Origin: Sphingobium sp. WTD-1
Lineage (GTDB): Bacteria > Pseudomonadota > Alphaproteobacteria > Sphingomonadales > Sphingomonadaceae
Reading direction: 5' to 3'
Assembly: GCF_030128825.1 (NCBI RefSeq)
Contig: NZ_CP119127.1
Location: 3,957,501 to 4,021,500 of the forward strand
DNA length: 64,000 bases
Positions 1-64,000 of the stretch are shown one piece after another (within the stretch, counting starts at the first letter, position 1; each line of letters starts with the position of its first letter). Made by a program: the position numbers and the translations under genes. The notes under the pieces were generated by a model that was not told where the DNA came from, searched no databases, and was given only the letters and a program-made list of their open reading frames with translations.

Positions 1-43
1 ACGACCTGTTTAGATGGATTGGCAGTTACAAAGGAACTGCACC

Positions 44-214
44 ATGCAACAGCTTATTCAAGACGTGACGGAATATCTCGATATTGATCCTCGCTTTTGG
101 AACAAGGATGAAGGCGAGTTTGAATATGACGGCGAGCAGGTGTTTTTTCGCAAGCTGTCAGATAGCGTCCTTCTCTTCGTTGACGGGGTTGTGTGGGAAG
201 CGCCTCGCGTGTGA
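44..214 (+). CDS. Small hypothetical protein (56 aa)
   Basis: I do not recognise this protein. It is acidic and soluble, with no signal peptide or membrane segment, and contains an alternating region around EGEFEYDGEQVFF that suggests beta strands. An in-frame ATG lies 30 bases upstream, but the ATG at 44 has an AAGGA sequence about 8 bases before it and is preferred. The gene lies at the edge of an AT-richer accessory block together with the next two small genes and the TIR-like gene, so it may belong to a mobile element. Confidence 0.45.
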   Translation: MQQLIQDVTEYLDIDPRFWNKDEGEFEYDGEQVFFRKLSDSVLLFVDGVVWEAPRV

Positions 215-226
215 TGATACGCCACG

Positions 227-913
227 ATGGCAAAAAAACCTGAGATACCCAAGCGCCTAGCCGCCCGCATTCGTGGCGCTCAGGAGAAAGTGCGGCAAGC
301 TCGCCTTGCGATCAAAGCAGACGAGTTCAATGGGCGTCAGATTTCCAGCCGCTTAGACGAGTATGACAGCGATCCTCACGGATTTGCTTCGCGCCATTAT
401 GGGCGGAACGGCTTTGATAGCTATCCCGTCCAAACCAACATCAGTCACAACCGCGAACGCATAGGTTACATAGAAAGCCGTCGTGAGCAGCGCATCACTG
501 ATCTGGCTGAGGCAGAAGCCAACCTAGAGCGGGTAGAGGCAGAAGTGCTGGCAGAGGTTCGTTCGATGCGCCCAACTTCTGGACGGGTGCCTTGGCCTCG
601 CCGCCTCCCTAGCTTTGCAAACTACAAGGAAGAGGTCACTCGCGAGCTTGCCCAGCTTCGTGAAGAGCATATCCGCTATCTTGAAGACGTTCAGGCGCAA
701 TATGAGCGCGAAGTCGCTGAGATTGAAGCTGATGCTGAACGTGACCGTGCTTCCTTTGCCTTAGAGCGCCAAATTGCGCTCAGTAGGATGACCCCAGAAG
801 AGCGCGCCCGCGATACGGCTGCGACCAAAGCGATCACAGATGGCCTTAAATCAGGCAAGTTCACGGTTATGGACATAATCGACCATCTGAAAGCCCAGCA
901 GAAAGCGGGCTGA
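227..913 (+). CDS. Hypothetical coiled-coil protein (228 aa)
   Basis: No family recognised. The protein is very rich in Glu, Arg, Ala and Gln. Heptad-like stretches run from about residue 85 to 115 and 135 to 185, so a long coiled coil or helical hairpin is likely. The N-terminus is basic (MAKKPEIPKRLAARIRGAQ) and there is no signal peptide. It starts 12 bases after the preceding small gene, in the same direction, and may be cotranscribed. Composition and company (TIR-like gene, IS element) fit accessory or phage-derived DNA, but no function can be assigned. Confidence 0.6.
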   Translation: MAKKPEIPKRLAARIRGAQEKVRQARLAIKADEFNGRQISSRLDEYDSDPHGFASRHYGRNGFDSYPVQTNISHNRERIGYIESRREQRITDLAEAEANLERVEAEVLAEVRSMRPTSGRVPWPRRLPSFANYKEEVTRELAQLREEHIRYLEDVQAQYEREVAEIEADAERDRASFALERQIALSRMTPEERARDTAATKAITDGLKSGKFTVMDIIDHLKAQQKAG

Positions 914-972
914 ACCCACAGCTTATCGCAACGCTCTTGCCATTCGTTCTCCATTTGTTCCATGATTGGTGC

Positions 973-1164
973 ATGGAACGACTCGACCGACAGCAGCTAT
1001 CAGAGGCCATCCTTCATGCCCCTGCGTGGGCGCGTGTTGGCATCACCATGCCTGACGAGGAAATGAGGGAGAAAGCCGCCACAGAGCTTGCCAACTCCAT
1101 CCTTGAGCGGCTTTCTGATTATCCCGCGATCCCAGACCCAAACCAACTAAGTCTGTTCAAGTGA
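973..1164 (+). CDS. DUF6771-like small protein (63 aa)
   Basis: A short acidic protein with the pattern ILHAPAWARVG, then EEMREKAATELANSILERL. This resembles the DUF6771 family of small sphingomonad proteins of unknown function. The assignment is from memory of the family pattern. The start at 973 is chosen over an upstream in-frame ATG at 937 because homologous sequence begins at MERLDRQQ. The C-terminus (NQLSLF) resembles a beta-clamp-binding peptide, which may be chance. The gene faces the TIR-like gene, which is convergent. Confidence 0.55.
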   Translation: MERLDRQQLSEAILHAPAWARVGITMPDEEMREKAATELANSILERLSDYPAIPDPNQLSLFK

Positions 1165-1185
1165 GGTTAGCGCTGATCGCGCTGC

Positions 1186-2070
1186 TTACCACGCTCGATT
1201 GGCATCAAAGTCCAACCCCGCAGCTTTCATTTCTTGAACCAGCTTCATCTTCCAGCCGCCATTTGCGTCGAGGTCTGAATAGATTACGCCGTATAGGTCT
1301 GACGGCATTTCCACATCGCCTTTGCGAAGAAGGCATGTTTTGCCGCGACCGAGCTTTCCCGCAAAGTATCCCAATTCAAAAATGACATTCTGACGAGCGC
1401 GAGAGCCTTGCACTGGCTGCGCTTTACCCGCGCCTAAATCGTCGGGTGTCAGCAGGATCACCGCAAAGCCAACTTGCTCAGCATAATCCTCAAATTTCTC
1501 AATGATCGTCCGACCTTGATCTGGCTGCTCATGCAATATGATCGCCTTTAATCCCAGCTTTTCGAGGAAACGTGCTAACTGCTCCTTGGCAGTTTCATCG
1601 TGTCCATGGACAACAAACACGTCGTTCGACGGAATTGTATTTGATGGTAGCTCAATAGCGTTACCGCGTTGCGCCTGTTCGCTGATATCCTCTTCGAGGG
1701 TTCTAATGGCTTCCCCTAAAAGCGCACGAGCCGCTTCAGCTTTTCTCGCAGTCGCGTCCTGATATTCGGAAAGAGGCGTTCTTGATCCAACGGTGAATAC
1801 CATAGGAGACCAGCGCAGGCTCGCCGCACTGGAAAATCGTCGAAAATCAGATGTATTATCGCCAAATGTCTTGGCAAGCGCTCGTTCGATTGAGGTTTCC
1901 AAAGCTCTCAATTCAGGTGGATGTTCCTCCACCATATTTCGGGCATTGAAGGCGTTTAACTCTTCTAGCCTTTTCGTTAGCCGAGCCACGCCTTCATGCA
2001 TGTCTGCGAGGCTCATGTTTACATTTGGTGCTAGGTCAGACGCTCCTGCCTTGGTTGGTCGCTTTGCCAA
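1186..2070 (-). CDS. TIR-like nucleotide-binding protein (CAP12/Pycsar effector type)
   Basis: The C-terminal half (about residues 150-285) matches the TIR-like nucleotide-binding family now called CAP12/Pycsar effector TIR domain (PF10137). It has VFVVHGHD at 151-158, the ILLTPDD strand near 205, and RARQNVIFELGYFAGKLGR at 224-242, whose Glu is the expected catalytic-type residue of NAD-cleaving TIR domains. The N-terminal 145 residues are helical and are probably the sensing or oligomerisation part. In this family the TIR domain can degrade NAD+ after binding a signal nucleotide. No cyclase gene is adjacent, so a cyclic-nucleotide defence system is not shown here. An IS5-type element lies about 90 bases upstream of its start and could affect expression. 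Length (294 aa) is normal and the gene looks intact. Confidence 0.8.
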   Translation of the reverse strand: MAKRPTKAGASDLAPNVNMSLADMHEGVARLTKRLEELNAFNARNMVEEHPPELRALETSIERALAKTFGDNTSDFRRFSSAASLRWSPMVFTVGSRTPLSEYQDATARKAEAARALLGEAIRTLEEDISEQAQRGNAIELPSNTIPSNDVFVVHGHDETAKEQLARFLEKLGLKAIILHEQPDQGRTIIEKFEDYAEQVGFAVILLTPDDLGAGKAQPVQGSRARQNVIFELGYFAGKLGRGKTCLLRKGDVEMPSDLYGVIYSDLDANGGWKMKLVQEMKAAGLDFDANRAW

Positions 2071-2161
2071 TTTCTACACTCCAAACACAATATATTCTCA
2101 GTGACTTACCTTTAGATCATTCCGCTATCGTTCTCACTTGGGCAAGACATAAATGCTGTTA

Positions 2162-3066
2162 GAGGCTGTTTGGGAAATCGGCGGCAGGGGTTGTCATAGG
2201 CGTATCTGCGTGATTCAGGCTCTGGATGTGGACGCAGCAGAGCCGGGGGCGGATGGCCCAGATTGCGAAGAAGACGAAGCGTTATCCCAGTGACCTGACC
2301 GATGAGGAATGGGATCGCCTTGCGCCGTTGATGCCCAAGCCGGGTCGTCGAGGCCGTCCCCGCGAGGTGGATTTCCGCGAAGTGATCAACGCGGTCCGCT
2401 ATCTGGTGCGATCGGGGTGTGGTTGGCGGATGCTGCCGATCCATTTTGGCGCCTGGCAGACGGTCTATGGCTGGTTTCGGGAGCTGGCACGCAGGTTCCT
2501 GTTCCAGACGATCCACGACATCGAATTGATGTTGGACCGAGAACGTGAGGGGCGAGAAGCCAGCCCCAGTGCGGCGGTCATCGACAGCCAGTCGGTCAAG
2601 GCGCCTTCCGCAGAAAAGCGCGGTTTTGACGCAGGCAAGAAGATCGTCGGTCGCAAGCGGCATATCGCAGTCGACACCGATGGACGCTTGCTGATGGTCA
2701 ACCTCACTACCGCCGATATCTCCGATAGTGCAGGCGCTCAGGCGATCCTCGATGGCATCCGCAAGCGCTGGCCGTGGGTGAAGCATCTCTTTGCCGATGG
2801 CGCCTATGATCGCCTCAAGCTCATGGACAAGGCCAGCTACCTCGACTTTGTCGTGCAGGTCATCCGTCGAAGCGATCGCCAGCAGGGCTTCAAGGTGCTT
2901 CCGCGCCGCTGGGTCGTCGAACGCACCTTCGGATGGATGACCCGATGGCGCCGTCTGGTCCGCGACTACGAAAAGCGCATCGACGTCTCACAGGCGATGA
3001 TCCTCGTCGCCATGGGTGGAAACCTACTACGCCGAAACGCTCATCCCTGATTTTCCAAACGGACTC
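2162..3066 (+). mobile_element. Complete IS5-family (IS1031-like) insertion sequence, about 905 bp
   Basis: The left end reads GAGGCTGTTTGGGAAATC from 2162. The reverse complement of the right end reads GAGTCCGTTTGGAAAATC from 3066. The ends form imperfect inverted repeats of about 18 bp. TTA is found directly outside both ends (2159-2161 and 3067-3069), the 3-bp TNA duplication expected for the IS1031 group. One transposase gene fills the element. The duplication shows a simple insertion into DNA that already joined the TIR-gene block to the truncated portal gene. Confidence 0.85.
2253..3050 (+). CDS. IS5-family transposase (DDE)
   Basis: The product is a single-ORF transposase of about 265 residues. 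It carries the N-terminal DUF4096-type region (SDLTDEEWDRLAPLMP) followed by the DDE core: the first Asp in AAVIDSQSVKA, a second in LFADGAYDRL, and the Glu in RRWVVERTFGWM followed by the IS5-type Y-R-E-K signature region. An upstream in-frame ATG at 2226 would add nine residues (MWTQQSRGR). The ATG at 2253 fits the usual MAQ- or MSK-like beginnings better. The protein appears complete, so the element may still be active. Confidence 0.88.
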   Translation: MAQIAKKTKRYPSDLTDEEWDRLAPLMPKPGRRGRPREVDFREVINAVRYLVRSGCGWRMLPIHFGAWQTVYGWFRELARRFLFQTIHDIELMLDREREGREASPSAAVIDSQSVKAPSAEKRGFDAGKKIVGRKRHIAVDTDGRLLMVNLTTADISDSAGAQAILDGIRKRWPWVKHLFADGAYDRLKLMDKASYLDFVVQVIRRSDRQQGFKVLPRRWVVERTFGWMTRWRRLVRDYEKRIDVSQAMILVAMGGNLLRRNAHP

Positions 3067-3086
3067 TTAGGAGACGCTCCCTCTAC

Positions 3087-3755
3087 CTATCGCGCCTGGG
3101 CGTAACCCTCATAACAGCGCGAAAATCGGTGTATAACTGCCACCACTTGCGCGGCATTGTGGATCGCCACTGCCCCCGCCGCCGCGCCGACACAGCCCAG
3201 GCCATAATGATCGTCGAGCGGATGGAGCGCGCGGATGTGGAGCAGGCTGGTCCGCCCCGCGCCATCCTCGGGCGACAGCCGGGTCACGCTCTCGCCCACG
3301 CGATAGAGATAGGCCGCCGGCCAGCCGCGCGCATCCGCCTCCACGCTCACCCGCTCGGGCCGCAGCGCGAACAGCTCGGCCGGCATCCCGTCCGCGCCCG
3401 CAATCACCTGGACATAGCCATTGCCGTGCAGCAGCACATGGCTCGCCAGCGTCTCGATCAGGCCCTGTCCCGCCGACGCCCGCGCCACCAGCGCCCCGAT
3501 CCGCGCCACCGCCCCGGCATCCATCCCGGCATCCACCCCGCCGACCTTCAACGCGCACGCCCCGGCCCCTTCGGACACCAGCCGCATCGCCCGCTGCGCC
3601 ACCGGATTGTCGATCACCCCGGCGCGCAGCTGCGCCTCATAGCTGGCCGGCCATTCGCCCAGCGCGACCGCGCCCGATCCCCACGCCCGCGCCAGCACCG
3701 GCCGCCCCTCCTCTCCGGCTTCTCCCGCCGCCGCCTTCATCCCGAACCATTTCAT
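3087..3755 (-). pseudogene. Phage or GTA-type portal protein, C-terminally truncated
   Basis: The first 200 residues match the HK97-type portal family found in prophages and gene transfer agents: SYEAQLRAGVIDNPVAQRAMRL, LLHGNGYVQVI, ELFALRPERV and a stretch ending in AIHNAAQ. In intact portals this point is followed by roughly 180 more residues. Here the family sequence ends near residue 203 (about position 3148), and 19 unrelated residues lead to a stop. The missing half is not found elsewhere in the window. The break is at the junction with the left accessory block, not at the IS end, so an older recombination removed it. The terminase gene that would normally precede it lies 3.9 kb away at 7681-8988. 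Confidence 0.8.
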
Positions 3756-3771
3756 CCGAACATCCCCCTAT

Positions 3772-3882
3772 GCAAAAAATCCTCGCCCCTTCGGGGAGAG
3801 GATAGGGAAGGCCCGCGGCGCCAGCCGCCTGCCAAAAGCTGGAAAGCGGCGACCAGCCGCCTACCGGAACTTGGAGAGGGGC
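3772..3882. repeat. Copy A of a dispersed repeat of about 110 bp
   Basis: From GCAAAAAATCCTCGCCCCTT to ACTTGGAGAGGGGC this stretch is nearly identical to 4577-4686, with about half a dozen differences. Within the repeat the motif CAGCCGCCT occurs twice, so it also has internal symmetry. It lies upstream of the portal remnant and just ahead of the TonB-C-like gene. It looks like a noncoding intergenic repeat of the host. Confidence 0.85.
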
Positions 3883-3924
3883 CCCGCCCTTTACAAAAGC
3901 CGGGCGGCGATCAAATCTGCGCCC

Positions 3925-4539
3925 ATGCCCCTCGCACCGATCCTGCTCATACTCGCCCAGGCCAGCGGGCCGGCCGCCACGCCCCTCGTTCTGCCGACGA
4001 CCCAGGATTATGCGCTCGTCGCCCTGCCGCCCGCATCGACCGGTGCCGCCACCGTCCGCATCACGCGCCGCACCGGCAGCGAGCAGCTGGATTGCACCCC
4101 CTCGGCCATTGTCGGCGGCACCGCCATCGCCGTGGCAAGCTGCCGGCTCGCCATGATGAAGATGGGCTGGATGGCAGCGATGAAGGACAGAAACGGCCTG
4201 GACGGGACGATCCCGGTCGTCCGCCTGTTCTGGGAGCCGGCACCATCGACTTTCCAGGGCGACATGGGCGGCGCCACGCCGATCGCCCTCGACGGCAAGG
4301 CGCCGATCGCAAGCGACCCGGACAAGGCAGCGACCGGGCTGCAAAGCGATTATACCGTCCGGCTCGACGCCACCGGCCGCCCCCGATCCTGTCGCATCAC
4401 TCGATCATCCGGCACGCGCCGATATGACGACACCGCCTGCCTCGTGGCGATGGGCCAGCGCTATCTGCCGGCGCTCGACGACCAGGGCCGACCAAGGGAA
4501 ACCGAGGTAAAATCCTGGGTTCGGTTCACGGATCGATAA
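3925..4539 (+). CDS. Secreted or periplasmic protein with TonB C-terminal-like domain (204 aa)
   Basis: The N-terminus (MPLAPILLILAQASG) is a short hydrophobic segment that could be a signal peptide or anchor. Residues about 135-204 resemble the TonB C-terminal fold: YTVRLDATGRPRSC, ITRSSGTRRYDDTACLVAM, then RYLPALDDQGRP and a final beta strand. The middle region has no recognised family. Many alphaproteobacteria have such stand-alone TonB-C-like proteins, often without an ExbB/ExbD pair nearby, and none is seen here. The start at 3925 is chosen because upstream in-frame codons lie inside the direct repeat. The gene is flanked by the two repeat copies, which suggests it was moved or duplicated as a unit. 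Confidence 0.7.
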   Translation: MPLAPILLILAQASGPAATPLVLPTTQDYALVALPPASTGAATVRITRRTGSEQLDCTPSAIVGGTAIAVASCRLAMMKMGWMAAMKDRNGLDGTIPVVRLFWEPAPSTFQGDMGGATPIALDGKAPIASDPDKAATGLQSDYTVRLDATGRPRSCRITRSSGTRRYDDTACLVAMGQRYLPALDDQGRPRETEVKSWVRFTDR

Positions 4540-4576
4540 AGGGCCGGCGCCCCCTCCGCTTCGGCGCATCCCTTAG

Positions 4577-4686
4577 GCAAAAATCCTCGCCCCTTTGAGG
4601 AGAGAATAGTGGAGGCCCGCGGCGCCAGCCGCCTGCCAAAAGCTGGAAAGCGGCGCCCAGCCGCCTACCGGAACTTGGAGAGGGGC
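4577..4686. repeat. Copy B of the dispersed repeat of about 110 bp
   Basis: Nearly identical and in the same orientation as 3772-3882. The two direct copies bracket the TonB-C-like gene at 3925-4539, a geometry that permits deletion or duplication of that gene by homologous recombination. Confidence 0.85.
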
Positions 4687-4775
4687 AGTTGATCCACCCA
4701 AAATATTGCCGCCCTGTTTCCAGTGCCGCCCCATCCTGCTAATCAGTCGCAATATCTGACCTAGAGACCATCTCC

Positions 4776-5498
4776 ATGACCGCCCCCTCACCCCTCCTGT
4801 CCCAGACCGCCGACCAGATGCGCGCGCAACTCGCCGCCTCGCCGCAGGCCGCCGCCGCGCTGATCCGCGCCGGCGCCGATGCCGGCCTGCCCGACGCCCA
4901 GGCCTATTATGGCCAGTTGCTGCTTGACGGTCGGGGCGTCGCCGCCGACCCGGCCGAAGCCTTCCGCCAGTTCGGCCTGGCCGCCGCCTCGGGCCATGTG
5001 ATGGCGATCAACATGGTCGGCCGCTGCCATGAAAAGGGCTGGGGCACGCCGGTCGATCCGGTTGCGGCCGCCGCCTGCTATCGCCGCGCGGCCGAAGCGG
5101 GCCTCGACTGGGGCATGTACAACTGGGGCAGCGCGCTCGGCCTCGGCGCGGGCGTGGCCCAGGATGAACTGGCGGCGCTCGGCTGGTTCCAGAAGGCCGC
5201 CGCGCTCGGCCATGCCAAGTCGATCAATTTCCTCGGCGCCTTTCATGAGGAAGGCCGCCTCCTCCCCCGCGACATGGACCGCGCCGGCGAATGCTATCGC
5301 ATCGCGGCGGAAGGCGGCGATTTTCGCGGCCAGTTCAACCATGGCCGGCTGCTGGCCGACGCCGGCGACATCGCCGCCGCCGCCCACTGGATGCAGACCG
5401 CCGCGACCAGCGCCACCCCGGCCTTCCGCGCCATGATGCGCGACCATCTCGTCGCCTCGCCCCACGCCGCCCTGCGCGTGCTGGCCGCCGGCCTCTGA
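4776..5498 (+). CDS. SEL1-like (tetratricopeptide-type) repeat protein (240 aa)
   Basis: The protein consists almost entirely of Sel1-like repeats of about 36 residues, visible as repeated A-x-x-x-[YF]-[YR]-x-A-A-x-x-G blocks. Examples are DAQAYYGQLLLDGRGVAADPAEA, whose first 19 residues fit the pattern, then AINMVGRCHEKGWG, AACYRRAAEAGLDWG, LGWFQKAAALGHAKSI and CYRIAAEGGDFRG. Such solenoids mediate protein contacts. There is no signal peptide, so it is probably cytoplasmic. It ends at a strong bidirectional hairpin and is not in an evident operon. No partner can be inferred from the neighbours. Confidence 0.85.
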   Translation: MTAPSPLLSQTADQMRAQLAASPQAAAALIRAGADAGLPDAQAYYGQLLLDGRGVAADPAEAFRQFGLAAASGHVMAINMVGRCHEKGWGTPVDPVAAAACYRRAAEAGLDWGMYNWGSALGLGAGVAQDELAALGWFQKAAALGHAKSINFLGAFHEEGRLLPRDMDRAGECYRIAAEGGDFRGQFNHGRLLADAGDIAAAAHWMQTAATSATPAFRAMMRDHLVASPHAALRVLAAGL

Positions 5499-5514
5499 CC
5501 ATATCCACGAAAAA

Positions 5515-5534
5515 GGGCGCGGAAATCCGCGCCC
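5515..5534. terminator. Bidirectional intrinsic terminator
   Basis: GGGCGCGG (5515-5522) and CCGCGCCC (5527-5534) form a perfect 8-bp stem with an AAAT loop. A-rich sequence precedes it and CTTT follows, so it can act in both directions between two converging genes, the SEL1-like gene and the glycine-zipper gene. Confidence 0.75.
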
Positions 5535-5558
5535 CTTTCGTCCGGCCTCACGCCCGGA

Positions 5559-5897
5559 TCATTTGTTCCGCCGCAGCACCTCGTCGCAGCGGGAATTGGT
5601 GCCCGATCCCTTGCCGATGATCCGGCCCGCCGCCGCCCCGCCGGCGCCGGCCAGCACCGTCTCGCCCACGCCGCCGCCGGCGATGATGCTCGCGCCCGCG
5701 CCCACGCCCGCGCCGATCGCGGTGCCCTTGTCGCGGCCCTTCTTGCCCTGGAGCAGGCAATAGCGCACATCGTCGCGATCGCGCGGATTGGCCCGCGCCA
5801 CCCGCGCCCGGTCCTTGCTGTTCAGGCTTGCCGCCAGCACCGGGGTTGCCACCATCGTAACAGCGGCCACCGCCGCGATCATCCTGACCATCTTCAT
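5559..5897 (-). CDS. Exported glycine-zipper protein (112 aa)
   Basis: Residues 1-23 form a clear signal peptide (MKMVRMIAAVAAVTMVATPVLAA). Residues 55-97 are a glycine-zipper region with regularly spaced Gly and Ala (GAGVGAGASIIAGGGVGET), as in 17-kDa-antigen-like outer-membrane or periplasmic proteins. One Cys pair (C in RYCLLQ and C in SRCDEV) could form a disulfide. An in-frame extension to 5969 exists, but the ATG at 5897 has AGGAGTGACGG directly upstream. It is monocistronic. The function is unknown; membrane insertion or envelope stabilisation is a family-based guess. Confidence 0.8.
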   Translation of the reverse strand: MKMVRMIAAVAAVTMVATPVLAASLNSKDRARVARANPRDRDDVRYCLLQGKKGRDKGTAIGAGVGAGASIIAGGGVGETVLAGAGGAAAGRIIGKGSGTNSRCDEVLRRNK

Positions 5898-6031
5898 GTC
5901 CGTCACTCCTGATCGGTGCGAAACGAAGCAGGAGAGCGCCTTGTTCCGGCGCCCGTCCTCCTTGTTCACAGCCCCATATAGGGGCCGTCACGGACCGCCG
6001 CCTATTGCGGTTAATCCCTATCCCGGCGCCA

Positions 6032-6663
6032 TCAATCGATGCGCGAGATGAAGTCGGCAGCCGGGCGGCGCACCTTCTTCAGATTGACCAGCCAGTCGCC
6101 CTCGTCCGCGCGATAGCCCAGCGGCATGATCACCACCGAGCGCAGGCCGCGCGCCCGCAGGTCCAGTATCTCGTCCAGCGCAGCGGGGTCAAAGCCCTCC
6201 ATCGGCGTCGCGTCCACCTCTTCAAAGGCGGCGGCGGTCAGCGCGATGCCAAGGCCCACATAGGCCTGGCGCGCGGCATGTTCGAAATTGGTCTGGGCGT
6301 CACGCTGCGGATAGGTGTTGAGCAGCATCTGGCGATAGGCTTCCCAGCCCTCGTTGCGGAAACCGCGCTCGTCATTGACCAGGTCGAACATGCCGTTGAT
6401 CCGGTCGGCGGTATAATTGTCCCAGGCGGCAAAGACGACCAGATGCGACGCGTCGGTCACCTGCGCCTGGTCCCAGGCGATCGCCGGATCTTCGCCCGCA
6501 AATCCTTGTTGGTGACGACGATCACCTCGAACTGCTGCAACCCGCTCGACGTCGGCGCCAGCCGCACCGCCTCCAGGATGCGCTCCACCTTGTCCTCGGC
6601 CACCACCTTGTCCGGGTTCATCTTCTTGGTGGCATAACGCCAGTTCAGACGGTCGATCAGCAT
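6032..6663 (-). pseudogene. NfsB-like nitroreductase, interrupted by a frameshift
   Basis: Two overlapping frames together make one nitroreductase of about 210 residues, the usual NfsB length. The first frame gives MLIDRLNWRYATKKMN to DLRAKI (59 residues) with the FMN-binding RYATKK and APTSSGLQ motifs. The second continues AIAWDQAQVTDASHLVVFAA to the end, including the FMN-contacting PLGYRADEGDW region. The frame changes near 6481-6487, where CGGCGATCGCC probably lost one C. It is either a recent one-base deletion or a sequencing error. The gene would encode an FMN-dependent NAD(P)H nitro- or quinone reductase. It begins at 6663 and is monocistronic. Confidence 0.85.
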
Positions 6664-7086
6664 GAGAAATCCTTATATTGCAACGGCGCCAGCCTAAGCC
6701 CGGCCCATGACGCTTCGATGTAGCGCCCGCGCGCATGGAAATAAAGGTATCATATTGAAACCAAATATTGTGCCACGCATCCATGGCCTATTCCGCCCCG
6801 GCATGGAGAAGATGGTCTGAAAGCCACCATCGCCCGTCATTGCGAGCGCAGCGAAGCAATCCATCTCGCGCCGGCGGATTGCTTCGCTACGCTCGCAATG
6901 ACGATGGCGGGCTTTGACGGCTAACGACCATTTGCGGCGGTAAAATCCTCCCCTGCAAGGGGAGGGGGACCACGCAGTGGTGGAGGGGTGTCGCCCTATC
7001 GAGAGCCCCCCTCCGTCTTGCCTTCGGCCATCCACCTCCCCTTGCAGGGGAGGATGGTCTTGAAGCGACCACAAGCGGACATTCAG
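6664..7086. repeat. Intergenic region filled with REP-like palindromes
   Basis: No gene is seen in these 423 bases. Positions about 6838-6903 form a long inverted repeat (CATTGCGAGCGCAGCGAAGC against GCTTCGCTACGCTCGCAATG). Positions about 6951-7057 contain a second inverted repeat pair (CCTCCCCTGCAAGGGGAGG against CCTCCCCTTGCAGGGGAGG). Both types are common dispersed intergenic repeats in alphaproteobacterial genomes. The tail GACGGCTAACGA (about 6917) recurs at about 11820 next to a shorter copy of the first palindrome. Confidence 0.75.
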
Positions 7087-7560
7087 TCAATCAACATCAA
7101 AAGGATTATCGAGAGTTTGCACAAGGATTTCGGCAGGAACGCAAGAGCTGCCCATGCGCTCCACGAATTTTGATGCTAGCCAACTTTCGTTGCCACCGCC
7201 GCCCTCCGCTTCGACTACTAAGGTTGCGAACTCAGCAGCAGTTACGAAGCCCTTGGACGGTAGCAGGTCTGTAACATGGACTGTAGGCCTGCCGCAGTAG
7301 CCTCCCATTACACAGATGTCTCGGAGCAAGAGATCGAAAGCATTGGGTTCCACAATCTCCACTTCCCGATCATCGCTGTGACACCAGAACTCGATGGTTC
7401 GTTCACCCATATAGGCGAACGTTCGGTCAACTATGCCCGCCTCGAATGAGTACCGAACGCCGATGCGAGCAAGCGGCGAAATCTCGTACCTTACCTCGCC
7501 GGGCTCTAGGATAAAAATAATAGGCTCGTCGAAACGATTTTCGAACACGGATATCGGCAT
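7087..7560 (-). CDS. Hypothetical protein (157 aa)
   Basis: No family recognised. The sequence starts MPISVFENRFDEPIIFILEP and is acidic with many beta-prone stretches. It lacks a signal peptide or membrane segment. It appears to be a cytoplasmic protein of two small domains (about 1-90 and 90-157). The ATG at 7560 is favoured over one at 7617, since the extra residues are low in conservation-like character. Its base composition is clearly less GC-rich than the neighbouring terminase and peptidase genes, which suggests later acquisition. It lies between the terminase gene and the portal remnant, where phage-cluster genes would be expected. Confidence 0.6.
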   Translation of the reverse strand: MPISVFENRFDEPIIFILEPGEVRYEISPLARIGVRYSFEAGIVDRTFAYMGERTIEFWCHSDDREVEIVEPNAFDLLLRDICVMGGYCGRPTVHVTDLLPSKGFVTAAEFATLVVEAEGGGGNESWLASKFVERMGSSCVPAEILVQTLDNPFDVD

Positions 7561-7680
7561 CGTCACCGAGTACCATAGGAGAGGCTCCGGATGGAAAGGG
7601 GAATGTCCGCTACCCACCCATTCCTCCTTCTCCGCGCCTCCGCGCGAAAATCAATCACGCAGCACGCTCCGCCCATCCCC

Positions 7681-8988
7681 TCAAAGCCCCCTGACCCGCG
7701 CCTCGCCCCTGGCCCCCAGCATCAGCTCGCTCAGCCCCCAGACCAGCGCATCCGCCCGATCGGGCGAGCGCCCCGGCCCGACATAGCCACCGCCCGCCAG
7801 CAGCCCGCACATCTGGTCCTCCAGCTCCGGGAAGGCCCCGCGATGCGCCACCCGCCCGGCCTCATAGAGCGCCGCCACCGGCTCGGCCCGCGCCGCCTTG
7901 CCCCGGCTGGCATGGACCAGCCGCAGCGGCAGCGCCTCCTGCGCCGCGCGCAGCACGCTCGCCACCATGTCGCCGCCATTATTGGCCTCGGCCACCACCC
8001 GGTCGGCGCCATGGCCCTGCGCCGCCTGCGCTACCGCCCGCGCCCAGCCTTCGGGCGAGCAGCCCGTAACGCTTGCGTCGGCGATCACATAGCCGCGCCC
8101 GTCCCCGCCCAGCGCGACCACGACGATGCCGCACGCATCGCCGCCCGCCGTCGCCGGCGGATCGACCGCCACCACCACCCGCGTCAGCGCCCCCGGCACA
8201 TGCCGCACCCGGCACGCCTCCAGCGCCGCGCGGGTCCACAGCGCCCCTTCCGCCTCCTCGATCAGTTCGCCGTCCAGTTCCTGCCGCCCCAGCCGCGTGC
8301 CACCATAAAGCCGCGTCACATCGTCGACAAAGCCGGCCGCCAGATGCGCTGCATTGTCCGCCGTCCGCCCCCGCGTCAGCACCACATCGGCGCCCTCTCT
8401 TGCCACCAGCGCCCGCACCAGCGGCACCGGGCGCGGCGTCGTCGTCGCCACCACGCGGGGATCGCGGCCCAGCCGCATCGCCATCATCATATTGTCCCAG
8501 GCCGCCTGCCCACCCGGCCATTTGCCGATCTCGTCGGTCCAGCCATGGCTGAACTGCGGCCCGCGCAGGCTTTCCGGCTCGGCCGCGCCGAACAGGCGCG
8601 CCTGCGCGCCATTGGGCCAGGTCAGCGTGCGCAGCGCCGGGGCATAGGCCGGCCTTGCCCACCAGGGCGCCACCGCCAGCACCCCGCTCGCCCCCTCCAC
8701 CATCACACTGCGCGCCTCGCCCAGGGTCGCGCCGACCAACGCGATCCGCGCCTCGGGATCGCCCTCGGCAATGGCGCGCACCCATTCCGCCCCGGCCCGC
8801 GTCTTGCCGAAACCGCGCCCCGCCATCATCAGCCAGATGCGCCAGTCGCCCGCCGGGGCGAGTTGCGCCGGCCGCGCCAGGAAATGCCAGTCCCACCCCA
8901 GCCGCTCGGCGGCATCGTCGCTCAGCCAGCGCGCCAGTTCGGGCCAGACCGCCGCCTGCTCGACCCAGTCGCAATCGGCCATCCGCAT
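7681..8988 (-). CDS. Terminase large subunit, prophage or gene-transfer-agent type (435 aa)
   Basis: The protein has the ATPase and nuclease organisation of DNA-packaging terminases. There is a Walker A-like AGRGFGKTRAG at about 56-66, the Walker B-type Asp-Glu in SHGWTDEIGKW, the coupling motif region VVATTTPRP, and the RNase H-like nuclease part beginning VVVAVDPPATAGGDACG and ending GRSPDRADALVW. This is the ORFG2-like family of alphaproteobacterial gene transfer agents. The frame is open further upstream to 9159, but that extension crosses a GCGGGAATCC palindromic repeat, so the start at 8988 (or 8982) is preferred. It appears intact, while the portal that should follow it is broken and 3.9 kb away. 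Confidence 0.85.
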   Translation of the reverse strand: MRMADCDWVEQAAVWPELARWLSDDAAERLGWDWHFLARPAQLAPAGDWRIWLMMAGRGFGKTRAGAEWVRAIAEGDPEARIALVGATLGEARSVMVEGASGVLAVAPWWARPAYAPALRTLTWPNGAQARLFGAAEPESLRGPQFSHGWTDEIGKWPGGQAAWDNMMMAMRLGRDPRVVATTTPRPVPLVRALVAREGADVVLTRGRTADNAAHLAAGFVDDVTRLYGGTRLGRQELDGELIEEAEGALWTRAALEACRVRHVPGALTRVVVAVDPPATAGGDACGIVVVALGGDGRGYVIADASVTGCSPEGWARAVAQAAQGHGADRVVAEANNGGDMVASVLRAAQEALPLRLVHASRGKAARAEPVAALYEAGRVAHRGAFPELEDQMCGLLAGGGYVGPGRSPDRADALVWGLSELMLGARGEARVRGL

Positions 8989-9018
8989 CCCCGCCCCCTC
9001 CGCTTCTTCGTCATTCCC

Positions 9019-9039
9019 GCGAAGGCGGGAATCCATCTC
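9019..9039. repeat. Short palindromic dispersed repeat
   Basis: The sequence ATTCCCGCGAAGGCGGGAAT is a perfect-stem hairpin of the dispersed class often seen between genes in alphaproteobacteria. It lies just upstream of the terminase start and accounts for a spurious N-terminal extension of that frame. Confidence 0.7.
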
Positions 9040-9105
9040 CCGACCCTGCCTCGCGCAGGAGCCGGCACCATGAAGCCGCCCGCCCCCAAACCACGCGCAA
9101 CAAAA

Positions 9106-9127
9106 AAGGCCGCCCGCAGGCGGCCTT
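9106..9127 (-). terminator. Intrinsic terminator of the M28 peptidase gene
   Basis: AAGGCCGCC (9106-9114) and GGCGGCCTT (9119-9127) form a perfect 9-bp stem with a CGCA loop. On the minus strand a run of T follows (AAAAAA at 9102-9107 on the plus strand). It lies 36 bases after the peptidase stop codon. Confidence 0.8.
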
Positions 9128-9162
9128 CCAAAAAATCTCCGCGTCTCCGCGCGAACCAAATC

Positions 9163-10479
9163 CTATTTACGCGGCGCCATCCCGCCGAAGGTCACCAGGC
9201 TCTCGGCCCCGTCCTTGGCCACCGCCGCGACGCCGATGAAATGATCGTCGACCACAATGTCCTTCAGCACCGTCTGCGTGCCGCCGGTCACGACCCGGCT
9301 GTCGCTCCAGTCCTGCTTGTCGGCGCGCCGCCAATAGACCTTGTAAGCCGCAGCCCCCGGCACCGCGTCCCAGAAGACCCGCGTGTCCATCGACAGAGCG
9401 CCATCGAGCGATACCGTCGCCGGCGCCGCCGGCGCATCGGCCAGCCGCCGCAGCGTCGCGACATTGAGCGCCGTCACCTTAGCCAGATAGGGAAAGTCCA
9501 TGCCCTCGACCGTGTCGCCATAGACCCGGCCATTTTCGGTGCGCAGATCCTGATGCTGCCGGTCATAATTTTCGATCCCCACCGAAAAGCGCACCGCCGG
9601 AAAGCCCAGGTCGAGGAAGGGCGAATGGTCGCCGCCGCGCCCGAACCGGTCGAACCGCCGCACCGCCAGCACTTCAAGGCCAATCTTGGGATCGGCCTGC
9701 GCAATGCCGTCGATCGCCTTGGCCAGCGCCCGCGACGGGCCGTCATCCTCACCGCCGATCGCCCGGCGCGTCATATTGGCCTTTTCATCGTCGCCCGCGC
9801 GAATCCCCTCGGAAAACACCCGAACCCGGTCGGCGACCACCTGACCATTCTGCCCAACGGTATTGCCGACAATATCATTGTTCAGCATCGCCCGCACATG
9901 CCAGCCGCGCGCCTTGGCCGTGCTGGCAAGCAGCTTGCCACCCCACAGCCCCTGTTCCTCGCCCGACAGCAGCGCATAGACGATCGTGCCGTTGAACTTC
10001 TGCCCGGCCAGCACCCGCGCCGCCTCGATCACCAGCGCCGTGCCCGACGCATTGTCATTGGCGCCCGGCGCATCGCTGCTGATATTCATGACATCGGTCA
10101 CGCGGCTGTCGATATGGCCCGCGACGATCACCACCTCGTTGGGATCACCCGTGCCCTTCTGGATCGCCAGCACGTCGACCACCTCGACGCCGTCGGGCGC
10201 GCGCGGCCCGGTGAAGCGATCCGCCACCGTCTCGACGGTCAGACAGCCGCCACAACCCTTGCCGATCTTCTCGAACTCGGCCTTGCCCCAGGCCCGCGCC
10301 GCGCCGATCCCGCGCCTGGGGTCGGTCGCGCTCGACAGCGTATGGCGCGTGCCGAAGCTCACCAGTTTCTCCACGCTCGCCTTCAATCGCGCCGCATCGG
10401 GCGCAGAAGGCGCGGCGGGGGCCGCCAGCACTGGGGTTGCAAGAGCCGAAGCGGCGGCGAGCAGGATGATCTTCTTCAT
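9163..10479 (-). CDS. Exported M28-family metallopeptidase (438 aa)
   Basis: A signal peptide (MKKIILLAAASALATPVLAA) is followed by an M28 aminopeptidase-type catalytic domain. The likely zinc and catalytic residues are visible: His122 and Asp124 in GHIDSRVTD, Asp142 in GANDNASGT, Glu174-Glu175 in LLSGEEQG, the Asp in MLNNDIVGN, and a later DHSPFLDLGFPAV segment. Residues about 350-430 form a beta-sandwich like a fibronectin type III domain (SMDTRVFWDAVPGAAAYKVYW is within this part). It probably releases N-terminal residues from peptides in the periplasm. The gene has its own terminator and is monocistronic. Confidence 0.87.
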   Translation of the reverse strand: MKKIILLAAASALATPVLAAPAAPSAPDAARLKASVEKLVSFGTRHTLSSATDPRRGIGAARAWGKAEFEKIGKGCGGCLTVETVADRFTGPRAPDGVEVVDVLAIQKGTGDPNEVVIVAGHIDSRVTDVMNISSDAPGANDNASGTALVIEAARVLAGQKFNGTIVYALLSGEEQGLWGGKLLASTAKARGWHVRAMLNNDIVGNTVGQNGQVVADRVRVFSEGIRAGDDEKANMTRRAIGGEDDGPSRALAKAIDGIAQADPKIGLEVLAVRRFDRFGRGGDHSPFLDLGFPAVRFSVGIENYDRQHQDLRTENGRVYGDTVEGMDFPYLAKVTALNVATLRRLADAPAAPATVSLDGALSMDTRVFWDAVPGAAAYKVYWRRADKQDWSDSRVVTGGTQTVLKDIVVDDHFIGVAAVAKDGAESLVTFGGMAPRK

Positions 10480-10534
10480 GGGGCGAGTGTCTTACCTGCC
10501 TGCACCGCCCTGTAAAGCGGCGCGACCCAACCGA

Positions 10535-10741
10535 TCAGCGCGCCCCGCTTTCTTCCCGCCCGCGCGAAACCACCGCCGCCATCAGCGGCAGCACCAGCAT
10601 CGGCAGCGCCGCCATCGCCTTCGCCGCCCACGGATGCGCGACCAGCCATCCCATCATCAGCGCGACCAGCGCCGTCCCGCTCCAGAACAAGGCCGCGCAC
10701 AAGGCCAGGCTGGCAAGGACAATCCCGACCCGCACCGTCAT
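10535..10741 (-). CDS. Small membrane protein (68 aa)
   Basis: Two hydrophobic segments (about residues 5-34 and 40-58) separated by HPWAAK suggest a two-pass inner-membrane protein. The end is charged (SRGREESGAR). Its ATG overlaps the TGA of the upstream secreted-protein gene (ATGA), so the two are translationally coupled. A longer frame beginning at 10897 lies inside that gene and is rejected. No family recognised. Confidence 0.6.
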   Translation of the reverse strand: MTVRVGIVLASLALCAALFWSGTALVALMMGWLVAHPWAAKAMAALPMLVLPLMAAVVSRGREESGAR

Positions 10742-11307
10742 TCCTCCACCACCCGCTGCGCCGCGATCACCGCCGGATCGCTGTCGATCGCGTGCAGATA
10801 GGCGGTGCGCTCGGCGGTCCCGCGCTTCAGCTTCGCCAGCCCGCGCGCCTGCTCCGGCGTCAGCATGATCCGCACATAGCCGCGCTCGACCAGGCACTGG
10901 TCCAGCGCCGCCTGCAATTGCGCGCGCACGTCGCTGCGCGTCATCGCCTGATATTTCGCGCCGAAATTCACCGTCCGCCGCGCCACATTGGCCGCGTCAT
11001 GATGCATGCCGATATTCGCCGCCGCCATCAGCGGGCTGGCGTCGCCATCGCCGCCATAGGTCCGCAGGATCATCGCCAGGTCGACCATGCTCAGCGCATC
11101 CAGCGCCTGCGCCGTCTCCGGCCGCACCGTCACCGTCCTGTTCCGCGTCGCCTCCGCGCAGGCCCCCGCATCGCCGGCATAGTCGGCCAGCGACACGCCC
11201 GCCTTGGCCCAGCTTGTCGGCGGCGCGCCGCGCGCGCCCGCGTGCAGCAGCATCGCCATCGGCGCCACCAGCATCAGCGCCATCCTGCTCCGGGTCACAC
11301 GCAGCAT
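10738..11307 (-). CDS. Exported hypothetical protein (189 aa)
   Basis: The first 28 residues form a signal peptide (ALMLVAPMAMLLHAGARG). The mature part is mostly alpha-helical with two Cys (GACAEAT and DQCLVERGY) that could form a disulfide, typical of small periplasmic proteins. The start at 11307 has AGGAGGCGAGG immediately before it. It forms an operon with the membrane genes on both sides: a 27-base gap upstream and an ATGA overlap downstream. I do not recognise a family. Confidence 0.7.
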   Translation of the reverse strand: MLRVTRSRMALMLVAPMAMLLHAGARGAPPTSWAKAGVSLADYAGDAGACAEATRNRTVTVRPETAQALDALSMVDLAMILRTYGGDGDASPLMAAANIGMHHDAANVARRTVNFGAKYQAMTRSDVRAQLQAALDQCLVERGYVRIMLTPEQARGLAKLKRGTAERTAYLHAIDSDPAVIAAQRVVEE

Positions 11308-11334
11308 CCTCGCCTCCTCAGCCCCAATGCCGGT

Positions 11335-11673
11335 TCAGTGCCGCGCCTTCGCCCAGCGCCCGATCATCCAGATATGCAGCGCATGGATCGCCACCATGCC
11401 CGTCGCGATCGCCAGCAGCACCGGGATCACCAGCCCCTCCTGTCCTGCGCGCGGCGGCACCCACAAAGCCATCGCGCCGATGACCAGGATCAGCATCGTC
11501 CCCAGCACCGGCGTGAAGGCCAGCGCCACGGCCCGCGGCGCATGCCAGCTCACCGTCCCGGTCAGCGTCCATTGCATCGGCAGCCGGTCGATCGCCCGGA
11601 ACCGCCGATCGGCGCGCAGCGACAGCGCGATCATCGCCCCCACCGCCGCCAACAGGATCAGCCCAACCAGCAT
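11335..11673 (-). CDS. DUF1648-like membrane protein (112 aa)
   Basis: Three hydrophobic segments are visible (about 1-20, 48-70 and 78-103). Between the first two lies RLPMQWTLTGTVSWHAPR, which resembles the P-x-H-[WF]-x-x-x-G motif of DUF1648 membrane proteins. It is the first gene of a three-gene minus-strand operon with the exported protein and the small membrane protein. The start at 11673 removes a basic extension unlike a membrane-protein N-terminus. Its function is unknown. Confidence 0.6.
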   Translation of the reverse strand: MLVGLILLAAVGAMIALSLRADRRFRAIDRLPMQWTLTGTVSWHAPRAVALAFTPVLGTMLILVIGAMALWVPPRAGQEGLVIPVLLAIATGMVAIHALHIWMIGRWAKARH

Positions 11674-11858
11674 CGCCCGATCTCCAAAGCCCGATCTCCA
11701 AAACCGCGCCCCGATCCTACCAGAAGAACCGCGCACCAGCAAAAGCCGACGGTGAAGGGCGAGCCTCGATTATCGCCCGCCCTTGCTTCGCTACGCTGGC
11801 AATGACGATGTTGAATTTGGACGGCTAACGAGCAGTTTCGGACTGTTCTCCCTCCCGT

Positions 11859-12266
11859 TTACGTGAGGGGAGTGGCACATTTTTTGTCAGACTTGAGGCG
11901 TTTCATTTTCTTGATTTTTACAAAAATGAACTGACTTCCCTCCCATGGCTGCATGGATGACGGCCGCCGGGGCGCAAGGAAACCCTGCCCAATAACGCGA
12001 AAGCAAATCGTTTCGTCATAACCAGATGTCATCATCTGACGTACAGGTGCAAAGTAGAATTCCTGCCATTTCTCTTCCTTTATCTGAAAATCCATGACTT
12101 GCAGGCCTGAATTTTTATCCGGGATAAAGTGCGGGTATTCCCAATGCGCATTTAGATGGCCATCAACCGCCAGCAGTCTTTTGGGATCATCCAAATTTTG
12201 ACTGGCAGCAGGCGAAGCTGTGGAAACTACGATCAGGCATAAGCTGCGTGTAATGGGATTGATCAT
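11859..12266 (-). CDS. Exported hypothetical protein (135 aa)
   Basis: An N-terminal signal peptide (SLCLIVVSTASPAAS) is followed by about 110 residues ending in a basic, Lys-rich tail (KIKKMKRLKSDKK). One repeated theme is Trp and Phe in short polar segments (KWQEFYFAPVRQ). A Cys pair (C in ETICFRV and C in KKCATPL) could be bridged. The tail and the following stem resemble TonB-C-like proteins only weakly, so I assign nothing. The gene is less GC-rich than its surroundings. Confidence 0.55.
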   Translation of the reverse strand: MINPITRSLCLIVVSTASPAASQNLDDPKRLLAVDGHLNAHWEYPHFIPDKNSGLQVMDFQIKEEKWQEFYFAPVRQMMTSGYDETICFRVIGQGFLAPRRPSSMQPWEGSQFIFVKIKKMKRLKSDKKCATPLT

Positions 12267-12442
12267 AAGGGAAGGCTGACAGTGATTTCCCTTGTTCGCA
12301 ATTGTGCAATTGTGTCGAATGATTTTTTACAGCACAGCGTCAGCTGTTTCCGGTCAACTCTCCAAAAGCTGACATTCCGCTTCCCACCCATCCCGGCCAT
12401 TTGACGGGCACCGAATGTGTCCACAAGGCCTAATGTTCCCCC

Positions 12443-13153
12443 ATGGGCGGTCCTGCGATGCTGACGAAAATCAATGGATTGATGTTGGCGGAGGCATTTG
12501 CGCCGGCGCATCGCTCCATGGCTCTGTCGGCCGGGGAAGCGGCGGTTCGGGCGCTGACAAGTCGACAATGGACGGAGCGATTTGCGGTCCAGGCTGAAGG
12601 ACAGGGCGTGCTGATTCCGGCGCGCCTCTATTTTGCGACTGACCGGCTGCGATTGAGCAAGGGCGATCCGGCCTGGGGTTTGGCGCGCGCGTTGCAGACG
12701 CGCAGCAGCGATGGCTTCCTGCGCCAGGCTGCCGCGCGCGATCTGATCGGCGATTTTCAGCCCTGGGCCGCCCCGTTCATCGTCGCGCTGATCGGCGAAT
12801 ATATCGTGGAGATACTGGAAGACATAGCGGCCGGTCTCACGCCGGACATGACCCTGGCGCTGGCCGCTTTCATTGCTGAAAACCCGGCCTATTGGCGGAC
12901 GACCAAGTGCCGCGTGATGAGCTATTGGGACGCCTATTATCGACATGGTGGCTATGACATGCCCGTCATGGATGTGCCCCTCATGGAAGAGCCAAGTTAT
13001 TGGGGCCGGGTGAAGCGCCGCATGCTGCGCTATTGGAATGTCGGCCATCGATATGATCGCGGCAATGGGATGCACCGCAGCTATCGACGGGACGAATATA
13101 TCGGTTTCAAGCTGATCGATCGCCTCGACCGGGCCGTGGCTGGCCAGGCCTGA
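12443..13153 (+). CDS. Hypothetical protein (about 236 aa)
   Basis: No family recognised. The protein is largely helical (AWGLARALQTRSSDGFLRQA, then IVALIGEYIVEILEDIAAGL) and ends in a region rich in Tyr, Arg and Trp with a near-repeat: CRVMSYWDAYYRHGG and RRMLRYWNVGHRYDRG. No signal peptide is visible. An in-frame ATG at 12458 is an equally plausible start. Sphingomonads often carry such proteins beside stress or DNA-repair genes, but here its neighbours give no clue. Confidence 0.6.
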   Translation: MGGPAMLTKINGLMLAEAFAPAHRSMALSAGEAAVRALTSRQWTERFAVQAEGQGVLIPARLYFATDRLRLSKGDPAWGLARALQTRSSDGFLRQAAARDLIGDFQPWAAPFIVALIGEYIVEILEDIAAGLTPDMTLALAAFIAENPAYWRTTKCRVMSYWDAYYRHGGYDMPVMDVPLMEEPSYWGRVKRRMLRYWNVGHRYDRGNGMHRSYRRDEYIGFKLIDRLDRAVAGQA

Positions 13154-13441
13154 CGATGGAGGCGAGGGGGCGTTCTGGCGGCGAGGCTCTCTGCAGGCTT
13201 TCGTGAGAAGAATGAAGCGCCCCGGCGCAAGCCTGTCCCGAGCGTCCTATCGGAACGCCTGGCGCCATTTGATCCCGCGAGCGACGGTTATGGGTGTTAG
13301 CGGAATGGCTGCTTCCGGGTATGAAAGCGGCAAAAGCGGACCTTTTCGGGTGGAAAGCCGATGGTCGGCTGTCATTGTGATGATGGCGTAAAGCGGACAT
13401 ACTTGAAGCTAGCGTAATATCGGCGAGGAATTCGACCAGTG

Positions 13442-14256
13442 CTAGGTTTCGTGGACAAAGGGTATCCATTGCAGGGCTGAGACGAGATTGACGAAGCCGA
13501 GGTAGGACTCTTTGGTTTTGTCGTATCGAGTTGCGATACGCCGCCAGTTCTTGAGTTTGTTGAAGAGGCGTTCGACAAGATTGCGCCAACGGTATTTTTC
13601 GCGATCGTGTGGGATTGGATCGCGCCGATTGCTTTTGGCGGGAATGACAGCCTCAACGTCAGCATTGGCCAATTCCTCGCGGATGGCATCTGCATCGTAG
13701 CCCTTGTCCGCCAACAATGCCTCGATCTTATGAGCAATCAAACGGAACAGCGGGCCAAAGCCTTGGATATCGTGGCTCTGGCCCGGCGTCAGGACAAAGC
13801 CGAGCGGTCGGCCTTTGGCATCGCAGCGGGCGTGGAGCTTTGTGCTGAATCCGCCTCGCGATCGGCCAAGCGCCTCGGTTTCCTGAGTCCCTTTTTTATG
13901 CCGACGGCACAATGATGTGCTCGGACCACGGTGCTGTCGATCATGTCCGCAGTGGCATCACGAGCCACCATTTCGCCCAGTGTCTCGAGCATCGCCTCGA
14001 ACACCCCGGTCGTAACCCAGCGCCGGTAGCGGCGGAAAACGCTGTTCCACTTGCCATATTCATCCGGCAAGTGGCGCCATTGCGAACCTGTGCGGGCGAT
14101 CCACATCATGCCTTCGAAATACAGCCGGTTGTCCTGTGCTGGACGACAGCCACGACCACGCTCAGATGGCAGTAATGTGCCGATGATCCCCCACTCGTCC
14201 TCCGTCAGCCCAATACGCTCGCCCAACGCCACCTCCAAAAGGCAGCCTTGAATCAA
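13442..14256 (-). CDS. IS427-type transposase made by -1 ribosomal frameshift (orfA and orfB)
   Basis: The upstream frame (13789-14256) encodes the N-terminal part (RIGLTEDEWGIIGTLLP, then GMMWIARTGSQWRHLP) through the first catalytic Asp (ADMIDSTVVRAHH). The downstream frame (13442-13912) encodes the rest: GGFSTKLHARCDAKGRPL, the second Asp in ALLADKGYDAD, and the Glu in WRNLVERLFNKLKNWRR. The frames overlap at an A-AAA-AAG sequence (13891-13898 on the plus strand, CTTTTTTA). A -1 shift there joins GIKK to GTQETEALG and restores a full DDE enzyme. Both halves appear intact. Confidence 0.85.
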
Positions 14257-14295
14257 CGCCCGATCCTGCTGTCAACCTTTGTCCACGAAACCTAG
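13442..14295 (-). mobile_element. IS5-family (IS427-like) insertion sequence with two-frame transposase
   Basis: CTAGGTTTCGTGGACAAAGG at 13442-13461 is repeated as its exact reverse complement at 14276-14295, so the terminal inverted repeats are about 17-20 bp. CTAG at both edges contains the TA target typical of this group, which makes the exact duplication length ambiguous. Inside are two overlapping minus-strand frames joined by an A6G slippery site. The element is complete by length (about 850 bp). Confidence 0.87.
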
Positions 14296-14453
14296 AAGAC
14301 CCAGCTCCAAAAGCCGCCCTCGAAAACCCTGCCGTCCACAGCCCAGCCGATCCATCATGCCACCACCGACCGACGCCGGCGAGTCGCAATTATCGACTTT
14401 CCCCTTCTCTGCCCGATCATCGTGACGATGTCAAGCAGAATGTTCCATATGGG

Positions 14454-15095
14454 TTACGCAACCTTCCCCAGCATCCGCGCCTCCAGCGCCATCGCCGCGG
14501 CAAAGCTCGGCCGCGCCCGCAGCCCGTCGAGCCAGGCCCTCACCCTGGGCCAGCGGCCGTCCTTCAACCCGTTGCTGCAATAGCAGACATTGATCAGCGG
14601 ACAGGCCACCGCAATGTCGGCCAAAGTGAAGCGATCCTCCACCAGCCAGCCGCTGTCGGGCAGAACCGCCTCCAGATAATCATAGATGCCCGGCATCTTC
14701 TCCGCCTCTGCCCGGTCGGCACGGGCCGGGTCATGCGGCATGTCGAGCAGCTTGCCGACCACCCGGTTGAAGAAGATGTCGACGCCCACCGGCTGGGCGA
14801 TGGTGTCGGCAAATTCCTCATACCATATCGTCCGCGCCCGCGCCTTCGCCTCGATAGGTATCAGGTTCGGCTCGGGATGCAGCGCATCCATATAGGTTAT
14901 GATTGCGGTCGAATCGCTGATCGCGAAGTCGCCATCGACCAAGGCCGGGATCTTGCCGAAGGGGGACGCCCGCTCGAACGCCTCGCCGCCCTTGCCGAAC
15001 CCGGCCGGCCGCACCTCGACATCGATCCCCTTTTCCGCTGCAAAGACAATGACCTTGCGCACAAAGGGCGACGGCCGCGCGCCATAGATGATCAT
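14454..15095 (-). CDS. Glutathione S-transferase family protein (213 aa)
   Basis: The thioredoxin-like N-terminal domain (about 1-78) begins MIIYGARPSPFVRKVIV, with Ser8 or nearby residues at the thiolate-activating position. It contains the glutathione-binding KIPALVDGDFAISDSTAII segment. The all-helical C-terminal domain follows, with ADIAVACPLINV. AGGAG lies 7 bases before the ATG at 15095, which decides the start. It probably conjugates or reduces electrophilic small molecules in the cytoplasm. The gene is monocistronic and lies next to, but outside, the IS element. Confidence 0.87.
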   Translation of the reverse strand: MIIYGARPSPFVRKVIVFAAEKGIDVEVRPAGFGKGGEAFERASPFGKIPALVDGDFAISDSTAIITYMDALHPEPNLIPIEAKARARTIWYEEFADTIAQPVGVDIFFNRVVGKLLDMPHDPARADRAEAEKMPGIYDYLEAVLPDSGWLVEDRFTLADIAVACPLINVCYCSNGLKDGRWPRVRAWLDGLRARPSFAAAMALEARMLGKVA

Positions 15096-15213
15096 GCACC
15101 CACTCCTGCTTTTCTGGTGGTGGAGCGCCGACCCTGCCAGATAAGTCCCATAATGCAACGATATTAATCGCCCCACCGTCAGGCGCGCACTCCGCTTCTG
15201 GTCGCAATCCCTT

Positions 15214-15666
15214 TCACTGCCCCGCCGGGGCATAGGTCCAGTTCTGGGCGTTGCTGCCGTCCATCATCGCCGTTTCGGCCATCAGCAGCCGGCCTTCGCG
15301 CCAGTAGCGGATGCGCTGGGGATAATCATGGTCGGGATTGGCGAAGCTGATGTCGCGCACCCCCTGCTCCAGCACGGGGAAGATCGTCTCCTTGCCGCCC
15401 TCTGGCGCCGCATGCAGCGTCAGCGTTCCGTCCGCCGCGCGCACGATCCGCATCACTTCCCAGCTTTGCAGGCTTTCGCCCCGCCCGTTGCGCCCCATGC
15501 CGATCATCACCCCGCCGCGCGGCAGCGACCAGAGTTCCTCGGTCCAGCGGTCGCCCCGTTCCTGCTGCCATTCGCCGGTCAGCCACTCGGGCAGGTCCGC
15601 CGCCCGCGCCAGCGGCGCCCCGCCCAGCATCAGTGCCGCCAGCATGATCGATACGCTCTTCTTCAC
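15214..15666 (-). CDS. Exported DUF6265 family protein (150 aa)
   Basis: A signal peptide (MKKSVSIMLAALMLGGAPLARA) is followed by the family pattern PEWLTGEWQQ, then EELWSLPRGGVMIGMGR, and FANPDHDYPQRIRYWREG. The fold is predicted to be a lipocalin-like beta barrel. No function has been assigned to the family. It is transcribed divergently from the agmatine deiminase gene and is monocistronic. Confidence 0.8.
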   Translation of the reverse strand: MKKSVSIMLAALMLGGAPLARAADLPEWLTGEWQQERGDRWTEELWSLPRGGVMIGMGRNGRGESLQSWEVMRIVRAADGTLTLHAAPEGGKETIFPVLEQGVRDISFANPDHDYPQRIRYWREGRLLMAETAMMDGSNAQNWTYAPAGQ

Positions 15667-15767
15667 CCGCTACACCCTCTGTCCAGACCCGCGACCCTGC
15701 GCTATGGAGCGCGCAACATCTCTCCCGCTATCTCGGACCGGCCAGCGCGCCGGGCAAGGACAAATCT

Positions 15768-16760
15768 ATGACTTTTCGTATGCCTGCCGAATGGGCGCCG
15801 CACGACTGGACCTGGATCGGCTTCCCGACCAACCCGGACGAATGGCCCGGCGCCTTTGACGGTGCCCGCCGCCAGATCGCCGATTTCGCCAGTGCGCTCC
15901 ATGCCGATGGCAAGAGCGAAGATGTGCGCCTGGTCGTCGCGAATGAGGCGGATGCCGACGCTGCGCGTGCGCTGGTCGCGCCGGGTGTCACCATCGCCGT
16001 CCACAATCTGGGCGACGTATGGCTGCGCGACACCGCGCCGATCGCCGTGCTGAACGGCGTGACCGGGGAGCGCGCGCTGGTCGATTTCGGCTTCAACGGC
16101 TGGGGCGGCAAATATCAGATGCCCGGTGACGAGGATATCGGCGCGCGCCTGGCCGCAACCACCGGCATGGCGACCTCGACCCAGAATTGGGTGTTCGAGG
16201 GCGGCGCGATCGACACTGACGGCACCGGCCTGTTCGTGACGACCGAGCAATGCCTGCTCAACCCCAACCGCAACCCGGACCTTGATCGCGGCAAGATCGA
16301 GACGCTGCTGGCCGGCGCGCTCGGCCTGTCCGACATGCTGTGGCTGGGCGATGGGCTGCTCAACGACCATACCGACGGCCATGTCGACAATCTTGCCCGT
16401 TTCGTCGCGCCGGGCAAGCTGGCGCTGCCGATCGCGACCACGCCCGACGATCCCAACACCGCCATCTACGCCGACGCCCGCGCCCGCGCCAAGGCGCATG
16501 GCGTCGACGTGGTCGACATCCCCTCGCCCGGCCTGGTACTGGTCGATGGCGAAGCGATCCCGGCCAGCTACATGAATTTCTATGTCGGCAATGCCGCCGT
16601 CATCGTCCCCATCTATGGCCAGCCCAATGATCAGGCGGCGCTCGACGCCTTCGCCCCCTTCTTTCCGGGGCGTCAGATCATCGGCCTGCGCAGCGACGCG
16701 ATCCTGTCGGGCGGCGGCAGCTTCCATTGCTGCAGCCAGCAGATGCCCTCGCTGATCTAG
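15768..16760 (+). CDS. aguA: Agmatine deiminase
   Basis: The enzyme hydrolyses agmatine to N-carbamoylputrescine and ammonia, the first step of the two-step arginine-decarboxylase route to putrescine. The family signature is complete: MPAEWAPHDWTWIGFP at the start, WLRDTAPIAV, NWVFEGGAIDTDG, NDHTDGHVDNLARF with the catalytic His, and the nucleophile Cys321 in GGGSFHCCSQQ. The length (330 aa) is slightly shorter than the typical 340-370. The next enzyme of the pathway is encoded downstream at 17250, separated by one small exported-protein gene. Confidence 0.92.
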   Translation: MTFRMPAEWAPHDWTWIGFPTNPDEWPGAFDGARRQIADFASALHADGKSEDVRLVVANEADADAARALVAPGVTIAVHNLGDVWLRDTAPIAVLNGVTGERALVDFGFNGWGGKYQMPGDEDIGARLAATTGMATSTQNWVFEGGAIDTDGTGLFVTTEQCLLNPNRNPDLDRGKIETLLAGALGLSDMLWLGDGLLNDHTDGHVDNLARFVAPGKLALPIATTPDDPNTAIYADARARAKAHGVDVVDIPSPGLVLVDGEAIPASYMNFYVGNAAVIVPIYGQPNDQAALDAFAPFFPGRQIIGLRSDAILSGGGSFHCCSQQMPSLI

Positions 16761-16848
16761 GGGTTAGTCCCCGTTGCGGGGATGCGCATGCGGGCGCAAT
16801 TTCCGGGCCGGGCGGCGCAGCGTCGCCCGGCTTCAGGAGCATTGCCCC

Positions 16849-17181
16849 ATGTTTCGTCCGATCCTTGCCACTTCACTGATCCTGCTGGGCGCCAGCGCCG
16901 GCATCGCCCAATTGCCCAGCATCGTCGGCATGGGCGCTGAAAACGCCGCTGGCGTACTGGGCTATTGCGTCAAGAACCGCCTCGTCGACGCGACAAGCGC
17001 CAATGCCATGCTGGACAAGCTGAACAAGAAACCGGGCGTCAAAGGCTCGGGCGCGTTCAAGTCCGGCGAGAGCGGTATCATCCATGCCGGCAAGAAGGAC
17101 ATTTCGCTCGGCAGCCTGAAGGGCGATGCCAAGGGCAAGATGTGTTCCATGGTGCTCAAGCAATCGGCTTCCCTGCTGTAG
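16849..17181 (+). CDS. DUF2501 family exported protein (110 aa)
   Basis: The N-terminus (MFRPILATSLILLGASAGIA) is a signal peptide. The remainder matches the DUF2501 (YjjA-like) family: GVLGYCVKNRLVDATSANAM, KSGESGIIHAGK, then KGKMCSMVLKQSASLL, with two Cys likely to be disulfide-bonded in the periplasm. AGGAGC lies about 8 bases before the ATG at 16849, and an upstream start is rejected for that reason. It sits between the two agmatine-pathway genes in the same direction, and a link to polyamine use is possible but unproven. Confidence 0.8.
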   Translation: MFRPILATSLILLGASAGIAQLPSIVGMGAENAAGVLGYCVKNRLVDATSANAMLDKLNKKPGVKGSGAFKSGESGIIHAGKKDISLGSLKGDAKGKMCSMVLKQSASLL

Positions 17182-17249
17182 GCGCTTCGCGGTAGCGCGG
17201 CGGCGCCATAGCCCCTATATCGCGCGGCGAACCCATCATGGAGTGATGA

Positions 17250-18098
17250 ATGACCCGCGTGACCGTCGCCGCCCTGCAGCTCGCCTTTTCGGACGACATG
17301 GCTGACAATATCGCCATGGTCGCCGATCATGTGACCAAGGCCGCCGCCCGCGGCGCGAAGATCATCCTGCCGCCCGAGCTGTTCGAGGGCCATTATTTCT
17401 GTCGGGTCGAGGACGAAGCCCTGTTCGACCGCGCCCAGCCGACCGACCAGCACCCCGCCGTGCAGGAAATGCGCAAGCTGGCCAAGGATCTGGGCGTCTA
17501 TATCCCGACCAGCTATTTCGAACGCGACGGCCATCATTATTACAACTCGCTCGCCATGATCGATGATGAGGGCGAGATCATGGGCGTCTATCGCAAGAGC
17601 CACATCCCCGACGGTCCGGGCTATGAGGAAAAATATTATTTCCGCCCCGGCAATAGCGGGTTCAAGGTGTGGCCGACCAAATATGGAACCGTGGGCGTCG
17701 GCATCTGCTGGGACCAATGGTATCCCGAAACCGCGCGCTGCATGGCGCTGATGGGCGCCGAAATGCTGTTCTACCCGACCGCGATCGGCTCCGAACCCTA
17801 TGATGCGGAGCTGGACACCAGCCGCATGTGGCGCCGCGCGATGATCGGCCATGCCGTCAGCAACTGCATGCCGGTGATCGCCGCCAACCGCATCGGCGAG
17901 GAAGAGGGCCAGAAATTCTACGGCCACAGCTTCATCAGCGATGAATGGGGCGACTATCTCGCTGATGCTGACGCGAAGGACAACGGCGCGCTGGTCGCCA
18001 CGCTGGACCTTGCCAAGGCGAAGATCCACCGCGCCGGCATGGGCTTCTTCCGTGATCGCCGCCCCGAACTTTACGGCCGCATCGCGCAGGATATCTGA
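17250..18098 (+). CDS. aguB: N-carbamoylputrescine amidase
   Basis: A nitrilase-superfamily enzyme that hydrolyses N-carbamoylputrescine to putrescine, CO2 and ammonia. The catalytic triad is visible: Glu43 in [11 protein letters not shown], Lys116 in [11 protein letters not shown], and Cys153 in [12 protein letters not shown]. The length (282 aa) and the specific EGHYF and HIPDGPG segments match AguB. GGAGTG precedes the ATG. It acts directly after the AguA product encoded upstream, so the two make a complete agmatine-to-putrescine route. Confidence 0.92.
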
Positions 18099-18129
18099 TG
18101 GCGCCCGCTGCCCGGACCCGGATCGGCTG

Positions 18130-18456
18130 ATGCCCTCTATCCTGGTCTATATCGCCGCCGCACTGGCCGAAATCGCCGGCTGCTTCGCCTTCTGGGCCTG
18201 GCTGCGGATGGACAAGTCGATGCTGTGGCTGATCCCCGGCACGGGGTCGCTGCTGCTCTTCGCCTGGCTGCTGACCCTGGTCGATGCGGCGGCGGCCGGC
18301 CGCACCTATGCGGCCTATGGCGGCGTCTATATCAGTTCGGCCCTGCTCTGGCTCTGGCTGGTCGAAGGCGTGCGACCGGACCGATGGGACATGGCCGGCG
18401 TGGCGCTCAGCCTGGTCGGCGCGGGCGTCATCCTGTTCGGCCCGCACCGCGCCTAA
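18130..18456 (+). CDS. YnfA family membrane protein (108 aa)
   Basis: A four-helix membrane protein of the YnfA/UPF0060 family, related to small multidrug-resistance exporters. The family signature is present: [15 protein letters not shown], then [18 protein letters not shown], and [19 protein letters not shown]. It follows aguB with a gap of 31 bases and may be cotranscribed. Its stop codon overlaps that of the convergent uracil-DNA glycosylase gene. Longer frames starting at 17941 lie inside aguB and are rejected. Confidence 0.87.
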
Positions 18457-19118
18457 TTGGCGGACGTCAGCCCCGCCAGTTCCACCGCCCGCGCAAATAC
18501 CGCCTCGAACATCTCCGCCGTCAGCCGGTTGGTATTCTGGTTGTAGCGCGAACAATGATAGCTATCGATCAGCATCCGCCCGTCGGGCATGCGATGCTCC
18601 GCGCCATGGGCAAAGCGCGCCTTGGGCAGCTTGCCACCAAGCACCTTCACCGCCGACTGATGCGCGATCTCGCCCAGCGCCACGAAGGTCCGCGCCCGCG
18701 GCAGTTGCGCCACGCCGTCAGCCAAAAACGGCCGACAGGCATGCACCTCGGCCGGCACCGGCTTGTTCTGCGGCGGCAGGCAACGGACCGAATTGATGAT
18801 GATCGCATCGCGCAGTTCCAGCCCGTCATCGGCCCGCGCCTCATAATTGCCCTGCGCCAGGCCGAACTTCTTGAGCGTCGCGAAGAACAGTTCGCCCGCG
18901 ACATCGCCGGTGAAGGGCCGGCCTGTGCGGTTCGCCCCCTGCTTGCCCGGCGCCAGGCCGATGATGCCGATCCGCGCCATCGGGTCGCCAAAGGCGGGCA
19001 CCGGCGCGTTCCACCAGTCGGGATGTTCCGCCCGGCATTCCGCGCGCAGCGCAACCAAGCGCGGACAAAGTGGGCAGTCGCGGGGCGGTTCGCTTGAAAG
19101 GGGGCTTTGCAGGATCAT
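18453..19118 (-). CDS. Uracil-DNA glycosylase, family 5 (UDGb), iron-sulfur type
   Basis: The enzyme removes uracil and related deaminated bases from DNA. Motif A reads [19 protein letters not shown] (residues 54-72), the family-5 form in which the usual catalytic Asp or Asn is absent. Motif B reads [15 protein letters not shown] near the C-terminus. Four Cys (15, 18, 113, 128) fit the expected [4Fe-4S] cluster. The start at 19118 precedes MILQSPLSS, and earlier in-frame residues overlap the folK region. It is divergent from folK, with 23 bases between the start codons. Confidence 0.87.
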
Positions 19119-19141
19119 GGCGCTCAGATAGGCGCTGCACC

Positions 19142-19651
19142 ATGCCGGACACAAGCCGCCACCTTTATGCGCTCTCGATCGGCTCGAACCGGCCGCTCTC
19201 CGCCCCGCTGACGCCGCCGCGCCTGCTGGCCGAAGCGGTGCGACGGATCGGCGCGCTGGGCGATGTGGTCGCCCTGTCCCCGACGATCGAGACGCCGCCG
19301 CTCGGCCCCTCGCGCCGCCGTTTCGCCAATGCCGCGCTGCTGGTCGACAGCGCCCTGCCCCCGCCCGCCATGCTGGCCGCGCTGCAGGGCATCGAGACCG
19401 GCCTTGGCCGCCGCCGCTTCCAGCGCTGGGGCGCGCGCCGGCTCGACATCGACATCATCCTCTGGTCGGGCGGACACTGGCGCAGCCGCGACCTCACCAT
19501 CCCCCACCCCGCCTTTGCCCAGCGCGACTTCGTCCTGCGCCCGCTCAGCGCCATCGCGCCCGAGTGGAAATGCCCGCCTTCCGGGCAGAGCGTGCGGCAT
19601 CTGCACGCGCTTTTGCGAAAAGCATCCTATCATCGTGCCACAAGAGGTTGA
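19142..19651 (+). CDS. folK: 2-amino-4-hydroxy-6-hydroxymethyldihydropteridine diphosphokinase
   Basis: HPPK transfers pyrophosphate from ATP to 6-hydroxymethyl-dihydropterin in folate synthesis. Visible family features are ALSIGSNRP at the start, IETPPLGPSRRRFANAALL, and the signature RWGARRLDIDIILW followed by IPHPAFAQRDFVLRPL. The length (169 aa) is normal. The start at 19142 is chosen because an upstream in-frame ATG at 19070 lies in the glycosylase gene. It is followed 41 bases later by tRNA-Lys. Confidence 0.92.
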   Translation: MPDTSRHLYALSIGSNRPLSAPLTPPRLLAEAVRRIGALGDVVALSPTIETPPLGPSRRRFANAALLVDSALPPPAMLAALQGIETGLGRRRFQRWGARRLDIDIILWSGGHWRSRDLTIPHPAFAQRDFVLRPLSAIAPEWKCPPSGQSVRHLHALLRKASYHRATRG

Positions 19652-19692
19652 CCAGCCGCCCGCACGCCACTAGTGCGAGCGGTCTCGACAGG

Positions 19693-19768
19693 GGGTCCAT
19701 AGCTCAGTCGGTAGAGCAACTGACTTTTAATCAGTAGGTCGCTGGTTCGAACCCAGCTGGACTCACCA
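19693..19768 (+). tRNA. tRNA-Lys (anticodon TTT)
   Basis: A complete 76-base cloverleaf. The acceptor stem GGGTCCA pairs with TGGACTC (one G-U pair) and CCA is encoded. The D arm is in AGCTCAGTCGGTAGAGC, the anticodon loop is CTTTTAA with TTT at 19726-19728, and the T arm is CTGGTTCGAACCCAG. The 3' end abuts recombinase-derived DNA, so this gene is a candidate attachment site. Confidence 0.95.
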
Positions 19769-20149
19769 TTTTTAACCTGCAATCAGATACTTAACGCACT
19801 TCACTTTACAAGATCGAGGTGCGGTCGGCTCTGAACGTGTACAAAAGTGTGCGCTGGCACCTCAGACTTTTCAGACACATAACCCTTGGGCTTTGTGTCA
19901 CCAAAAATCAGAAGGTCGGAATATAGCCTGAGATGTTGCACTGACATTTGGGCATATCGCCTGACCAGAACCTCGGACTTCCAGCCGCCCAACTCCCGAA
20001 GTACCCAAAGTTTTTTTACAAAAGACGATGACTGTGGGGCCGTTTTGCGCGCCCCCTTCGATGATGGCTCGTGCATGAACTGAGCATAGGCAAGCCAAGC
20101 ATAACGACAAATCTCTGGCCCAGGACGCCTATTCTACACGTCGATCCTC
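19769..20149. other. Low-GC intergenic region between tRNA-Lys and the catabolic block
   Basis: No intact gene lies in these 381 bases. The middle holds the recombinase stub. The composition is visibly less GC-rich than either flank. A second copy of the tRNA-Lys 3' end, which would mark the other island boundary, is not present in the window. Confidence 0.7.
19801..20076 (-). pseudogene. C-terminal stub of a tyrosine recombinase (integrase remnant)
   Basis: Only the C-terminal catalytic end of a phage-type integrase is recognisable: LRELGGWKSEVLVRRYAQMS (about 19930-20001), which contains the active-site Tyr of tyrosine recombinases, followed by VQHLRLYSD. The preceding R-K-H-R catalytic residues and the whole N-terminal half are missing. 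The 24 residues upstream in the frame are unrelated. It lies within 35 bases to 300 bases of the 3' end of tRNA-Lys and has lower GC than its surroundings. This is typical of a decayed island integrated at the tRNA. Confidence 0.72.
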
Positions 20150-20467
20150 TCAGTCTTCGGGGGCGATCCGGATCGTCATTCCATCCAGTTCGGCGGACAT
20201 AATGATCTGGCAGGATAGCCGACTGTCGGAATCCCGATGATCGGAGCTATCGAGGAGATCATTTTCATCGTCGCTCATGGCGGAGATTGCGGCCGGAAAC
20301 TTCGGATCGACATAGACATGGCAGGTCGCGCAGGAGCAGCAGCCACCGCATAACGCCAGCAGTTCGTCAAAGCCGTTGTCGCGCAAAATCTCCATGATGG
20401 ACAGGCCGGAGGTGGCCTCGACCATCCGCTCCTCCCCGGAGCGATTGACGACTATCAGGCTGGGCAT
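20150..20467 (-). CDS. [2Fe-2S] ferredoxin, adrenodoxin type (105 aa)
   Basis: Cluster ligands C40, C46, C49 and C86 form the C-x5-C-x2-C-x36-C pattern of adrenodoxin-like ferredoxins ([16 protein letters not shown] and RLSCQI). Two further Cys (43, 44) are unusual additions. In this context it probably passes electrons to the two Rieske oxygenases in the same block; no ferredoxin reductase is encoded in the window. The start lies 25 bases after the stop of the phosphotransferase gene, in the same direction, so it is likely the last gene of that operon. Confidence 0.88.
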
Positions 20468-20491
20468 CGATATTTCTCCTGCGGGATAGGC

Positions 20492-21958
20492 TCAGGCGGC
20501 CAGTTCGGCTTCGATCAGCGCTCGGGCGCCTTGTAGGAATGGCGGCACATGCAAATAAGGCAGAATGGCGAGCTTCAAGTCATCGGCCAGGCCCGATATC
20601 AGCCGCGTCGAAAGGATATTGGCGCCACTCGCGTTGCGGACATAGGCCCATACACCATAGAAGCGCAGCGTTTCGGGGCTGACATATTTGCCGCCTGCCG
20701 CCTGATAGCGGGCCATGAAGCGCTGCCAGTCGAGCGACGGACCGACGGTAACGTTGACATAGCCCAGTTCCTCGGCCGGATCGCCGATATGCGCGAATTC
20801 CCAGTCGACCAGTGCGGTCATCTGCCCGTCTTCGATCAGGAAATTATGAAAGCCGATATCGCCATGGATCAGGCGAGGCGTGCCGGAACTGTCGGGGATA
20901 TTGTCGAGCAGCCAGCCATAAAGTGCTACCAGAGCTGGCGACGGCGTATGCTGTTCGCGCAGGTAGAAATCATACCAGTTGCGGATATAGCGTTCGACGC
21001 AATCGCGCAGCGGCAGGTCCCACAGTTCGGTGCGGATCGTATCGGTGAGGTCGCCGAGTTTCCGCAACGGCTCGATCGCGTGCAATTGCGCCATCTTGTC
21101 CGCCAATATATCGGCCAGGTCCTCCGGGATCGCCGATTGCGCGCCAAAGAAATTGCCGGCGACCTTGCCCCCGGCCTTGCGCATGACGATGAAATGGCCA
21201 CCGGGCAGCAGCGGATGATCGGTATCCAGCCACAAGGCTTCGGGGGCGGGAAAGCCCTGTTCAAACGCGGCGCGAATGACCGGATATTCGCGGTGGATGA
21301 GATGGCAGGAGGTATCCAGCCCGGCATTTTCGCCAATGTCGCGCCGGATGACATATTCGCCCGACAGGCTTTGCCCTTCCACCGCGAAGATCGTGGTCTG
21401 CTTGCCGAAGCCGCCGGAAATGGGATGCAGGTCGGTAACGACGAGACCGGGATCGTCGAACCGGTCGCGCAGATAGGCCGTCAGCTTTTCGCGCGTAATC
21501 TCGGTCGCATTCTCGTCGATCGCGCCGACGGACTTGCCGATCTGGGCCTGCCGATCGGCCGTTTCCCAATCGACCAGGGTCCGCAGCAGCGCCAGCCGCC
21601 AATCCGCCGGCACATTGGCGGCATTGGCGTTCTGGACCGCGCGCTGGGCACTGGCCAATGCGGCGGTCCATTGCGCCTCCAGCCCGGCCAGTTCGTCCAT
21701 GTCTTGCGCCTGCGCGATCACACGGCGCGTTTCAGTCGCGTCGATCAATTCGCCCAGCCCGTCGAGCGTCTGCGCCAACTGGCGAAATTGCCCGCGGACA
21801 TGCGCCACGCCGCCGGCTTCGCGCGCCTGCATCAGGCCCAGCGCATGCGCCACCGATTGCGCTGCCGATCCGTCGATCCCGCTATCCGCCAGCAGTGGTA
21901 GCAAGCGCGCAAATTCGATCCGGGCAGCATCCAGCAGGCGATTGGCGGGAATCAGCAT
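20492..21958 (-). CDS. APH-like phosphotransferase 1 with N-terminal helical domain (488 aa)
   Basis: The C-terminal two thirds are an aminoglycoside-phosphotransferase/choline-kinase fold: a nucleotide-binding part starting near LHPISGGFGKQTTIFAVEG, the catalytic loop LIHGDIGFHNFL (about residue 365), and the Mg-binding LVDWEFAHIGDP. The first 160 residues are a separate all-helical domain. Relatives in catabolic clusters phosphorylate hydroxyl groups of hydroxyacyl-CoA (LvaA, ACAD10/11), and that role is inferred here. An ATG at 22024 is open, but it lies within the operator, and GGAGAG precedes the ATG at 21958. It heads an operon with the ferredoxin. Confidence 0.8.
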   Translation of the reverse strand: MLIPANRLLDAARIEFARLLPLLADSGIDGSAAQSVAHALGLMQAREAGGVAHVRGQFRQLAQTLDGLGELIDATETRRVIAQAQDMDELAGLEAQWTAALASAQRAVQNANAANVPADWRLALLRTLVDWETADRQAQIGKSVGAIDENATEITREKLTAYLRDRFDDPGLVVTDLHPISGGFGKQTTIFAVEGQSLSGEYVIRRDIGENAGLDTSCHLIHREYPVIRAAFEQGFPAPEALWLDTDHPLLPGGHFIVMRKAGGKVAGNFFGAQSAIPEDLADILADKMAQLHAIEPLRKLGDLTDTIRTELWDLPLRDCVERYIRNWYDFYLREQHTPSPALVALYGWLLDNIPDSSGTPRLIHGDIGFHNFLIEDGQMTALVDWEFAHIGDPAEELGYVNVTVGPSLDWQRFMARYQAAGGKYVSPETLRFYGVWAYVRNASGANILSTRLISGLADDLKLAILPYLHVPPFLQGARALIEAELAA

Positions 21959-21997
21959 AATCTCTCCATCGGCGGCATCCTTTGCATATTTGGACGC

Positions 21998-22026
21998 TTG
22001 CATATCATAATCATATATACGCATAT
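21998..22026. promoter_or_regulatory. Operator pair GCATATCA upstream of phosphotransferase 1
   Basis: GCATATCA occurs at 21998-22005 and again at 22019-22026, exactly 21 bp or two helical turns apart. Read on the minus strand each is TGATATGC, the half-site seen before other operons in this block. It lies 40-68 bases before the chosen start codon. Confidence 0.55.
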
Positions 22027-22090
22027 CAATGCCGAGAGCAACGCCGGGAATGAAGCCGGCAGGCCCGACGCAATTTGCTGGACGAATCCA

Positions 22091-22104
22091 GTAAGCTAGA
22101 TTAC
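22091..22104. promoter_or_regulatory. Operator-like site upstream of the lipoyl-protein gene
   Basis: GTAAGCTAGATTAC is a partial palindrome (GTAA and TTAC arms). It shares GCTAGATTAC exactly with the site at 40444-40453. It lies 63 bases before the lipoyl-protein ATG. Confidence 0.5.
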
Positions 22105-22166
22105 TTATTAGGTCGCAAGCTTACATTTGGCGGGCGCAGAACCGCCACACAGGAAGGGATCTGACA

Positions 22167-22397
22167 ATGGCCACGCAAATCATCCTGCCCAAATTGGGCT
22201 TCTCGATGAACGAGGGCATGCTGGCCGAGTGGATGGTCGTCGACGGCGGCGAAGCAAAGGCGGGCGAACCGCTGTTCGCTTTGGAAAGCGACAAGTCGAC
22301 CCAGGAGGTGGAAGCCCCCGTCTCGGGCACGCTGCGTATCTTCAAGCAGCCCGGCGAGACCTATGAAGTGGGCACTATCCTGGGCGAAATCGAATAG
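22167..22397 (+). CDS. Free-standing lipoyl domain protein (76 aa)
   Basis: The whole protein is one biotinyl/lipoyl domain of the 2-oxoacid dehydrogenase E2 type: MATQIILPKLGFSMNEGML, then the lipoylation hairpin ALESDKSTQEVEAP with the modified Lys43, and an ending PGETYEVGTILGEIE. The DK-S/A hairpin is the E2 kind; there is no acyltransferase domain. A partner is likely the E1alpha and E1beta pair encoded at 41772-43746 in the same regulon, but no E2 catalytic core or E3 is present. It is the first gene of an operon with the beta-keto acid cleavage enzyme and acyl-CoA synthetase. Confidence 0.88.
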   Translation: MATQIILPKLGFSMNEGMLAEWMVVDGGEAKAGEPLFALESDKSTQEVEAPVSGTLRIFKQPGETYEVGTILGEIE

Positions 22398-22462
22398 CCG
22401 CCCGCGCCGCCGCAATCATATCAGAAGAATAACGGGAGGGGCGTGTCAGGCGCCGGAACAAC

Positions 22463-23395
22463 ATGAAGCGTACCGACAAGGTCATCATCACCTGCGCCGT
22501 GACCGGCTCCATCCACACCCCCACCATGTCGCCGCACCTGCCGATCACGCCGGACGAAATTGCAGCGGAGGCGATCGCAGCGGCGGAGGCCGGCGCGGCG
22601 ATGCTGCACCTGCACGCCCGCAACCCACAGACCGGTCAACCGAGCCAGGACCCCGAACTGTTCCGCCAGTTCCTGCCGCGCATCAAACAGTCGACCGACG
22701 CGATCCTGAACATCACCACCGGCGGCGGCCTGGGCATGAGCCTGGACGACCGGCTGGCTCCGGCCCGGACCTTCCAGCCCGAAGTCTGCTCGATGAACAT
22801 GGGATCGGTGAACTTCAACATCTCCGGCGCGGGGGCGAAGATCAGCGACTGGCAGCATGATTGGGAAAAGCCCTATCTGGACATGACCAAGGATTTCATC
22901 CTGTCCAACACCTTTGCCCAGATCGAACGGGCGATGACCCTGCTCGCCGAACAAGGCACAAGGTTCGAGTTTGAATGCTATGATGTCGGGCATCTCTACA
23001 ATCTCGCCCATTTCGTCGATCGCAAGATGGTCGAGCCGCCCTTCTTCATCCAGGGAGTGTTCGGCATTCTGGGCGGACTTGGCCCGGACCCGGAAAATGT
23101 CATGCACCTCAAATCCACCGCCGACCGGCTGTTCGGCGAGGAGTATATCTTCTCGGCGCTGGCGGCCGGCAAGCACCAGATGCGGCTCGTCACCCTGTCG
23201 GCGCTGCTGGGCGGATCGGTGCGGGTCGGGCTGGAGGACAGCCTCTATGCCGGCAAGGGCCAGATGGCGACGTCGAACGCGGTGCAGGTCGCCAAGATCC
23301 GCCGCATATTGGAGGAACTGAGCCGGACCATCGCCACACCGGACGATGCACGTGCGATGATGCAGACCAAGGGCGGCGACAATGTCGCTTTCTGA
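22463..23395 (+). CDS. Beta-keto acid cleavage enzyme (BKACE, PF05853)
   Basis: The family condenses a beta-keto acid with acetyl-CoA to give a CoA thioester and acetoacetate, as shown first for 3-keto-5-aminohexanoate cleavage. Family features are KVIITCAVTGSIHTP at the start, the Zn-binding MLHLHARNP, ITTGGGLGMSLDDR and the ending region FSALAAGKHQMRL. The length (310 aa) is normal. The actual keto acid cannot be read from the sequence. Its last 14 bases overlap the start of the acyl-CoA synthetase gene, indicating coupled translation. Confidence 0.87.
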   Translation: MKRTDKVIITCAVTGSIHTPTMSPHLPITPDEIAAEAIAAAEAGAAMLHLHARNPQTGQPSQDPELFRQFLPRIKQSTDAILNITTGGGLGMSLDDRLAPARTFQPEVCSMNMGSVNFNISGAGAKISDWQHDWEKPYLDMTKDFILSNTFAQIERAMTLLAEQGTRFEFECYDVGHLYNLAHFVDRKMVEPPFFIQGVFGILGGLGPDPENVMHLKSTADRLFGEEYIFSALAAGKHQMRLVTLSALLGGSVRVGLEDSLYAGKGQMATSNAVQVAKIRRILEELSRTIATPDDARAMMQTKGGDNVAF

Positions 23396-24995
23396 CATTG
23401 CTACGCCCTCCGGCGGTCTGGCCGACGGATTGGCCTATGCGCAGGGGCCGGCATTGGACGAAAGCGGTTTCATCCTGCCATCCGAATATCCCAACAGCTT
23501 TGCGACCTCCACCCCGGACAAGACGGCCATCGTCTTCGGCCCGCATAGCTGGACCTACGCGCAGCTTGACCGGGGCTGCAACGCGGCCGTCACCCTGCTC
23601 GCCGACTATGGGGTCGGGCCGGGCGGCCGCTTTGCCTATATCGGCAAGAATAACGACCTGTTCTTCCTGATGCTGATCGGCGCGATCCGCGCCGGCGCGG
23701 TGATGGTGCCGGTCAACTGGCGCAACACCGCACCGGAAACCCGCTATGTGTTGGAGGATGGCGCCGTCAGCCTAGTCCTGTGCGACGCCGAATTTCTGCC
23801 GTTGATCGAGCAGGCCGATCGTGCGGGCCTGCCGCGGATCGTGGTTGATGCGGAGGGCGCGGATGGCCTGCGTGCGCGGATAGACGCAGCCGCGCCCGCC
23901 CCGCGCCAGCCGCTCGATCCGCAGGCGCCCTGCCTACAACTCTATACCAGCGGCACCACCGGTCGCCCCAAGGGGGTGGTGACGTCGCAATATGCGTTCG
24001 GCATCCACCGCCATATCGAAAACCGGTCCGGCTATTTCGCCGATTGGGGCGATGACGAGATATTGCTCTCGCCCCTGCCCTCCTTCCATATCGGCGGCAT
24101 GTCCTGGGTCTGCACGGCGCTGGTGCGCGGCGCGACCGTCCATGTCATCGCCGACACCAGCCCAGCGACAATTCTCGACAATTGCCTGGCCCATGGCATC
24201 ACCCGTACCTTCATCGTGCCGACCCTGGTCCGCGGTCTGATCGGCGAGATGGATGCGCGCGGCGTGCGTGTGCCAACGCTGCGGGGCATCCATTATGGCG
24301 CGGCGTCGATGGACCCGGCCCTGCTGGAGCGATCGGTCGACCGCATCGGCTGCCGCTTTCTGCAATATTATGGCATGACCGAGATTTCGGGGACGATGTC
24401 GATCCTGGGACCGGACCAGCATGACGCCAGCAGGCCGGCCCTGCTGCGATCGGTCGGACGTCCCCTTCCCGGCTTCGCGATCGCCATTCGTGGACCGGAC
24501 GGCGACCTGCTGCCGATCGACACGCCCGGCGAGATCTGGGTGAAGGGGCCAAGCCTGCTGATCGCATATTGGAACAAGCCAGAGGCCACGGCGGAAGCGC
24601 TGATCGAGGGCTGGTATCGATCAGGCGACGGCGGGCGGCTGGACCGGGACGGCTTCCTGTTCCTAACCGACCGGATCAAGGATATGATCGTGTCGGGCGG
24701 CGAGAATGTCTATCCGGCCGAGGTCGAGGCGGTGCTGCGCGACCATCCGGCCATCCTCGACTGCGCAGTGTTCGGCCTGCCCCATCCCAAATGGGGCGAG
24801 GGCGTCACCGCGGCGCTGGAACTGCGCCCCGGTCATGCGGTCGAGGCGGACGATGTGATCGCTTTCGCGCGACTATCGCTGGCGGCCTACAAGATCCCTC
24901 GACGGATCGAGGTGGGCGTGCAGCTGCCGCGCACCGCATCGGGCAAGGTGCAGCGCGCGGCGATCCGCAAATATTTCATCGAGCAGGCGGATTGA
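23382..24995 (+). CDS. AMP-forming acyl-CoA synthetase (537 aa)
   Basis: It activates a carboxylic acid to its CoA ester through an acyl-adenylate. Motifs in order are the P-loop-like LYTSGTTGRPKGVV (about residue 187), QYYGMTEISGTM, the YRSGDGGRLDRDGFLFLTD hinge, ILTDR-like DRIKDMIVSGGENVYPAEVE (first 16 residues characteristic), and the catalytic Lys in PRTASGKVQRAAIR. The substrate is unknown. It is translated from an ATG inside the end of the upstream gene and is the main acid-activating enzyme visible in the block. Confidence 0.9.
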   Translation: MSLSDIATPSGGLADGLAYAQGPALDESGFILPSEYPNSFATSTPDKTAIVFGPHSWTYAQLDRGCNAAVTLLADYGVGPGGRFAYIGKNNDLFFLMLIGAIRAGAVMVPVNWRNTAPETRYVLEDGAVSLVLCDAEFLPLIEQADRAGLPRIVVDAEGADGLRARIDAAAPAPRQPLDPQAPCLQLYTSGTTGRPKGVVTSQYAFGIHRHIENRSGYFADWGDDEILLSPLPSFHIGGMSWVCTALVRGATVHVIADTSPATILDNCLAHGITRTFIVPTLVRGLIGEMDARGVRVPTLRGIHYGAASMDPALLERSVDRIGCRFLQYYGMTEISGTMSILGPDQHDASRPALLRSVGRPLPGFAIAIRGPDGDLLPIDTPGEIWVKGPSLLIAYWNKPEATAEALIEGWYRSGDGGRLDRDGFLFLTDRIKDMIVSGGENVYPAEVEAVLRDHPAILDCAVFGLPHPKWGEGVTAALELRPGHAVEADDVIAFARLSLAAYKIPRRIEVGVQLPRTASGKVQRAAIRKYFIEQAD

Positions 24996-25017
24996 CCGCC
25001 GTCGCAGGAGAAACGGC

Positions 25018-25329
25018 ATGTATCTGATCGCGCGGCTGGAACTCTCCTATGCCGGCCTGATGGAGTTCATGGCGATCGCACCGAAGGTCCGAGAGAAGAT
25101 GGAAGCGCAGGGCTGCAAGATGCTCCACGCCCTGTTGCAACAGACCGAACGGTTCAACACCATCATCCATCTGTGGGACGTGCCAGACGCCAGCGCCTAT
25201 TTCACGGCGATCAACGCGCTGCAATCGGACCCCGACTTTCCCGAGATCATCGCCGCGCTGGGCCGGTCGGTGGTGAACGAGACGCTCGCGCTGGCGGTGG
25301 ATACGCCTTACGCGCCGCAACGGACCTAA
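25018..25329 (+). CDS. Hypothetical small protein, possibly dimeric alpha/beta-barrel type (103 aa)
   Basis: I do not recognise a family with certainty. The order of predicted strands and helices (YLIARLELSYAGLMEFMAIA, later FNTIIHLWDVPDASAYFTAI) resembles NIPSNAP or EthD-like ferredoxin folds. It lies 22 bases after the acyl-CoA synthetase and its end overlaps by four bases the convergent phosphatase gene. At least four other small proteins of this general shape occur in the block. Confidence 0.55.
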   Translation: MYLIARLELSYAGLMEFMAIAPKVREKMEAQGCKMLHALLQQTERFNTIIHLWDVPDASAYFTAINALQSDPDFPEIIAALGRSVVNETLALAVDTPYAPQRT

Positions 25330-26108
25330 ACCAGCAACCGCCCCCGGATCGCGTCGATCAGCGCGCTGTCCAACCCCAGTTCGTCCCGAATGAAACCCTC
25401 GCCCGATCCGTGGCGCACCTCGACCGTCTCGAACATCGCGGCGAGATAGGCTGGATCGGCGCGCATCATCGGTTCCCAGATGCGCGGGTTGATGCCGGCC
25501 AGCCGATCGCCAAACGGGTCCTTCGCCACCAGTTCGCAGCCGCGTGCGAAGAAGCGATCGGTGATCGCATAATCCGCCAGCACATCCGCCCGCGCCACCC
25601 CCAGCAGGTCGAGCAGCAAGGCCGCGGCGATACCGGTGCGGTCCTTCCCCGCTGCGCAGTGGAAAACCAGCGGCAACGGACCGGCGGCGATCCGACGGAA
25701 CAGTTCGCGATAGGAAGGGGCCTGTTCATAGGCAAGATCGCGATACGCCTCGACCATCAGCGCCTTCGATCTCTCCGGCGTGGCATCGGGATGCCGCATC
25801 GCTTCGGTCAGGTCGCCTGCGCTCATCGGATGATCTCGCGCCCAGATTTCATACTGCGCCGCTTGCGGCAGTCGCGACGGCCGCCGTTCCCGCTCGCGGG
25901 TCGAGCGGAAATCGCAGATCAGCGCCAATCCCAGCGCGTCCATCACCGCATGGTCCCGGTCGGTCAGTTCCGACAGGGTACCCGACCGATAGACGAGGCC
26001 GTGCGCCACCATCCGCCCGTCCGCACCGCGATAGCCGCCGATGTCGCGGAAATTATGGCCACCTTCCAGCGCCACGATGCGGTCGAAATCCTCAACCGGG
26101 CTGCTCAT
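25326..26108 (-). CDS. Tyrosine-specific (PTP-like) phosphatase (260 aa)
   Basis: The signature HCAAGKDRTG is the C-x5-R P-loop of protein-tyrosine and lipid phosphatases of the Tyr_phosphatase3 family. The N-terminal motif GGHNFRDIGGYRGADG and YRSGTLSELT are also typical. The start at 26108 overlaps the stop of the flavodoxin-like gene (ATGA). The target may be a small phosphorylated metabolite rather than protein. Because this block contains three phosphotransferases, a role in removing phosphate from a hydroxyl ester is worth considering. Confidence 0.85.
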   Translation of the reverse strand: MSSPVEDFDRIVALEGGHNFRDIGGYRGADGRMVAHGLVYRSGTLSELTDRDHAVMDALGLALICDFRSTRERERRPSRLPQAAQYEIWARDHPMSAGDLTEAMRHPDATPERSKALMVEAYRDLAYEQAPSYRELFRRIAAGPLPLVFHCAAGKDRTGIAAALLLDLLGVARADVLADYAITDRFFARGCELVAKDPFGDRLAGINPRIWEPMMRADPAYLAAMFETVEVRHGSGEGFIRDELGLDSALIDAIRGRLLV

Positions 26109-26740
26109 GCCTGGCTGACTCGCGCCAGCAAGTTTCGCGTGAAGGGGGCCACCCGCGCGACCGCTTCGTCGGACAGGCCGTAGCGCGGCAGCGGGAAGCC
26201 GGCAAAGCGCCGGCGCCCGCCATCGGTGCGATAGAGATAGGTGATGGTCTGGATCAGGCTGCCGATCTGGCCACCAGGATGCATGAAGGGCTCGCCGCCC
26301 AGGAAGCAGCCACCGGCCGCCTCCCCCAATTGCCGGACGATGTCCAAATTCTTCTGCCACAGCCGACGACAGACGATATAGGCGCCGAACGGCGTGCCCG
26401 ACAGCACGGCTTTGGCGGCCGGGCTTTCGAGAAAGGAACGCATCGGCACCGACGGGTGATCGCCCCAGGTATTGCTGAACAGCAGCACCGCATCATAGCG
26501 CCCGTTTATTGCATCAGGCGGATCATAGGTGAGCGGAACGGTCATCCCCTTCTGTGCGCCCTGTGTCCATTTCTTGGACGCGGCGACATTCATCGGTCGC
26601 GCCAGCACATCGGCCGGGTCGGACATCGCCATGCGACAACAAGTCACGTCCCACCCTGCGGCGCGTGCGGCATCGGCGGCGAGGCCAGCCGCCTTTTCCG
26701 CCTGGCCGGTCATCGAATAATAAAGGATCAGACAATGCAT
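26105..26740 (-). CDS. Flavodoxin-like NAD(P)H-dependent oxidoreductase (211 aa)
   Basis: The N-terminus (LILYYSMTGQAEKAA) is the FMN-phosphate-binding loop of flavodoxin-like folds, and FSNTWGDHPSVPM is the second FMN-contacting loop. It probably transfers electrons or reduces quinones. The start at 26740 lies 13 bases after the MaoC gene stop and has GGAGGG upstream. It is the middle gene of a MaoC, flavodoxin-like and phosphatase operon. The fusion-like C-terminal 60 residues are not assigned. Confidence 0.7.
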   Translation of the reverse strand: MHCLILYYSMTGQAEKAAGLAADAARAAGWDVTCCRMAMSDPADVLARPMNVAASKKWTQGAQKGMTVPLTYDPPDAINGRYDAVLLFSNTWGDHPSVPMRSFLESPAAKAVLSGTPFGAYIVCRRLWQKNLDIVRQLGEAAGGCFLGGEPFMHPGGQIGSLIQTITYLYRTDGGRRRFAGFPLPRYGLSDEAVARVAPFTRNLLARVSQA

Positions 26741-26753
26741 CGCGCGCCCTCCG

Positions 26754-27608
26754 TCAGCCGACGCTGGCCGAGCAACGATCAAGCACCACTGCGTTGCGCT
26801 CCACCGCCACCGCCCGGAAGCGCAATTGGCCAGCGCCTTCCTCGAAAAATTCGAAGCGGATGGTTTCGCCCGGCATCACCGGCTTGCTGAAGCGCACGAA
26901 CATCGACTGGAAGCGCGCCACGTCATGATCGCAATAGCCGGCCAATATCGCGCGGTTGGCCAGCCCCTTGGTACACAGGCCATGCAGGATCGGCCGGTCA
27001 AATCCCGCCTTGCGCGCGATGGCAGGGTCGGCATGGAGCGGGTTCCAGTCGCCGCTGAGGCGATAGATCAGCGCCTGGCGCGGCAGGGTGGCGATCTCCA
27101 CGATGCGGTCGGGCGCGCGATCGGGCACCGGTTGCGCAGCGGGCATCGCATCGCCAAAGCCCCCCTCCCCGCCATTGCCGCGCAGGAACAGGGTGGAGCG
27201 GACGGTGGCCAAATGATCGCCGGTCGCGTCATCGAACAGGTCTTTCTCCTGATGCAATAGTGCGCCGCGCCCCTCGCCCTTGTCCTCCAGCCCGGCGACG
27301 CGATATTCGCCCCGGATCGCACCGGTCGCGGGCAAGGCTTGATGCATCACCAGATCCTGTTCGGCATGTAATATCTTGACCCAGTCGATGCCGAACTGCG
27401 GATCCTGCGCCCAGAAACCGGGATGGCACAGGATGTTCGCATAGGATGGAAGGCAGCGCAGATGCTGCTCATAGACGAAGGGCAGTTCCGCCTCGTCCAG
27501 CGGGTCGGCGCCATAGCCCAGGCCCAGCGCATAGAGGATGGCATCGCGCCTATCATAGGGCTGGATGATCGGATCGATCGCCATCGTCCGGATCTTTTCG
27601 ATGTCCAT
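26754..27608 (-). CDS. MaoC-type enoyl-CoA hydratase 2 (284 aa)
   Basis: Two hot-dog domains are visible. The second contains the complete hydratase-2 signature YRLSGDWNPLHADP with the catalytic Asp and His, followed by GFDRPILHGLCT. It is similar to the hydratase part of peroxisomal multifunctional enzyme type 2. It would hydrate trans-2-enoyl-CoA to (R)-3-hydroxyacyl-CoA. It heads a minus-strand operon and is divergent from the first Rieske oxygenase, with operator-like sites between them. Confidence 0.88.
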   Translation of the reverse strand: MDIEKIRTMAIDPIIQPYDRRDAILYALGLGYGADPLDEAELPFVYEQHLRCLPSYANILCHPGFWAQDPQFGIDWVKILHAEQDLVMHQALPATGAIRGEYRVAGLEDKGEGRGALLHQEKDLFDDATGDHLATVRSTLFLRGNGGEGGFGDAMPAAQPVPDRAPDRIVEIATLPRQALIYRLSGDWNPLHADPAIARKAGFDRPILHGLCTKGLANRAILAGYCDHDVARFQSMFVRFSKPVMPGETIRFEFFEEGAGQLRFRAVAVERNAVVLDRCSASVG

Positions 27609-27662
27609 CGCGCCGTCATCCCCTCCGGCGCTTGCGCGCCTCCTATTTGGTTCGTATTAGAA

Positions 27663-27748
27663 TGATAAGCTAGCAATCTTAAATCCGAAATGCCAGCGAG
27701 AAATGATATGCCAGCACACCAGATTGACAATATGGTATGCTGGCCTAT
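27663..27748. promoter_or_regulatory. Cluster of three operator-like sites in a divergent promoter region
   Basis: TGATAAGCTAGCAAT lies at 27663-27677, TGATATGCCAGCAC at 27704-27717 and TGGTATGCTGGCC at 27733-27745. All are variants of the TGATATGCTAGCAC motif found before other units in the block. They lie between the MaoC operon (minus) and the Rieske oxygenase operon (plus). Confidence 0.6.
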
Positions 27749-27813
27749 GATCTGACCGGAAGAGAATGGCGGTGTCGGCAAGGCTGCCCGACCATGTCCA
27801 AGGAGAAGGATCG

Positions 27814-29220
27814 ATGGGTAGCCAGACCAAATTCGCGCCCGATTATCGCGAAAGCCCCGCCCCGCTGTTCCAGCAGGTGATCGCTGACGATCCGATCCCC
27901 GCACCCGCCGTGCTGCGTGAATATTCCGAGATCGACGTGCCCGTCGCTCGCGTGCCGCGCGACCAGTATCGCAGCCCCGCCTTCGCCGCGCTGGAAGAGG
28001 AGCGGCTATGGCCTCGCGTCTGGCAGATGGCCTGCCGCGAAGAACAGATCCCCGAAGTCGGCGACTGCGTGGTCTATGATAGCCCGGGCGCGTCCTTCAT
28101 CATCGTGCGCAGCGGTCCCGACGATATCCGGGCCTATTATAATAGCTGCCTGCATCGCGGCATGAAGCTGTGCGCCCAGGATACCAGCGTCGCCAAACTC
28201 TCCTGCCCTTTCCATGGCTTCACCTGGAATCTGGATGGTACGCTCGCGCATGTGCCTTCGCGCTGGGATTTCCCGGGCCTCAAGGACGAGAATATGCATC
28301 TGCCGCAGGCGCGGGTGGAGCGCTGGGACGGTTTCGTCTTCCTCAACCGCGATGCCGATGCGCCGCCGCTGGCCGACTATCTGGGCCACATACCGGCGCA
28401 TTTCGCCGACTGGTCCTATGGCGACAAATATCTGGCGACAGTGATCCGCAAGACGATCGACGCCAACTGGAAAACCTGTATCGAGGCGTTCGTCGAATCC
28501 TATCATCTGGCCGGCATCCATGCCCAGGCGCTGCCCTTTGGCGGCGATGCCAGCACCCAATATGATGTCTGGGCCGACGATCCCCATGTCAGCCGCTTCA
28601 TGGAGCCGACCGGCATCATGAGCGACCAGTTGCCCCGCGCCTTGTCGGAACAGGAAATCCTCAACTCCGCGCTGTCGGTGGTGTTTGCAGGTGCGGTGCC
28701 GCCGACACTGGAGGATGGCATGAAGGCCCGCCACTTCATGGCGGCGGGGATGCGCGCGGCGATGGGCGAAGCGCATGGCGTCGATTATTCCGCCATGTCG
28801 GACGCGGAAGCGGGCGACGCCGTGCAATATTCGCTGTTTCCCAACCTCATCATCTTCCGCTCGCTGGGCTACCCCTATGTCTATCGCTTCCTCCCGGTCC
28901 GGGGCGATCCCAACCGCGCAACTTTCGAGTTCATGATCTTCAAGCCCAAGCCAGCCGACGCTCAATGGCTGCCCGAAGTGGAGAAGGTCGAGCTGGGCGA
29001 GACAGACACATTCGCCGGCGCGGGGGTGCTGCCTCCCTGGCATGGCGAGATATATGATCAGGACGTCAACGGCCTGCGCCAGTGCCAGGCCGGAATGCGC
29101 GACGGCGGCGACGCCGACATCATCTATTCCGCCTATCAGGAGGTGCGCATCCGGCACCTGCACCAGACACTGGCCCGCTATGTCAGCGACGATCCCCGCG
29201 ACGCGCCGGGGCGCCGCTAA
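27814..29220 (+). CDS. Rieske non-heme iron oxygenase, alpha subunit 1 (468 aa)
   Basis: The Rieske cluster is ligated by C112 and H114 (SCLHRGMKLC) and C131 and H134 (CPFHGFTW). The catalytic domain has the mononuclear iron motif VESYHLAGIHAQ. It hydroxylates aromatic or alicyclic substrates with electrons from a ferredoxin. No beta subunit follows, so it is likely a homotrimeric alpha-only enzyme. The start at 27814 has AAGGAGAAGGA upstream, which excludes the ATG at 27766. It begins an operon with two small proteins and an MDR reductase. Confidence 0.9.
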   Translation: MGSQTKFAPDYRESPAPLFQQVIADDPIPAPAVLREYSEIDVPVARVPRDQYRSPAFAALEEERLWPRVWQMACREEQIPEVGDCVVYDSPGASFIIVRSGPDDIRAYYNSCLHRGMKLCAQDTSVAKLSCPFHGFTWNLDGTLAHVPSRWDFPGLKDENMHLPQARVERWDGFVFLNRDADAPPLADYLGHIPAHFADWSYGDKYLATVIRKTIDANWKTCIEAFVESYHLAGIHAQALPFGGDASTQYDVWADDPHVSRFMEPTGIMSDQLPRALSEQEILNSALSVVFAGAVPPTLEDGMKARHFMAAGMRAAMGEAHGVDYSAMSDAEAGDAVQYSLFPNLIIFRSLGYPYVYRFLPVRGDPNRATFEFMIFKPKPADAQWLPEVEKVELGETDTFAGAGVLPPWHGEIYDQDVNGLRQCQAGMRDGGDADIIYSAYQEVRIRHLHQTLARYVSDDPRDAPGRR

Positions 29221-29618
29221 TGGAAAGCCGCATCCACACCACGCCGAACCTGTTCATTTCGCGCTGGACGATCGCGCCGGACCGGCGCGCGGAGTTTCTC
29301 GCGATCTGGGACGGGCTGTGGCGCGCCCATGCCGGGGCGATCGAAGTCATGACCCATTTCGTTTATTATGGCTGGGCACGCGATCCCAACCAGCTGGTCG
29401 TGCTCGAATCCTATCGCGACGAGGCGGTCGTTACCGAACTACGCAAGGATGAGGGGTTCAAGCAGGCGGTGCGTGCCATGCTCGATTGCTGCAGCGCGCC
29501 GATGACGATGGAATTGCTGAGCGGGATGGGAGGCGACCGATCGATCTTCGATCTCTATCCGGCCGGACCGTCACGCGTCCATCCGCAGGATGCCGCCCAG
29601 CCCACGATCTTCCTCTAA
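29220..29618 (+). CDS. ABM or NIPSNAP-like dimeric alpha/beta-barrel protein (132 aa)
   Basis: The pattern FISRWTIAPDRRAEFLAIWD, then FVYYGWARDPNQLVVLESY and KDEGFKQAVRAML matches the antibiotic-biosynthesis-monooxygenase fold, a small dimeric barrel that handles quinols or reactive products. The start TAATG overlaps the Rieske gene stop, so it is translationally coupled to the oxygenase. A role in processing the oxygenase product is an inference. Confidence 0.7.
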   Translation: MESRIHTTPNLFISRWTIAPDRRAEFLAIWDGLWRAHAGAIEVMTHFVYYGWARDPNQLVVLESYRDEAVVTELRKDEGFKQAVRAMLDCCSAPMTMELLSGMGGDRSIFDLYPAGPSRVHPQDAAQPTIFL

Positions 29619-29629
29619 GAAACGGCCTC

Positions 29630-30658
29630 ATGACCAGCCTTATTCCCGCCTTCACCACCAGCACCAGCAATCGCCAGATCGTGCTGGCCCAGCGCCCGCA
29701 GGGCAGCCCCACCCGCAGCGATTTCACCCTGCGCGAGACGCCGGTCGTCGCGCCGCAGGCCGGCCAGTTCCTGGTCCGCAATCTCTATCTCTCGGCCGAT
29801 CCGGTCCAGCGCGGCTGGGCCTCCAACCCCGCGTTGACGCCGATCGACGCACCGATGCGCGCGCTAGCCGTCGGTGTGGTGATCGACAGCCGCGATGCTT
29901 CGATACAGGCAGGCGACGTCGTCTATGGCTTTCTGGGCTGGCAGGATTATGCGCTCGTCACCCGTGCTGATCTGCTGTCGCACATTCCGACACCGCGCAT
30001 GCCACTATCCACCTATGCCGGCGTGCTGGGCATGCCCGGCGTCACCGCCTGGCTGGCGCTGCACGACATCGCGCCGCCATCCGCCGGGAAATCGGTGCTG
30101 GTGTCCACGGCGGCAGGGACCGTCGGCAGCATCGTCGGCCAGATTGCGCGACAGACGGGCGCGCATGTCATCGGCCTCACCGGCAGCGACGACAAGGTCG
30201 CGCGTTGCGTCGATCGCTTCGGCTATCATGCCGCCTATAATTACAAGACAGGCGACCTGGCGGAGACGCTGGCCGCCGCCCAGCCCGGCGGGTTCGATAT
30301 CTATTTCGACAATACCGGGGGGTGGATTCTCGACACGGCGATCCGCGCCATGGCCCGCTTCGGCCGGATCGTCCAGTGCGGCACGGCCGCCACGTCCAGT
30401 TGGTCGCCACCGCCCACCGGCCTGCGTAACGAACGCGAGTTATTGATGCGCGCACTGACCTGGACCGGCTTCGTCATCTTCGACCATGTGCCGCGCTTTA
30501 GCGAAGCGATCGACCGGCTGAGCGACATGCTGATCGCCGGCCAGCTCCATCATGATGAAGTGGTGGAGCCGGGGCTGGAGCGGATCAGCGCTGTGCTGGA
30601 AGCGCTGTTCACCGGCAGCAATGCCGGCAAGACGCTAATCTATATCGGCGAGGATTGA
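29630..30658 (+). CDS. MDR-family NADP-dependent oxidoreductase (342 aa)
   Basis: It belongs to the zinc-free medium-chain reductases such as leukotriene B4 12-hydroxydehydrogenase and curcumin reductase. The N-terminal domain contains LRNLYLSADPVQRGW. The nucleotide-binding fold carries SAGKSVLVSTAAGTVGSIVGQ and GLTGSDDKVARC. These enzymes reduce the double bond of alpha,beta-unsaturated ketones. The start at 29630 lies 11 bases after the small-protein gene. It ends the Rieske operon. Confidence 0.82.
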   Translation: MTSLIPAFTTSTSNRQIVLAQRPQGSPTRSDFTLRETPVVAPQAGQFLVRNLYLSADPVQRGWASNPALTPIDAPMRALAVGVVIDSRDASIQAGDVVYGFLGWQDYALVTRADLLSHIPTPRMPLSTYAGVLGMPGVTAWLALHDIAPPSAGKSVLVSTAAGTVGSIVGQIARQTGAHVIGLTGSDDKVARCVDRFGYHAAYNYKTGDLAETLAAAQPGGFDIYFDNTGGWILDTAIRAMARFGRIVQCGTAATSSWSPPPTGLRNERELLMRALTWTGFVIFDHVPRFSEAIDRLSDMLIAGQLHHDEVVEPGLERISAVLEALFTGSNAGKTLIYIGED

Positions 30659-30667
30659 GCGGCAGGA

Positions 30668-30970
30668 TCAGTCCTGCCGCCACACGCCGATCGCCGGACG
30701 GATCGGCTGCACGACCAATTCGTCGCCAAAAATGCCCTCGGTCGTGAACGGGTCGGCTGCCACCAGCGCGCGTGCCGCTGCCTCGTCAACCGCCTCCAAC
30801 AGGAAGCTGCTGCCGATTGGCGTCGCGTCCGGCGCATCGCTGCTCAGCATCGCGCCGGCCACCTTGAGCGCTGCGCCCTGCCCGACCCAATAATCGACAT
30901 GGCGCTGACGATGTTCCAGCCGCTTTTCGAGCAGGCCCGGCCGGTCGGCGGCCATGATGAGAAAGAACAT
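30668..30970 (-). CDS. YciI-like protein (100 aa)
   Basis: A small dimeric alpha/beta-barrel protein: MFFLIMAADRPGLLEKRLEH, the family His in EHRQRHVDYW, GAALKVAGAML, and DPFTTEGIFGDELVVQ. The YciI fold carries a conserved Asp-His pair and may hydrolyse or isomerise a small metabolite. It lies 21 bases after the first marR gene, in the same direction, and so may be regulated with it. A function is not known. Confidence 0.78.
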   Translation of the reverse strand: MFFLIMAADRPGLLEKRLEHRQRHVDYWVGQGAALKVAGAMLSSDAPDATPIGSSFLLEAVDEAAARALVAADPFTTEGIFGDELVVQPIRPAIGVWRQD

Positions 30971-30991
30971 GGGCTTTCCTTATTTCGCGCC

Positions 30992-31543
30992 TTATTTCGC
31001 TGTCGCGTCGTCCAGGCGGCCTTCGGCGTCGTCGGCCACGCCGCCGCCCTGTTCGACCAGGACTTCCTTCAAATTCTTCTTCACCCGCGCCAGCACCTTC
31101 TCGCAGATCGCGATTTCCTCCGCGGTCGAACCGGACAGGATGCGCTGGTTCATCTGCGAGGCTACCTCGACCATCAGGCCGATCAGGCTGAACCCCTTTT
31201 CCGTGATGAAGACGCGCTTGGCACGACGATCAGTCGCGTCGGCGCGGCGTTCGACATGGCCCGACTCCTCCAGCCGGTCCACGAGGCCACCGACGGTGAC
31301 CTTGCCCACTTCCATCAGTCGGGCGAGATCGACCTGCATCATCCCGTCATTGCCGCCACGCGACAGGGTCGTCAGCACCGACCATTGCGAGCGGGTGATG
31401 TCATAGGGACGCATCATCTGATCCATCACCGTGCGGCGGATGCGCGACACGTCATGGACCAGATAGCCGAAGGTGAATTGCTGCGCCGAGGGGCGCTCAC
31501 CCGGCGTTGCAACGGTCTCTGCGGTCTTCTTCTTGCTCTTCAT
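30992..31543 (-). CDS. MarR-family transcriptional regulator 1 (183 aa)
   Basis: A winged-helix dimer regulator. The N-terminal dimerisation helices (about 30-60: QQFTFGYLVHDVSRIRRTVM) lead to the HTH: ITRSQWSVLTTLSRGGND, DLARLMEVGKVTVGGLVDRL and the wing ADATDRRAKRVFITEKG. It is clearly paralogous to the second marR at 55829, sharing the same order of motifs. A strong palindrome (31634-31651) lies 91-108 bases before its start, which suggests autoregulation. The natural ligand is probably a CoA ester or aromatic intermediate of the pathway. Confidence 0.9.
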   Translation of the reverse strand: MKSKKKTAETVATPGERPSAQQFTFGYLVHDVSRIRRTVMDQMMRPYDITRSQWSVLTTLSRGGNDGMMQVDLARLMEVGKVTVGGLVDRLEESGHVERRADATDRRAKRVFITEKGFSLIGLMVEVASQMNQRILSGSTAEEIAICEKVLARVKKNLKEVLVEQGGGVADDAEGRLDDATAK

Positions 31544-31633
31544 ATTCGTTCATCTTCATAGCTGCGCATAACTGCGTTGCGGCCATCATGGCCCACCGGC
31601 GAACAATATGCAGCAAAAATCGACAATTGCATA

Positions 31634-31651
31634 TGATATGCAGGCATATCG
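31634..31651. promoter_or_regulatory. Near-perfect palindromic operator before marR1
   Basis: TGATATGCAGGCATATCG is an 18-bp palindrome with one mismatch at its outer base. A further GCATATCG lies at 31663-31670. These are the best-preserved half-sites of the recurring motif and are placed for autoregulation of marR1. Confidence 0.65.
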
Positions 31652-31685
31652 TTCATATTATCGCATATCGTGGGCGCGATGGGTT

Positions 31686-32822
31686 TCATTCACGCAGCCG
31701 CCGAAAGCAGGTTCGCAGCTCCTCCACGAACAGGGCCGGTTGCTCGAACGCAGCGAAATGGCCGCCCTTCTCGACGCTATTCCAATGGATGATCTGGCTA
31801 AAAACCTGTTCCGCCCATCGCCGTGGCGGCGCCAGTATCTCGCGGGGAAACTGGGTATAGCCGAGCGGCAGATCGACCTTCATCGGCCGGAAACTGCCCA
31901 TGCTTTCCCAATAGAGCCGCGCCGACGACGCTGCGCTGTTGGTCAACCAGTAGAGCATGATCGCATCGAGCATCTCGTCGCGGGAGAAGATATTTTCGGG
32001 CTCGCCATCGCAATCGCTCCAGCCCCGCAGCTTTTCATAAATCCACGCCGCCTGCCCCACCGGGGAGTCCGCCAGCGCATAGCCGATCGTCTGCGGCCGG
32101 GTCGCCTGCAACCGGGCATAGGCAGATTCGACATCAGCAAAATGGCGCGATGCCGCCACCGCCCGCTGTTCGTCAGGATCAAGCTGGTCCCCCAGATCGG
32201 GCGGCATGATCGACAGCATGTTGAGATGGACGCCGATCAGGCCCGACGGTGCCTGCGTCCCCAGCGTCACCGTAACCGACGATCCCCAGTCCCCGCCCTG
32301 CGCGACATATCGGTCATAGCCCAGTCGATCCATCAGTGCGGCCCAAGCCTGCGCAATCCGTTCGACACCCCAGCCGGTTTCTGCGGGCTTGTCCGAAAAG
32401 CCATAGCCAGGCAGCGAGGGAATGACGAGATGGAAGGCGTCGGCCGGATTACCGCCATGTGCGGGCGGATCGGTCAAAGGGCCGATAACCTTGTGAAATT
32501 CGATCACCGATCCGGGCCAGCCGTGGGTCAGCAGCAGGGGCATCGCCCCGTCATGGCGCGATCGGATATGCAGGAAATGCACGTCCAGCCCGTCGATCAT
32601 CGTCTTGAACTGGCCGAAGCCGTTGAGCATCGCTTCGCAGCGGCGCCAGTCATAGCCGCGCCGCCAATAATCGACCAGCGCGCGCAGCCGGTCTGTCGGC
32701 ACGCCCTGATCCCATCCCGTCGCGGTTTCCCGTTCCGGCCAGCGGGTCTGGTCAAGGCGCCGGTGCAGATCGTCCAGTTCGGCCTGCGGCACCGCCAGGG
32801 TGAAGGGGCGGACGGCGCTCAT
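31686..32822 (-). CDS. Epoxide hydrolase, alpha/beta-hydrolase type with EHN domain (378 aa)
   Basis: An N-terminal epoxide-hydrolase (EHN) domain (PFTLAVPQAELDDLHRRLDQ) precedes the alpha/beta-hydrolase core. The oxyanion-hole motif is THGWPGSVIE, the nucleophile Asp lies in GGDWGSSVT, and the catalytic His lies in EKGGHFAAFEQP. It opens epoxides to diols. The ATG at 32822 overlaps the stop of the upstream phosphotransferase gene. It belongs to an operon with a VOC protein and phosphotransferase 2. Confidence 0.88.
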   Translation of the reverse strand: MSAVRPFTLAVPQAELDDLHRRLDQTRWPERETATGWDQGVPTDRLRALVDYWRRGYDWRRCEAMLNGFGQFKTMIDGLDVHFLHIRSRHDGAMPLLLTHGWPGSVIEFHKVIGPLTDPPAHGGNPADAFHLVIPSLPGYGFSDKPAETGWGVERIAQAWAALMDRLGYDRYVAQGGDWGSSVTVTLGTQAPSGLIGVHLNMLSIMPPDLGDQLDPDEQRAVAASRHFADVESAYARLQATRPQTIGYALADSPVGQAAWIYEKLRGWSDCDGEPENIFSRDEMLDAIMLYWLTNSAASSARLYWESMGSFRPMKVDLPLGYTQFPREILAPPRRWAEQVFSQIIHWNSVEKGGHFAAFEQPALFVEELRTCFRRLRE

Positions 32823-34195
32823 GCCTCGCGCTCCAGAATCGAATCCAGCGTCAGCGCGATCCGGTGCAGCAGTCGCTGGGTGAAATGCGCGCCGGCGCTG
32901 GCCACCAGCACATCGTCGCTCAGCCCCTTTTCAAAGGAATCCCGGCCGCCGGCCATCACCAGCTTCATCAGCCGCAGTCCGGCCCGCAGCGCGAAATAAT
33001 CGATCTGGCGCTGCGGAATGTCGGCACCGCCCGCCGCGCGATAGGCCTGCATGAACCGGCTCCAGTCGGTCACGGCGATCACGGCGGGATAGCAATAGCC
33101 CAGATCCTCGCCGGGGTGACCGATCGCGCATTGCTCCCAATCGAGCACCGCCGTGATAGTCCCGTCCTGCGCCAGGATGTTGTGGAACAGCATGTCGTTG
33201 TGGACGATGGCCCGGCGATCGTCGAGATCGCCGACATGCGCCCGCAACCAGGCGATCGCCGCCGACATGGTGATCGATGGCCAATGCGCATTGTCGGTCC
33301 AGGCCGATGCCAGTTGCTCCAGTTCCGCTTGCCAGTCCCCGCCGGCGCTCCGCGGCGCATGCAGCCCCTCACCCACGTCGTCGACCGGCTGAGCATGCAG
33401 CAACGCCATCTCGCGCGCCAGGCCCAGCACGACCTGCTCATCGTCGGCAGGCAGCCAATAGTCGGGCTGCACCGGCGCGCCTGGAACCTGCTCGGACAGA
33501 AGGAAAGGCGCATCGAGCCAGCCAAGCGCCTCCTCCACCAGCAGCGGCCGGGGCACGCGCATACCCGCCGCATGGAGGCGCGACAGCAGGGCATGCTGGG
33601 CCGCCTCTCCCAGGAAAGCCGCGCTGCCCGCCTGACCGGGAATGCCGCGCTGGATCACCATATCCATTGGCAGATCGCGTCCACCGGTTATGGAAAAGAG
33701 CGCGGTCTGGCGCGAGCGGCCTCCGGCGATCAGGCGGAAGGTCGTAATCTCGGCATCGGCGCAGCCAGGCAATTGGCGCAGATAGGCTTGCAGGCGCGCC
33801 GGATCGATAATGCTGACGCCGGTATCGCCCGATGCCGGTCCAGCCCGCTCGACTGCATCGATGCGGGTCAGCACGGCGTCGAGCAGCGCCTTTTCCCACG
33901 CGATCGCATCGCGCGCCATGGCTGGCGGCAGGCCGGCGTCCAGCCCAGCCGCCGCAGCCGCGATCGCCCGGCCGGTGTCCCTATGCGCTGCAGCATTTTC
34001 GGGCGGTCCCCCCAGCCTGTCGGTATCCGCCAGCGGTCCGTCCGCAGTGGGATCCCACTCCAGCGCGTTCGCGACGCTGGTCAGGATGCGGACACCATTG
34101 TCCAGCGCGTCGCGGGCACTCGCATCCGTGACGCTGGGGCGGACCTGCGTTCGCAAGCCCCGCGCTACACTCCAGAGATATTGAGCATTCGACAT
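32819..34195 (-). CDS. APH-like phosphotransferase 2 with N-terminal helical domain (458 aa)
   Basis: The layout is the same as in phosphotransferase 1: a helical N-terminal domain of about 155 residues, then an APH fold. The catalytic loop is IVHNDMLFHNIL (HND instead of HGD, with the catalytic Asp kept) and the metal-binding Asp is in VLDWEQCAIGHPGED. It probably phosphorylates a hydroxyl group of an acyl or terpenoid intermediate. The start at 34195 is chosen since upstream in-frame residues are unrelated. The gene is followed by the epoxide hydrolase with an ATGA overlap. Confidence 0.8.
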   Translation of the reverse strand: MSNAQYLWSVARGLRTQVRPSVTDASARDALDNGVRILTSVANALEWDPTADGPLADTDRLGGPPENAAAHRDTGRAIAAAAAGLDAGLPPAMARDAIAWEKALLDAVLTRIDAVERAGPASGDTGVSIIDPARLQAYLRQLPGCADAEITTFRLIAGGRSRQTALFSITGGRDLPMDMVIQRGIPGQAGSAAFLGEAAQHALLSRLHAAGMRVPRPLLVEEALGWLDAPFLLSEQVPGAPVQPDYWLPADDEQVVLGLAREMALLHAQPVDDVGEGLHAPRSAGGDWQAELEQLASAWTDNAHWPSITMSAAIAWLRAHVGDLDDRRAIVHNDMLFHNILAQDGTITAVLDWEQCAIGHPGEDLGYCYPAVIAVTDWSRFMQAYRAAGGADIPQRQIDYFALRAGLRLMKLVMAGGRDSFEKGLSDDVLVASAGAHFTQRLLHRIALTLDSILEREA

Positions 34196-34230
34196 GCGAT
34201 CGCCTCGTCCATCTTTCGGGGGAAAGGCCG

Positions 34231-34758
34231 TCAGGCGGCCGGCAGGCTCAGGATTTTCGTCACCCCGTCCCATGTCGCGCCCGCCTGCTCGATCGCGGCG
34301 AACAGCCCCTGCACCGCGGGCGTCAGTTGGGCGATTTCCAGGATCACCTTCTCGCCGGCATCCATCGCATAATAGGCAAGGGCCGAGCCGTCGGCGAAGC
34401 TTGCCCCCTGCAGGCGCCGGCCGCCGCGCTGCGTGGCCCAGCGCTCCGCCTCGGCCAGATCATCGGCGAAGACGCACAGATGATGGACGCCCGTCTTCCC
34501 GTCGGCCAGAAATTCCTGGAAGATGGATGGGCCACGCGGCTCGATCAGTTCGACCATCAGATCACCCGAATAGGCAATCGCCGCGCCGAATTCGGCGATA
34601 TGCGCCTGGCCGCGATAGTCTCCCTTGGTCACGTCGAAGGGCGGGAAGATGAAGAAGGGGCCGACCCCCATCACCTGCGTCCACCAGTCGATCGCGGCAT
34701 GCAGATCAGGCACCATATAGGCAATCTGGTTGATACGGCTCATCGGCTTCAGCGTCAT
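34231..34758 (-). CDS. VOC-family (glyoxalase-fold) protein (175 aa)
   Basis: A vicinal-oxygen-chelate fold protein: INQIAYMVPDLHAAIDWW, the metal-binding-type VHHLCVFADDLAEAE, and GEKVILEIAQLTP at the end. It resembles lyases and isomerases that act on a vicinal-oxygen substrate, but the precise reaction is unknown. GAGAGGA lies 7 bases before the ATG at 34758. It heads the minus-strand operon with phosphotransferase 2 and the epoxide hydrolase, divergent from an SDR operon. Confidence 0.78.
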   Translation of the reverse strand: MTLKPMSRINQIAYMVPDLHAAIDWWTQVMGVGPFFIFPPFDVTKGDYRGQAHIAEFGAAIAYSGDLMVELIEPRGPSIFQEFLADGKTGVHHLCVFADDLAEAERWATQRGGRRLQGASFADGSALAYYAMDAGEKVILEIAQLTPAVQGLFAAIEQAGATWDGVTKILSLPAA

Positions 34759-34806
34759 CGCGCAATCCTCTCCGGTCATGGCCCTTGCCACTAGTTATCA
34801 TTAATA

Positions 34807-34820
34807 TGATATGCTAGCAC
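34807..34820. promoter_or_regulatory. Operator site TGATATGCTAGCAC in a divergent promoter
   Basis: A perfect consensus copy of the recurring motif, between the VOC operon (minus) and the SDR/DUF7064-like operon (plus). Its CTAG core is a palindrome (TATGCTAGCA). It lies about 50 bases from each start codon. Confidence 0.65.
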
Positions 34821-34871
34821 TCTAATTATGCAATGAGAAAGACTCATGCCTGATCGAAGTGGAGCGAGAGG

Positions 34872-35651
34872 ATGCGGCGGACCAAAAGTCCTGACCTAAA
34901 TGGCCGAATTGCACTGATTACGGGCGGTGCGCGCGGATTGGGCGCCGCCTGCGCCTGGGCGATCTGCGAAGCGGGTGGCAAGGCGATGATCGCCGACCTG
35001 TTGACCGATCGTGGCGAAGCAACGGCGGAAGAATTGCGCGCCGTCGGGCATGACGCCCATTTCACCCCGCTCGACGTGCGCGACGAGGCTGGCTGGGCAG
35101 CAGCGGTGGCCGCGACGGTCGATCGCTTCGGCCGGATCGACATCCTCGTCAATAATGCCGGCATCGCGACCGCCGCGACGATCGAGGATCTGACCCTCGC
35201 CGATTTCCAGGCCATCCTCGACATCAACCTGCTCGGCGCCTTTCGCGGCATGCAGGCGTTGATCCCCGTGATGAAGGCGGGCGGAGGCGGTGCGATCGTC
35301 AATATCGCGTCCAATTCGACCCAGCGGGTGAGCGCCATCACCACCAGCTATGCGGCGACCAAGGCAGCGGTCGCCAACATGACCAAGTCGGCGGCGATCC
35401 ATCTGGCACAGACTGGCACCGGCATCCGCGTCAATTCGGTCCATCCCGGCCCGCATGCGACCGAAATGCTGCTGGGCAGCGATGCCAAGGCCGACCTGCC
35501 CCAGGTGCAGGCGCTGCGCGACGCCATCCCGATGGGGCGCATGGGCAATGCCGAGGAAGTGGGAGCCGTCGTCGCCTTCCTGGCATCCGACGCGGCCTCC
35601 TACGTCACCGGGGCGGAACTGTTCGTCGATGGCGGGCTGACGCCGCACTGA
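34872..35651 (+). CDS. Short-chain dehydrogenase/reductase (259 aa)
   Basis: A classical SDR: GGARGLGAACAWAICEAGG is the TGxxxGxG dinucleotide-binding motif, LVNNAGIAT is the NNAG motif, and SYAATKAAV holds the catalytic Tyr and Lys. It would oxidise a secondary alcohol or reduce a ketone with NAD(P). It starts a five-gene operon with two DUF7064-like proteins and a phosphotransferase. Confidence 0.88.
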   Translation: MRRTKSPDLNGRIALITGGARGLGAACAWAICEAGGKAMIADLLTDRGEATAEELRAVGHDAHFTPLDVRDEAGWAAAVAATVDRFGRIDILVNNAGIATAATIEDLTLADFQAILDINLLGAFRGMQALIPVMKAGGGGAIVNIASNSTQRVSAITTSYAATKAAVANMTKSAAIHLAQTGTGIRVNSVHPGPHATEMLLGSDAKADLPQVQALRDAIPMGRMGNAEEVGAVVAFLASDAASYVTGAELFVDGGLTPH

Positions 35652-35698
35652 CCACGCCTTCGCCGTCCCACTCGTCCCCCAGCGCAGGAGCCGCGCCC

Positions 35699-36913
35699 AT
35701 GCTGACCCCTTATGACGAATTTCCGGTGCATCAGGCCCCCCATAGCTTCAGCCATATCCCGTCCACCGACTATGCCTGGGACGATGGTTATTGGTTCGGC
35801 GTGTTCAATGCCGACGAGAAGCTGTTCCTGGGCACCTATATGCGGGTGAACCCCAATACCGACATGATCGGCGGCTGCGCGCTGCTGAATGTCGCGGGCT
35901 ACCAGATCACGGTGCGGTTCAACCGTTGCTGGCGCCGCAATTTCGCGCTCGAAATCGGCCCATATCGGATGACGATCGAGGAACCGCTCAAACGCATCCG
36001 GCTGGAAATGGCAGACCATGGCAGCGGCCTCAGCTTCGACCTGGTCTGGGAAGGCACCTCACCCGCCTTTCTGGAGGAACATCATACCGCAACCTACCGC
36101 GGACGGCGGACGACCGATCAGACCCGCTATTCGCAGCCGGGCAAGTGCAGCGGCTGGATCAAGTTTCGGGATCGTAGCTGGCAAGTCGAGCCGGACAACT
36201 GGTCGGGGTCGCGCGACCATAGCTGGGGTCTTTACGCCTCGCGGCCGCCGCTGTCGCCGTCGCCGGCGCTGCTGCCCCCGCCCGCCAATGATGACGGCCC
36301 CAAACGCGCCCTGCGCTTCTGGACCTGTTTTCGCACCGAACCCTTTAGCGGCTTCTACCATGTGCATGAAACCGCGCAGGGGGTGCAGTGCAAGATGAAC
36401 GACGTGTTCGGGACACCCTTTGACGGACGCATCTTCCGCGGCTGGGGCGAGGAGGATATCGAACTGGCATCGGGCCGCCATGAAATGGACTTCATCCCCG
36501 GCACCCGCATCCTCAAGCAGGCGCGATTTTTCCTGACCGATATCCAGGGCCGCGAATGGCGCCAGATATTCGACATCGAAACCCCGCCCTGGATCGTCCA
36601 ACCGATGGGCGCCTTTCCCGGTAGCTGGAAGGATGGCGGCACCTTCTTCACCTATCACGGGTCGGAAGAACTGGCGCTGGAATGGGACGAGGGCGACTAT
36701 TCTGTTCAGCCGTTCGAATATACGCCCTATGCCGTCAGCGGCGCGGCGGCAGCGGAGGGTTTCAACACTGGCACGTCGATCGGCAACATGGTGCATGGCC
36801 CCGAATATCTGGCCCGCGTCACCACCCATGCCCCTGACGGATCGATCAGCACCGGCGCGGCTCAGGTGGAGTTGTTCATCAACGGCCCCTACGCGCCTTA
36901 TGGTTTCGCATGA
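35699..36913 (+). CDS. DUF7064/7065-like (AttH/CrtC-related) protein, paralogue 1 (404 aa)
   Basis: The largest of five paralogues in the window. All share an R-D-[HR]-S-[WL]-[GA] motif near residue 175 in an otherwise beta-rich protein; here it is RDHSWG at 172-177, preceded by IKFRDRSWQVEP. These features resemble the AttH and CrtC (hydroxyneurosporene synthase-like) lipocalin-type fold. CrtC-type proteins hydrate a carbon-carbon double bond of a carotenoid, so a hydratase, isomerase or binding role on an isoprenoid-like substrate is a guess. There is no signal peptide. Its stop overlaps the phosphotransferase 3 start (ATGA). Confidence 0.65.
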   Translation: MLTPYDEFPVHQAPHSFSHIPSTDYAWDDGYWFGVFNADEKLFLGTYMRVNPNTDMIGGCALLNVAGYQITVRFNRCWRRNFALEIGPYRMTIEEPLKRIRLEMADHGSGLSFDLVWEGTSPAFLEEHHTATYRGRRTTDQTRYSQPGKCSGWIKFRDRSWQVEPDNWSGSRDHSWGLYASRPPLSPSPALLPPPANDDGPKRALRFWTCFRTEPFSGFYHVHETAQGVQCKMNDVFGTPFDGRIFRGWGEEDIELASGRHEMDFIPGTRILKQARFFLTDIQGREWRQIFDIETPPWIVQPMGAFPGSWKDGGTFFTYHGSEELALEWDEGDYSVQPFEYTPYAVSGAAAAEGFNTGTSIGNMVHGPEYLARVTTHAPDGSISTGAAQVELFINGPYAPYGFA

Positions 36914-37965
36914 CGATGGACTTCACGCCGGCGCAACTGGCCCCCATCCTGTCCGCGCATCTGGGCGGACAGGTGGTGGTGGATCGGGTCGAGGGCTTCC
37001 CGCGCGGATCGTCGCGCGAGACCCGCTTCGTCACCTATCGGCTGGACGGCAGTCCACCGCGCGAACTGGTACTGCGCAGCGATTTCCCGGCCGGCAGCAC
37101 CGACCCCAATCCGCTGGACCTGGAATATTTCGTCTATGAGCGGCTGAACCATGCCGACGTGCCGACCGCCCGCGCGCTGTTCTGGGAAGCGGGAACCGAA
37201 CGCCCCTTCTATGCCCGCGAAAAGATCGATGGCGACTGGAACATCGCCCATTTTTCCGATCTCGACCCTGCCTATGATGATCTGCGCATCGCCATGGCAA
37301 AGGCGCATATAGCCGCCCTTGCCCGCGTCCATGCGCTCGACTGGCTCACGCTTGGCTTTGGCGAGCGTTTACCCGTTCCCCGTGACGAGGCCGATGCTGC
37401 CCCCTGCGCGCTGCGCCATGCCCGCGCGCAATATCTGGCGCTGGCGACCGAGCCGATCCCGCTGTTGATCGAGGCGATCGAATGGCTGACCGATCATGCC
37501 CCGCCCGCCCCTTGCCTCAGCCTGTGCAAGGGCACCAACGGCTATGGCGAGGAGGTATTTCGCGACGAGCACCTGGTGGCGCTCAGCGACTGGGAGGAAG
37601 TGACGATCGGCGATCCGGCATCGGACTTCGCCTTCATGCAGGGCTTTCTGGTCGACATCGAACGCAACGGCGAAATCCTCTGGGGCCTGGGTCCGGCGCT
37701 CGACTATTATGCCGACCTGACCGGCATTCGGATCATCCCGCAGGCGGTGCAATATTATCAACTTATCCGCGCGCTGCGCCTGGCCATCATGTCGCATAAT
37801 TCGGCCGCGTCGCTGCGCCGCGCCGATGCCCATATCCGCCAGGGCTGGACCGCGAGCGAGGTGCAGCATCTGGCCAAGCATATCCTGGCGTCCGCCATGG
37901 GCATGGCCCCGCCGATCGCCGCGCCGCGCTTTGCCCAGCTCAACATCTCCGTCGATATGGAATAG
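36910..37965 (+). CDS. APH-like phosphotransferase 3 lacking the catalytic HGD loop (351 aa)
   Basis: The fold is recognisable by the N-terminal lobe (VEGFPRGSSRETRFVTY, then LVLRSDFP) and by LSDWEEVTIGDPASDF, which keeps the metal-binding Asp. The catalytic loop that should read HGDxxxxN is replaced by LCKGTNGYGEEVF. This protein may therefore be inactive as a kinase, bind a nucleotide or CoA ester only, or use a different residue. The helical domain that is fused in the other two phosphotransferases is encoded separately downstream. The gene starts by an ATGA overlap with paralogue 1. Confidence 0.72.
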   Translation: MTMDFTPAQLAPILSAHLGGQVVVDRVEGFPRGSSRETRFVTYRLDGSPPRELVLRSDFPAGSTDPNPLDLEYFVYERLNHADVPTARALFWEAGTERPFYAREKIDGDWNIAHFSDLDPAYDDLRIAMAKAHIAALARVHALDWLTLGFGERLPVPRDEADAAPCALRHARAQYLALATEPIPLLIEAIEWLTDHAPPAPCLSLCKGTNGYGEEVFRDEHLVALSDWEEVTIGDPASDFAFMQGFLVDIERNGEILWGLGPALDYYADLTGIRIIPQAVQYYQLIRALRLAIMSHNSAASLRRADAHIRQGWTASEVQHLAKHILASAMGMAPPIAAPRFAQLNISVDME

Positions 37966-37969
37966 GCCG

Positions 37970-38479
37970 ATGATCCATCCTTCCGCTGTGCAGATCGTGC
38001 GCAATATCGAAGCGACTTTGGTCGCGGTCGTCGAACCGGCGGTCCAGACCACCACCGCCCGCAGCGCGCTGGCCACGATCGGCCATCTGCTGCGCCATGT
38101 CGCCCTGCGCATCGATCAGGAGGGACAAATCCTGACGGACGACATTGCTATGCAGACAGCCTTGCTGCGCGACATCGCCGCCTATTTCGCGACGATCGGC
38201 GATGGTGCCCGTGCCGATGCAATCCATGGCGTCCTCGCCGATGCCACCGACACAGACCTGCCCTATCCCTCGCTCGCGATCATGGGCGATCGAAGCGCGC
38301 AACTGGGCGGCGCCATTCAGGACGTGCTTATCCTTCTACAGCAGCAGCGCGCGGCGCGGCAGCGCGACCCAGCCTATCAGGCGGTCCGCACCGCCATCCG
38401 CGACTATCTCGCCGCGCAGGTCGTGGCCGAGGGCGCGCTGATCCATCCTGCCTTTGAAGACAAGGGGCCAAGACGATGA
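37970..38479 (+). CDS. Helical protein resembling the N-terminal domain of the phosphotransferases (169 aa)
   Basis: An all-helical protein (IHPSAVQIVRNIEATLVAVV, then RSALATIGHLLRHVALRI and AIQDVLILLQQQRAARQ). Its beginning, length and helix order resemble the first 155-160 residues of phosphotransferases 1 and 2, so it may be the split-off partner of phosphotransferase 3. I recognise no named family. Its start is 5 bases after the phosphotransferase stop and its end overlaps the next start (ATGA), so it is part of a tightly coupled operon. Confidence 0.65.
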   Translation: MIHPSAVQIVRNIEATLVAVVEPAVQTTTARSALATIGHLLRHVALRIDQEGQILTDDIAMQTALLRDIAAYFATIGDGARADAIHGVLADATDTDLPYPSLAIMGDRSAQLGGAIQDVLILLQQQRAARQRDPAYQAVRTAIRDYLAAQVVAEGALIHPAFEDKGPRR

Positions 38480-39561
38480 CCGGCAATCTGAGGACCAGTT
38501 CCTATGTCGGCGCCAGCGTGCCGTTCGCGCCGATACTGCCGGCGGATGACTATCTCCATCCCGTGGGGCCGGACGCGCATTTCACCGCGATCGAGACCAA
38601 TCTCTATGGTTTCGACATTCCCGAGCATGCGATCAACTGCAACATCTACCTGCTCTGGCACCATGCCCTGGGCACGATGTCGCTGCACATCTTCGTCCAC
38701 AAGGGGCAACGGATATTGCCGCATCAATTGGCGGCCGACTATTTCAAGGAACATCTCTACCTGCCCGCCGTGCCGGACATAGCCGACTTCACGGTCCAGG
38801 CCGGATCGATGACCTATCATTCGCGGATCATCGATCCGCTGGACGATATCCTGATCGAGGCGGATGACCCGAGCCGCAATTTCGCGCTGCGCCTGCGCTA
38901 TCGCGCTGCGCTGCCCCCCGTGGGACGCCCCGGCGGCAAGCATTTCACCCAGTTGCTCAAGACTTCAGGCGAACTGGTGCTTGACGGCGAAAGTTACAGG
39001 ATCGACGGCCATTATATGCGCGACCGGTCCTGGGGCTATAACCGCCCGGAAGAACCCGAACGCACGCCGCCCTATCGCTGGATGACCGGCTGGATCGACG
39101 ACGGCAAGGGCGGCATCCACAAGAGCTTCGTCATCGCCTGGATCGATACCGGCATGCTCGACGGGGCCGAATTCGGCCCCGACTGGCACAGCCATGTCGG
39201 CGGCGCGGACGGCAGCGGCGCCAACAAATGGGAATCGGGCGGCAGCACGCCCAGCCTCAACCTGCGCAGCGGCTGGATATCGGTCGACGGCATAGCGCGT
39301 CCGGTGGTCCGCATCGATACCCGCACCCTGTTCGACGAGGATAGTCGCCTGCTGGTGCGCGGCTTCGCGGTCGATATCGAGGATGATCAGGGCGAGGTGC
39401 ATCGCTTCACCGCCAGCACCATCGCCATGATCCCCAAAATGTATTGGCAGAACCTGGTCACCTACATGCATTTCATGGAATTGTCCTGCGACGGGCTGAC
39501 CGGACATGGCGACCTGATGGACAGTTTCGGCGGTCACCATATCCGCCAGTTCGGGCTTTAG
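38476..39561 (+). CDS. DUF7064/7065-like protein, paralogue 2 (361 aa)
   Basis: It shares the family motif RDRSWG at 182-187, preceded by KHFTQLLKTSGELVLDG, which parallels KHFEQVMHVTGDLLLRG in paralogue 3. These two are therefore close relatives. Beta-rich, without a signal peptide. It ends the five-gene operon and its stop overlaps that of the convergent SDR gene. The coupling with a kinase-like gene suggests it handles a product of phosphorylation or dehydration, but this is only context. Confidence 0.65.
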   Translation: MTGNLRTSSYVGASVPFAPILPADDYLHPVGPDAHFTAIETNLYGFDIPEHAINCNIYLLWHHALGTMSLHIFVHKGQRILPHQLAADYFKEHLYLPAVPDIADFTVQAGSMTYHSRIIDPLDDILIEADDPSRNFALRLRYRAALPPVGRPGGKHFTQLLKTSGELVLDGESYRIDGHYMRDRSWGYNRPEEPERTPPYRWMTGWIDDGKGGIHKSFVIAWIDTGMLDGAEFGPDWHSHVGGADGSGANKWESGGSTPSLNLRSGWISVDGIARPVVRIDTRTLFDEDSRLLVRGFAVDIEDDQGEVHRFTASTIAMIPKMYWQNLVTYMHFMELSCDGLTGHGDLMDSFGGHHIRQFGL

Positions 39562-40400
39562 ACTCCCGGGAAATCAGTGCTTTCGGACAGGCTGCGCCAG
39601 GCATCGACCTCGGCGCGGCGCTGCTTGAGCACGTCGTCGGCAAAGCCATAGGCATCGCTGCCCAGAAGCAGGCGCAAGGGGGGCGTATCGCTGTCCATGG
39701 CGGCGAAGATGGCAGGCCCGGCCGCATCGGGATTGCCCGGCTGCACGCCGTCCACGCTGCCGGCCCAGTTGCGCATATCGACCAGGAACGGATAGGCGGG
39801 ATGCGGGCTGGCCGGCTCCGCGATCGACCGCCCCGAAAAATCGGTCCGGAAAAAGCCCGGTTCGACGATCAGCACCCCGACGCCGAAGGAGGACATTTCC
39901 TCCGCCAGCGATTCCGACAATCCCTCCAGCGCGAATTTCGAGGCCGAATAGAAACCCGCCCCCATGTGCCCGCGCCAGCCGGCGATCGAGGACATGTTGA
40001 CGATATAGGCCGATCCCCGCGTCCGCAGCATCGGCAAGGCCGCGCGTATCAGTCGCAACGGTCCGAAGAAATTGACGTCCAACTGGGCCGCGATCTCGGC
40101 ATCGCTGCTTTCTTCCACGCCGCCCAGGAACCCGTAGCCGGCGTTGTTAAGCAGCACGTCAAATCCGCCCTGAGCCTCTGCCACCCGGATCGCGGCACCG
40201 ATCTGCTCCGGGTCACGCACGTCCAGCGGCAGCGCGACGGCGCGCCCATCGCCAGCAGCGACCAGATCGTCCAGCGCCGTCACATCCCGCGCCGTCGCGA
40301 TCACCTGCCCGCCTTGCGCCAGCACGGCCCGCGCGATCGACCGGCCAAAACCGCTGGATGCCCCGGTGATGAACCAGCTTTTCCTGCCCCATATCGTCAT
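39558..40400 (-). CDS. Short-chain dehydrogenase/reductase (280 aa)
   Basis: A classical SDR of the oxidoreductase subgroup: FITGASSGFGRSIARAVL holds the dinucleotide-binding motif, LLNNAGYGFLGG the NNAG motif, and GFYSASKFALEGLSE the catalytic YxxxK. The start at 40400 has GGAGAG upstream; the frame remains open to 40637 across the divergent promoter and is not used. It is alone on the minus strand and diverges from the acyl-CoA dehydrogenase operon. Confidence 0.88.
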   Translation of the reverse strand: MTIWGRKSWFITGASSGFGRSIARAVLAQGGQVIATARDVTALDDLVAAGDGRAVALPLDVRDPEQIGAAIRVAEAQGGFDVLLNNAGYGFLGGVEESSDAEIAAQLDVNFFGPLRLIRAALPMLRTRGSAYIVNMSSIAGWRGHMGAGFYSASKFALEGLSESLAEEMSSFGVGVLIVEPGFFRTDFSGRSIAEPASPHPAYPFLVDMRNWAGSVDGVQPGNPDAAGPAIFAAMDSDTPPLRLLLGSDAYGFADDVLKQRRAEVDAWRSLSESTDFPGV

Positions 40401-40437
40401 CGCCCTCTCCCTTTTCGATAGCGCATGATCGCGCTTA

Positions 40438-40516
40438 TGATATGCTAGATTACGATAATGGATTTGCGGCCGCAATGCCGCTCGCAAGCCTTGACATATG
40501 CAAACTAGCATATAGT
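40438..40516. promoter_or_regulatory. Divergent promoter with two operator sites
   Basis: TGATATGCTAGAT lies at 40438-40450 and CTAGCATATAGT at 40505-40516 (TATGCTAG on the other strand). A -35-like TTGACA is at 40491-40496, with a TAGTAA-type -10 about 16 bases later at 40513. The second operator therefore falls inside the core promoter of the acyl-CoA dehydrogenase operon, the arrangement of a repressor site. Confidence 0.6.
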
Positions 40517-40584
40517 AATCATGCATATTATATAGGCGAGAGCGACGCGCAACGTCCGCCAGCCGATCAGATGGGAGGGTTTGC

Positions 40585-41751
40585 GTGGACATCAGTTTTT
40601 CCGAAGAGCATGAGGCCATTCGCGACAGCGTGCGCAAGGTGTGCGACCAGTTCGATGACGAATATTGGTCGCGCTGCGATCAGGAAAAAACCTTCCCCTT
40701 TGAATTTCACAAGGCGATGGCAGACGCTGGCTGGCTGGGGATCACCATGCCGGAGGAATTTGGCGGCGCCAATCTGGGCGTCACCGAAGCGGCGATCATG
40801 ATGCATGAAGTGGCGTGCAGCGCCGGCGGCTATTCGGCGGCCAGCACCCTGCACCTCAACATCTTCGGTCCGCATGCGGTGGTGGTGAACGGCACGCCCG
40901 AGCAGAAGGAGCGGATGCTGAAGCCCTTGATCGACGGCACCGACCGCGCCTGTTTCGGTGTGACCGAACCCGATGCCGGGCTCGACACCACCAGCATCTC
41001 GACCTTCGCAACCAAAGTGCCGGGCGGCTACCGCGTCACCGGGCGCAAGATCTGGACGTCGTCGGGACAGGTCGCCAACAAGATCCTGCTGCTGACCCGC
41101 ACCACGCCCAAGGACCAGTGCAAGAAGCCGACCGACGGCATGACCCTGTTCTATACCGATCTCGACAAGAGCCAGGTCGAGGTTCGGCGCATCCCCAAGA
41201 TGGGCCGCAATGCGGTCGATTCCAACGCAACCTTCATCGACGATTATTTCGTGCCCGAAGAGGATCGCATCGGCGAGGAAGGCAAGGGGTTCCATTATAT
41301 CCTGCACAGCCTGAACCCCGAACGCATCCTAGTGGGCATCGAGGCGGTGGGACTGGGCCGCGGCGCCCTTGCGCGCGCCGCCAAATATGCCGGCGAGCGC
41401 AAGGTGTTCGGCCGTCTGATCGGCCAGAACCAGGGCATCCAGCATCCGCTGGCGGAAAACTGGACCTATCTGGAATCCGCCTATTGGATGATCATGCGGG
41501 CAGCCAATCTCTACGATCAAGGCAAGCCATGCGGCGCGGAGGCGAATGCCGGCAAGTTCCTGGGTGGCCGTGCCGCCTATGACGCCTGCACCCGCGCCGT
41601 GATGACCTTTGGCGGCATGGGCTATTCGACCGAATATCAGGTCGAACGGCTGTTCCGCGAGTCCATTCTGCTGCGCATCGCACCGATCACCGAGCAGCTG
41701 ATCCTCAGCTTCATCGCGGAAAAGGTGCTCGACCTGCCCAAATCCTACTGA
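40585..41751 (+). CDS. Acyl-CoA dehydrogenase 1 (388 aa)
   Basis: A flavin-dependent acyl-CoA dehydrogenase: MDISFSEEHEAIRDSVRKV at the start, FGVTEPDAGLDTTSIST as the FAD and substrate segment, KMGRNAVDSN, and FGGMGYSTEYQVERLFRES with the conserved catalytic-region Gly-rich stretch. It would introduce an alpha,beta double bond or, in the ACAD10/11 manner, act on a phosphorylated hydroxyacyl-CoA. It leads an operon with the E1 pair and an enoyl-CoA hydratase. Confidence 0.9.
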   Translation: MDISFSEEHEAIRDSVRKVCDQFDDEYWSRCDQEKTFPFEFHKAMADAGWLGITMPEEFGGANLGVTEAAIMMHEVACSAGGYSAASTLHLNIFGPHAVVVNGTPEQKERMLKPLIDGTDRACFGVTEPDAGLDTTSISTFATKVPGGYRVTGRKIWTSSGQVANKILLLTRTTPKDQCKKPTDGMTLFYTDLDKSQVEVRRIPKMGRNAVDSNATFIDDYFVPEEDRIGEEGKGFHYILHSLNPERILVGIEAVGLGRGALARAAKYAGERKVFGRLIGQNQGIQHPLAENWTYLESAYWMIMRAANLYDQGKPCGAEANAGKFLGGRAAYDACTRAVMTFGGMGYSTEYQVERLFRESILLRIAPITEQLILSFIAEKVLDLPKSY

Positions 41752-41771
41752 ACAAGACCAAGGAGAGGTCC

Positions 41772-42755
41772 ATGTCCAACTATCCCAAACCGGATGCGGC
41801 AACGCTTCTGGAAATCTACAGGAAGGCGGCGCTGATCAAGCAGAATGACGAGCGCGTCATCAAGCAGATGATGGCCGGCAAGCTGGTCATGCCCTATTAC
41901 AGCCCGCGCGGTCAGGAGATCATTCCTTCGGCGCTGTCAGTCAGCCTGACCGACGATGATTATATCTGCACCATCTATCGTGGTATCCACGACATGCTGG
42001 CCAAGGGCTTTCCGCTGGACGCGCTGTGGGCTGAGCTGGCGGGGCGGGTCACCGGCACCTGCAAGGGCAAGGGTGGGCCGATGCACCTGACCTGTCCGGA
42101 AAAGGGCATGATGGTAACCACCGGCATCGTCGGCTCTTCCATGCCGATCGCCACCGGCCTTGCCTGGGCCGCCAAGCTGGACGGCAAGAACCGGGTGTCG
42201 GTCGCCAATTTCGGCGACGGCGCGGCCAATATCGGCGCCTTCCATGAATCCATGAACATGGCGGCCGTGTGGAAACTGCCGGTCATCTTCCTGTGCCAGA
42301 ATAATCTCTACGCCGAGCATACCAGCATCGCCTATTCGCGCGTGGTCGAGAAGATTTCGGAGCGGGCCGCCGGCTATGGCATGCCCGGCGTCACCGTGAA
42401 CGGCAATGATCCCGACGAGATGTATGGCGCCGCCAAAGTGGCGATCGACCGCGCACGCGCCGGCGAAGGCCCGACCCTGATCGAGGCGATGACCTTCCGC
42501 TTCAACGGCCATCTGCTCGGCGAATCCGGCGGCTATATGGACAAGGATCTCTATGCCGATGCCCAGACCAAGGATCCGATGCCGATCCTGCGCGCGCGCC
42601 TGATAGCCGAGGGTATCGCCAGCGAGGACGAACTCAAGGCGATCGAGACCGATATCGACGCCCGCATCGACGCGGCGCTGGCGGCGGCGATGGATGCCCC
42701 CTTCCCCGACCTAGCCGAATTGAAGCGCGACGTGTTCGCCGAAGAAATTGCGTGA
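41772..42755 (+). CDS. Thiamine-diphosphate-dependent 2-oxoacid dehydrogenase, E1 alpha (327 aa)
   Basis: E1 alpha of the pyruvate, branched-chain or acetoin dehydrogenase type. The ThDP motif GDG to N is present: FGDGAANIGAFHESMNMA ending in LCQNN. MPYYSPRGQEIIPSALS and HGHLLGE-like RFNGHLLGESGG are typical. The acyl group would pass to a lipoyl domain, and a free lipoyl protein is encoded at 22167. The gene ends seven bases before E1 beta. No E2 core or E3 occurs in the block. Confidence 0.9.
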   Translation: MSNYPKPDAATLLEIYRKAALIKQNDERVIKQMMAGKLVMPYYSPRGQEIIPSALSVSLTDDDYICTIYRGIHDMLAKGFPLDALWAELAGRVTGTCKGKGGPMHLTCPEKGMMVTTGIVGSSMPIATGLAWAAKLDGKNRVSVANFGDGAANIGAFHESMNMAAVWKLPVIFLCQNNLYAEHTSIAYSRVVEKISERAAGYGMPGVTVNGNDPDEMYGAAKVAIDRARAGEGPTLIEAMTFRFNGHLLGESGGYMDKDLYADAQTKDPMPILRARLIAEGIASEDELKAIETDIDARIDAALAAAMDAPFPDLAELKRDVFAEEIA

Positions 42756-42762
42756 GGATGTC

Positions 42763-43746
42763 ATGACCGAGATCAAGAAGATGACGATCGTGGAGGCCAT
42801 CAACCTCGCCCTGCACGACGCGATGGCCGCCGATCCCACCGTCCTCGTCCTGGGCGAGGAAGTGGGTGACGTGCAGGAAGGCGGCGTCATGGGCGTCACC
42901 AAGGGCCTGTCGACCAAGTTTGGGGAAGACCGGGTCAAGTCGACGCCGATTTCCGAACAGGCCATCATCGGCGCCGCTATCGGCGCGGCGGTCGGCGGCT
43001 ACAAGCCTGTGGCCGAGATCATGTTGATGAACTTCATCACCGTACCGATGGACATGATCGTCAATCATGCGGCCAAGCTGCGCTTCATGTCGGGTGGCCA
43101 GACCGGCGTGCCGATGGTCATCCGCACCATGACGGGATCGGGCTTTTCCACCGGCGGCCAGCATAGCGACTATCTGGAGGCCTGGTTCGCCCATACCGCC
43201 GGTATCAAGGTGGTGGCGCCTTCCACCCCGGACGACGCCTATGGCCTGATGCGCAGCGCGATCGACGATCCCGATCCGGTGCTGTTCATCGAAAACCTGC
43301 CCAGCTACTGGACGCCGGCGCCGGTGACCAAACAGATCATCCCGATCGGCAAGGCCAAGGTCGCGCGCGAAGGCAGCGACATCAGCATTATCGCCCATTC
43401 GCTGATGGTCACGCACAGCCTGGCCGTGGCGGAGAAACTGGCGGCGGACGGCATATCGGTGGAAGTGGTCGATCTGCGCACGATCGCGCCGTGGGACCGC
43501 GAGACCGTGCTCGCCTCCGTGCGCAAGACCGGCCGCGCCGTCATCGTCCATGAAGCGGTCAAGCAGTTCGGCATCGGCGCGGAAATCGCGTCGGTCATCA
43601 CCGAAGAACTATGGGGCACGCTCAAGCGGCCGGTGCAGCGGGTCGGCGCGGCCTATAGCGCGGTGCCCTTCTCCAAGCCGCTGGAACAGGCCCATGCGCC
43701 GACGCCGGACAGCATCGCCGACGCCGTCAAGGCCGCGCTGGCCTGA
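42763..43746 (+). CDS. Thiamine-diphosphate-dependent 2-oxoacid dehydrogenase, E1 beta (327 aa)
   Basis: The partner of E1 alpha: VEAINLALHDAMAADPTVLV, then LGEEVGDVQEGGVMGVTKG, PISEQAIIGAAIGAAVGG and GSGFSTGGQHSDYLEAWF are family signatures, ending with HEAVKQFGIGAEIAS. The start at 42763 has GAGGAT upstream; the TTG 15 bases earlier is an alternative. It is followed by a GC-rich hairpin and the enoyl-CoA hydratase gene. Confidence 0.9.
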   Translation: MTEIKKMTIVEAINLALHDAMAADPTVLVLGEEVGDVQEGGVMGVTKGLSTKFGEDRVKSTPISEQAIIGAAIGAAVGGYKPVAEIMLMNFITVPMDMIVNHAAKLRFMSGGQTGVPMVIRTMTGSGFSTGGQHSDYLEAWFAHTAGIKVVAPSTPDDAYGLMRSAIDDPDPVLFIENLPSYWTPAPVTKQIIPIGKAKVAREGSDISIIAHSLMVTHSLAVAEKLAADGISVEVVDLRTIAPWDRETVLASVRKTGRAVIVHEAVKQFGIGAEIASVITEELWGTLKRPVQRVGAAYSAVPFSKPLEQAHAPTPDSIADAVKAALA

Positions 43747-43754
43747 CCGATCCC

Positions 43755-43778
43755 CCCGGCCGTCGCACGGCGGCCGGG
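43755..43778. other. GC-rich hairpin between E1 beta and enoyl-CoA hydratase 1
   Basis: CCCGGCCG and CGGCCGGG flank a short loop, but no T-run follows in either direction, so it is more likely an mRNA structural element or a simple repeat than a terminator. Confidence 0.4.
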
Positions 43779-43794
43779 TCGCAAGGAATATGAC

Positions 43795-44622
43795 ATGATC
43801 CAATCGGCCGACGACCAAAGCTATCTGGTGGATCTGGACGAAGGCGTCTTGCGCCTGTCCTTCAACCGGCCGCAATTCGGCAATGCCATCCCCAGCACCA
43901 CGGTGCCGCAACTGACGGCGCTGTTCCATGCGGCACAGGCCGATCCGGCGGTGCGGTGCATTCTGGTGCGCGGTGAGGGACGGATGTTCTCAGCCGGGGG
44001 TGACGTAGCCGGCTTTGCCCAGTCGATCGAGCAGGATGTCGCCACCCGCCAAGCGGACTTTGCCGAGCGCCTGCCCCGCGCCCGCCTGCTGGTGGAGGCG
44101 ATCGCCGCCTTCGATCGGCCGATCGTTGCATCGGTCCGGGGCCCGGCCGCGGGTGCCGGCCTTTTCTATCCGTTGGTGGCCGACTATGCGATCGGCGACG
44201 ACAGCGCGCTCTTCGTCTTTGCCCACCAGAAAATCGGCCTGTCCCCGGATGCCGGCGTCACCGCCGTGCTGCCCCAGGTGGTCGGCACCCGCATGGCCCG
44301 CATGCTGCTGATGACGGCGGCCAAGGTCGATGCCGCCCAGGCGCTGCAATTGGGCATATTGCATGCCGTCGTGGCGGCCGATGTGCTGGAGGACAAGGCG
44401 ATGAAGATGGCCAAGCGTCTGGCCCAGGCGCCCCAGCGCGCGATCATGCTCGCCAAGACGATGACCAATGCCGCCGCGTCGCGCACGCTGGCCGAGATAC
44501 TGGACGCCGAAACCGCCGGCATCGTCGCCTGCGTCGGCGATCCCGACTTCGGCGAAGGCGTGCGCGCCTTCATCGAAAAACGCCCTGCCCTCTTTCCCTC
44601 AACGCAGGTGCAGACGGACTGA
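43795..44622 (+). CDS. Enoyl-CoA hydratase/isomerase 1 (275 aa)
   Basis: A crotonase-fold enzyme: VLRLSFNRPQFGNAIPSTTV, GRMFSAGGDVAGF as the oxyanion-hole CoA-binding segment, and SVRGPAAGAGLFYPLVADY. The Glu expected in the second catalytic position is not obvious (KIGLSPDAGVTAVLPQ), which fits an isomerase or a non-hydratase member. It is the last gene of the acyl-CoA dehydrogenase operon. The product may be a 2-enoyl- to 3-enoyl-CoA isomerase. Confidence 0.85.
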   Translation: MIQSADDQSYLVDLDEGVLRLSFNRPQFGNAIPSTTVPQLTALFHAAQADPAVRCILVRGEGRMFSAGGDVAGFAQSIEQDVATRQADFAERLPRARLLVEAIAAFDRPIVASVRGPAAGAGLFYPLVADYAIGDDSALFVFAHQKIGLSPDAGVTAVLPQVVGTRMARMLLMTAAKVDAAQALQLGILHAVVAADVLEDKAMKMAKRLAQAPQRAIMLAKTMTNAAASRTLAEILDAETAGIVACVGDPDFGEGVRAFIEKRPALFPSTQVQTD

Positions 44623-44639
44623 ACCGGCGCGCTCCCTTG

Positions 44640-45581
44640 TCATGATGTGCCAGGGCGGACCCAGGACGGCACCGACCGTGCCGCGTCCAGCGCATAGGCG
44701 GGATTGCGGCACTCCTCCAATATATCCAACCGGTCCTCCCGCGGCTTCCACCCCAGTTCCTCACGGGCGCGGGGCGAGCGTTGCCGCGAGCAGGAACATA
44801 GGACGATGCGCGCCATGAAGCGGTCCCATATCTCGCAGCCTTCTTCGACGGTCACGCTGCGCGTTTCGACCTGCAAACTGTCCGCGATCGCCCGCGCCAT
44901 GACGCCGTAGGACACTTCGCCGCTGACCGCGAAATAGAGCGCGCCGCCGCGCCCCTTTTCGAGCGCCAGCCGATAGAGTTCGGCCAGATCATCGACATGG
45001 ACATTGGAATAGACATTGAGGCCACGGCCGATGTGACAGACCGCGCCGGTCTGTCGCGCCGAATGATAGAAGTCGGCAATCATCCGGCATCCGCCATTGC
45101 CCCAGATCAGGGGCGGGCGGATGACCATGCCCCTGACGCCGCGATCGACGGCCTGGCGAACAATCTGTTCGGCCTCCAGGCGCGGCGCGATCTGGCGGCG
45201 CGGCTCGAAGGGGTCGTCCTCGGCAAAGCTGCGTTCGTCCCAGTCGCCCCCGGTCGGGATCGACATCAGGCTGGTGCCGCTGGTGAAGATCAGCGGACGA
45301 TCGCTGCCGGCGAGCGCATCGATCAAGGCAGAGGTGACGCGCAACTCGTCTTCCAACATGAGTTGCGCCGCCCAGATGACGGCATCATGGTCCCGGACCA
45401 TGGCGATGATCGCGGCCAGATCAGACATGTCGCCCTGAATGGCGGTCGCGCCCAGATCCTCAACGATCCGGCCGCTGCTTTCCGTGCGGACAACGCCGCT
45501 GACCGCATGACCGCTCTGCACCAGATGCCTGGCGACATGGCTACCGACATAGCCGGACGCCCCGAATATAAGGACCTTCAT
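44640..45581 (-). CDS. NAD(P)-dependent epimerase/dehydratase (extended SDR, 313 aa)
   Basis: The nucleotide-binding motif is VLIFGASGYVGSHVARHL. The pattern RPPLIWGNGGCRMIADFYHS fits the extended SDR fold, but the expected catalytic Tyr-x3-Lys is not apparent at the usual position (FTSGTSLMSIPTGGDWDE). It may act as a reductase with altered catalysis or bind NADP only. It is transcribed away from the preceding operon and is followed by a DUF1330 gene. Confidence 0.75.
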   Translation of the reverse strand: MKVLIFGASGYVGSHVARHLVQSGHAVSGVVRTESSGRIVEDLGATAIQGDMSDLAAIIAMVRDHDAVIWAAQLMLEDELRVTSALIDALAGSDRPLIFTSGTSLMSIPTGGDWDERSFAEDDPFEPRRQIAPRLEAEQIVRQAVDRGVRGMVIRPPLIWGNGGCRMIADFYHSARQTGAVCHIGRGLNVYSNVHVDDLAELYRLALEKGRGGALYFAVSGEVSYGVMARAIADSLQVETRSVTVEEGCEIWDRFMARIVLCSCSRQRSPRAREELGWKPREDRLDILEECRNPAYALDAARSVPSWVRPGTS

Positions 45582-45622
45582 CTCGCATCACCCGTCGTTA
45601 AAAGGGGCGCCGCATAGGCGCG

Positions 45623-45913
45623 TCACAGGCCGTCCAGCAGATAGATTTGCGTGCGCGCGCCAGCCTGTCGGGCGCAGGCATAGGGTTGATATTCGACGCT
45701 GGTCAGCAGCGCGCGGGCCGCCGCCATGGTCGGGAACTCGACGATCGCCAGCGTATCGGGCGGCTCCCCCGCCCCCTCCAGCCGCTCGACCGGCGAGGAT
45801 CGCGCCAGATAGCGGCCGCCATGGGCCGCGATCATGGCCGGCACGTCGCGCCGATAGGCCTGCGTCCAGTCCAGATCGTCATAGCGCACATCCACCACCA
45901 TATAGGCCGGCAT
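45623..45913 (-). CDS. DUF1330 family protein (96 aa)
   Basis: MPAYMVVDVRYDDLDWTQAY, then GGRYLARSSPVERLEGAG and IVEFPTMAAARALLTSVEY match DUF1330, a ferredoxin-like dimeric barrel family of unknown catalytic role. GGAGG lies upstream of the ATG at 45913. It is the last gene of a minus-strand operon with a membrane protein and DUF7064-like paralogue 3. Confidence 0.8.
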   Translation of the reverse strand: MPAYMVVDVRYDDLDWTQAYRRDVPAMIAAHGGRYLARSSPVERLEGAGEPPDTLAIVEFPTMAAARALLTSVEYQPYACARQAGARTQIYLLDGL

Positions 45914-45930
45914 CCCCGCCTCCCTTGATT

Positions 45931-46473
45931 TCAGGCCTGCCTGGCCGGAACGGCCAGCAGCGCCAGCGTCAGCACGACCGGGGTGAACCCCAGCAGATAG
46001 CCCAATATCGCGATCGGGGCGCCGCCGGTGGCGAGGAGGCCGCGCGCGGTCCAGGCGAGCACGCCCAGTGCCGCCACACCGCACAGCAGGCGCATCATGG
46101 AGGACAGCGGCGCAGCCGGCACCACCCCGGCCAAGCGCCCGATGAAGAAGCGGCGCCAGTCGCCGTCCGCCTGCCCGACAGCACGCAGCACATAGGCGGC
46201 GACCACGATATTGCCCCACCACATCACCATCCAGCACCAGGCCAGCGTGTCGAGCCCGCGCCCGCCCCGCTCGCGCAGGATGATCCAGCCGACCATGAAC
46301 AACAGGCCGGTGACCAGATCATTGTTGATGAACAACTGCCAGGGATCGGCTGCGCCGGCGAGGAAGGTGTCGAAGCCCGCGCCATGGTCGAAGCCACTGT
46401 TAATCGCGACATTGGCCATGTTCGCGGCCATGATGGCAATCACGACCCAGGCCAGGATGCGCACGCCCGTCAT
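45931..46473 (-). CDS. Hypothetical membrane protein (180 aa)
   Basis: Five hydrophobic segments are visible (about 5-26, 45-70, 80-104, 118-140 and 152-175), so it is an inner-membrane protein with a short cytoplasmic N-terminus. No family recognised; the only polar loop of interest is RAVGQADGDWRRFFIGRL. The ATG overlaps the stop of DUF7064-like paralogue 3 (ATGA). It could be a transporter subunit or a membrane anchor for the pathway. Confidence 0.65.
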   Translation of the reverse strand: MTGVRILAWVVIAIMAANMANVAINSGFDHGAGFDTFLAGAADPWQLFINNDLVTGLLFMVGWIILRERGGRGLDTLAWCWMVMWWGNIVVAAYVLRAVGQADGDWRRFFIGRLAGVVPAAPLSSMMRLLCGVAALGVLAWTARGLLATGGAPIAILGYLLGFTPVVLTLALLAVPARQA

Positions 46474-47462
46474 CGTGCCTGCGCCATCTTCCAGACATAG
46501 TCGTTCCACTGGACTTCCTGGCTTTCGCCATAGCCGGTGCGCCCGTCCCAATCCCATTCGACCAGGCCCAGATGACAGGTCATGTTCGACCAGCCACCCC
46601 AGTCGGTCTGGGCGATCAGCCGCCCGCTGATGCTGTAGCGATCGCCCTTGTCATCCTCGAACTGATAATCATGGGTAACCGGGCTCTGCCGGTCGCCGCC
46701 ACGGGTCGTCAGCTTGGACGACTTGACCACCCGGCGCTGCTCGCCCTTCACCACGACCCAGCCATCGTTGAAGATCCGGGTCGGCGCCGCCATCACGCCC
46801 TTCCAGTCGGGATCGCGATCCGGGTCGTCATGCGACCCCACATTGAAGGCGAAATCCTCGCCAAAGGTGCCGGTAACCCAGGTATAGGGCGGCGCGGGAT
46901 TATGATTTTCCGGGCGCGGTTCGGCCCAGCTACGGTCGCGCACCGCCAGGCAATCCACCTTGTGCGCCTGCCCCCGCAGCAGCAGATCGCCGGTCACATG
47001 CATGACCTGCTCGAAATGCTTGTTGTTGGCGCGCATGATCGGCACGCCGACGCCGCGAATATCGACCGCCACGCGTGTTTCACGCTGCGGATCGTCGAAG
47101 GTCAGGCGGACATGCTCCAGCGGCACGATCGTCTGCACCCGCAGGCCGTTGGGCAACTGGATGTCGCTGCCGTCGCCGATCACGCCGATCGACATGAAAT
47201 CGCGGAACTCGAACAGTTCGCAGGCCAGATGGCTCGCCTTGTGCCCCTGATAAATCATCAGCCCCGACGTCACGACCTTGAGCGTCGGATGCACCCAGCA
47301 ATAGGCGAAACAGTTGATCGCCGCCTCGGCTATGTGGAAATTCCAGTACCAGGTTTCCGTGAGTGAGTCGGCCGGTTCGCCGGTGCCATGGAAATATTCG
47401 TCGGTCGCGACATGCTTGCCAAAGCCGCCGCCCAGATTGCTGTTCCAGTCCGTGTCGGACAC
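46470..47462 (-). CDS. DUF7064/7065-like protein, paralogue 3 (330 aa)
   Basis: It carries the family motif as RDRSWA at 175-180, with KHFEQVMHVTGDLLL just before it, closely matching paralogue 2. A GTG at 47462 preceded by GGGAGAGG is the preferred start; the ORF remains open to 47537 but that region contains the operator. It starts the operon with the membrane protein and DUF1330 protein and diverges from paralogue 4. The substrate is unknown. Confidence 0.62.
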   Translation of the reverse strand: MSDTDWNSNLGGGFGKHVATDEYFHGTGEPADSLTETWYWNFHIAEAAINCFAYCWVHPTLKVVTSGLMIYQGHKASHLACELFEFRDFMSIGVIGDGSDIQLPNGLRVQTIVPLEHVRLTFDDPQRETRVAVDIRGVGVPIMRANNKHFEQVMHVTGDLLLRGQAHKVDCLAVRDRSWAEPRPENHNPAPPYTWVTGTFGEDFAFNVGSHDDPDRDPDWKGVMAAPTRIFNDGWVVVKGEQRRVVKSSKLTTRGGDRQSPVTHDYQFEDDKGDRYSISGRLIAQTDWGGWSNMTCHLGLVEWDWDGRTGYGESQEVQWNDYVWKMAQAR

Positions 47463-47524
47463 GCGCCTCTCCCATCCTGTTCCGTGCAACTTTGCTTTGA
47501 CGGCATGATAGGACGCTGGCAAAC

Positions 47525-47537
47525 AATATGCTAGCAC
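47525..47537. promoter_or_regulatory. Operator AATATGCTAGCAC between two DUF7064-like operons
   Basis: This matches the recurring TGATATGCTAGCAC except for the second and first bases. It lies between paralogue 3 (minus) and paralogue 4 (plus), so one site could serve both directions. Confidence 0.6.
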
Positions 47538-47592
47538 CTTTTATTGTGATCGGGTTCAAGGCCCGACCAATCATTCAGCCAAGGAGAGGCAA

Positions 47593-48594
47593 GTGGACGT
47601 ACCGGTCAAGGAAACACCATGGGAAGGGCCCTTCCCCGACATCGCCAACTGGAGCGAGAATTTCTGCCTCGCGGGCTATGATCCCAAAAGCGGCGTCGGC
47701 TTCTGGTTCCATATGGGCCGCTGGCGCCACGACCTCACCATGTTCCGCGAAATGATCATCATCCGCCTGCCCGACGATACGGTGATCGCCCATCGCGCGA
47801 TCGGCAATGCCCGGTCGGCACCGGACGGTCCGGGCGGACCGCATTTCGCCATCCGCATCCTCGAGCCCGGCCGCAAGCTGGCCTACAGCTTCAATGGCGG
47901 CGTGATGCGCGTCCCCGCCAGGCAGATGCTGGACGGCATCGTCGGCGACGGGCGGCGTAGTCCCATGACCTTCGACCTGACCTTCGAGTCCGACGCGGAC
48001 ATATGGGATCTGCACAAGGTCGGCAGCCTGCAGGACTTCCTGCCCGCCGGCCATATCGAACAGCCCGGTCGCCTGACCGGCAGCTTCCGGATCGACGGAC
48101 AGGATTTCGCGTTCGACGCCATGGCCAATCGCGACCATAGTCTGGGCGCGCGCGACAATGTCGACCTGCACAGCCATCAATGGCTGCAAGGCTATTTCGA
48201 CAATGGCATCAGTTTCATGCTGTTCGACGCCAAGACCAAAAGCAACGGCAAGGTCGTCTTCTCCGAAGCCATCGTCTACGAAGGCAATCAGGGTTTCGAT
48301 GCGGAGATCGTGTCGATCGAACGATGCGAGCATGTCGGCCAGGACGAGGCGCCGATCCGTTTCGTCCTGCGCTATGCCAATGGCACGCTAACCATCGACA
48401 CGGCGGGCTATCATGGCAGTTCCTATCTGTCGCTGGTGTCGCCCAACGACCAATATGTCGGCGTCTATGCCAGCGATCCGGGGCCGACCTTGGTGCTGGA
48501 CGAACAGTCGGTAACGCTGACGCTGAATGGGGCGATCCCCGGCTATGGCTGCTACGAGCGCACCATTCCCGGCATGCACAAGGCAGAAGCCTGA
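47593..48594 (+). CDS. DUF7064/7065-like protein, paralogue 4 (333 aa)
   Basis: The GTG at 47593 with AAGGAGAGG before it is the start. The motif is RDHSLG at 180-185 (Leu in place of Trp), so this copy is more divergent. The N-terminal half begins VKETPWEGPFPDIANW and contains GFWFHMGRWRHD. It is followed after about 100 bases by the second Rieske oxygenase, and a regulatory site lies between. The predicted beta-rich fold agrees with the other paralogues. Confidence 0.62.
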   Translation: MDVPVKETPWEGPFPDIANWSENFCLAGYDPKSGVGFWFHMGRWRHDLTMFREMIIIRLPDDTVIAHRAIGNARSAPDGPGGPHFAIRILEPGRKLAYSFNGGVMRVPARQMLDGIVGDGRRSPMTFDLTFESDADIWDLHKVGSLQDFLPAGHIEQPGRLTGSFRIDGQDFAFDAMANRDHSLGARDNVDLHSHQWLQGYFDNGISFMLFDAKTKSNGKVVFSEAIVYEGNQGFDAEIVSIERCEHVGQDEAPIRFVLRYANGTLTIDTAGYHGSSYLSLVSPNDQYVGVYASDPGPTLVLDEQSVTLTLNGAIPGYGCYERTIPGMHKAEA

Positions 48595-48642
48595 CCCCGG
48601 CCGCGCGCCTTGATCGGCCTTGAACAGGGCGCGCAATCGGTA

Positions 48643-48659
48643 TAGTATCCTAGCATACG
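48643..48659. promoter_or_regulatory. Operator-like site before Rieske oxygenase 2
   Basis: TAGTATCCTAGCATACG differs in one core base from the consensus TATGCTAGCATA. It lies 40 bases before the ATG of the oxygenase gene. Confidence 0.55.
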
Positions 48660-48698
48660 AATGACGCGATCGGGAAGGTCGCCGACAAGGAGAGTAGC

Positions 48699-50102
48699 AT
48701 GGCAACCACCCTGACGCGCGACGTGGTGCGCGGCTATGGCAGCAAGGATCGACCGCTGCTGGGCGAATTATGGGATCGCGACTCGGTGGGCAATAACGCC
48801 GCCATGGCCGCGCGCGGCGACCACCAGCCCGATCGCCGCGAAATCGACTATGCCCGCTATCATGACCCGGCCTTCTTCAAGCTGGAACTGGACAAGATCT
48901 GGACCCGCCAATGGCTGTTCGCCTGCCGCGAGGAGGATATTCCCGATATCGGCGACCGTGTTCCCCTCCAGGTCGGCCCGCACAGCTATTTCATCGTCCG
49001 GTCAGGGGAGGATGAGTTCAAGGCCTTCCACAATAGCTGCCTGCATCGCGGCACCATGCTTTGCGCAAAGAAGGAATCGGCCGAGACGATCCGCTGTCCC
49101 TATCATGCCTGGGAATGGAATGTGGACGGCCGGCTGAAGCGTATCCCCAGCCATTGGGATTTCCCTGACATCACCCGCCTCAACGGATCATTGCCCGAAG
49201 TGAAGCTGGACCGCTGGGGCGGCTTCCTCTTCATCAATGCCGACAAGGATGCCGGGCCGCTGCTGGAGGCGCTGGGACCGATGCCCGAGCATTTCCGCGA
49301 TTTCCAGCCGGAGAACCGCTATACCAAGGCGCGCTTCCGCAAGCTGGTCCACGCCAATTGGAAGGCGACACAGGAAGCCTTCCAGGAATCCTATCATCTC
49401 TACGCCACCCATCCCGAAGGCGTTCCCTTCACCGGCGACAGCCAGTCGCAATATGACATCTTCACCACGCCGATGGGCGCCGTCGGGCGCGAGGCGGTGC
49501 CGTCGGCCGTGCCCAGCATGCATGCGGATTCATCGGCAACCGCACTCGCGGCGGGCATGGCCTTCGCGCAGGTGCAGCAGGTCTGGCACTATCCCAATGC
49601 TGCCATGCCCGATCTCGATCCCGACAAGGATATTCGCGCCCAGGTCGGCCAATGGGCGCGCGACGTCTATCAGGATGCCTATGGCCGCCCCAACAGTCAG
49701 CCCGACGCGGTGATGGTCGATAGCTCGCTCTATTTCCTCTACCCGCATTTCACCCTGTGGCTGTCGGAAGCGGTGCCCTTCGTCTACCAGTTCCTGCCGC
49801 ACGAGACCGACCCCGATTATTGCTATTTCGACGTCCGTCTGCTGATGCCCTGGCCCGAGGGCGAACCGCGCCCACCCGCCGCCGAAATGATCGAGATTGG
49901 CGAGCATGAGAGCATCGCGGCAATGGCACCGGCCTACAGCTTCCTGGGCATGATCTTCGATCAGGATATGAGCAATCTGCCGCTGGTGCAGCGCGGCCTG
50001 AAGGCCGCCGATCCCGCCGCGCCCCATTCGCGCCTCGGCGCCTATCAGGAGGGCATGATCCAGGCCTGGCACGAACTGATCGATCGCGACATCGCGCGCT
50101 GA
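48699..50102 (+). CDS. Rieske non-heme iron oxygenase, alpha subunit 2 (467 aa)
   Basis: The Rieske ligands are C114 and H116 (SCLHRGTMLC) and C133 and H136 (CPYHAWEW). The mononuclear iron motif is in EAFQESYHLYATH. It is a separate gene from oxygenase 1 and only moderately similar, so the two likely hydroxylate different intermediates. No beta subunit gene follows. It ends at a strong terminator and converges with the LLM flavin oxidoreductase gene. Confidence 0.9.
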   Translation: MATTLTRDVVRGYGSKDRPLLGELWDRDSVGNNAAMAARGDHQPDRREIDYARYHDPAFFKLELDKIWTRQWLFACREEDIPDIGDRVPLQVGPHSYFIVRSGEDEFKAFHNSCLHRGTMLCAKKESAETIRCPYHAWEWNVDGRLKRIPSHWDFPDITRLNGSLPEVKLDRWGGFLFINADKDAGPLLEALGPMPEHFRDFQPENRYTKARFRKLVHANWKATQEAFQESYHLYATHPEGVPFTGDSQSQYDIFTTPMGAVGREAVPSAVPSMHADSSATALAAGMAFAQVQQVWHYPNAAMPDLDPDKDIRAQVGQWARDVYQDAYGRPNSQPDAVMVDSSLYFLYPHFTLWLSEAVPFVYQFLPHETDPDYCYFDVRLLMPWPEGEPRPPAAEMIEIGEHESIAAMAPAYSFLGMIFDQDMSNLPLVQRGLKAADPAAPHSRLGAYQEGMIQAWHELIDRDIAR

Positions 50103-50120
50103 CGAACGCCTGTCCGTAAA

Positions 50121-50153
50121 AGGGGCGCCGGGCATATAGCCCGGCGCCCCTTC
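50121..50153. terminator. Bidirectional intrinsic terminator
   Basis: AAGGGGCGCCGGGC (50121-50134) and GCCCGGCGCCCCTT (50140-50153) form a perfect 14-bp stem with an ATATA loop between two converging genes, oxygenase 2 and the LLM oxidoreductase. Confidence 0.85.
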
Positions 50154-50159
50154 ATCGGG

Positions 50160-51032
50160 TCAGCGCATAACCCGGTTGGCGAAATCCTCGACGAACCGCC
50201 TTTTGTCGTCGAAGCTGGACCGCAGCACGCCCAGCGCATGGTCGATCGGCCCGACATGATGCTGGGTCACGCCCAGTTCGGCCGCCCTGTGATAATCATC
50301 GCGCGAAGGGAGCGAACCGTCTTCGTTACGAGCGAGGCCCACCATATACTGGAACGGTAGATGCGTCCGCCCCGCATCATGCCGGCCTTCCTCGATCAGC
50401 GCGATCTGCCCGGCCAGGTCCGACAGCTTGGTCGTCATCCCCATCCAGCCATCAGCGACCATGCCCGTCCGATGCAATGCCGCCGGCGCGACCGACCCCA
50501 TATAGATCGGGATGGGCGCCGCCGGGCGCGGTTCGGCAAAGGTCGGCGGAAAATCGAAAAATGCGCCATGATGCTCGACCGGCCCCTCCCCCCACAGCTT
50601 GCGCAGGATTTCCATCATCTCGACCGTGCGCGGCACGCGCGTTTTCCAGTCGACACCGGCCATGTCATATTCGTCGCGCATCCATCCGGTGCCCACGCCC
50701 ATCACGAAGCGGTCGCCGCTGATCCGGGCGAGGGTCGCAGCCGCCTTCGCCACCAGAAAGGGATTGGTCCGATTGGCCAGCACCATGATGCAGGAACCGA
50801 ACTTCAACCGGCTCGTCCGCGCAAGAACTGCGCCGCCAAAGGCAAAGATGTCGGGGAACACATAGTCCATCGGCAGTGGCGCGCGTTCGTTGGGATCATG
50901 GTCGCCCGAACCGGCGGGCAGGAACCAGTGATCGTCGCCCAGCACGCCTTCAAAGCCGATCTGTTCGGCCAGTTCGGCCAGCACCAATCCCTGCTCGGGC
51001 GGGGTATTATGTATATGCAGCCAATATTGCAT
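50160..51032 (-). CDS. LLM-class flavin-dependent oxidoreductase (290 aa)
   Basis: Bacterial-luciferase-like TIM barrel: YWLHIHNTPPEQGLVLAELA, then RLKFGSCIMVLANRTNPFLV, RISGDRFVMGVGTGWMRDEY and RTVEMMEILRKLW are all typical. Such enzymes use FMN or F420 for hydride transfer or Baeyer-Villiger-type oxygenation. The start at 51032 has GGAGAG upstream. It lies downstream of the TonB-receptor gene in the same direction, with a terminator between, so it may be partly independent. Confidence 0.85.
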   Translation of the reverse strand: MQYWLHIHNTPPEQGLVLAELAEQIGFEGVLGDDHWFLPAGSGDHDPNERAPLPMDYVFPDIFAFGGAVLARTSRLKFGSCIMVLANRTNPFLVAKAAATLARISGDRFVMGVGTGWMRDEYDMAGVDWKTRVPRTVEMMEILRKLWGEGPVEHHGAFFDFPPTFAEPRPAAPIPIYMGSVAPAALHRTGMVADGWMGMTTKLSDLAGQIALIEEGRHDAGRTHLPFQYMVGLARNEDGSLPSRDDYHRAAELGVTQHHVGPIDHALGVLRSSFDDKRRFVEDFANRVMR

Positions 51033-51055
51033 CGCGTCTCTCCGCCTCAAACGGA

Positions 51056-51086
51056 AAGGGAGCGACCATTGTCTGGTCGCTCCCTT
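51056..51086 (-). terminator. Intrinsic terminator after the TonB-dependent receptor gene
   Basis: AAGGGAGCGACCA (51056-51068) and TGGTCGCTCCCTT (51074-51086) form a perfect 13-bp stem with a TTGTC loop. On the minus strand it follows the receptor stop and leads to TTTCCGTTT. Confidence 0.85.
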
Positions 51087-51112
51087 CCCCCTTTTATCCC
51101 GATCGTCCGGCG

Positions 51113-53542
51113 TCAGAACTTGAAGACAAGTTCACCACCATAGGTGCGCGGCGCACCCGGCGCAGACGAGAAGGCAGAGCCCGACGCCTGGGCATAATAG
51201 TTGATGTTATATTTCCGGTTGGTGATGTTCTTCATCCAGAAGCGGAGCTGGACGTTATCCCAGCTCTCCGGCGTCACGCCGATCGCCCCATCCAGAATGA
51301 AGCGCGCCCGCTCCTTGATCAGATTGTCGGCGTCCCAATTGAAATTGCTCGACCAGTTGCCGTTCATGTCCAGGTTGACTTCGCCAAAACCGTTGATTTC
51401 GGTATTATAGGTAAAGCCGCCGCTGAACTTCCACTTCGACGCATAGGGCATGCGATGCCCGCTGCAGTTGATGTTGATCTGGTCCAGATTGCCCGGCGCC
51501 GTCGGCGAATAGACATAGGATGCGCAATCCAGCCCGCCATCGCCATCGACATCGCCAAAGTCGCGATATTTGGCATCGAGATAGGTGCCACCCAGGCGCA
51601 GCGTCAGCCCCTGCGCGACCACCGCCGTCGCATCGAACTCGACGCCCTTGGTCCGGGCGGAGCCGGCATTCTTCAGGAACACCAGGCCGTTACGCTGGGC
51701 CAGGATCTGCGGGTTCGACAGGTCGTTCCAGAAACCGGCAATGTTCAGGCGGACCCGGCGGTCGAACAATTCGGTCTTCAGGCCGACCTCATAAGTGTCC
51801 ACCACTTCCGGCTGCAACGCCTTCTGATCCAGCGGTAAGGTATTGAAAGTGCCTGCCTTGTAGCCCCGGCTATAGGTCGCATAGGCCATGATGTCGTCAG
51901 TGAACTTGTGATCGACGGTTCCCTTGTAGGTCCATTTCTTGAAGGTGCGACTGGCGTTGGGATTGTCACCATCCACGATGCTGATACCCAGCGGTCCGCC
52001 GAAGTCATTATTCTCGTCGAACTGCTGCGCCCGCAGCACGAACGGGTCCGGCCCGAACACGCCTGGGAAGAAATGCACATCGGTAGAACCGTGGCCCGCA
52101 ACCTTGTCGACCGTGTAGCGCAGGCCGCCGGTGATATTCGTCATCTCGCCCAGCGGCACGGTCACCTGTCCAAAGCCGGCATAGGATTTGACCTTCTGCT
52201 GACCGAGTATCCGGATATAGTCGATGCCATTGGCATTCTGACCGGGACCACCGATGATGGTCGGGTTGAAGCCACCGTCCGCGTTGAGATAATAGGCACC
52301 CAGGATCCAGTTTATCTTGCTCGCCGCCTTGGACTTGAGCTGGAATTCCTGGGAGAACTGCTTGTCGACGATGTTCAGATCATAGACCAGCCAGTCATAA
52401 TCCGAATAGTTGCCCGATGAATGATAGAGTTCCTTATTCTTGCGATAGGCGCTGATGCTGACGAAGTCGGCAAAATTGCCCAATTCCTGGTCGATGCGCG
52501 CCGACACACCCCAGCCTTCCGACTGATCATATTGTTCTTCGGCCAGCGACACATCGTAGAAGTCGAGCGGCGGCAAGACCTGAGAAGGAACCGGTGCATT
52601 GGGAATGGCGCCGGCGCCATTATGGGCCGGATCGGGCGAGCCGCCGACGGTCCCTGGGAAAGGCCGGGAATAGATGCCGATCTGGCTCCAGCTATTCTGA
52701 TAATAGCCGATCAGCTTGATCGCCGTGGTATCGGTCGGTTCCCACAATATCTTGCCGCGCAGGCTGACGCTGTGGCCCTTCCAATAATCGTCGCCGCCCG
52801 GCTGATAGCCCTTGGACGTGTCGAGCTGGTCGACCAGTTTCTTGTTCCGGCCCCAACCCTGATCCTGATTGTGCCAGCTGAACGCAAAATTGGCCGCCAG
52901 CCGATCGGTGATCGGCATGTTGCCATAGAATTTCAGATCCATCGTCTCGTAATTGGCATAGCCCATCCGGGCTTCCATTTCTGCGTTCTGGCTCGGGTCC
53001 TTGGTATAGATGGAGATCACGCCACCCGAGGCATTACGGCCGAACAATGTACCCTGCGGCCCCTTGAGCACTTCCACCCGGTCGACGCTGACCAGATCGA
53101 AAAAGGGCGCCGACGCGCGCACGAAATAGACGTCGTCGATATAGACCGGGACGCTCGCCTCATTGCCCGATGTCGTGACCGGATTGCCGATGCCGCGGAT
53201 GAAGGTCGTCACCGTGCCGGTCGCCATACCGATCTGCAACGCGGGGTCGACGCGGCTGAGTTCCTGGACGTTGGTGATGCCCTGCGATACCAGCGCTTCA
53301 CCCGATACGGCGGTGACCGAAAGCGGCGTATCCTGCACATTCTGCGCGCGCTTCTGCGCGGTGACGACGATGTCCTGAAGCTGGTAAGTTTCCTGCGGTT
53401 GCGCCTGGGGGGCTGCGGCTTCCACCTGCGCCAGTGCGGACGGCGCAAACGCCATCACGCCGGCGATTGCCGCGCCCCCCCGCATCAGCCTGCTCCGCAG
53501 CGGCACAGAACGGCGCACAGAATTAATGGATGCTCCAGACAT
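51113..53542 (-). CDS. TonB-dependent outer-membrane receptor (809 aa)
   Basis: A signal peptide (GGAAIAGVMAFAPSALAQ) is followed by the plug domain (QLQDIVVTAQKRAQNVQDTP, SGEALVSQGITNVQEL) and a 22-stranded beta barrel ending in the aromatic YGGELVFKF. The barrel has the sphingomonad-type layout used for uptake of hydrophobic and plant-derived compounds rather than siderophores, though substrate cannot be read. Three in-frame ATGs follow a GGAGG; the third (53542) has the best spacing. A second-form operator lies about 175 bases upstream. Confidence 0.9.
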   Translation of the reverse strand: MSGASINSVRRSVPLRSRLMRGGAAIAGVMAFAPSALAQVEAAAPQAQPQETYQLQDIVVTAQKRAQNVQDTPLSVTAVSGEALVSQGITNVQELSRVDPALQIGMATGTVTTFIRGIGNPVTTSGNEASVPVYIDDVYFVRASAPFFDLVSVDRVEVLKGPQGTLFGRNASGGVISIYTKDPSQNAEMEARMGYANYETMDLKFYGNMPITDRLAANFAFSWHNQDQGWGRNKKLVDQLDTSKGYQPGGDDYWKGHSVSLRGKILWEPTDTTAIKLIGYYQNSWSQIGIYSRPFPGTVGGSPDPAHNGAGAIPNAPVPSQVLPPLDFYDVSLAEEQYDQSEGWGVSARIDQELGNFADFVSISAYRKNKELYHSSGNYSDYDWLVYDLNIVDKQFSQEFQLKSKAASKINWILGAYYLNADGGFNPTIIGGPGQNANGIDYIRILGQQKVKSYAGFGQVTVPLGEMTNITGGLRYTVDKVAGHGSTDVHFFPGVFGPDPFVLRAQQFDENNDFGGPLGISIVDGDNPNASRTFKKWTYKGTVDHKFTDDIMAYATYSRGYKAGTFNTLPLDQKALQPEVVDTYEVGLKTELFDRRVRLNIAGFWNDLSNPQILAQRNGLVFLKNAGSARTKGVEFDATAVVAQGLTLRLGGTYLDAKYRDFGDVDGDGGLDCASYVYSPTAPGNLDQININCSGHRMPYASKWKFSGGFTYNTEINGFGEVNLDMNGNWSSNFNWDADNLIKERARFILDGAIGVTPESWDNVQLRFWMKNITNRKYNINYYAQASGSAFSSAPGAPRTYGGELVFKF

Positions 53543-53715
53543 CATCATCCTCCCTCAATTTTCGACATATATTCAGAAATGCGATTATGTTTTTTCCGCA
53601 TTCCGGATTTTCGACGTTCCAGAATCATTCTGGAAAATGTCCCTCGTCTCATTCGAGCATCCAATGCGGCCCCGAAATGCGACTTAGGCTTATTCAGTAT
53701 CGAACGCTCTTATAT

Positions 53716-53727
53716 CGTATGCATGCG
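53716..53727. promoter_or_regulatory. Second-form operator CGTATGCATGCG before the TonB receptor
   Basis: CGTATGCATGCG shares GTATGCATGC exactly with the site at 57629-57638. This is the second sub-type of the recurring motif. It is the only motif copy in the 280-base region upstream of the receptor, which otherwise holds AT-rich sequence and no gene. Confidence 0.5.
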
Positions 53728-53822
53728 CACTTATAAAGCAAACCTCTTCCCGGTCAATGGGCAAAGCCGCAAATCTCATTGCCTCGGGTCAATGCATCGT
53801 TGGCGTGACGCAAATGTCGCAG

Positions 53823-54707
53823 TCAGGCGGGATCGCAGAAATGGACGGGCTGCGACCAGGGAAAGAAATCGGGCATGTCACGTGACACCCGGTCGGGGAA
53901 ATCGGGCATCCGCTTGGCGAGAAAGCTGTCGACCCCTTCGGCCATGTCGCCAGCACGGGCGCGCGCATGAATCCCCCGGCTTTCAATCCTGTGCGCTTCC
54001 ATCGGATGGAGCATGCCCATGGATTGCCACAGCATCTGCCGGGTCAGCGCGACCGACACCGGCGCCGCATTGGCGCTGATCGTGGCGGCCAGTGCCCGCG
54101 CGGCAGGAATCAGTTCGTCGACGGGATGAAGCGATCGCACCAGCCCCTTGGCCAATGCCTCCGACGCCGGAAAGGTCGCCCCGGTCAGCATCCATTCCAG
54201 CGCCGTGGGCAAGCCTACGATGCGCGGCAGGAACCAGCTTGAGGCCGACTCGGGCACGATGCCACGACGGGTGAAGGGCAGCGCGAATTTCGCGTCCTGC
54301 GCCGCCAGCCGGAAATCGGCCGCCAGCGCCATGGTGACGCCCATGCCCGCCGCCGACCCGTTGAAGGCGACGATGACGGGTTTCAGGCAATCATAGATCC
54401 GCAAGCTGATCAGACCGCCAAAATCGCGATTTTCAGGGCCCGACCAGTCGACCTCGCCTGCGTCGGGCTGCCGCGTGGACAAGGATGAGCCAGCCGCCGA
54501 CAGGTCCGCGCCCGCACAGAACGCCCGCCCCGCCCCCGTAATGATGACCACGCGAATATCGTCATCCACATCGATCCGGTCGAACAGCGCCACCAGATCC
54601 CGCGCCATCGACCGGGTGAAGGCATTCAGCCGGTCGGGACGGTCGAACAGGATCGTCGCCACATGGTCGCGCAGGTCGAGCCGGAAATGCTCCGGTACGG
54701 CGTTCAT
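53823..54707 (-). CDS. Enoyl-CoA hydratase/isomerase 2 (294 aa)
   Basis: A crotonase-fold enzyme: VATILFDRPDRLNAFTRSMA, AGRAFCAGADLSA as the oxyanion segment, FNGSAAGMGVTMALAADF, and FALPFTRRGIVPESASSW, where the catalytic Glu position carries Glu in VPESAS. A hydratase is likely. It follows DUF7064-like paralogue 5 with a gap of 13 bases and may be cotranscribed with it. The start at 54707 precedes MNAVPEHFRL. Confidence 0.86.
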   Translation of the reverse strand: MNAVPEHFRLDLRDHVATILFDRPDRLNAFTRSMARDLVALFDRIDVDDDIRVVIITGAGRAFCAGADLSAAGSSLSTRQPDAGEVDWSGPENRDFGGLISLRIYDCLKPVIVAFNGSAAGMGVTMALAADFRLAAQDAKFALPFTRRGIVPESASSWFLPRIVGLPTALEWMLTGATFPASEALAKGLVRSLHPVDELIPAARALAATISANAAPVSVALTRQMLWQSMGMLHPMEAHRIESRGIHARARAGDMAEGVDSFLAKRMPDFPDRVSRDMPDFFPWSQPVHFCDPA

Positions 54708-54720
54708 CACCCCGCCCCCG

Positions 54721-55680
54721 TCATGCATCCATCAGCGCGCCGATTTCGACATTGGCGAGCCCCTCCTCCCCCGTCTCCTCACACCGCACCCGGCACATAT
54801 TCTCGACATTGAGATAGACTTTGGCGCCCGGCTTCTGTGAATGCAGCGGCAGGCGGGCAAAGGAATTGCCGACATCGGCGACCAGCGTGAACCGCTCCCC
54901 GCCCAATGTCGTCGCGCGGAAAATCACGGTGTCCGGCATGCCCTCGGGGCCCTGCCCGACATGCTCGATCGTGAGCACCTTGATCACCTCATTGCCCTCG
55001 GGCCGGGCGATATAGCCTTCCGCCGTCCTGTTCTCCGGCCGGATGACGTTGCGCACCTGCATCAGGTGGAAGCCCATGGACGGGAAGTTGAAGAAGGCCC
55101 AGACATGGTCCAGCGTCATCTGATCGTTGCGCATGCCCCAGCTATGGTCGCGATAGCCCGATCCATCGACGGCGATCGACGTCCCCGCCCAATCACCCGC
55201 CTTGAAATCGATCTGGCCGGTCGCGTTCATGCACTGGCCCTGATGGCGAAAGCTGTTGCGCTCGAACGCGGTATTTTCCGAGATCGAAAACCAGTCCGGA
55301 TTGACGTCGGCACAGGCCTGGAAATCGAACAGGTGCATGCGCCGGGTGAAATGCAGCACAGCGGAAAGATTGTCGTCCTCGAACGCCACCCGAAACTCCG
55401 TCTGGGGCTTGAGAAAGTCGAGGGTCAGCCCGCCATAATGGAGCTGCTTCTGGTGCTCGAAGGGCGACGGCATCGCCACTTCCTTGCCGCTCACGATCGT
55501 CTGCCCCTTGTGGAGGACGGTGAAGGACGCAAAGGCGCGATCATAGGTCGGCTCGGCGGTGCAATGGGCCAGGCAGCACAGGTCGCGATCGGGGTCCATG
55601 AAGACCCAGAAATAATTCTCCTTCCAGCGCAGCCAGGCACGAGTCGGCACCGTATGGGGATAATCCTCGTGCAACAGCAT
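54721..55680 (-). CDS. DUF7064/7065-like protein, paralogue 5 (319 aa)
   Basis: The family motif is RDHSWG at 177-182, preceded by TSIAVDGSGYRDH. GGAGAG lies upstream of the ATG at 55680. It is the smallest of the five, with a clear beta-rich N-terminal half (WFVF-type WVFMDPDRDLCCLAH). It begins an operon with enoyl-CoA hydratase 2 and diverges from marR2. The paralogue number within one block is unusual. Confidence 0.65.
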   Translation of the reverse strand: MLLHEDYPHTVPTRAWLRWKENYFWVFMDPDRDLCCLAHCTAEPTYDRAFASFTVLHKGQTIVSGKEVAMPSPFEHQKQLHYGGLTLDFLKPQTEFRVAFEDDNLSAVLHFTRRMHLFDFQACADVNPDWFSISENTAFERNSFRHQGQCMNATGQIDFKAGDWAGTSIAVDGSGYRDHSWGMRNDQMTLDHVWAFFNFPSMGFHLMQVRNVIRPENRTAEGYIARPEGNEVIKVLTIEHVGQGPEGMPDTVIFRATTLGGERFTLVADVGNSFARLPLHSQKPGAKVYLNVENMCRVRCEETGEEGLANVEIGALMDA

Positions 55681-55725
55681 GCGCGCTCTCCTGGCTGTGG
55701 CTCGATCGCATCGGCCTTTGCAATT

Positions 55726-55743
55726 TAGTATGATAGCATATTA
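55726..55743. promoter_or_regulatory. Operator-like site between paralogue 5 and marR2
   Basis: TTAGTATGATAGCATATT contains TATGATAGCATA, one base different from the palindrome TATGCTAGCATA. A direct repeat of TATCATGC follows at 55776 and 55788, twelve bases apart. Confidence 0.6.
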
Positions 55744-55828
55744 TAAATTTGCAACCCATCCGCCCATTAGGATGGTATCATGCGTACTATCATGCCAGAC
55801 AGATCGCATATTCAGGGACAAACCGGCC

Positions 55829-56341
55829 ATGGCTTCACGGCAGAAAGCACCCAAGAACAAGGCGCAGGACAATCCCGAAAGTGATGCGCCACGCCCTGTC
55901 GTCAAGCCGTTCCGCTTCGGTTTTCTGGTCCATGACGTCTCGCGCATGCGCCGCACCCTGTTCGACGAGGTGATGCGCTCTCGCGGTGTCACCCGATCGC
56001 AATGGTCGGTGCTGGCAACCCTGTCGCGGGTCGGCCGCGACGGCATGATGCAGGTCGATCTGTCGCGGCATATGGACGTCGGCAAGGTGACGATCGGCGG
56101 CCTGATCGACCGGCTGGAAGCGGCCGGCCTGGTCGAACGCCGACTGGATGTCGACGATCGCCGCGCGCGCCGGGTGTTCATCACTGCCAAGGGCTTCGAG
56201 GTCATCGCCGAGATGCAGAAGGTCGGCAACAAGCTCAACAAGTCCATCCTTGCTGGCGTCCCGGCCGAGCATCAGCGCATCACCGAAGAAACGCTGGCGC
56301 AGGTCAAATTGAACATCCGCCAGATGCTCCAGGAACAGTGA
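55829..56341 (+). CDS. MarR-family transcriptional regulator 2 (170 aa)
   Basis: A paralogue of the first marR. Both show the FGFLVHDVSRMRRTLFDEV-type N-terminal segment, VTRSQWSVLATLSRVGRDG, the helix MDVGKVTIGGLIDRL and the wing VDDRRARRVFITAKG. The start at 55829 is chosen because upstream in-frame ATGs lie within the operator region. It is followed after 10 bases by enoyl-CoA hydratase 3, and its promoter carries operator-like sites, so autoregulation is likely. Confidence 0.9.
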   Translation: MASRQKAPKNKAQDNPESDAPRPVVKPFRFGFLVHDVSRMRRTLFDEVMRSRGVTRSQWSVLATLSRVGRDGMMQVDLSRHMDVGKVTIGGLIDRLEAAGLVERRLDVDDRRARRVFITAKGFEVIAEMQKVGNKLNKSILAGVPAEHQRITEETLAQVKLNIRQMLQEQ

Positions 56342-56351
56342 ACAGACGATC

Positions 56352-57146
56352 ATGACCATGAAGGAAGAGCGCTGCGATTTTCATGCGCTGACGATCGCGG
56401 ACGGCATCGCCATCCTGACCCTGGACCGCAGCGACCGCATGAACGCGCTGCATCCCGCAGCGCATCATGAACTGGCCGCCGTGTTCGACCGCCTGCCGAC
56501 GCTGCCCGACGTGCGCGTCGTCATCGTCACCGGCGCGGGCGACCGCGCCTTCTGCGCGGGATACGACCTCAAGGACAATCTGGAAACCGGCGTCATGGAA
56601 CTGGCGCCGACCGGCTTTGCCGGTTTCAATGGCCGTACCGACTATCCGCTGCCGGTGATCGCGGCGGTCAACGGCATGGCCTTTGGCGGCGGATTTGAGC
56701 TGGCGCTAGCCTGCGATTTCATCATCGCCGCCGACACCGCCAGCTTCGCCCTACCCGAACCCAGGGTCGGCTGGGCGGCGCTGGGCGGCGGCATCCAGCG
56801 CCTGCCGCGCGCAGTGGGGATGAAGCGGGCGATGGACATCATCCTGACCGGCCGCACCGTCCACGCCGCCGAAGCCCATGCCATCGGCCTTGTCAGCGAA
56901 ATTGTCAGGCCCGACCAGTTGATCAACAGCGCACGAAGTTGGGCCGCGCAGATCGTCGCCTGCGCCCCGCTCGCCATTCGCTGCTCGAAACAGGCGGCCT
57001 ATGCCAGCTTCGACCTGCCCGATCTCGCCGCCGCACTCGATATCGCCAATCACCCGCTTGGCCAGACCGTGATGGACAGCGCCGACGGCGTGGAAGGCAA
57101 GCGCGCTTTTGTCGAGCGCCGCACACCGCGTTGGAGCGGTCGCTAG
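56352..57146 (+). CDS. Enoyl-CoA hydratase/isomerase 3 (264 aa)
   Basis: Crotonase-fold: IAILTLDRSDRMNALHPAAH, DRAFCAGYDLKDN as the oxyanion segment, AFGGGFELALACDF, and LPEPRVGWAALGGG, with the second catalytic position occupied by Glu-Pro rather than a typical hydratase Glu. Thus the reaction could be hydration, isomerisation or a ring-opening. It lies in an operon after marR2 with the LEH-like protein. Confidence 0.87.
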   Translation: MTMKEERCDFHALTIADGIAILTLDRSDRMNALHPAAHHELAAVFDRLPTLPDVRVVIVTGAGDRAFCAGYDLKDNLETGVMELAPTGFAGFNGRTDYPLPVIAAVNGMAFGGGFELALACDFIIAADTASFALPEPRVGWAALGGGIQRLPRAVGMKRAMDIILTGRTVHAAEAHAIGLVSEIVRPDQLINSARSWAAQIVACAPLAIRCSKQAAYASFDLPDLAAALDIANHPLGQTVMDSADGVEGKRAFVERRTPRWSGR

Positions 57147-57176
57147 GGCACCACAAACCCCAAGGGAGAGACAAGC

Positions 57177-57566
57177 ATGTCCACCACCAATCAGGATCGA
57201 GTCCTGGCCTTCATCGACCTGTGGAACCGCCGCGACCTCGACGGCCTGCTCGCGGCGATGGCGCCCGACTGCGTCTATCATAATATCCCCTGGGCGCCGC
57301 TGGTCGGCCATGCCGCGATCCGCGAGGGCCTGTCCCTGTTCGTCGCCGACGCCGCCGAGATAGACTGGCAGGTCCGGCACATCGCCCAGGGCGCCGACGG
57401 CCTGGTCCTGACCGAGCGACTGGACCGCTTTCTGCTGGCCGGCCAATGGCTGGAAATGCCGGTCATGGGCATCTTCCAGTTGCGCGAAGGCCTGATCACC
57501 CATTGGCGCGACTATTTCGATTCGGCCCAGTTCCAGGCGGCGATGGCGACCCTCAACCAGGTCTGA
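57177..57566 (+). CDS. Limonene-1,2-epoxide hydrolase-like protein (129 aa)
   Basis: The small SnoaL/LEH fold with the full catalytic set: Tyr34 and Asn36 in VYHNIPW, Arg81 and Asp83 in TERLDRF, and Asp112 in HWRDYFD, matching Tyr53, Asn55, Arg99, Asp101 and Asp132 of Rhodococcus limonene epoxide hydrolase in order and near spacing. It would hydrolyse a cyclic epoxide to a diol without a covalent intermediate. Together with the second, unrelated epoxide hydrolase at 31686, this points to an epoxide intermediate. The gene follows enoyl-CoA hydratase 3 after 30 bases. Confidence 0.83.
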   Translation: MSTTNQDRVLAFIDLWNRRDLDGLLAAMAPDCVYHNIPWAPLVGHAAIREGLSLFVADAAEIDWQVRHIAQGADGLVLTERLDRFLLAGQWLEMPVMGIFQLREGLITHWRDYFDSAQFQAAMATLNQV

Positions 57567-57626
57567 CCTCCCTTCGCCCCGACGATTGGTGTGACGAGAA
57601 ACCTTGCAGTACGCTTCCGAACAATA

Positions 57627-57640
57627 TAGTATGCATGCTA
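57627..57640. promoter_or_regulatory. Second-form operator TAGTATGCATGCTA before the Gfo/Idh gene
   Basis: TAGTATGCATGCTA is a near-perfect palindrome (two mismatched bases) and shares GTATGCATGC with the site before the TonB receptor. It lies 40 bases before the oxidoreductase ATG. Confidence 0.55.
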
Positions 57641-57679
57641 ATCAGAACATAGCGGACTATATTGGGAGAGGTGGACAGC

Positions 57680-58768
57680 ATGACGATCGGCGTCGGTATC
57701 ATAGGCGTAGCGCCCGGCCGCAGCTGGGCTGCACTCTCGCATATTCCCGCGCTGCAGGCCCTGCCGGACTATGACATCCGCGCGCTCAGCACGACGCGGC
57801 AGGAAAGCGCGGATGCCGCCGCAGCCGAATTTGGCGTGGCGAAGGCCTATGATAATCATCAGGCACTGGTGAACGATCCGAACGTCGATCTGGTCGTCGT
57901 TGCGGTGAAGGTGCCGCATCATCTGGAGCTGGCCAGCGCCGCGATCGCAGCAGGCAAGCATGTCTATTGCGAATGGCCACTGGGCAACGGCTTGGCCGAA
58001 GCGGAGCAACTCGCGTCCCTCGCCAGGGCGAAGGGTGTCGTCGGTGCGGTCGGCCTCCAGGCCTGCTCCGCCCCCAGCTTCAACTATGTCCGCGACCTGA
58101 TTGCCGATGGCTATGTCGGCGACGTCCTGTCCACCACGCTGGTCGGATCGGGCATGAACTGGGGCGCGTTCATCGACCAGCCCAACGCCTATACCGCCGA
58201 CAAGGCCAATGGCGCGACCCTTCTGACCATTCCCTTTGGCCACACCATTGATGCGGTGGCGATGTGCCTGGGCGAATTTACCGAACTCTCCGCCACGCTC
58301 GCCAATCGCCGCACCAGCTTCACCCTGGTGCCCGAGGGCAGGCAGATGCCGATGACGGCGGAGGATCAGGTCGTAATATCGGGTGTGCTGGAGGGCGGCG
58401 CGGTGGCCACTGTCCATTATCGCGGCGGCTTTTCGCGCGGCACCAATTTCCGCTGGGAGATCAACGGGACTGAAGGCGATATCGTCGCCACCGCCGATGC
58501 CGGCCATGCCCAGATGTTCCCGCTCACCCTGATGGGCGCGCGCGGCGAGGACCAGGCGCTTGGCCCCCTCGCCATCCCGGCCGACTATCAATGGACGCCC
58601 GACGTCCCGCCCTTCGCCCAGAATGTCGCCCAGGCCTATGCCCGGCTCGCCAACGATCTGCGCAACGGCACCAGTACCTGCCCGACCTTCGACCATGCGG
58701 TGAAGCGTCACCGCCTTATCGACGCGATCGAGCGATCCGCCGCCAGCGGCAGCCGCGTCACCCTCTAG
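57680..58768 (+). CDS. Gfo/Idh/MocA-family oxidoreductase (362 aa)
   Basis: A Rossmann-fold dehydrogenase: TIGVGIIGVAPGRSWAALSH, then LSTTRQESADAAAAEFGV and VVVAVKVPHHLELASAAIA, with the catalytic-region Lys in AGKHVYCEWPLG replaced: the usual EKP motif reads CEWPL, so the catalytic Lys appears missing. It may be a non-classical member or act without the Lys. GGGAGAGG precedes the ATG at 57680. It starts an operon with an SDR and an ene-reductase. Confidence 0.8.
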   Translation: MTIGVGIIGVAPGRSWAALSHIPALQALPDYDIRALSTTRQESADAAAAEFGVAKAYDNHQALVNDPNVDLVVVAVKVPHHLELASAAIAAGKHVYCEWPLGNGLAEAEQLASLARAKGVVGAVGLQACSAPSFNYVRDLIADGYVGDVLSTTLVGSGMNWGAFIDQPNAYTADKANGATLLTIPFGHTIDAVAMCLGEFTELSATLANRRTSFTLVPEGRQMPMTAEDQVVISGVLEGGAVATVHYRGGFSRGTNFRWEINGTEGDIVATADAGHAQMFPLTLMGARGEDQALGPLAIPADYQWTPDVPPFAQNVAQAYARLANDLRNGTSTCPTFDHAVKRHRLIDAIERSAASGSRVTL

Positions 58769-58810
58769 GGGCCGGTCCAACCACCATTTTGCAAGAGCGA
58801 GGTATGAAAG

Positions 58811-59710
58811 ATGAGTTTGCTTGAGGGGAGAGTCGCCATCGTCACCGGCGCAGGCCGCGGCGTCGGCCGCACCTATGCGCTGAAACTGGCCGAACAGGGC
58901 GCCAGGGTCGTCGTCAATGATCTGGGGGGCGATGCGGCCGGCGGCGGCGCCGACCTGTCGCCGGCGCAGGAAGTGGTCGCCGAGATCAAGGCCAAGGGCG
59001 GCGAGGCCGTCGTCAACGGCGGCGACGTATCCAACTGGTCCAACGCCAGCGAGATGGTGCAGCAGGCGATCGACACGTTCGGCCGCCTCGACATTCTGGT
59101 CAACAATGCCGGCATCCTGCGTGATCGCATGCTGGTCAACATGACCGAGGAGGAATGGGACATCGTCGTGAAGGTGCACCTCAAGGGCACGTTCGCGCCG
59201 ACCCACCATGCCGCCAATTACTGGCGCATGGAAAGCAAGGCCGGCCGCCAGCCCGACGCGCGCGTGATCAACACGACCTCGCATTCGGCGCTCTACGCCA
59301 ATATCGGCCAGGCCAACTATGCCGCGGCCAAGGGCGGCATCGCCAGCTTCAGCCAGGTCGCCGCGCGCGAACTCGGCCGCATCGGCGTGACCGTCAACGC
59401 CATCGCGCCCCGCGCCGAAACCCGCATGACCGCGGGCCTGCGCGAATGGACGCCCGAACAGTTGGAACGGCGCGATCCCGAGTGGATTGCCGGCTTCGTC
59501 GCCTGGCTCGCCAGCCCCGAAGCCAGCTATGTCAGCGGCCGCGTGTTCGAGGTCTGGGGCTATGGCATCACCGTCGCGGAAAGCTGGCAGCATGGTCCGA
59601 GCTGCGAAGCATCAAAAGACCCGACCGTGCTGGGCGAGCGCGTCGCCAAGATCCTGAAATTCGCCCGGTCCAATGCCGGCATCAATCCGGGCGAATGGCT
59701 CGATCCCTGA
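58811..59710 (+). CDS. Short-chain dehydrogenase, multifunctional-enzyme-type-2-like (299 aa)
   Basis: The SDR motifs are VTGAGRGVGRTYALKLAE, LVNNAGILRDRM and NYAAAKGGIASFSQV with the catalytic Tyr and Lys. The segment VVVNDLGGDAAGGGAD is typical of the (3R)-hydroxyacyl-CoA dehydrogenase part of peroxisomal multifunctional enzyme type 2. A role in beta-oxidation with the MaoC hydratase is therefore plausible. It follows the Gfo/Idh gene after 42 bases. Confidence 0.88.
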   Translation: MSLLEGRVAIVTGAGRGVGRTYALKLAEQGARVVVNDLGGDAAGGGADLSPAQEVVAEIKAKGGEAVVNGGDVSNWSNASEMVQQAIDTFGRLDILVNNAGILRDRMLVNMTEEEWDIVVKVHLKGTFAPTHHAANYWRMESKAGRQPDARVINTTSHSALYANIGQANYAAAKGGIASFSQVAARELGRIGVTVNAIAPRAETRMTAGLREWTPEQLERRDPEWIAGFVAWLASPEASYVSGRVFEVWGYGITVAESWQHGPSCEASKDPTVLGERVAKILKFARSNAGINPGEWLDP

Positions 59711-59786
59711 TCGTCCCGTCCGGTTCGGGGCGGGAGGGCCTCTCCCCCTGCCCGCCCCGTCCTTTCCCTTGCTGAGACCTGCCACC

Positions 59787-60899
59787 ATGCCCATCGACGC
59801 CCTGTTCAATCCCATCACCATCGGCACGCTCGACTGTCCCAATCGGATCGTCATGGCGCCGCTGACCCGCGCCCGTGCCGACGCACATCATGTCCCAACC
59901 GCACTCCAGGGCATCTATTATGCCCAGCGCGCGGACGCCGGCCTGATCGTGTCGGAGGCAACCGCCGTCGATCCGCTCGGCATGGGATGGTATCGCGCGC
60001 CCGGCATCTGGACGGATGCGATGGTCGATGGCTGGCGCGGCGTCACGGACAGCGTCCATGCGGCGGGCGGGCGCATCTATTGCCAGCTCTGGCATATGGG
60101 CCGGCTTGTCCTGCCCGATTATCTGGGGGGTGATCTGCCGATCGGCCCTTCGCCGATCGCCGGCGAGGGCGAAACGATGGCGCCCCCGACGGAGGAGTAT
60201 CAGGGCGGTTTCCTGCCAATGAAGCCCTATGTCGTGCCGCGTGAAATGACCCAGGCCGATATCGACCAGGTCGTGGCTGCCTATGGCCGCGCGGCTCACA
60301 ACGCTGTCGCAGCCGGCTTCGACGGCGTCGAGATCCATGGCGCGAACGGCTATATCATCGACCAGTTCCTGCAGTCCAAGACCAACCGGCGGCAGGACGG
60401 CTATGGCGGCAGCGTCATCAACCGTATCCGGCTGCTCAAGGAGATCATCGCGGCGGTCATTGCCGCAGTTCCGCCCGGTCGCGTCGGCCTGCGCGTCAGC
60501 CCGACCAGCGAGCGTAAGGGCATGGGCGACGACAATCCCGGCGCGCTAACCGAAGCGATCGGCGCGCTCGCAAAAGATCATGGCCTCGCCTATATCCACC
60601 TGATCGAACCAATCGCGTCGGGCTTCATGGAAAAGCCCGATTATCCCGTCATGGACCGGCTGCGAGCCGTGTTCGGCGGTACGATCATCCAGAATGGCAG
60701 CTTCGATGCAGACAGCGCCGCCGCCTATATCGCCGGTGGACAAGCGGACGCGATCTCCTTTGGCCGCCCCTATATCGCCAATCCCGATCTGGTGACGCGC
60801 TTCCGCGACGGTCGACCGCTGGCCAGCGCCAATTTCGACTATGCCTATGTCGGTGAGGAAAAGGGCTATACCGACTATCCAGTCTTCCAGCCCGGCTGA
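59787..60899 (+). CDS. Old yellow enzyme family ene-reductase (370 aa)
   Basis: An FMN TIM-barrel flavoprotein: ALFNPITIGTLDCPNRIVMA, then YCQLWHMGRLVLP, the substrate-anion-binding pair in EIHGANGYIIDQFLQ (His and Asn), and NGSFDADSAAAYIAGGQAD with ISFGRPYIANPDL. It reduces the double bond of alpha,beta-unsaturated carbonyls with NAD(P)H. The start at 59787 precedes MPIDALFNPI; the longer frame is in a low-quality region. It ends the plus-strand operon and converges with the EthD-like gene. Confidence 0.9.
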   Translation: MPIDALFNPITIGTLDCPNRIVMAPLTRARADAHHVPTALQGIYYAQRADAGLIVSEATAVDPLGMGWYRAPGIWTDAMVDGWRGVTDSVHAAGGRIYCQLWHMGRLVLPDYLGGDLPIGPSPIAGEGETMAPPTEEYQGGFLPMKPYVVPREMTQADIDQVVAAYGRAAHNAVAAGFDGVEIHGANGYIIDQFLQSKTNRRQDGYGGSVINRIRLLKEIIAAVIAAVPPGRVGLRVSPTSERKGMGDDNPGALTEAIGALAKDHGLAYIHLIEPIASGFMEKPDYPVMDRLRAVFGGTIIQNGSFDADSAAAYIAGGQADAISFGRPYIANPDLVTRFRDGRPLASANFDYAYVGEEKGYTDYPVFQPG

Positions 60900-60903
60900 C
60901 CGG

Positions 60904-61647
60904 TCAGGACAGGTGCAGTTCCGGGGGAAAGCCAGCATGCACCCGATCGCCCAGCGCGACACGCGCCCGCGCCTCGGCCAGCCGGCCTTCGATCGAGGGG
61001 TGGACGACATCGCCGGCGGTCCAGCGCGGGATCAGCGGCGTGTAGCAGGCAAGTCGCAGGCTGATCTCCGCCGGCAGGGCCGGGGCCTCGCTCCATCCGG
61101 CCATCGTCGCGGCCAGATCCTGGGTCCGATACAGGCCGACATGATGGGAATCGGCATGCGGCGCCAGCATCTGGTGCGCAGCCACCGACGCGAACGTCCC
61201 TGACACGACGCCCGGCAAGGCCATCAGCGCCGGCATCCGCATCGCATCATACCAGGCGACGAGTTCCGGCCCGGCAGCAGCGCCGATCCGTTCAATCACA
61301 TAGTCGCCTTCATGGATCGCCGCGCCTGCCACCTGCCGGTGGACATGGGGCGTATAATAGGCCTCGCGCATGGCGAAGTCGAAACTGTCGCTGATCAGCA
61401 TCATCGGCGTGAACACGGCGCCATGGCCGGCGCTCAGTTGCTCAATATCCTGGCATTCATAGACGGCGAGATAGTCGAATGACGGGTCCGTCTCGACGCC
61501 CGCCACCTCGACCCGCCGCAGCCGCTGGACCGCCGACGATCCGGGCAAGCGCATGACGTCGCGGACATGGATATGGCTGTACCAGTCGTTGAATTCGGCA
61601 TGCCGCCCGTCCCGCGGGTTCGACAATACGATCAGCAGATCGTCCAT
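60904..61647 (-). CDS. DUF4286/EthD-like tandem alpha/beta-barrel protein (247 aa)
   Basis: The N-terminal half has the family pattern NPRDGRHAEFNDWYSHIHVRD, then YLAVYECQDIEQL, and a second domain follows with similar spacing (WYDAMRMPALMALPGVVSG), so two ferredoxin-like domains are fused. These proteins are often found with oxygenase clusters and may bind the product. It is the last gene of the minus-strand operon that starts with the CitE-like lyase. Confidence 0.72.
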   Translation of the reverse strand: MDDLLIVLSNPRDGRHAEFNDWYSHIHVRDVMRLPGSSAVQRLRRVEVAGVETDPSFDYLAVYECQDIEQLSAGHGAVFTPMMLISDSFDFAMREAYYTPHVHRQVAGAAIHEGDYVIERIGAAAGPELVAWYDAMRMPALMALPGVVSGTFASVAAHQMLAPHADSHHVGLYRTQDLAATMAGWSEAPALPAEISLRLACYTPLIPRWTAGDVVHPSIEGRLAEARARVALGDRVHAGFPPELHLS

Positions 61648-61662
61648 GCTCCGCGCTTCCTT

Positions 61663-62415
61663 TCAGAGATGCATGCCACCGCTCGCTGCAATCAGCTGGC
61701 CGGTCACCCAGCCTGCCTCCGGGCCGGCGAGGAAGGCCACCAGACCGGCGATATCGCCCGGCTGGCCCAGCCGGCCAAAGACGCTGGCCTTTTCCAGCAT
61801 GCCGACCACCGCCGGATCGTCCAGCATCGGGCCGAGGAAATCGGTCGCCGTCGCGCCGGGCGCCACCGCATTGACGCTGATCCCGCGCGGTCCCAGCCCG
61901 ACCGCCAGCGACACCGTCATCGAATTGAGCGCCGCCTTGGCCGCAGCATAGGCGATCGTCGTGGGATAGGCCGCCATCGATACGACCGACGATATGTTGA
62001 TGATCCGTCCGCCATCCGCCAGCAAAGGCAATAGCTGCTGGGTCAGGAAGAAGGGCGCCTTCACATCGAGCGCGAACAGCGCGTCGAAACCGGCTTCGTC
62101 CGTGTCCGCGATCGTCCCGCTCGCGCCGATCCCGGCATTGTTGACCAGGATGTCGAGTAGCCGGCCATCCAGCGCAATGCGCAGGTCATCGACCAGACCT
62201 TCGATCCCCGTCAGCGCGGACAGATCAGCCCGCAGCAGGAAAGCCTCGCCGCCGGCCGCCTCGATCTCCGCCCGCACGGCTGCCGCTGCATCCCGCGCTG
62301 TCGCATAATGCACGCCCACGCGCGCGCCATCGGCCGCCAGCCGCAGCGCGATGGCCCGGCCGATGCCGCGCGATGCGCCCGTTACCAGCGCAACCTTGCC
62401 ATCCAGCCTGCCCAT
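61663..62415 (-). CDS. Short-chain dehydrogenase/3-oxoacyl reductase-like (250 aa)
   Basis: A classical SDR: KVALVTGASRGIGRAIALRL holds TGxxxGxG, ILVNNAGIGAS the NNAG motif, and ISSVVSMAAYPTTIAYAAA carries Ser with YxxxK in AYAAAKAAL. The end is WVTGQLIAASGGMHL, typical of FabG-like enzymes. It would oxidise or reduce a beta-hydroxy or keto group. It lies in an operon with the EthD-like protein and acyl-CoA dehydrogenase 2. Confidence 0.88.
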   Translation of the reverse strand: MGRLDGKVALVTGASRGIGRAIALRLAADGARVGVHYATARDAAAAVRAEIEAAGGEAFLLRADLSALTGIEGLVDDLRIALDGRLLDILVNNAGIGASGTIADTDEAGFDALFALDVKAPFFLTQQLLPLLADGGRIINISSVVSMAAYPTTIAYAAAKAALNSMTVSLAVGLGPRGISVNAVAPGATATDFLGPMLDDPAVVGMLEKASVFGRLGQPGDIAGLVAFLAGPEAGWVTGQLIAASGGMHL

Positions 62416-62431
62416 CGCCCTCTCCCGCCGG

Positions 62432-63589
62432 TCATTTCTTGAACAGGTCGCGCCCGATAATCTGCTTCATCACCTCCGCCGCACCGCCGGCGATGCGGAC
62501 GATGCGGGCGTCGACATAGGCGCGGGCGATCGGATATTCGGTCATATACCCATAGCCGCCGAAAAATTGCAGGCACTGGTCGACCACCTTCACATGCAGG
62601 TTGGTGACAACAAGCTTGACCTTGGCCGCGTCAACGCCGCTCAGTTCTCCGGCCATGAAGCGCTGGATGCACCAGTCGGTAAAGACCCGCGCCGCCATCA
62701 CCTCGGCCGACAATTCCGCCAGCACGAATTGGGTATTCTGGAAATCGGCGAGCGTCTGGCCGAACATCTTGCGTTCGGCGGTATAGTCGACCGTCCATCC
62801 GATCGCCGCTTCGGCAACGCAGATGCTGCGGATCGCCTGGGTCAGCCGCTCCTGCGCCAGCTTGCCCATCATGATGCCGAAGCCCCCGCCTTCTCGGCCG
62901 AGCAGGTGCCAGGCCGGTGCGCGCACATCCTCCAGGAATATCTCGGACGTATCCTGCGCCTTGAGGCCGATCTTCTCCAGATTACGGCCGCGCTTGAAGC
63001 CAGGCTGGCGCGCGTCCACCGCGATCAGGCTGACGCCCTTGGCACCGGCCGCCGGGTCGGTCTTGGACGCGCAGACCATGATGTCGCACAACTGGCCGTT
63101 GGAGATATAAACCTTCTGCCCGTTGAGCACATAGTCTTCGCCATCGCGCACCGCGCGGGTGCGGATTTCCTTGACGTCGGACCCGGCGCCCGGCTCGGTC
63201 AGCCCCAGCGCGCCGATCAGTTCGCCCGACACCATCTTCGGCAGCACCTGCTGCTTCAGTTCCTCGGTGCCGGCCGACAGGATATAAGGGGCGACCATTT
63301 CGGAATGGACCATGAAGCCGGGGCCGGTGATCCCCTTCTTCGCCAGTTCCTCGATGACGACGACGTTATAGAGCCAGTCGGCGCCGAAGCCGCCATATTC
63401 TTCGGGAATGTTCGGGCATAATATGCCGACCTCGCCCGCCCGCCGCCAGATGTCGCGGGGGACGCATTCGTCCTTTTCCCATTGCGGATGGCCCGGCACC
63501 AGTTCCTCGTCGACGAAACGGGCGACCGTCTCGCGGAACTGTTCATGCTCGGGCGAAAAGATGCCGCGCGCGTCCTTGCCCTCAGCCAT
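62432..63589 (-). CDS. Acyl-CoA dehydrogenase 2 (385 aa)
   Basis: A full-length flavin acyl-CoA dehydrogenase: SPEHEQFRETVARFVDEEL, then ALGLTEPGAGSDVKEIRTRA, FKRGRNLEKIGLKAQDT and QFFGGYGYMTEYPIARAYVD, ending in RIAGGAAEVMKQIIGRDLF. The Glu in the substrate-abstraction position falls in the region TEYPIARAYVDARI. The start at 63589 follows the CitE-like stop by an overlap of eight bases; a longer open frame to 63979 lies in that gene. It is likely an oxidation step of the same pathway. Confidence 0.9.
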   Translation of the reverse strand: MAEGKDARGIFSPEHEQFRETVARFVDEELVPGHPQWEKDECVPRDIWRRAGEVGILCPNIPEEYGGFGADWLYNVVVIEELAKKGITGPGFMVHSEMVAPYILSAGTEELKQQVLPKMVSGELIGALGLTEPGAGSDVKEIRTRAVRDGEDYVLNGQKVYISNGQLCDIMVCASKTDPAAGAKGVSLIAVDARQPGFKRGRNLEKIGLKAQDTSEIFLEDVRAPAWHLLGREGGGFGIMMGKLAQERLTQAIRSICVAEAAIGWTVDYTAERKMFGQTLADFQNTQFVLAELSAEVMAARVFTDWCIQRFMAGELSGVDAAKVKLVVTNLHVKVVDQCLQFFGGYGYMTEYPIARAYVDARIVRIAGGAAEVMKQIIGRDLFKK

Positions 63590-64000
63590 GACGCGCCTCG
63601 TGCATCGCCAGCGTGCGCTGCGCCTGTTTGAGGTGCGGGATGTCCAGCATCTTGCCATCCAGGGCCAATGTGCCCGCATCGGGACTGGCGGCGAACAGAT
63701 CGACCACCCGGCGGGCGAAATCCACTTCCTCGGCCGAGGGCGAGAAACTCTCGTTGATGATGTCGACCTGGGCCGGGTGGATCGCCACACGCCCGGAAAA
63801 GCCCTCTGCCCGCGCCGCCTTGCAGGACGCGCGCAAGCCATCGGGATCGCGGAAATCGACATAGAGCGTATCGACCGCCTCGCCGCCGGCCGCATGCGCG
63901 CCCAGCAGGCAGAGCGAGCGCACCATCTTGTAGGTGTGGGTCCATTCGCCGCTGGCGTCGGTATTGCCGCTGGCGCCAATGGCGGAACTCAGATCCTCCG
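63582..64000 (-). CDS. HpcH/HpaI- or CitE-like CoA-ester lyase, partial (5' end beyond window)
   Basis: The C-terminal 139 residues are visible, from EDLSSAIGASGNTDASGEW through KMVRSLCLLGAHAAGGEAVDT and the metal-site region GLRASCKAARAEGFSGRVAI, HPAQVDIINE. This is the citrate-lyase-beta or malyl/citramalyl-CoA lyase family, which cleaves a beta-hydroxy CoA ester to acetyl-CoA and a 2-oxoacid. The aldol product would suit the 2-oxoacid dehydrogenase E1 pair in the block. The N-terminal part, with the main catalytic residues, lies outside the window. Confidence 0.85.
   Translation of the reverse strand, partial: EDLSSAIGASGNTDASGEWTHTYKMVRSLCLLGAHAAGGEAVDTLYVDFRDPDGLRASCKAARAEGFSGRVAIHPAQVDIINESFSPSAEEVDFARRVVDLFAASPDAGTLALDGKMLDIPHLKQAQRTLAMHEARHG

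Follow-up and report, generated by a model that had tools for sequence, protein, structure and literature searches.

A short palindrome recurs through a 64,000-nucleotide stretch of the Sphingobium sp. WTD-1 genome (the window), raising the question of whether its copies act as operators and, if so, which regulator reads them. A sequence-only reading of the window had proposed a single MarR regulon in which two paralogues encoded nearby bind the sites. Judging from sequence comparisons, we consider it probable that the paralogous repressors MarR1 and MarR2, both encoded within the operator-bearing block, use the palindrome as a common operator.

Form and distribution of the palindrome

The operator-like copies conform to a single imperfect palindrome of 18 bp, roughly TRRTATGC-TA-GCATAYYA. 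The window holds eight matches to TATGCTAGCA with at most one mismatch, representing six distinct places of which two were counted once per strand. The expected number is 1.49, and none of 100 shuffles reached eight. The exact 10-mer occurs four times genome-wide, always within C1:3992310-4046133, and two of these copies lie to the right of the window. With one mismatch allowed, the 10-mer is a poor discriminator genome-wide (72 matches, 17 of them in the block, with a higher backwards control of 143 and 131). Across the whole 5.67-Mb genome, the 18-mer with up to three mismatches matched 14 places, compared to 5 for the backwards control, and all 14 fall in the 61-kb interval C1:3985204-4046138, so the motif is not equally frequent in the rest of the genome.

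Genome-wide scans used patterns only, and a symmetric scoring matrix trained on 12 window sites was applied to sampled stretches. When held-out sequence was scored at 14 bits, the matrix predicted 10 sites within 40 kb adjoining the window on its right, and 280 kb of background yielded none (11 versus 3 at 12 bits). A motif-free ranking of 7-mers in the block versus background placed GCTAGCA, ATGCTAG, TAGCATA, and GCATGCA as the top four. The shuffles, the 7-mer ranking, the confinement of the 18-mer, and the held-out prediction together argue against chance or base composition as the source of the motif. The confinement is not absolute, since four sites of 15.0 to 15.6 bits were found outside the block, in three 20-kb loci chosen for near-matches. 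A motif-free scan of the window for near-perfect 16- to 20-bp palindromes listed none of the window's operator-like sites, given that they pair imperfectly. Strong sites span from window position 22089 to C1:4057395, a point some 36 kb beyond the right end of the window; the operator-bearing block is therefore about 75 to 80 kb long rather than the 36 kb first claimed.

Candidate operators, genes, and promoters

The sites and promoter-like elements of the window are as follows.

21990..22028, weak site pair starting at 21990 and 22011, repeated half-site GCATATCA, 14.6 and 12.2 bits
22089..22106, candidate operator upstream of the APH-family gene 20492 (minus strand), 17.4 bits
27663..27680, candidate operator between a MaoC gene (minus) and Rieske oxygenase 1 (plus), 17.8 bits
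27704..27721, candidate operator over the minus-strand promoter-like site 27730-27703, 21.3 bits
27733..27750, candidate operator over the plus-strand promoter-like site 27724-27751, 18.4 bits
27703..27730, minus strand, promoter-like TTGTCA-16-TATCAT before the MaoC gene, 10/12 matches
27724..27751, plus strand, promoter-like TTGACA-16-TATGAT before Rieske oxygenase 1, 11/12 matches
31634..31651, candidate operator upstream of marR1, 19.1 bits, 7/9 pairs
34807..34824, candidate operator between a glyoxalase gene (minus) and an SDR gene (plus), 22.6 bits
40438..40455, candidate operator between gene 39558 (minus) and an acyl-CoA dehydrogenase gene (plus), 22.4 bits
40513..40530, candidate operator before the acyl-CoA dehydrogenase gene, 20.6 bits (first noted as 40505)
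47524..47541, candidate operator between a DUF7064 gene (minus) and a DUF7065 gene (plus), 17.9 bits
48643..48660, candidate operator upstream of Rieske oxygenase 2, 23.5 bits
53715..53732, weak operator-like site with an AT centre, upstream of a TonB receptor gene (minus), 12.0 bits
55726..55743, candidate operator between marR2 (plus) and an Rv3169-like gene (minus), 26.3 bits
57627..57644, candidate operator with an AT centre, upstream of a Gfo/Idh gene, 18.5 bits
22089..64000, window share of the operator-bearing block, whose remainder extends to C1:4057395

The recurrence described in the sequence-only reading held up, given that palindromic sequences lie near all of its coordinates, far above chance, and 10 of its 13 positions have a site of at least 17.8 bits within about 20 bases. 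Those at 21998, 22019, and 53716 are present but weaker (14.6, 12.2, and 12.0 bits), the cluster at 27663-27748 resolves into three sites starting at 27663, 27704, and 27733, and the site at 22089 is an addition. The palindrome before marR1 (31634) exists, but only seven of nine positions pair, and "near-perfect" overstates it. The site at 22089..22106 overlaps a small ORF, 22101-22415, that was not accepted as a gene.

By the gene set used here, all 23 sites counted are intergenic and 18 of them lie between divergent genes, in agreement with the earlier impression that most are divergent. These counts leave out a 24th site (99895, merged coordinates), the ORF 22101-22415, and several long Pfam-less ORFs antisense to accepted genes; six gene starts near sites were shortened, as were two elsewhere, and the divergent status of 67675 and 76818 depends on ORFs without a Pfam scan. 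If every accepted gene is given its longest ORF, 16 sites out of 23 are still intergenic, and seven hinge on start or ORF choices.

An overlap of operator and promoter, previously suggested, is clear at 27703-27751, where the candidate operators cover the spacer and the -10, and is less clear at the other sites, where promoter-like hexamers are weak. We considered that the repeats could themselves be promoter elements, given that their arms resemble -10 hexamers (TATCAT, TATGAT), that promoter-like hexamers overlap several sites, and that in 5 of 35 promoter directions a distance of 7 bases separates the site centre from the best -10-like hexamer downstream of it. We give this explanation almost no credence, since the sites are confined to one block, lie at varying offsets from promoter-like elements, and have two-fold symmetry (a mean of 5.6 of 9 pairs versus 2.4 expected, among sites chosen by a symmetric matrix). 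The promoter scan overall found 7 elements versus 4.5 (sd 2.4) in shuffles, and Rfam at the gathering threshold found tRNA alone.

A separate second form of the site, proposed for 53716 and 57629, proved to be the same palindrome with AT in place of TA at its centre. This centre occurs in 2 of 22 strong block sites and in 1/14, 0/19, 0/8, 0/3, 0/6, and 1/7 sites of six other clusters. The TonB-receptor site is centred on AT in the window but on GA in AP50 and on AA in S. lactosutens; two TonB-receptor orthologues score 15.0 and 15.5 bits at sites whose centres are not AT. The Gfo-gene site is missing in all three orthologues examined, and the site of an HMG-CoA-synthase-like gene is TA-centred in the window and AT-centred in TomTYG64. 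Two conserved operator classes were rejected because centres are not kept between orthologues. The suggestion that each paralogue prefers one form is not supported, the AT centre being rare and not kept at orthologous promoters, although with so few AT-centre sites a preference may still exist.

MarR1 and MarR2 as candidate readers

Three MarR genes lie in the block.

30992..31543, minus strand, MarR1, a MarR/SlyA-like regulator of 183 aa, Pfam MarR_2 51.4 bits (cutoff 27)
55829..56341, plus strand, MarR2, a MarR1 paralogue, Pfam MarR_2 46.5 bits (cutoff 27), start placed to align with that of MarR1 (the longest ORF begins at 55679)
C1:4030600-4031112, MarR3

Pfam MarR_2 and MarR both score above their cutoffs in MarR1 and MarR2, placing a MarR winged-helix domain in each, and both genes have a palindromic site in their own promoter region. 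The proteins are 56% identical, with recognition helices that align as nearly identical (VGKVTVGGL[VI]DRLE and VGKVTIGGLIDRLE). So low an identity, the maintenance of the proteins as separate clades, and the variable site ends (TGAT, TAGT) could suggest that MarR1 or MarR2 alone uses the sites, or each a subset, with another target for the other protein. We think this unlikely given the near-identical helices and the motif at the marR gene in single-type genomes of either kind. In a search at E 1e-25, MarR1-type proteins occurred alone in G302 (S. vermicomposti), G304, G307, and G308 and a MarR2-type protein alone in G075, and all five genomes have the motif at the marR gene; in the three of them that are draft MAGs, the absence of the second type is weak evidence.

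A different regulator, either MarR3 or one encoded elsewhere, could also read the palindrome, leaving marR1 and marR2 as mere targets. The block encodes MarR3, and five Sphingobium-type relatives have it as well (62 to 72% identity), yet no MarR3 was found at E 1e-15 in G075, G304, G307, and G308, four genomes with the motif at marR1/marR2 promoters, which led us to reject it as the sole reader. Pfam scans of block proteins, with several ORFs including MarR3 outside the scan, detected MarR1 and MarR2 as the only regulators, and we regard a different reader as very improbable.

The shared-operator reading draws on relatives with Sphingobium-type and Acidocella-type genomes, where a site of at least 16 bits lies upstream of marR in 12 of 18 marR1/marR2-clade genes (MarR1, 7/12; MarR2, 5/6). 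Without the two window genes, whose sites trained the matrix, the count is 10/16 (4/5 for the other marR2-clade genes), compared to 0.08% of random 360-base windows, a lenient null given that these are partly coding. No site above 11.3 bits was found upstream of marR1 in 5 of 12 cases (AP50, YR768, SKS3, S. lactosutens, and a bog MAG), and SKS3 has the one MarR2-clade gene of six lacking a strong site (10.2 bits). Upstream of marR1 in TomTYG64 the score is 10.3 bits, and the best score is 10.7 for L190 (G565), a relative of 54% identity that has the same helix; both lower our confidence in a shared operator. L193 and L194, with a near-identical helix, have 10.4 upstream. Among more distant relatives, 14 have a VE.I[TS] helix, and 11 of these have a different upstream palindrome, near TAATAAGCATGCTTATTA. 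The tree and clade counts omit L098-L108, which are second copies of loci L051-L061, and the comparison counts are not independent, given that divergent pairs share one site, that some of the genomes hardly differ from one another, and that in S. vermicomposti a single gene is matched by both the MarR1 and the MarR2 query.

Orthologous promoters (orthologues of at least 55% identity) tend to keep the site, with one-sided Fisher P values of 1.7e-5 for AP50, 8e-5 for S. lactosutens, and 1.4e-3 for S. vermicomposti. Site-bearing genes had siteless orthologues in 9/25 (AP50) and 6/22 (S. lactosutens) cases, and site-free genes had site-bearing orthologues in 2/27 and 5/29, respectively. The clusters of five other genomes contain 50 sites of at least 15 bits in 398 kb, a number reached by none of 200 permuted matrices (maximum, 12). 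A noisy family-wide pattern count gave at least one match in 167 of 298 genomes, with counts of 0 to 6 except in the window genome (14) and in G068 and G233 (17 each), two genomes of one genus whose backwards controls of 10 and 12 lead us to read their counts as composition. Class-wide, a search at E 1e-35 matched 9 of 385 genomes, with mixed upstream sites. The motif, its location, its conservation, and its co-distribution with the MarR1/MarR2 clade can thus be read from the sequences compared, which support both paralogues as likely readers of one regulon.

In the model that we favor, MarR dimers would, as long as substrate is absent, occupy sites on or close to promoters in 18 intergenic regions, most of them divergent. 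They would thereby keep catabolic genes, including those for oxygenases and beta-oxidation, as well as their own marR genes repressed. A ligand derived from the pathway would free MarR from DNA, leading to induction of the whole island; this ligand may be a CoA ester or an early intermediate of steroid- or terpenoid-like structure. We infer the physical binding, the repression, the ligand, and the substrate of this model, and release by a pathway intermediate is proposed by analogy with the MarR family.

Related systems and the possible role of the island

MarR catabolic repressors usually act on one or a few adjacent promoters, making more than 20 sites common to two paralogues unusual. In the actinobacterial steroid regulon, a single local regulator, KstR, acts on many palindromic operators spread over a large catabolic cluster; KstR belongs to the TetR family, not MarR. 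We tentatively propose, at slightly less than even confidence, that sister MarR repressors jointly govern a 75- to 80-kb steroid- or terpenoid-degrading island via more than 20 operator copies, that regulator and operators recur together in Sphingobium and Acidocella-type Acetobacteraceae, and that this system is the MarR counterpart of the KstR regulon. The regulon appears to be new, its mechanism known, and its operator number unusually high. Its sequence-defined operator would flag genes of an uncharacterized catabolic island in several genera, making pathway membership, inducer, and substrate directly testable. No earlier report of the operator was found in the open-license literature, searched mostly at the listing level, and an exact 12-mer led to two unrelated papers only.

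The available part of a review of MarR regulators describes a divergent single-operon scheme (PMC5487221). The best solved-structure matches of MarR1 are SlyA chains, and the SlyA operator consensus TTAGCAAGCTAA, as given in the accessible text of PMC5797941, has the frame TnnGCnnGCnnA in common with the block operator and differs in the arms. MarR1 and MarR2 (78.3 and 63.4 bits) fall below the cutoff of 120 for the NCBIfam SlyA equivalog NF002926, and, in contrast to SlyA-type proteins, their sites serve one local catabolic block. In the available text of PMC6888825, DesR of Sphingobium sp. SYK-6 is a MarR repressor of catabolic genes with inverted-repeat operators, one of which overlaps a -35; DesR has three target regions, its ligands are vanillate and syringate, and its operator, GTTTGTGTCACATAC, is by inspection unlike that of the block. 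Phenanthrene genes of Sphingobium have a regulator of the IclR type according to the available text of PMC13273656, and the accessible portions of work on bile salt degradation in Sphingobium (PMC12175502, PMC8540908) do not mention MarR.

The large island is perhaps steroid- or terpenoid-degrading. No substrate of the block is named in the open-license literature searched, and the matches of SnoaL2, two Rieske oxygenases, and a P450 among solved structures pointed to no specific substrate. One SnoaL protein matches the bile acid dehydratase BaiE (1.5e-13), and an FAD protein is far under the ketosteroid dehydrogenase cutoffs. Steroid and sapogenin catabolism in tomato-associated Sphingobium is a possible parallel. 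Alpha-tomatine-degrading isolates carry steroid-catabolic genes, according to the available part of an mBio 2023 paper (PMC10653915) in whose main text the terms MarR and Rieske are absent, and TomTYG64 is, judging from its name, presumably one of them. Ten Sphingobium strains whose names begin with Tom have replicons that encode MarR1 orthologues (76 to 80%), and the TomTYG64 region has many genes in common with the block.

The palindrome and its distribution

The recurring palindrome reported by the sequence-only reading was present at every place where it had been noticed, and further sites were found to the right of the window, all of them variants of a single imperfect 18-bp palindrome. 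Two separate forms had been proposed; GTATGCATGC is this palindrome with AT at its centre, a rare form that was not retained at the orthologous promoters examined. When 7-mers were ranked without a prior motif, the top four were pieces of the 18-bp palindrome. With at most one mismatch, TATGCTAGCA gave 8 matches in the window (6 distinct places) versus 1.49 expected. The window spans C1:3957501-4021500. Across the genome (5.67 Mb, 6 contigs), exact copies of this 10-mer numbered four, all inside 54 kb and including two to the right of the window; with one mismatch its 72 matches were outnumbered by the backwards control (143 and 131), and this count is therefore weak proof by itself. The 18-mer TRRTATGCTAGCATAYYA, with up to three mismatches, was found at 14 genome places, all 14 in C1:3985204-4046138, versus 5 for its backwards control.

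A symmetric matrix trained on 22 sites was used to scan 80 kb (C1:3977501-4057500). At 15 bits or more, it recovered its 22 training sites and found none in fourteen 20-kb background stretches, none in window positions 1-20000, and none in the 20 kb preceding the window; counts in the 80 kb versus background were 24 versus 1 at 13 bits and 29 versus 7 at 11 bits. Because the 22 sites had trained this matrix, more weight is given to a held-out test, in which a matrix built from 12 window sites found, at 14 bits or more, 10 sites in the 40 kb beyond the window's right end, compared with none in 280 kb of background (11 versus 3 at 12 bits). Outside the block, the operator-bearing catabolic stretch, four sites were found in three loci picked for holding near-matches, and 26 further near-match loci (78 kb) picked in the same way held no such sites. 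These four could be extra targets or chance matches.

Operator-like sites of 15.0-15.6 bits beyond the block (fetched loci)
L034:10036 and 10079
L036:10219
L035:1348

One pair of these sites lies 43 bases apart.

Placement was listed for 23 of the 24 block sites of at least 13 bits. All 23 were intergenic and 18 lay between divergent genes in our own gene set, with the intergenic placement of 7 depending on our choice of gene starts or ORFs; the noncoding share of the block is 9.1%. At 27703-27751, two divergent promoter-like sites each carry a predicted operator across the spacer and -10. For 5 of the 35 promoter directions, a distance of 7 bases separates the operator centre from the best -10-like hexamer downstream of it; the remainder have variable offsets and weak hexamers, and a promoter scan of 21900-41000 overall found 7 versus 4.5 (sd 2.4) in shuffles.

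The MarR1/MarR2 clade

MarR regulators encoded in the block
30992-31543, minus strand, MarR1, 56% identity with MarR2
about 55829-56341, plus strand, MarR2, 56% identity with MarR1
L031:9100-9615 (genome C1:4030600-4031112), MarR3, third marR gene, found by similarity to MarR1

MarR1 and MarR2 are SlyA-like yet fall short of the NCBIfam SlyA cutoff. MarR3, which is 62-72% conserved in five Sphingobium-type relatives, has a different recognition helix, and the remaining relatives in the genome share at most 31% identity. Five Sphingobium-type and six Acidocella/Acetobacteraceae-type records contained MarR1 orthologues (62-75%); three of the latter are MAGs whose only label is Proteobacteria and which were assigned by the tree. 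A MarR2 orthologue was present in G075 and in four Sphingobium-type genomes of this set. The tree placed the MarR1 clade (support 98/96) apart from the MarR2 clade (93/98, slightly below the program's star).

Counting the window genes, the best site within 350 bases upstream scored at least 16 bits for 7 of 12 MarR1-clade and 5 of 6 MarR2-clade genes; 0.08% of random windows held such a site. It was missing upstream of marR1 in AP50, YR768, SKS3, S. lactosutens, and the bog MAG, upstream of marR2 in SKS3, and upstream of the TomTYG64 marR1, which falls outside the 12. No strong site was found upstream in L190, L193, and L194, three more distant relatives whose helix is identical or nearly so.

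The predicted operator and its tie to the MarR1/MarR2 clade are well supported by comparison. The interpretation of one regulon and its regulators was largely right, and the preference of each paralogue for one form was not upheld. By analogy with the MarR family, from which we infer binding, repression, ligand, and substrate, MarR1 and MarR2 would be paralogous repressors with one operator in common, keeping the island off until released by a pathway ligand. The proposed regulon is new and its parts are known; the number of operators is unusual.

Among distant MarR relatives with a VE.I[TS] helix (L077-L091), 11 of 14 carried a palindrome similar to TAATAAGCATGCTTATTA at a distance of 19-67 bases upstream from the aligned region; helix and palindrome are possibly a helix-operator specificity pair.

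Site clusters in other genomes

Sites of at least 15 bits in stretches picked for marR genes or pattern hits
AP50: 14 in 159 kb; background 1 in 160 kb
S. lactosutens: 19 in 160 kb; background 1 in 120 kb
S. vermicomposti: 8 in 40 kb; background 0 in 80 kb
G075: 3 in 19 kb; background 0 in 40 kb
Acidocella aquatica: 6 in 20 kb; scanned without a background sample

Matrices with symmetrically permuted columns, 200 in all, each gave fewer than the 50 sites counted across these five genomes. Site retention at orthologous genes was above chance in three: orthologues of site-bearing versus site-free block genes had a site in 16/25 versus 2/27 cases in AP50, 16/22 versus 5/29 in S. lactosutens, and 5/7 (two of the five being one gene) versus 0/13 in S. 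vermicomposti.

MarR1 orthologues are also encoded on ten Sphingobium replicons bearing Tom names. The TomTYG64 region matched 27 block queries at 45% or more, MarR1 and MarR2 matching a single gene, and held 7 sites of at least 15 bits in 90 kb, with none in 150 kb from other parts of the replicon. Its only matched genes with an upstream site of at least 13 bits were those for MaoC, the first acyl-CoA dehydrogenase, and the HMG-CoA-synthase-like protein.

Gene content and possible substrate

The block, from window position 22089 to C1:4057395, encodes Rieske oxygenases, P450s, acyl-CoA dehydrogenases, enoyl-CoA hydratases, and SDRs, together with a thiolase, an HMG-CoA-synthase-like protein, a TonB receptor, and APH-like proteins. 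One SnoaL protein is a match to BaiE, a bile acid dehydratase. We lean slightly toward a steroid- or terpenoid-type substrate.

Rv3169-family and DUF7064/DUF7065 proteins
35699-36913
38476-39561
46470-48594
54721-55680

These proteins are grouped with the APH-like proteins inside one catabolic block. A BKACE-family protein (22463-23395) exceeds the NCBIfam cutoff for 3,5-dioxohexanoate:acetyl-CoA acetone transferase and is 89-90% identical across four Sphingobium clusters. Immediately left of the block lies a tRNA-Lys gene (19693-19768), which possibly marks the island edge.
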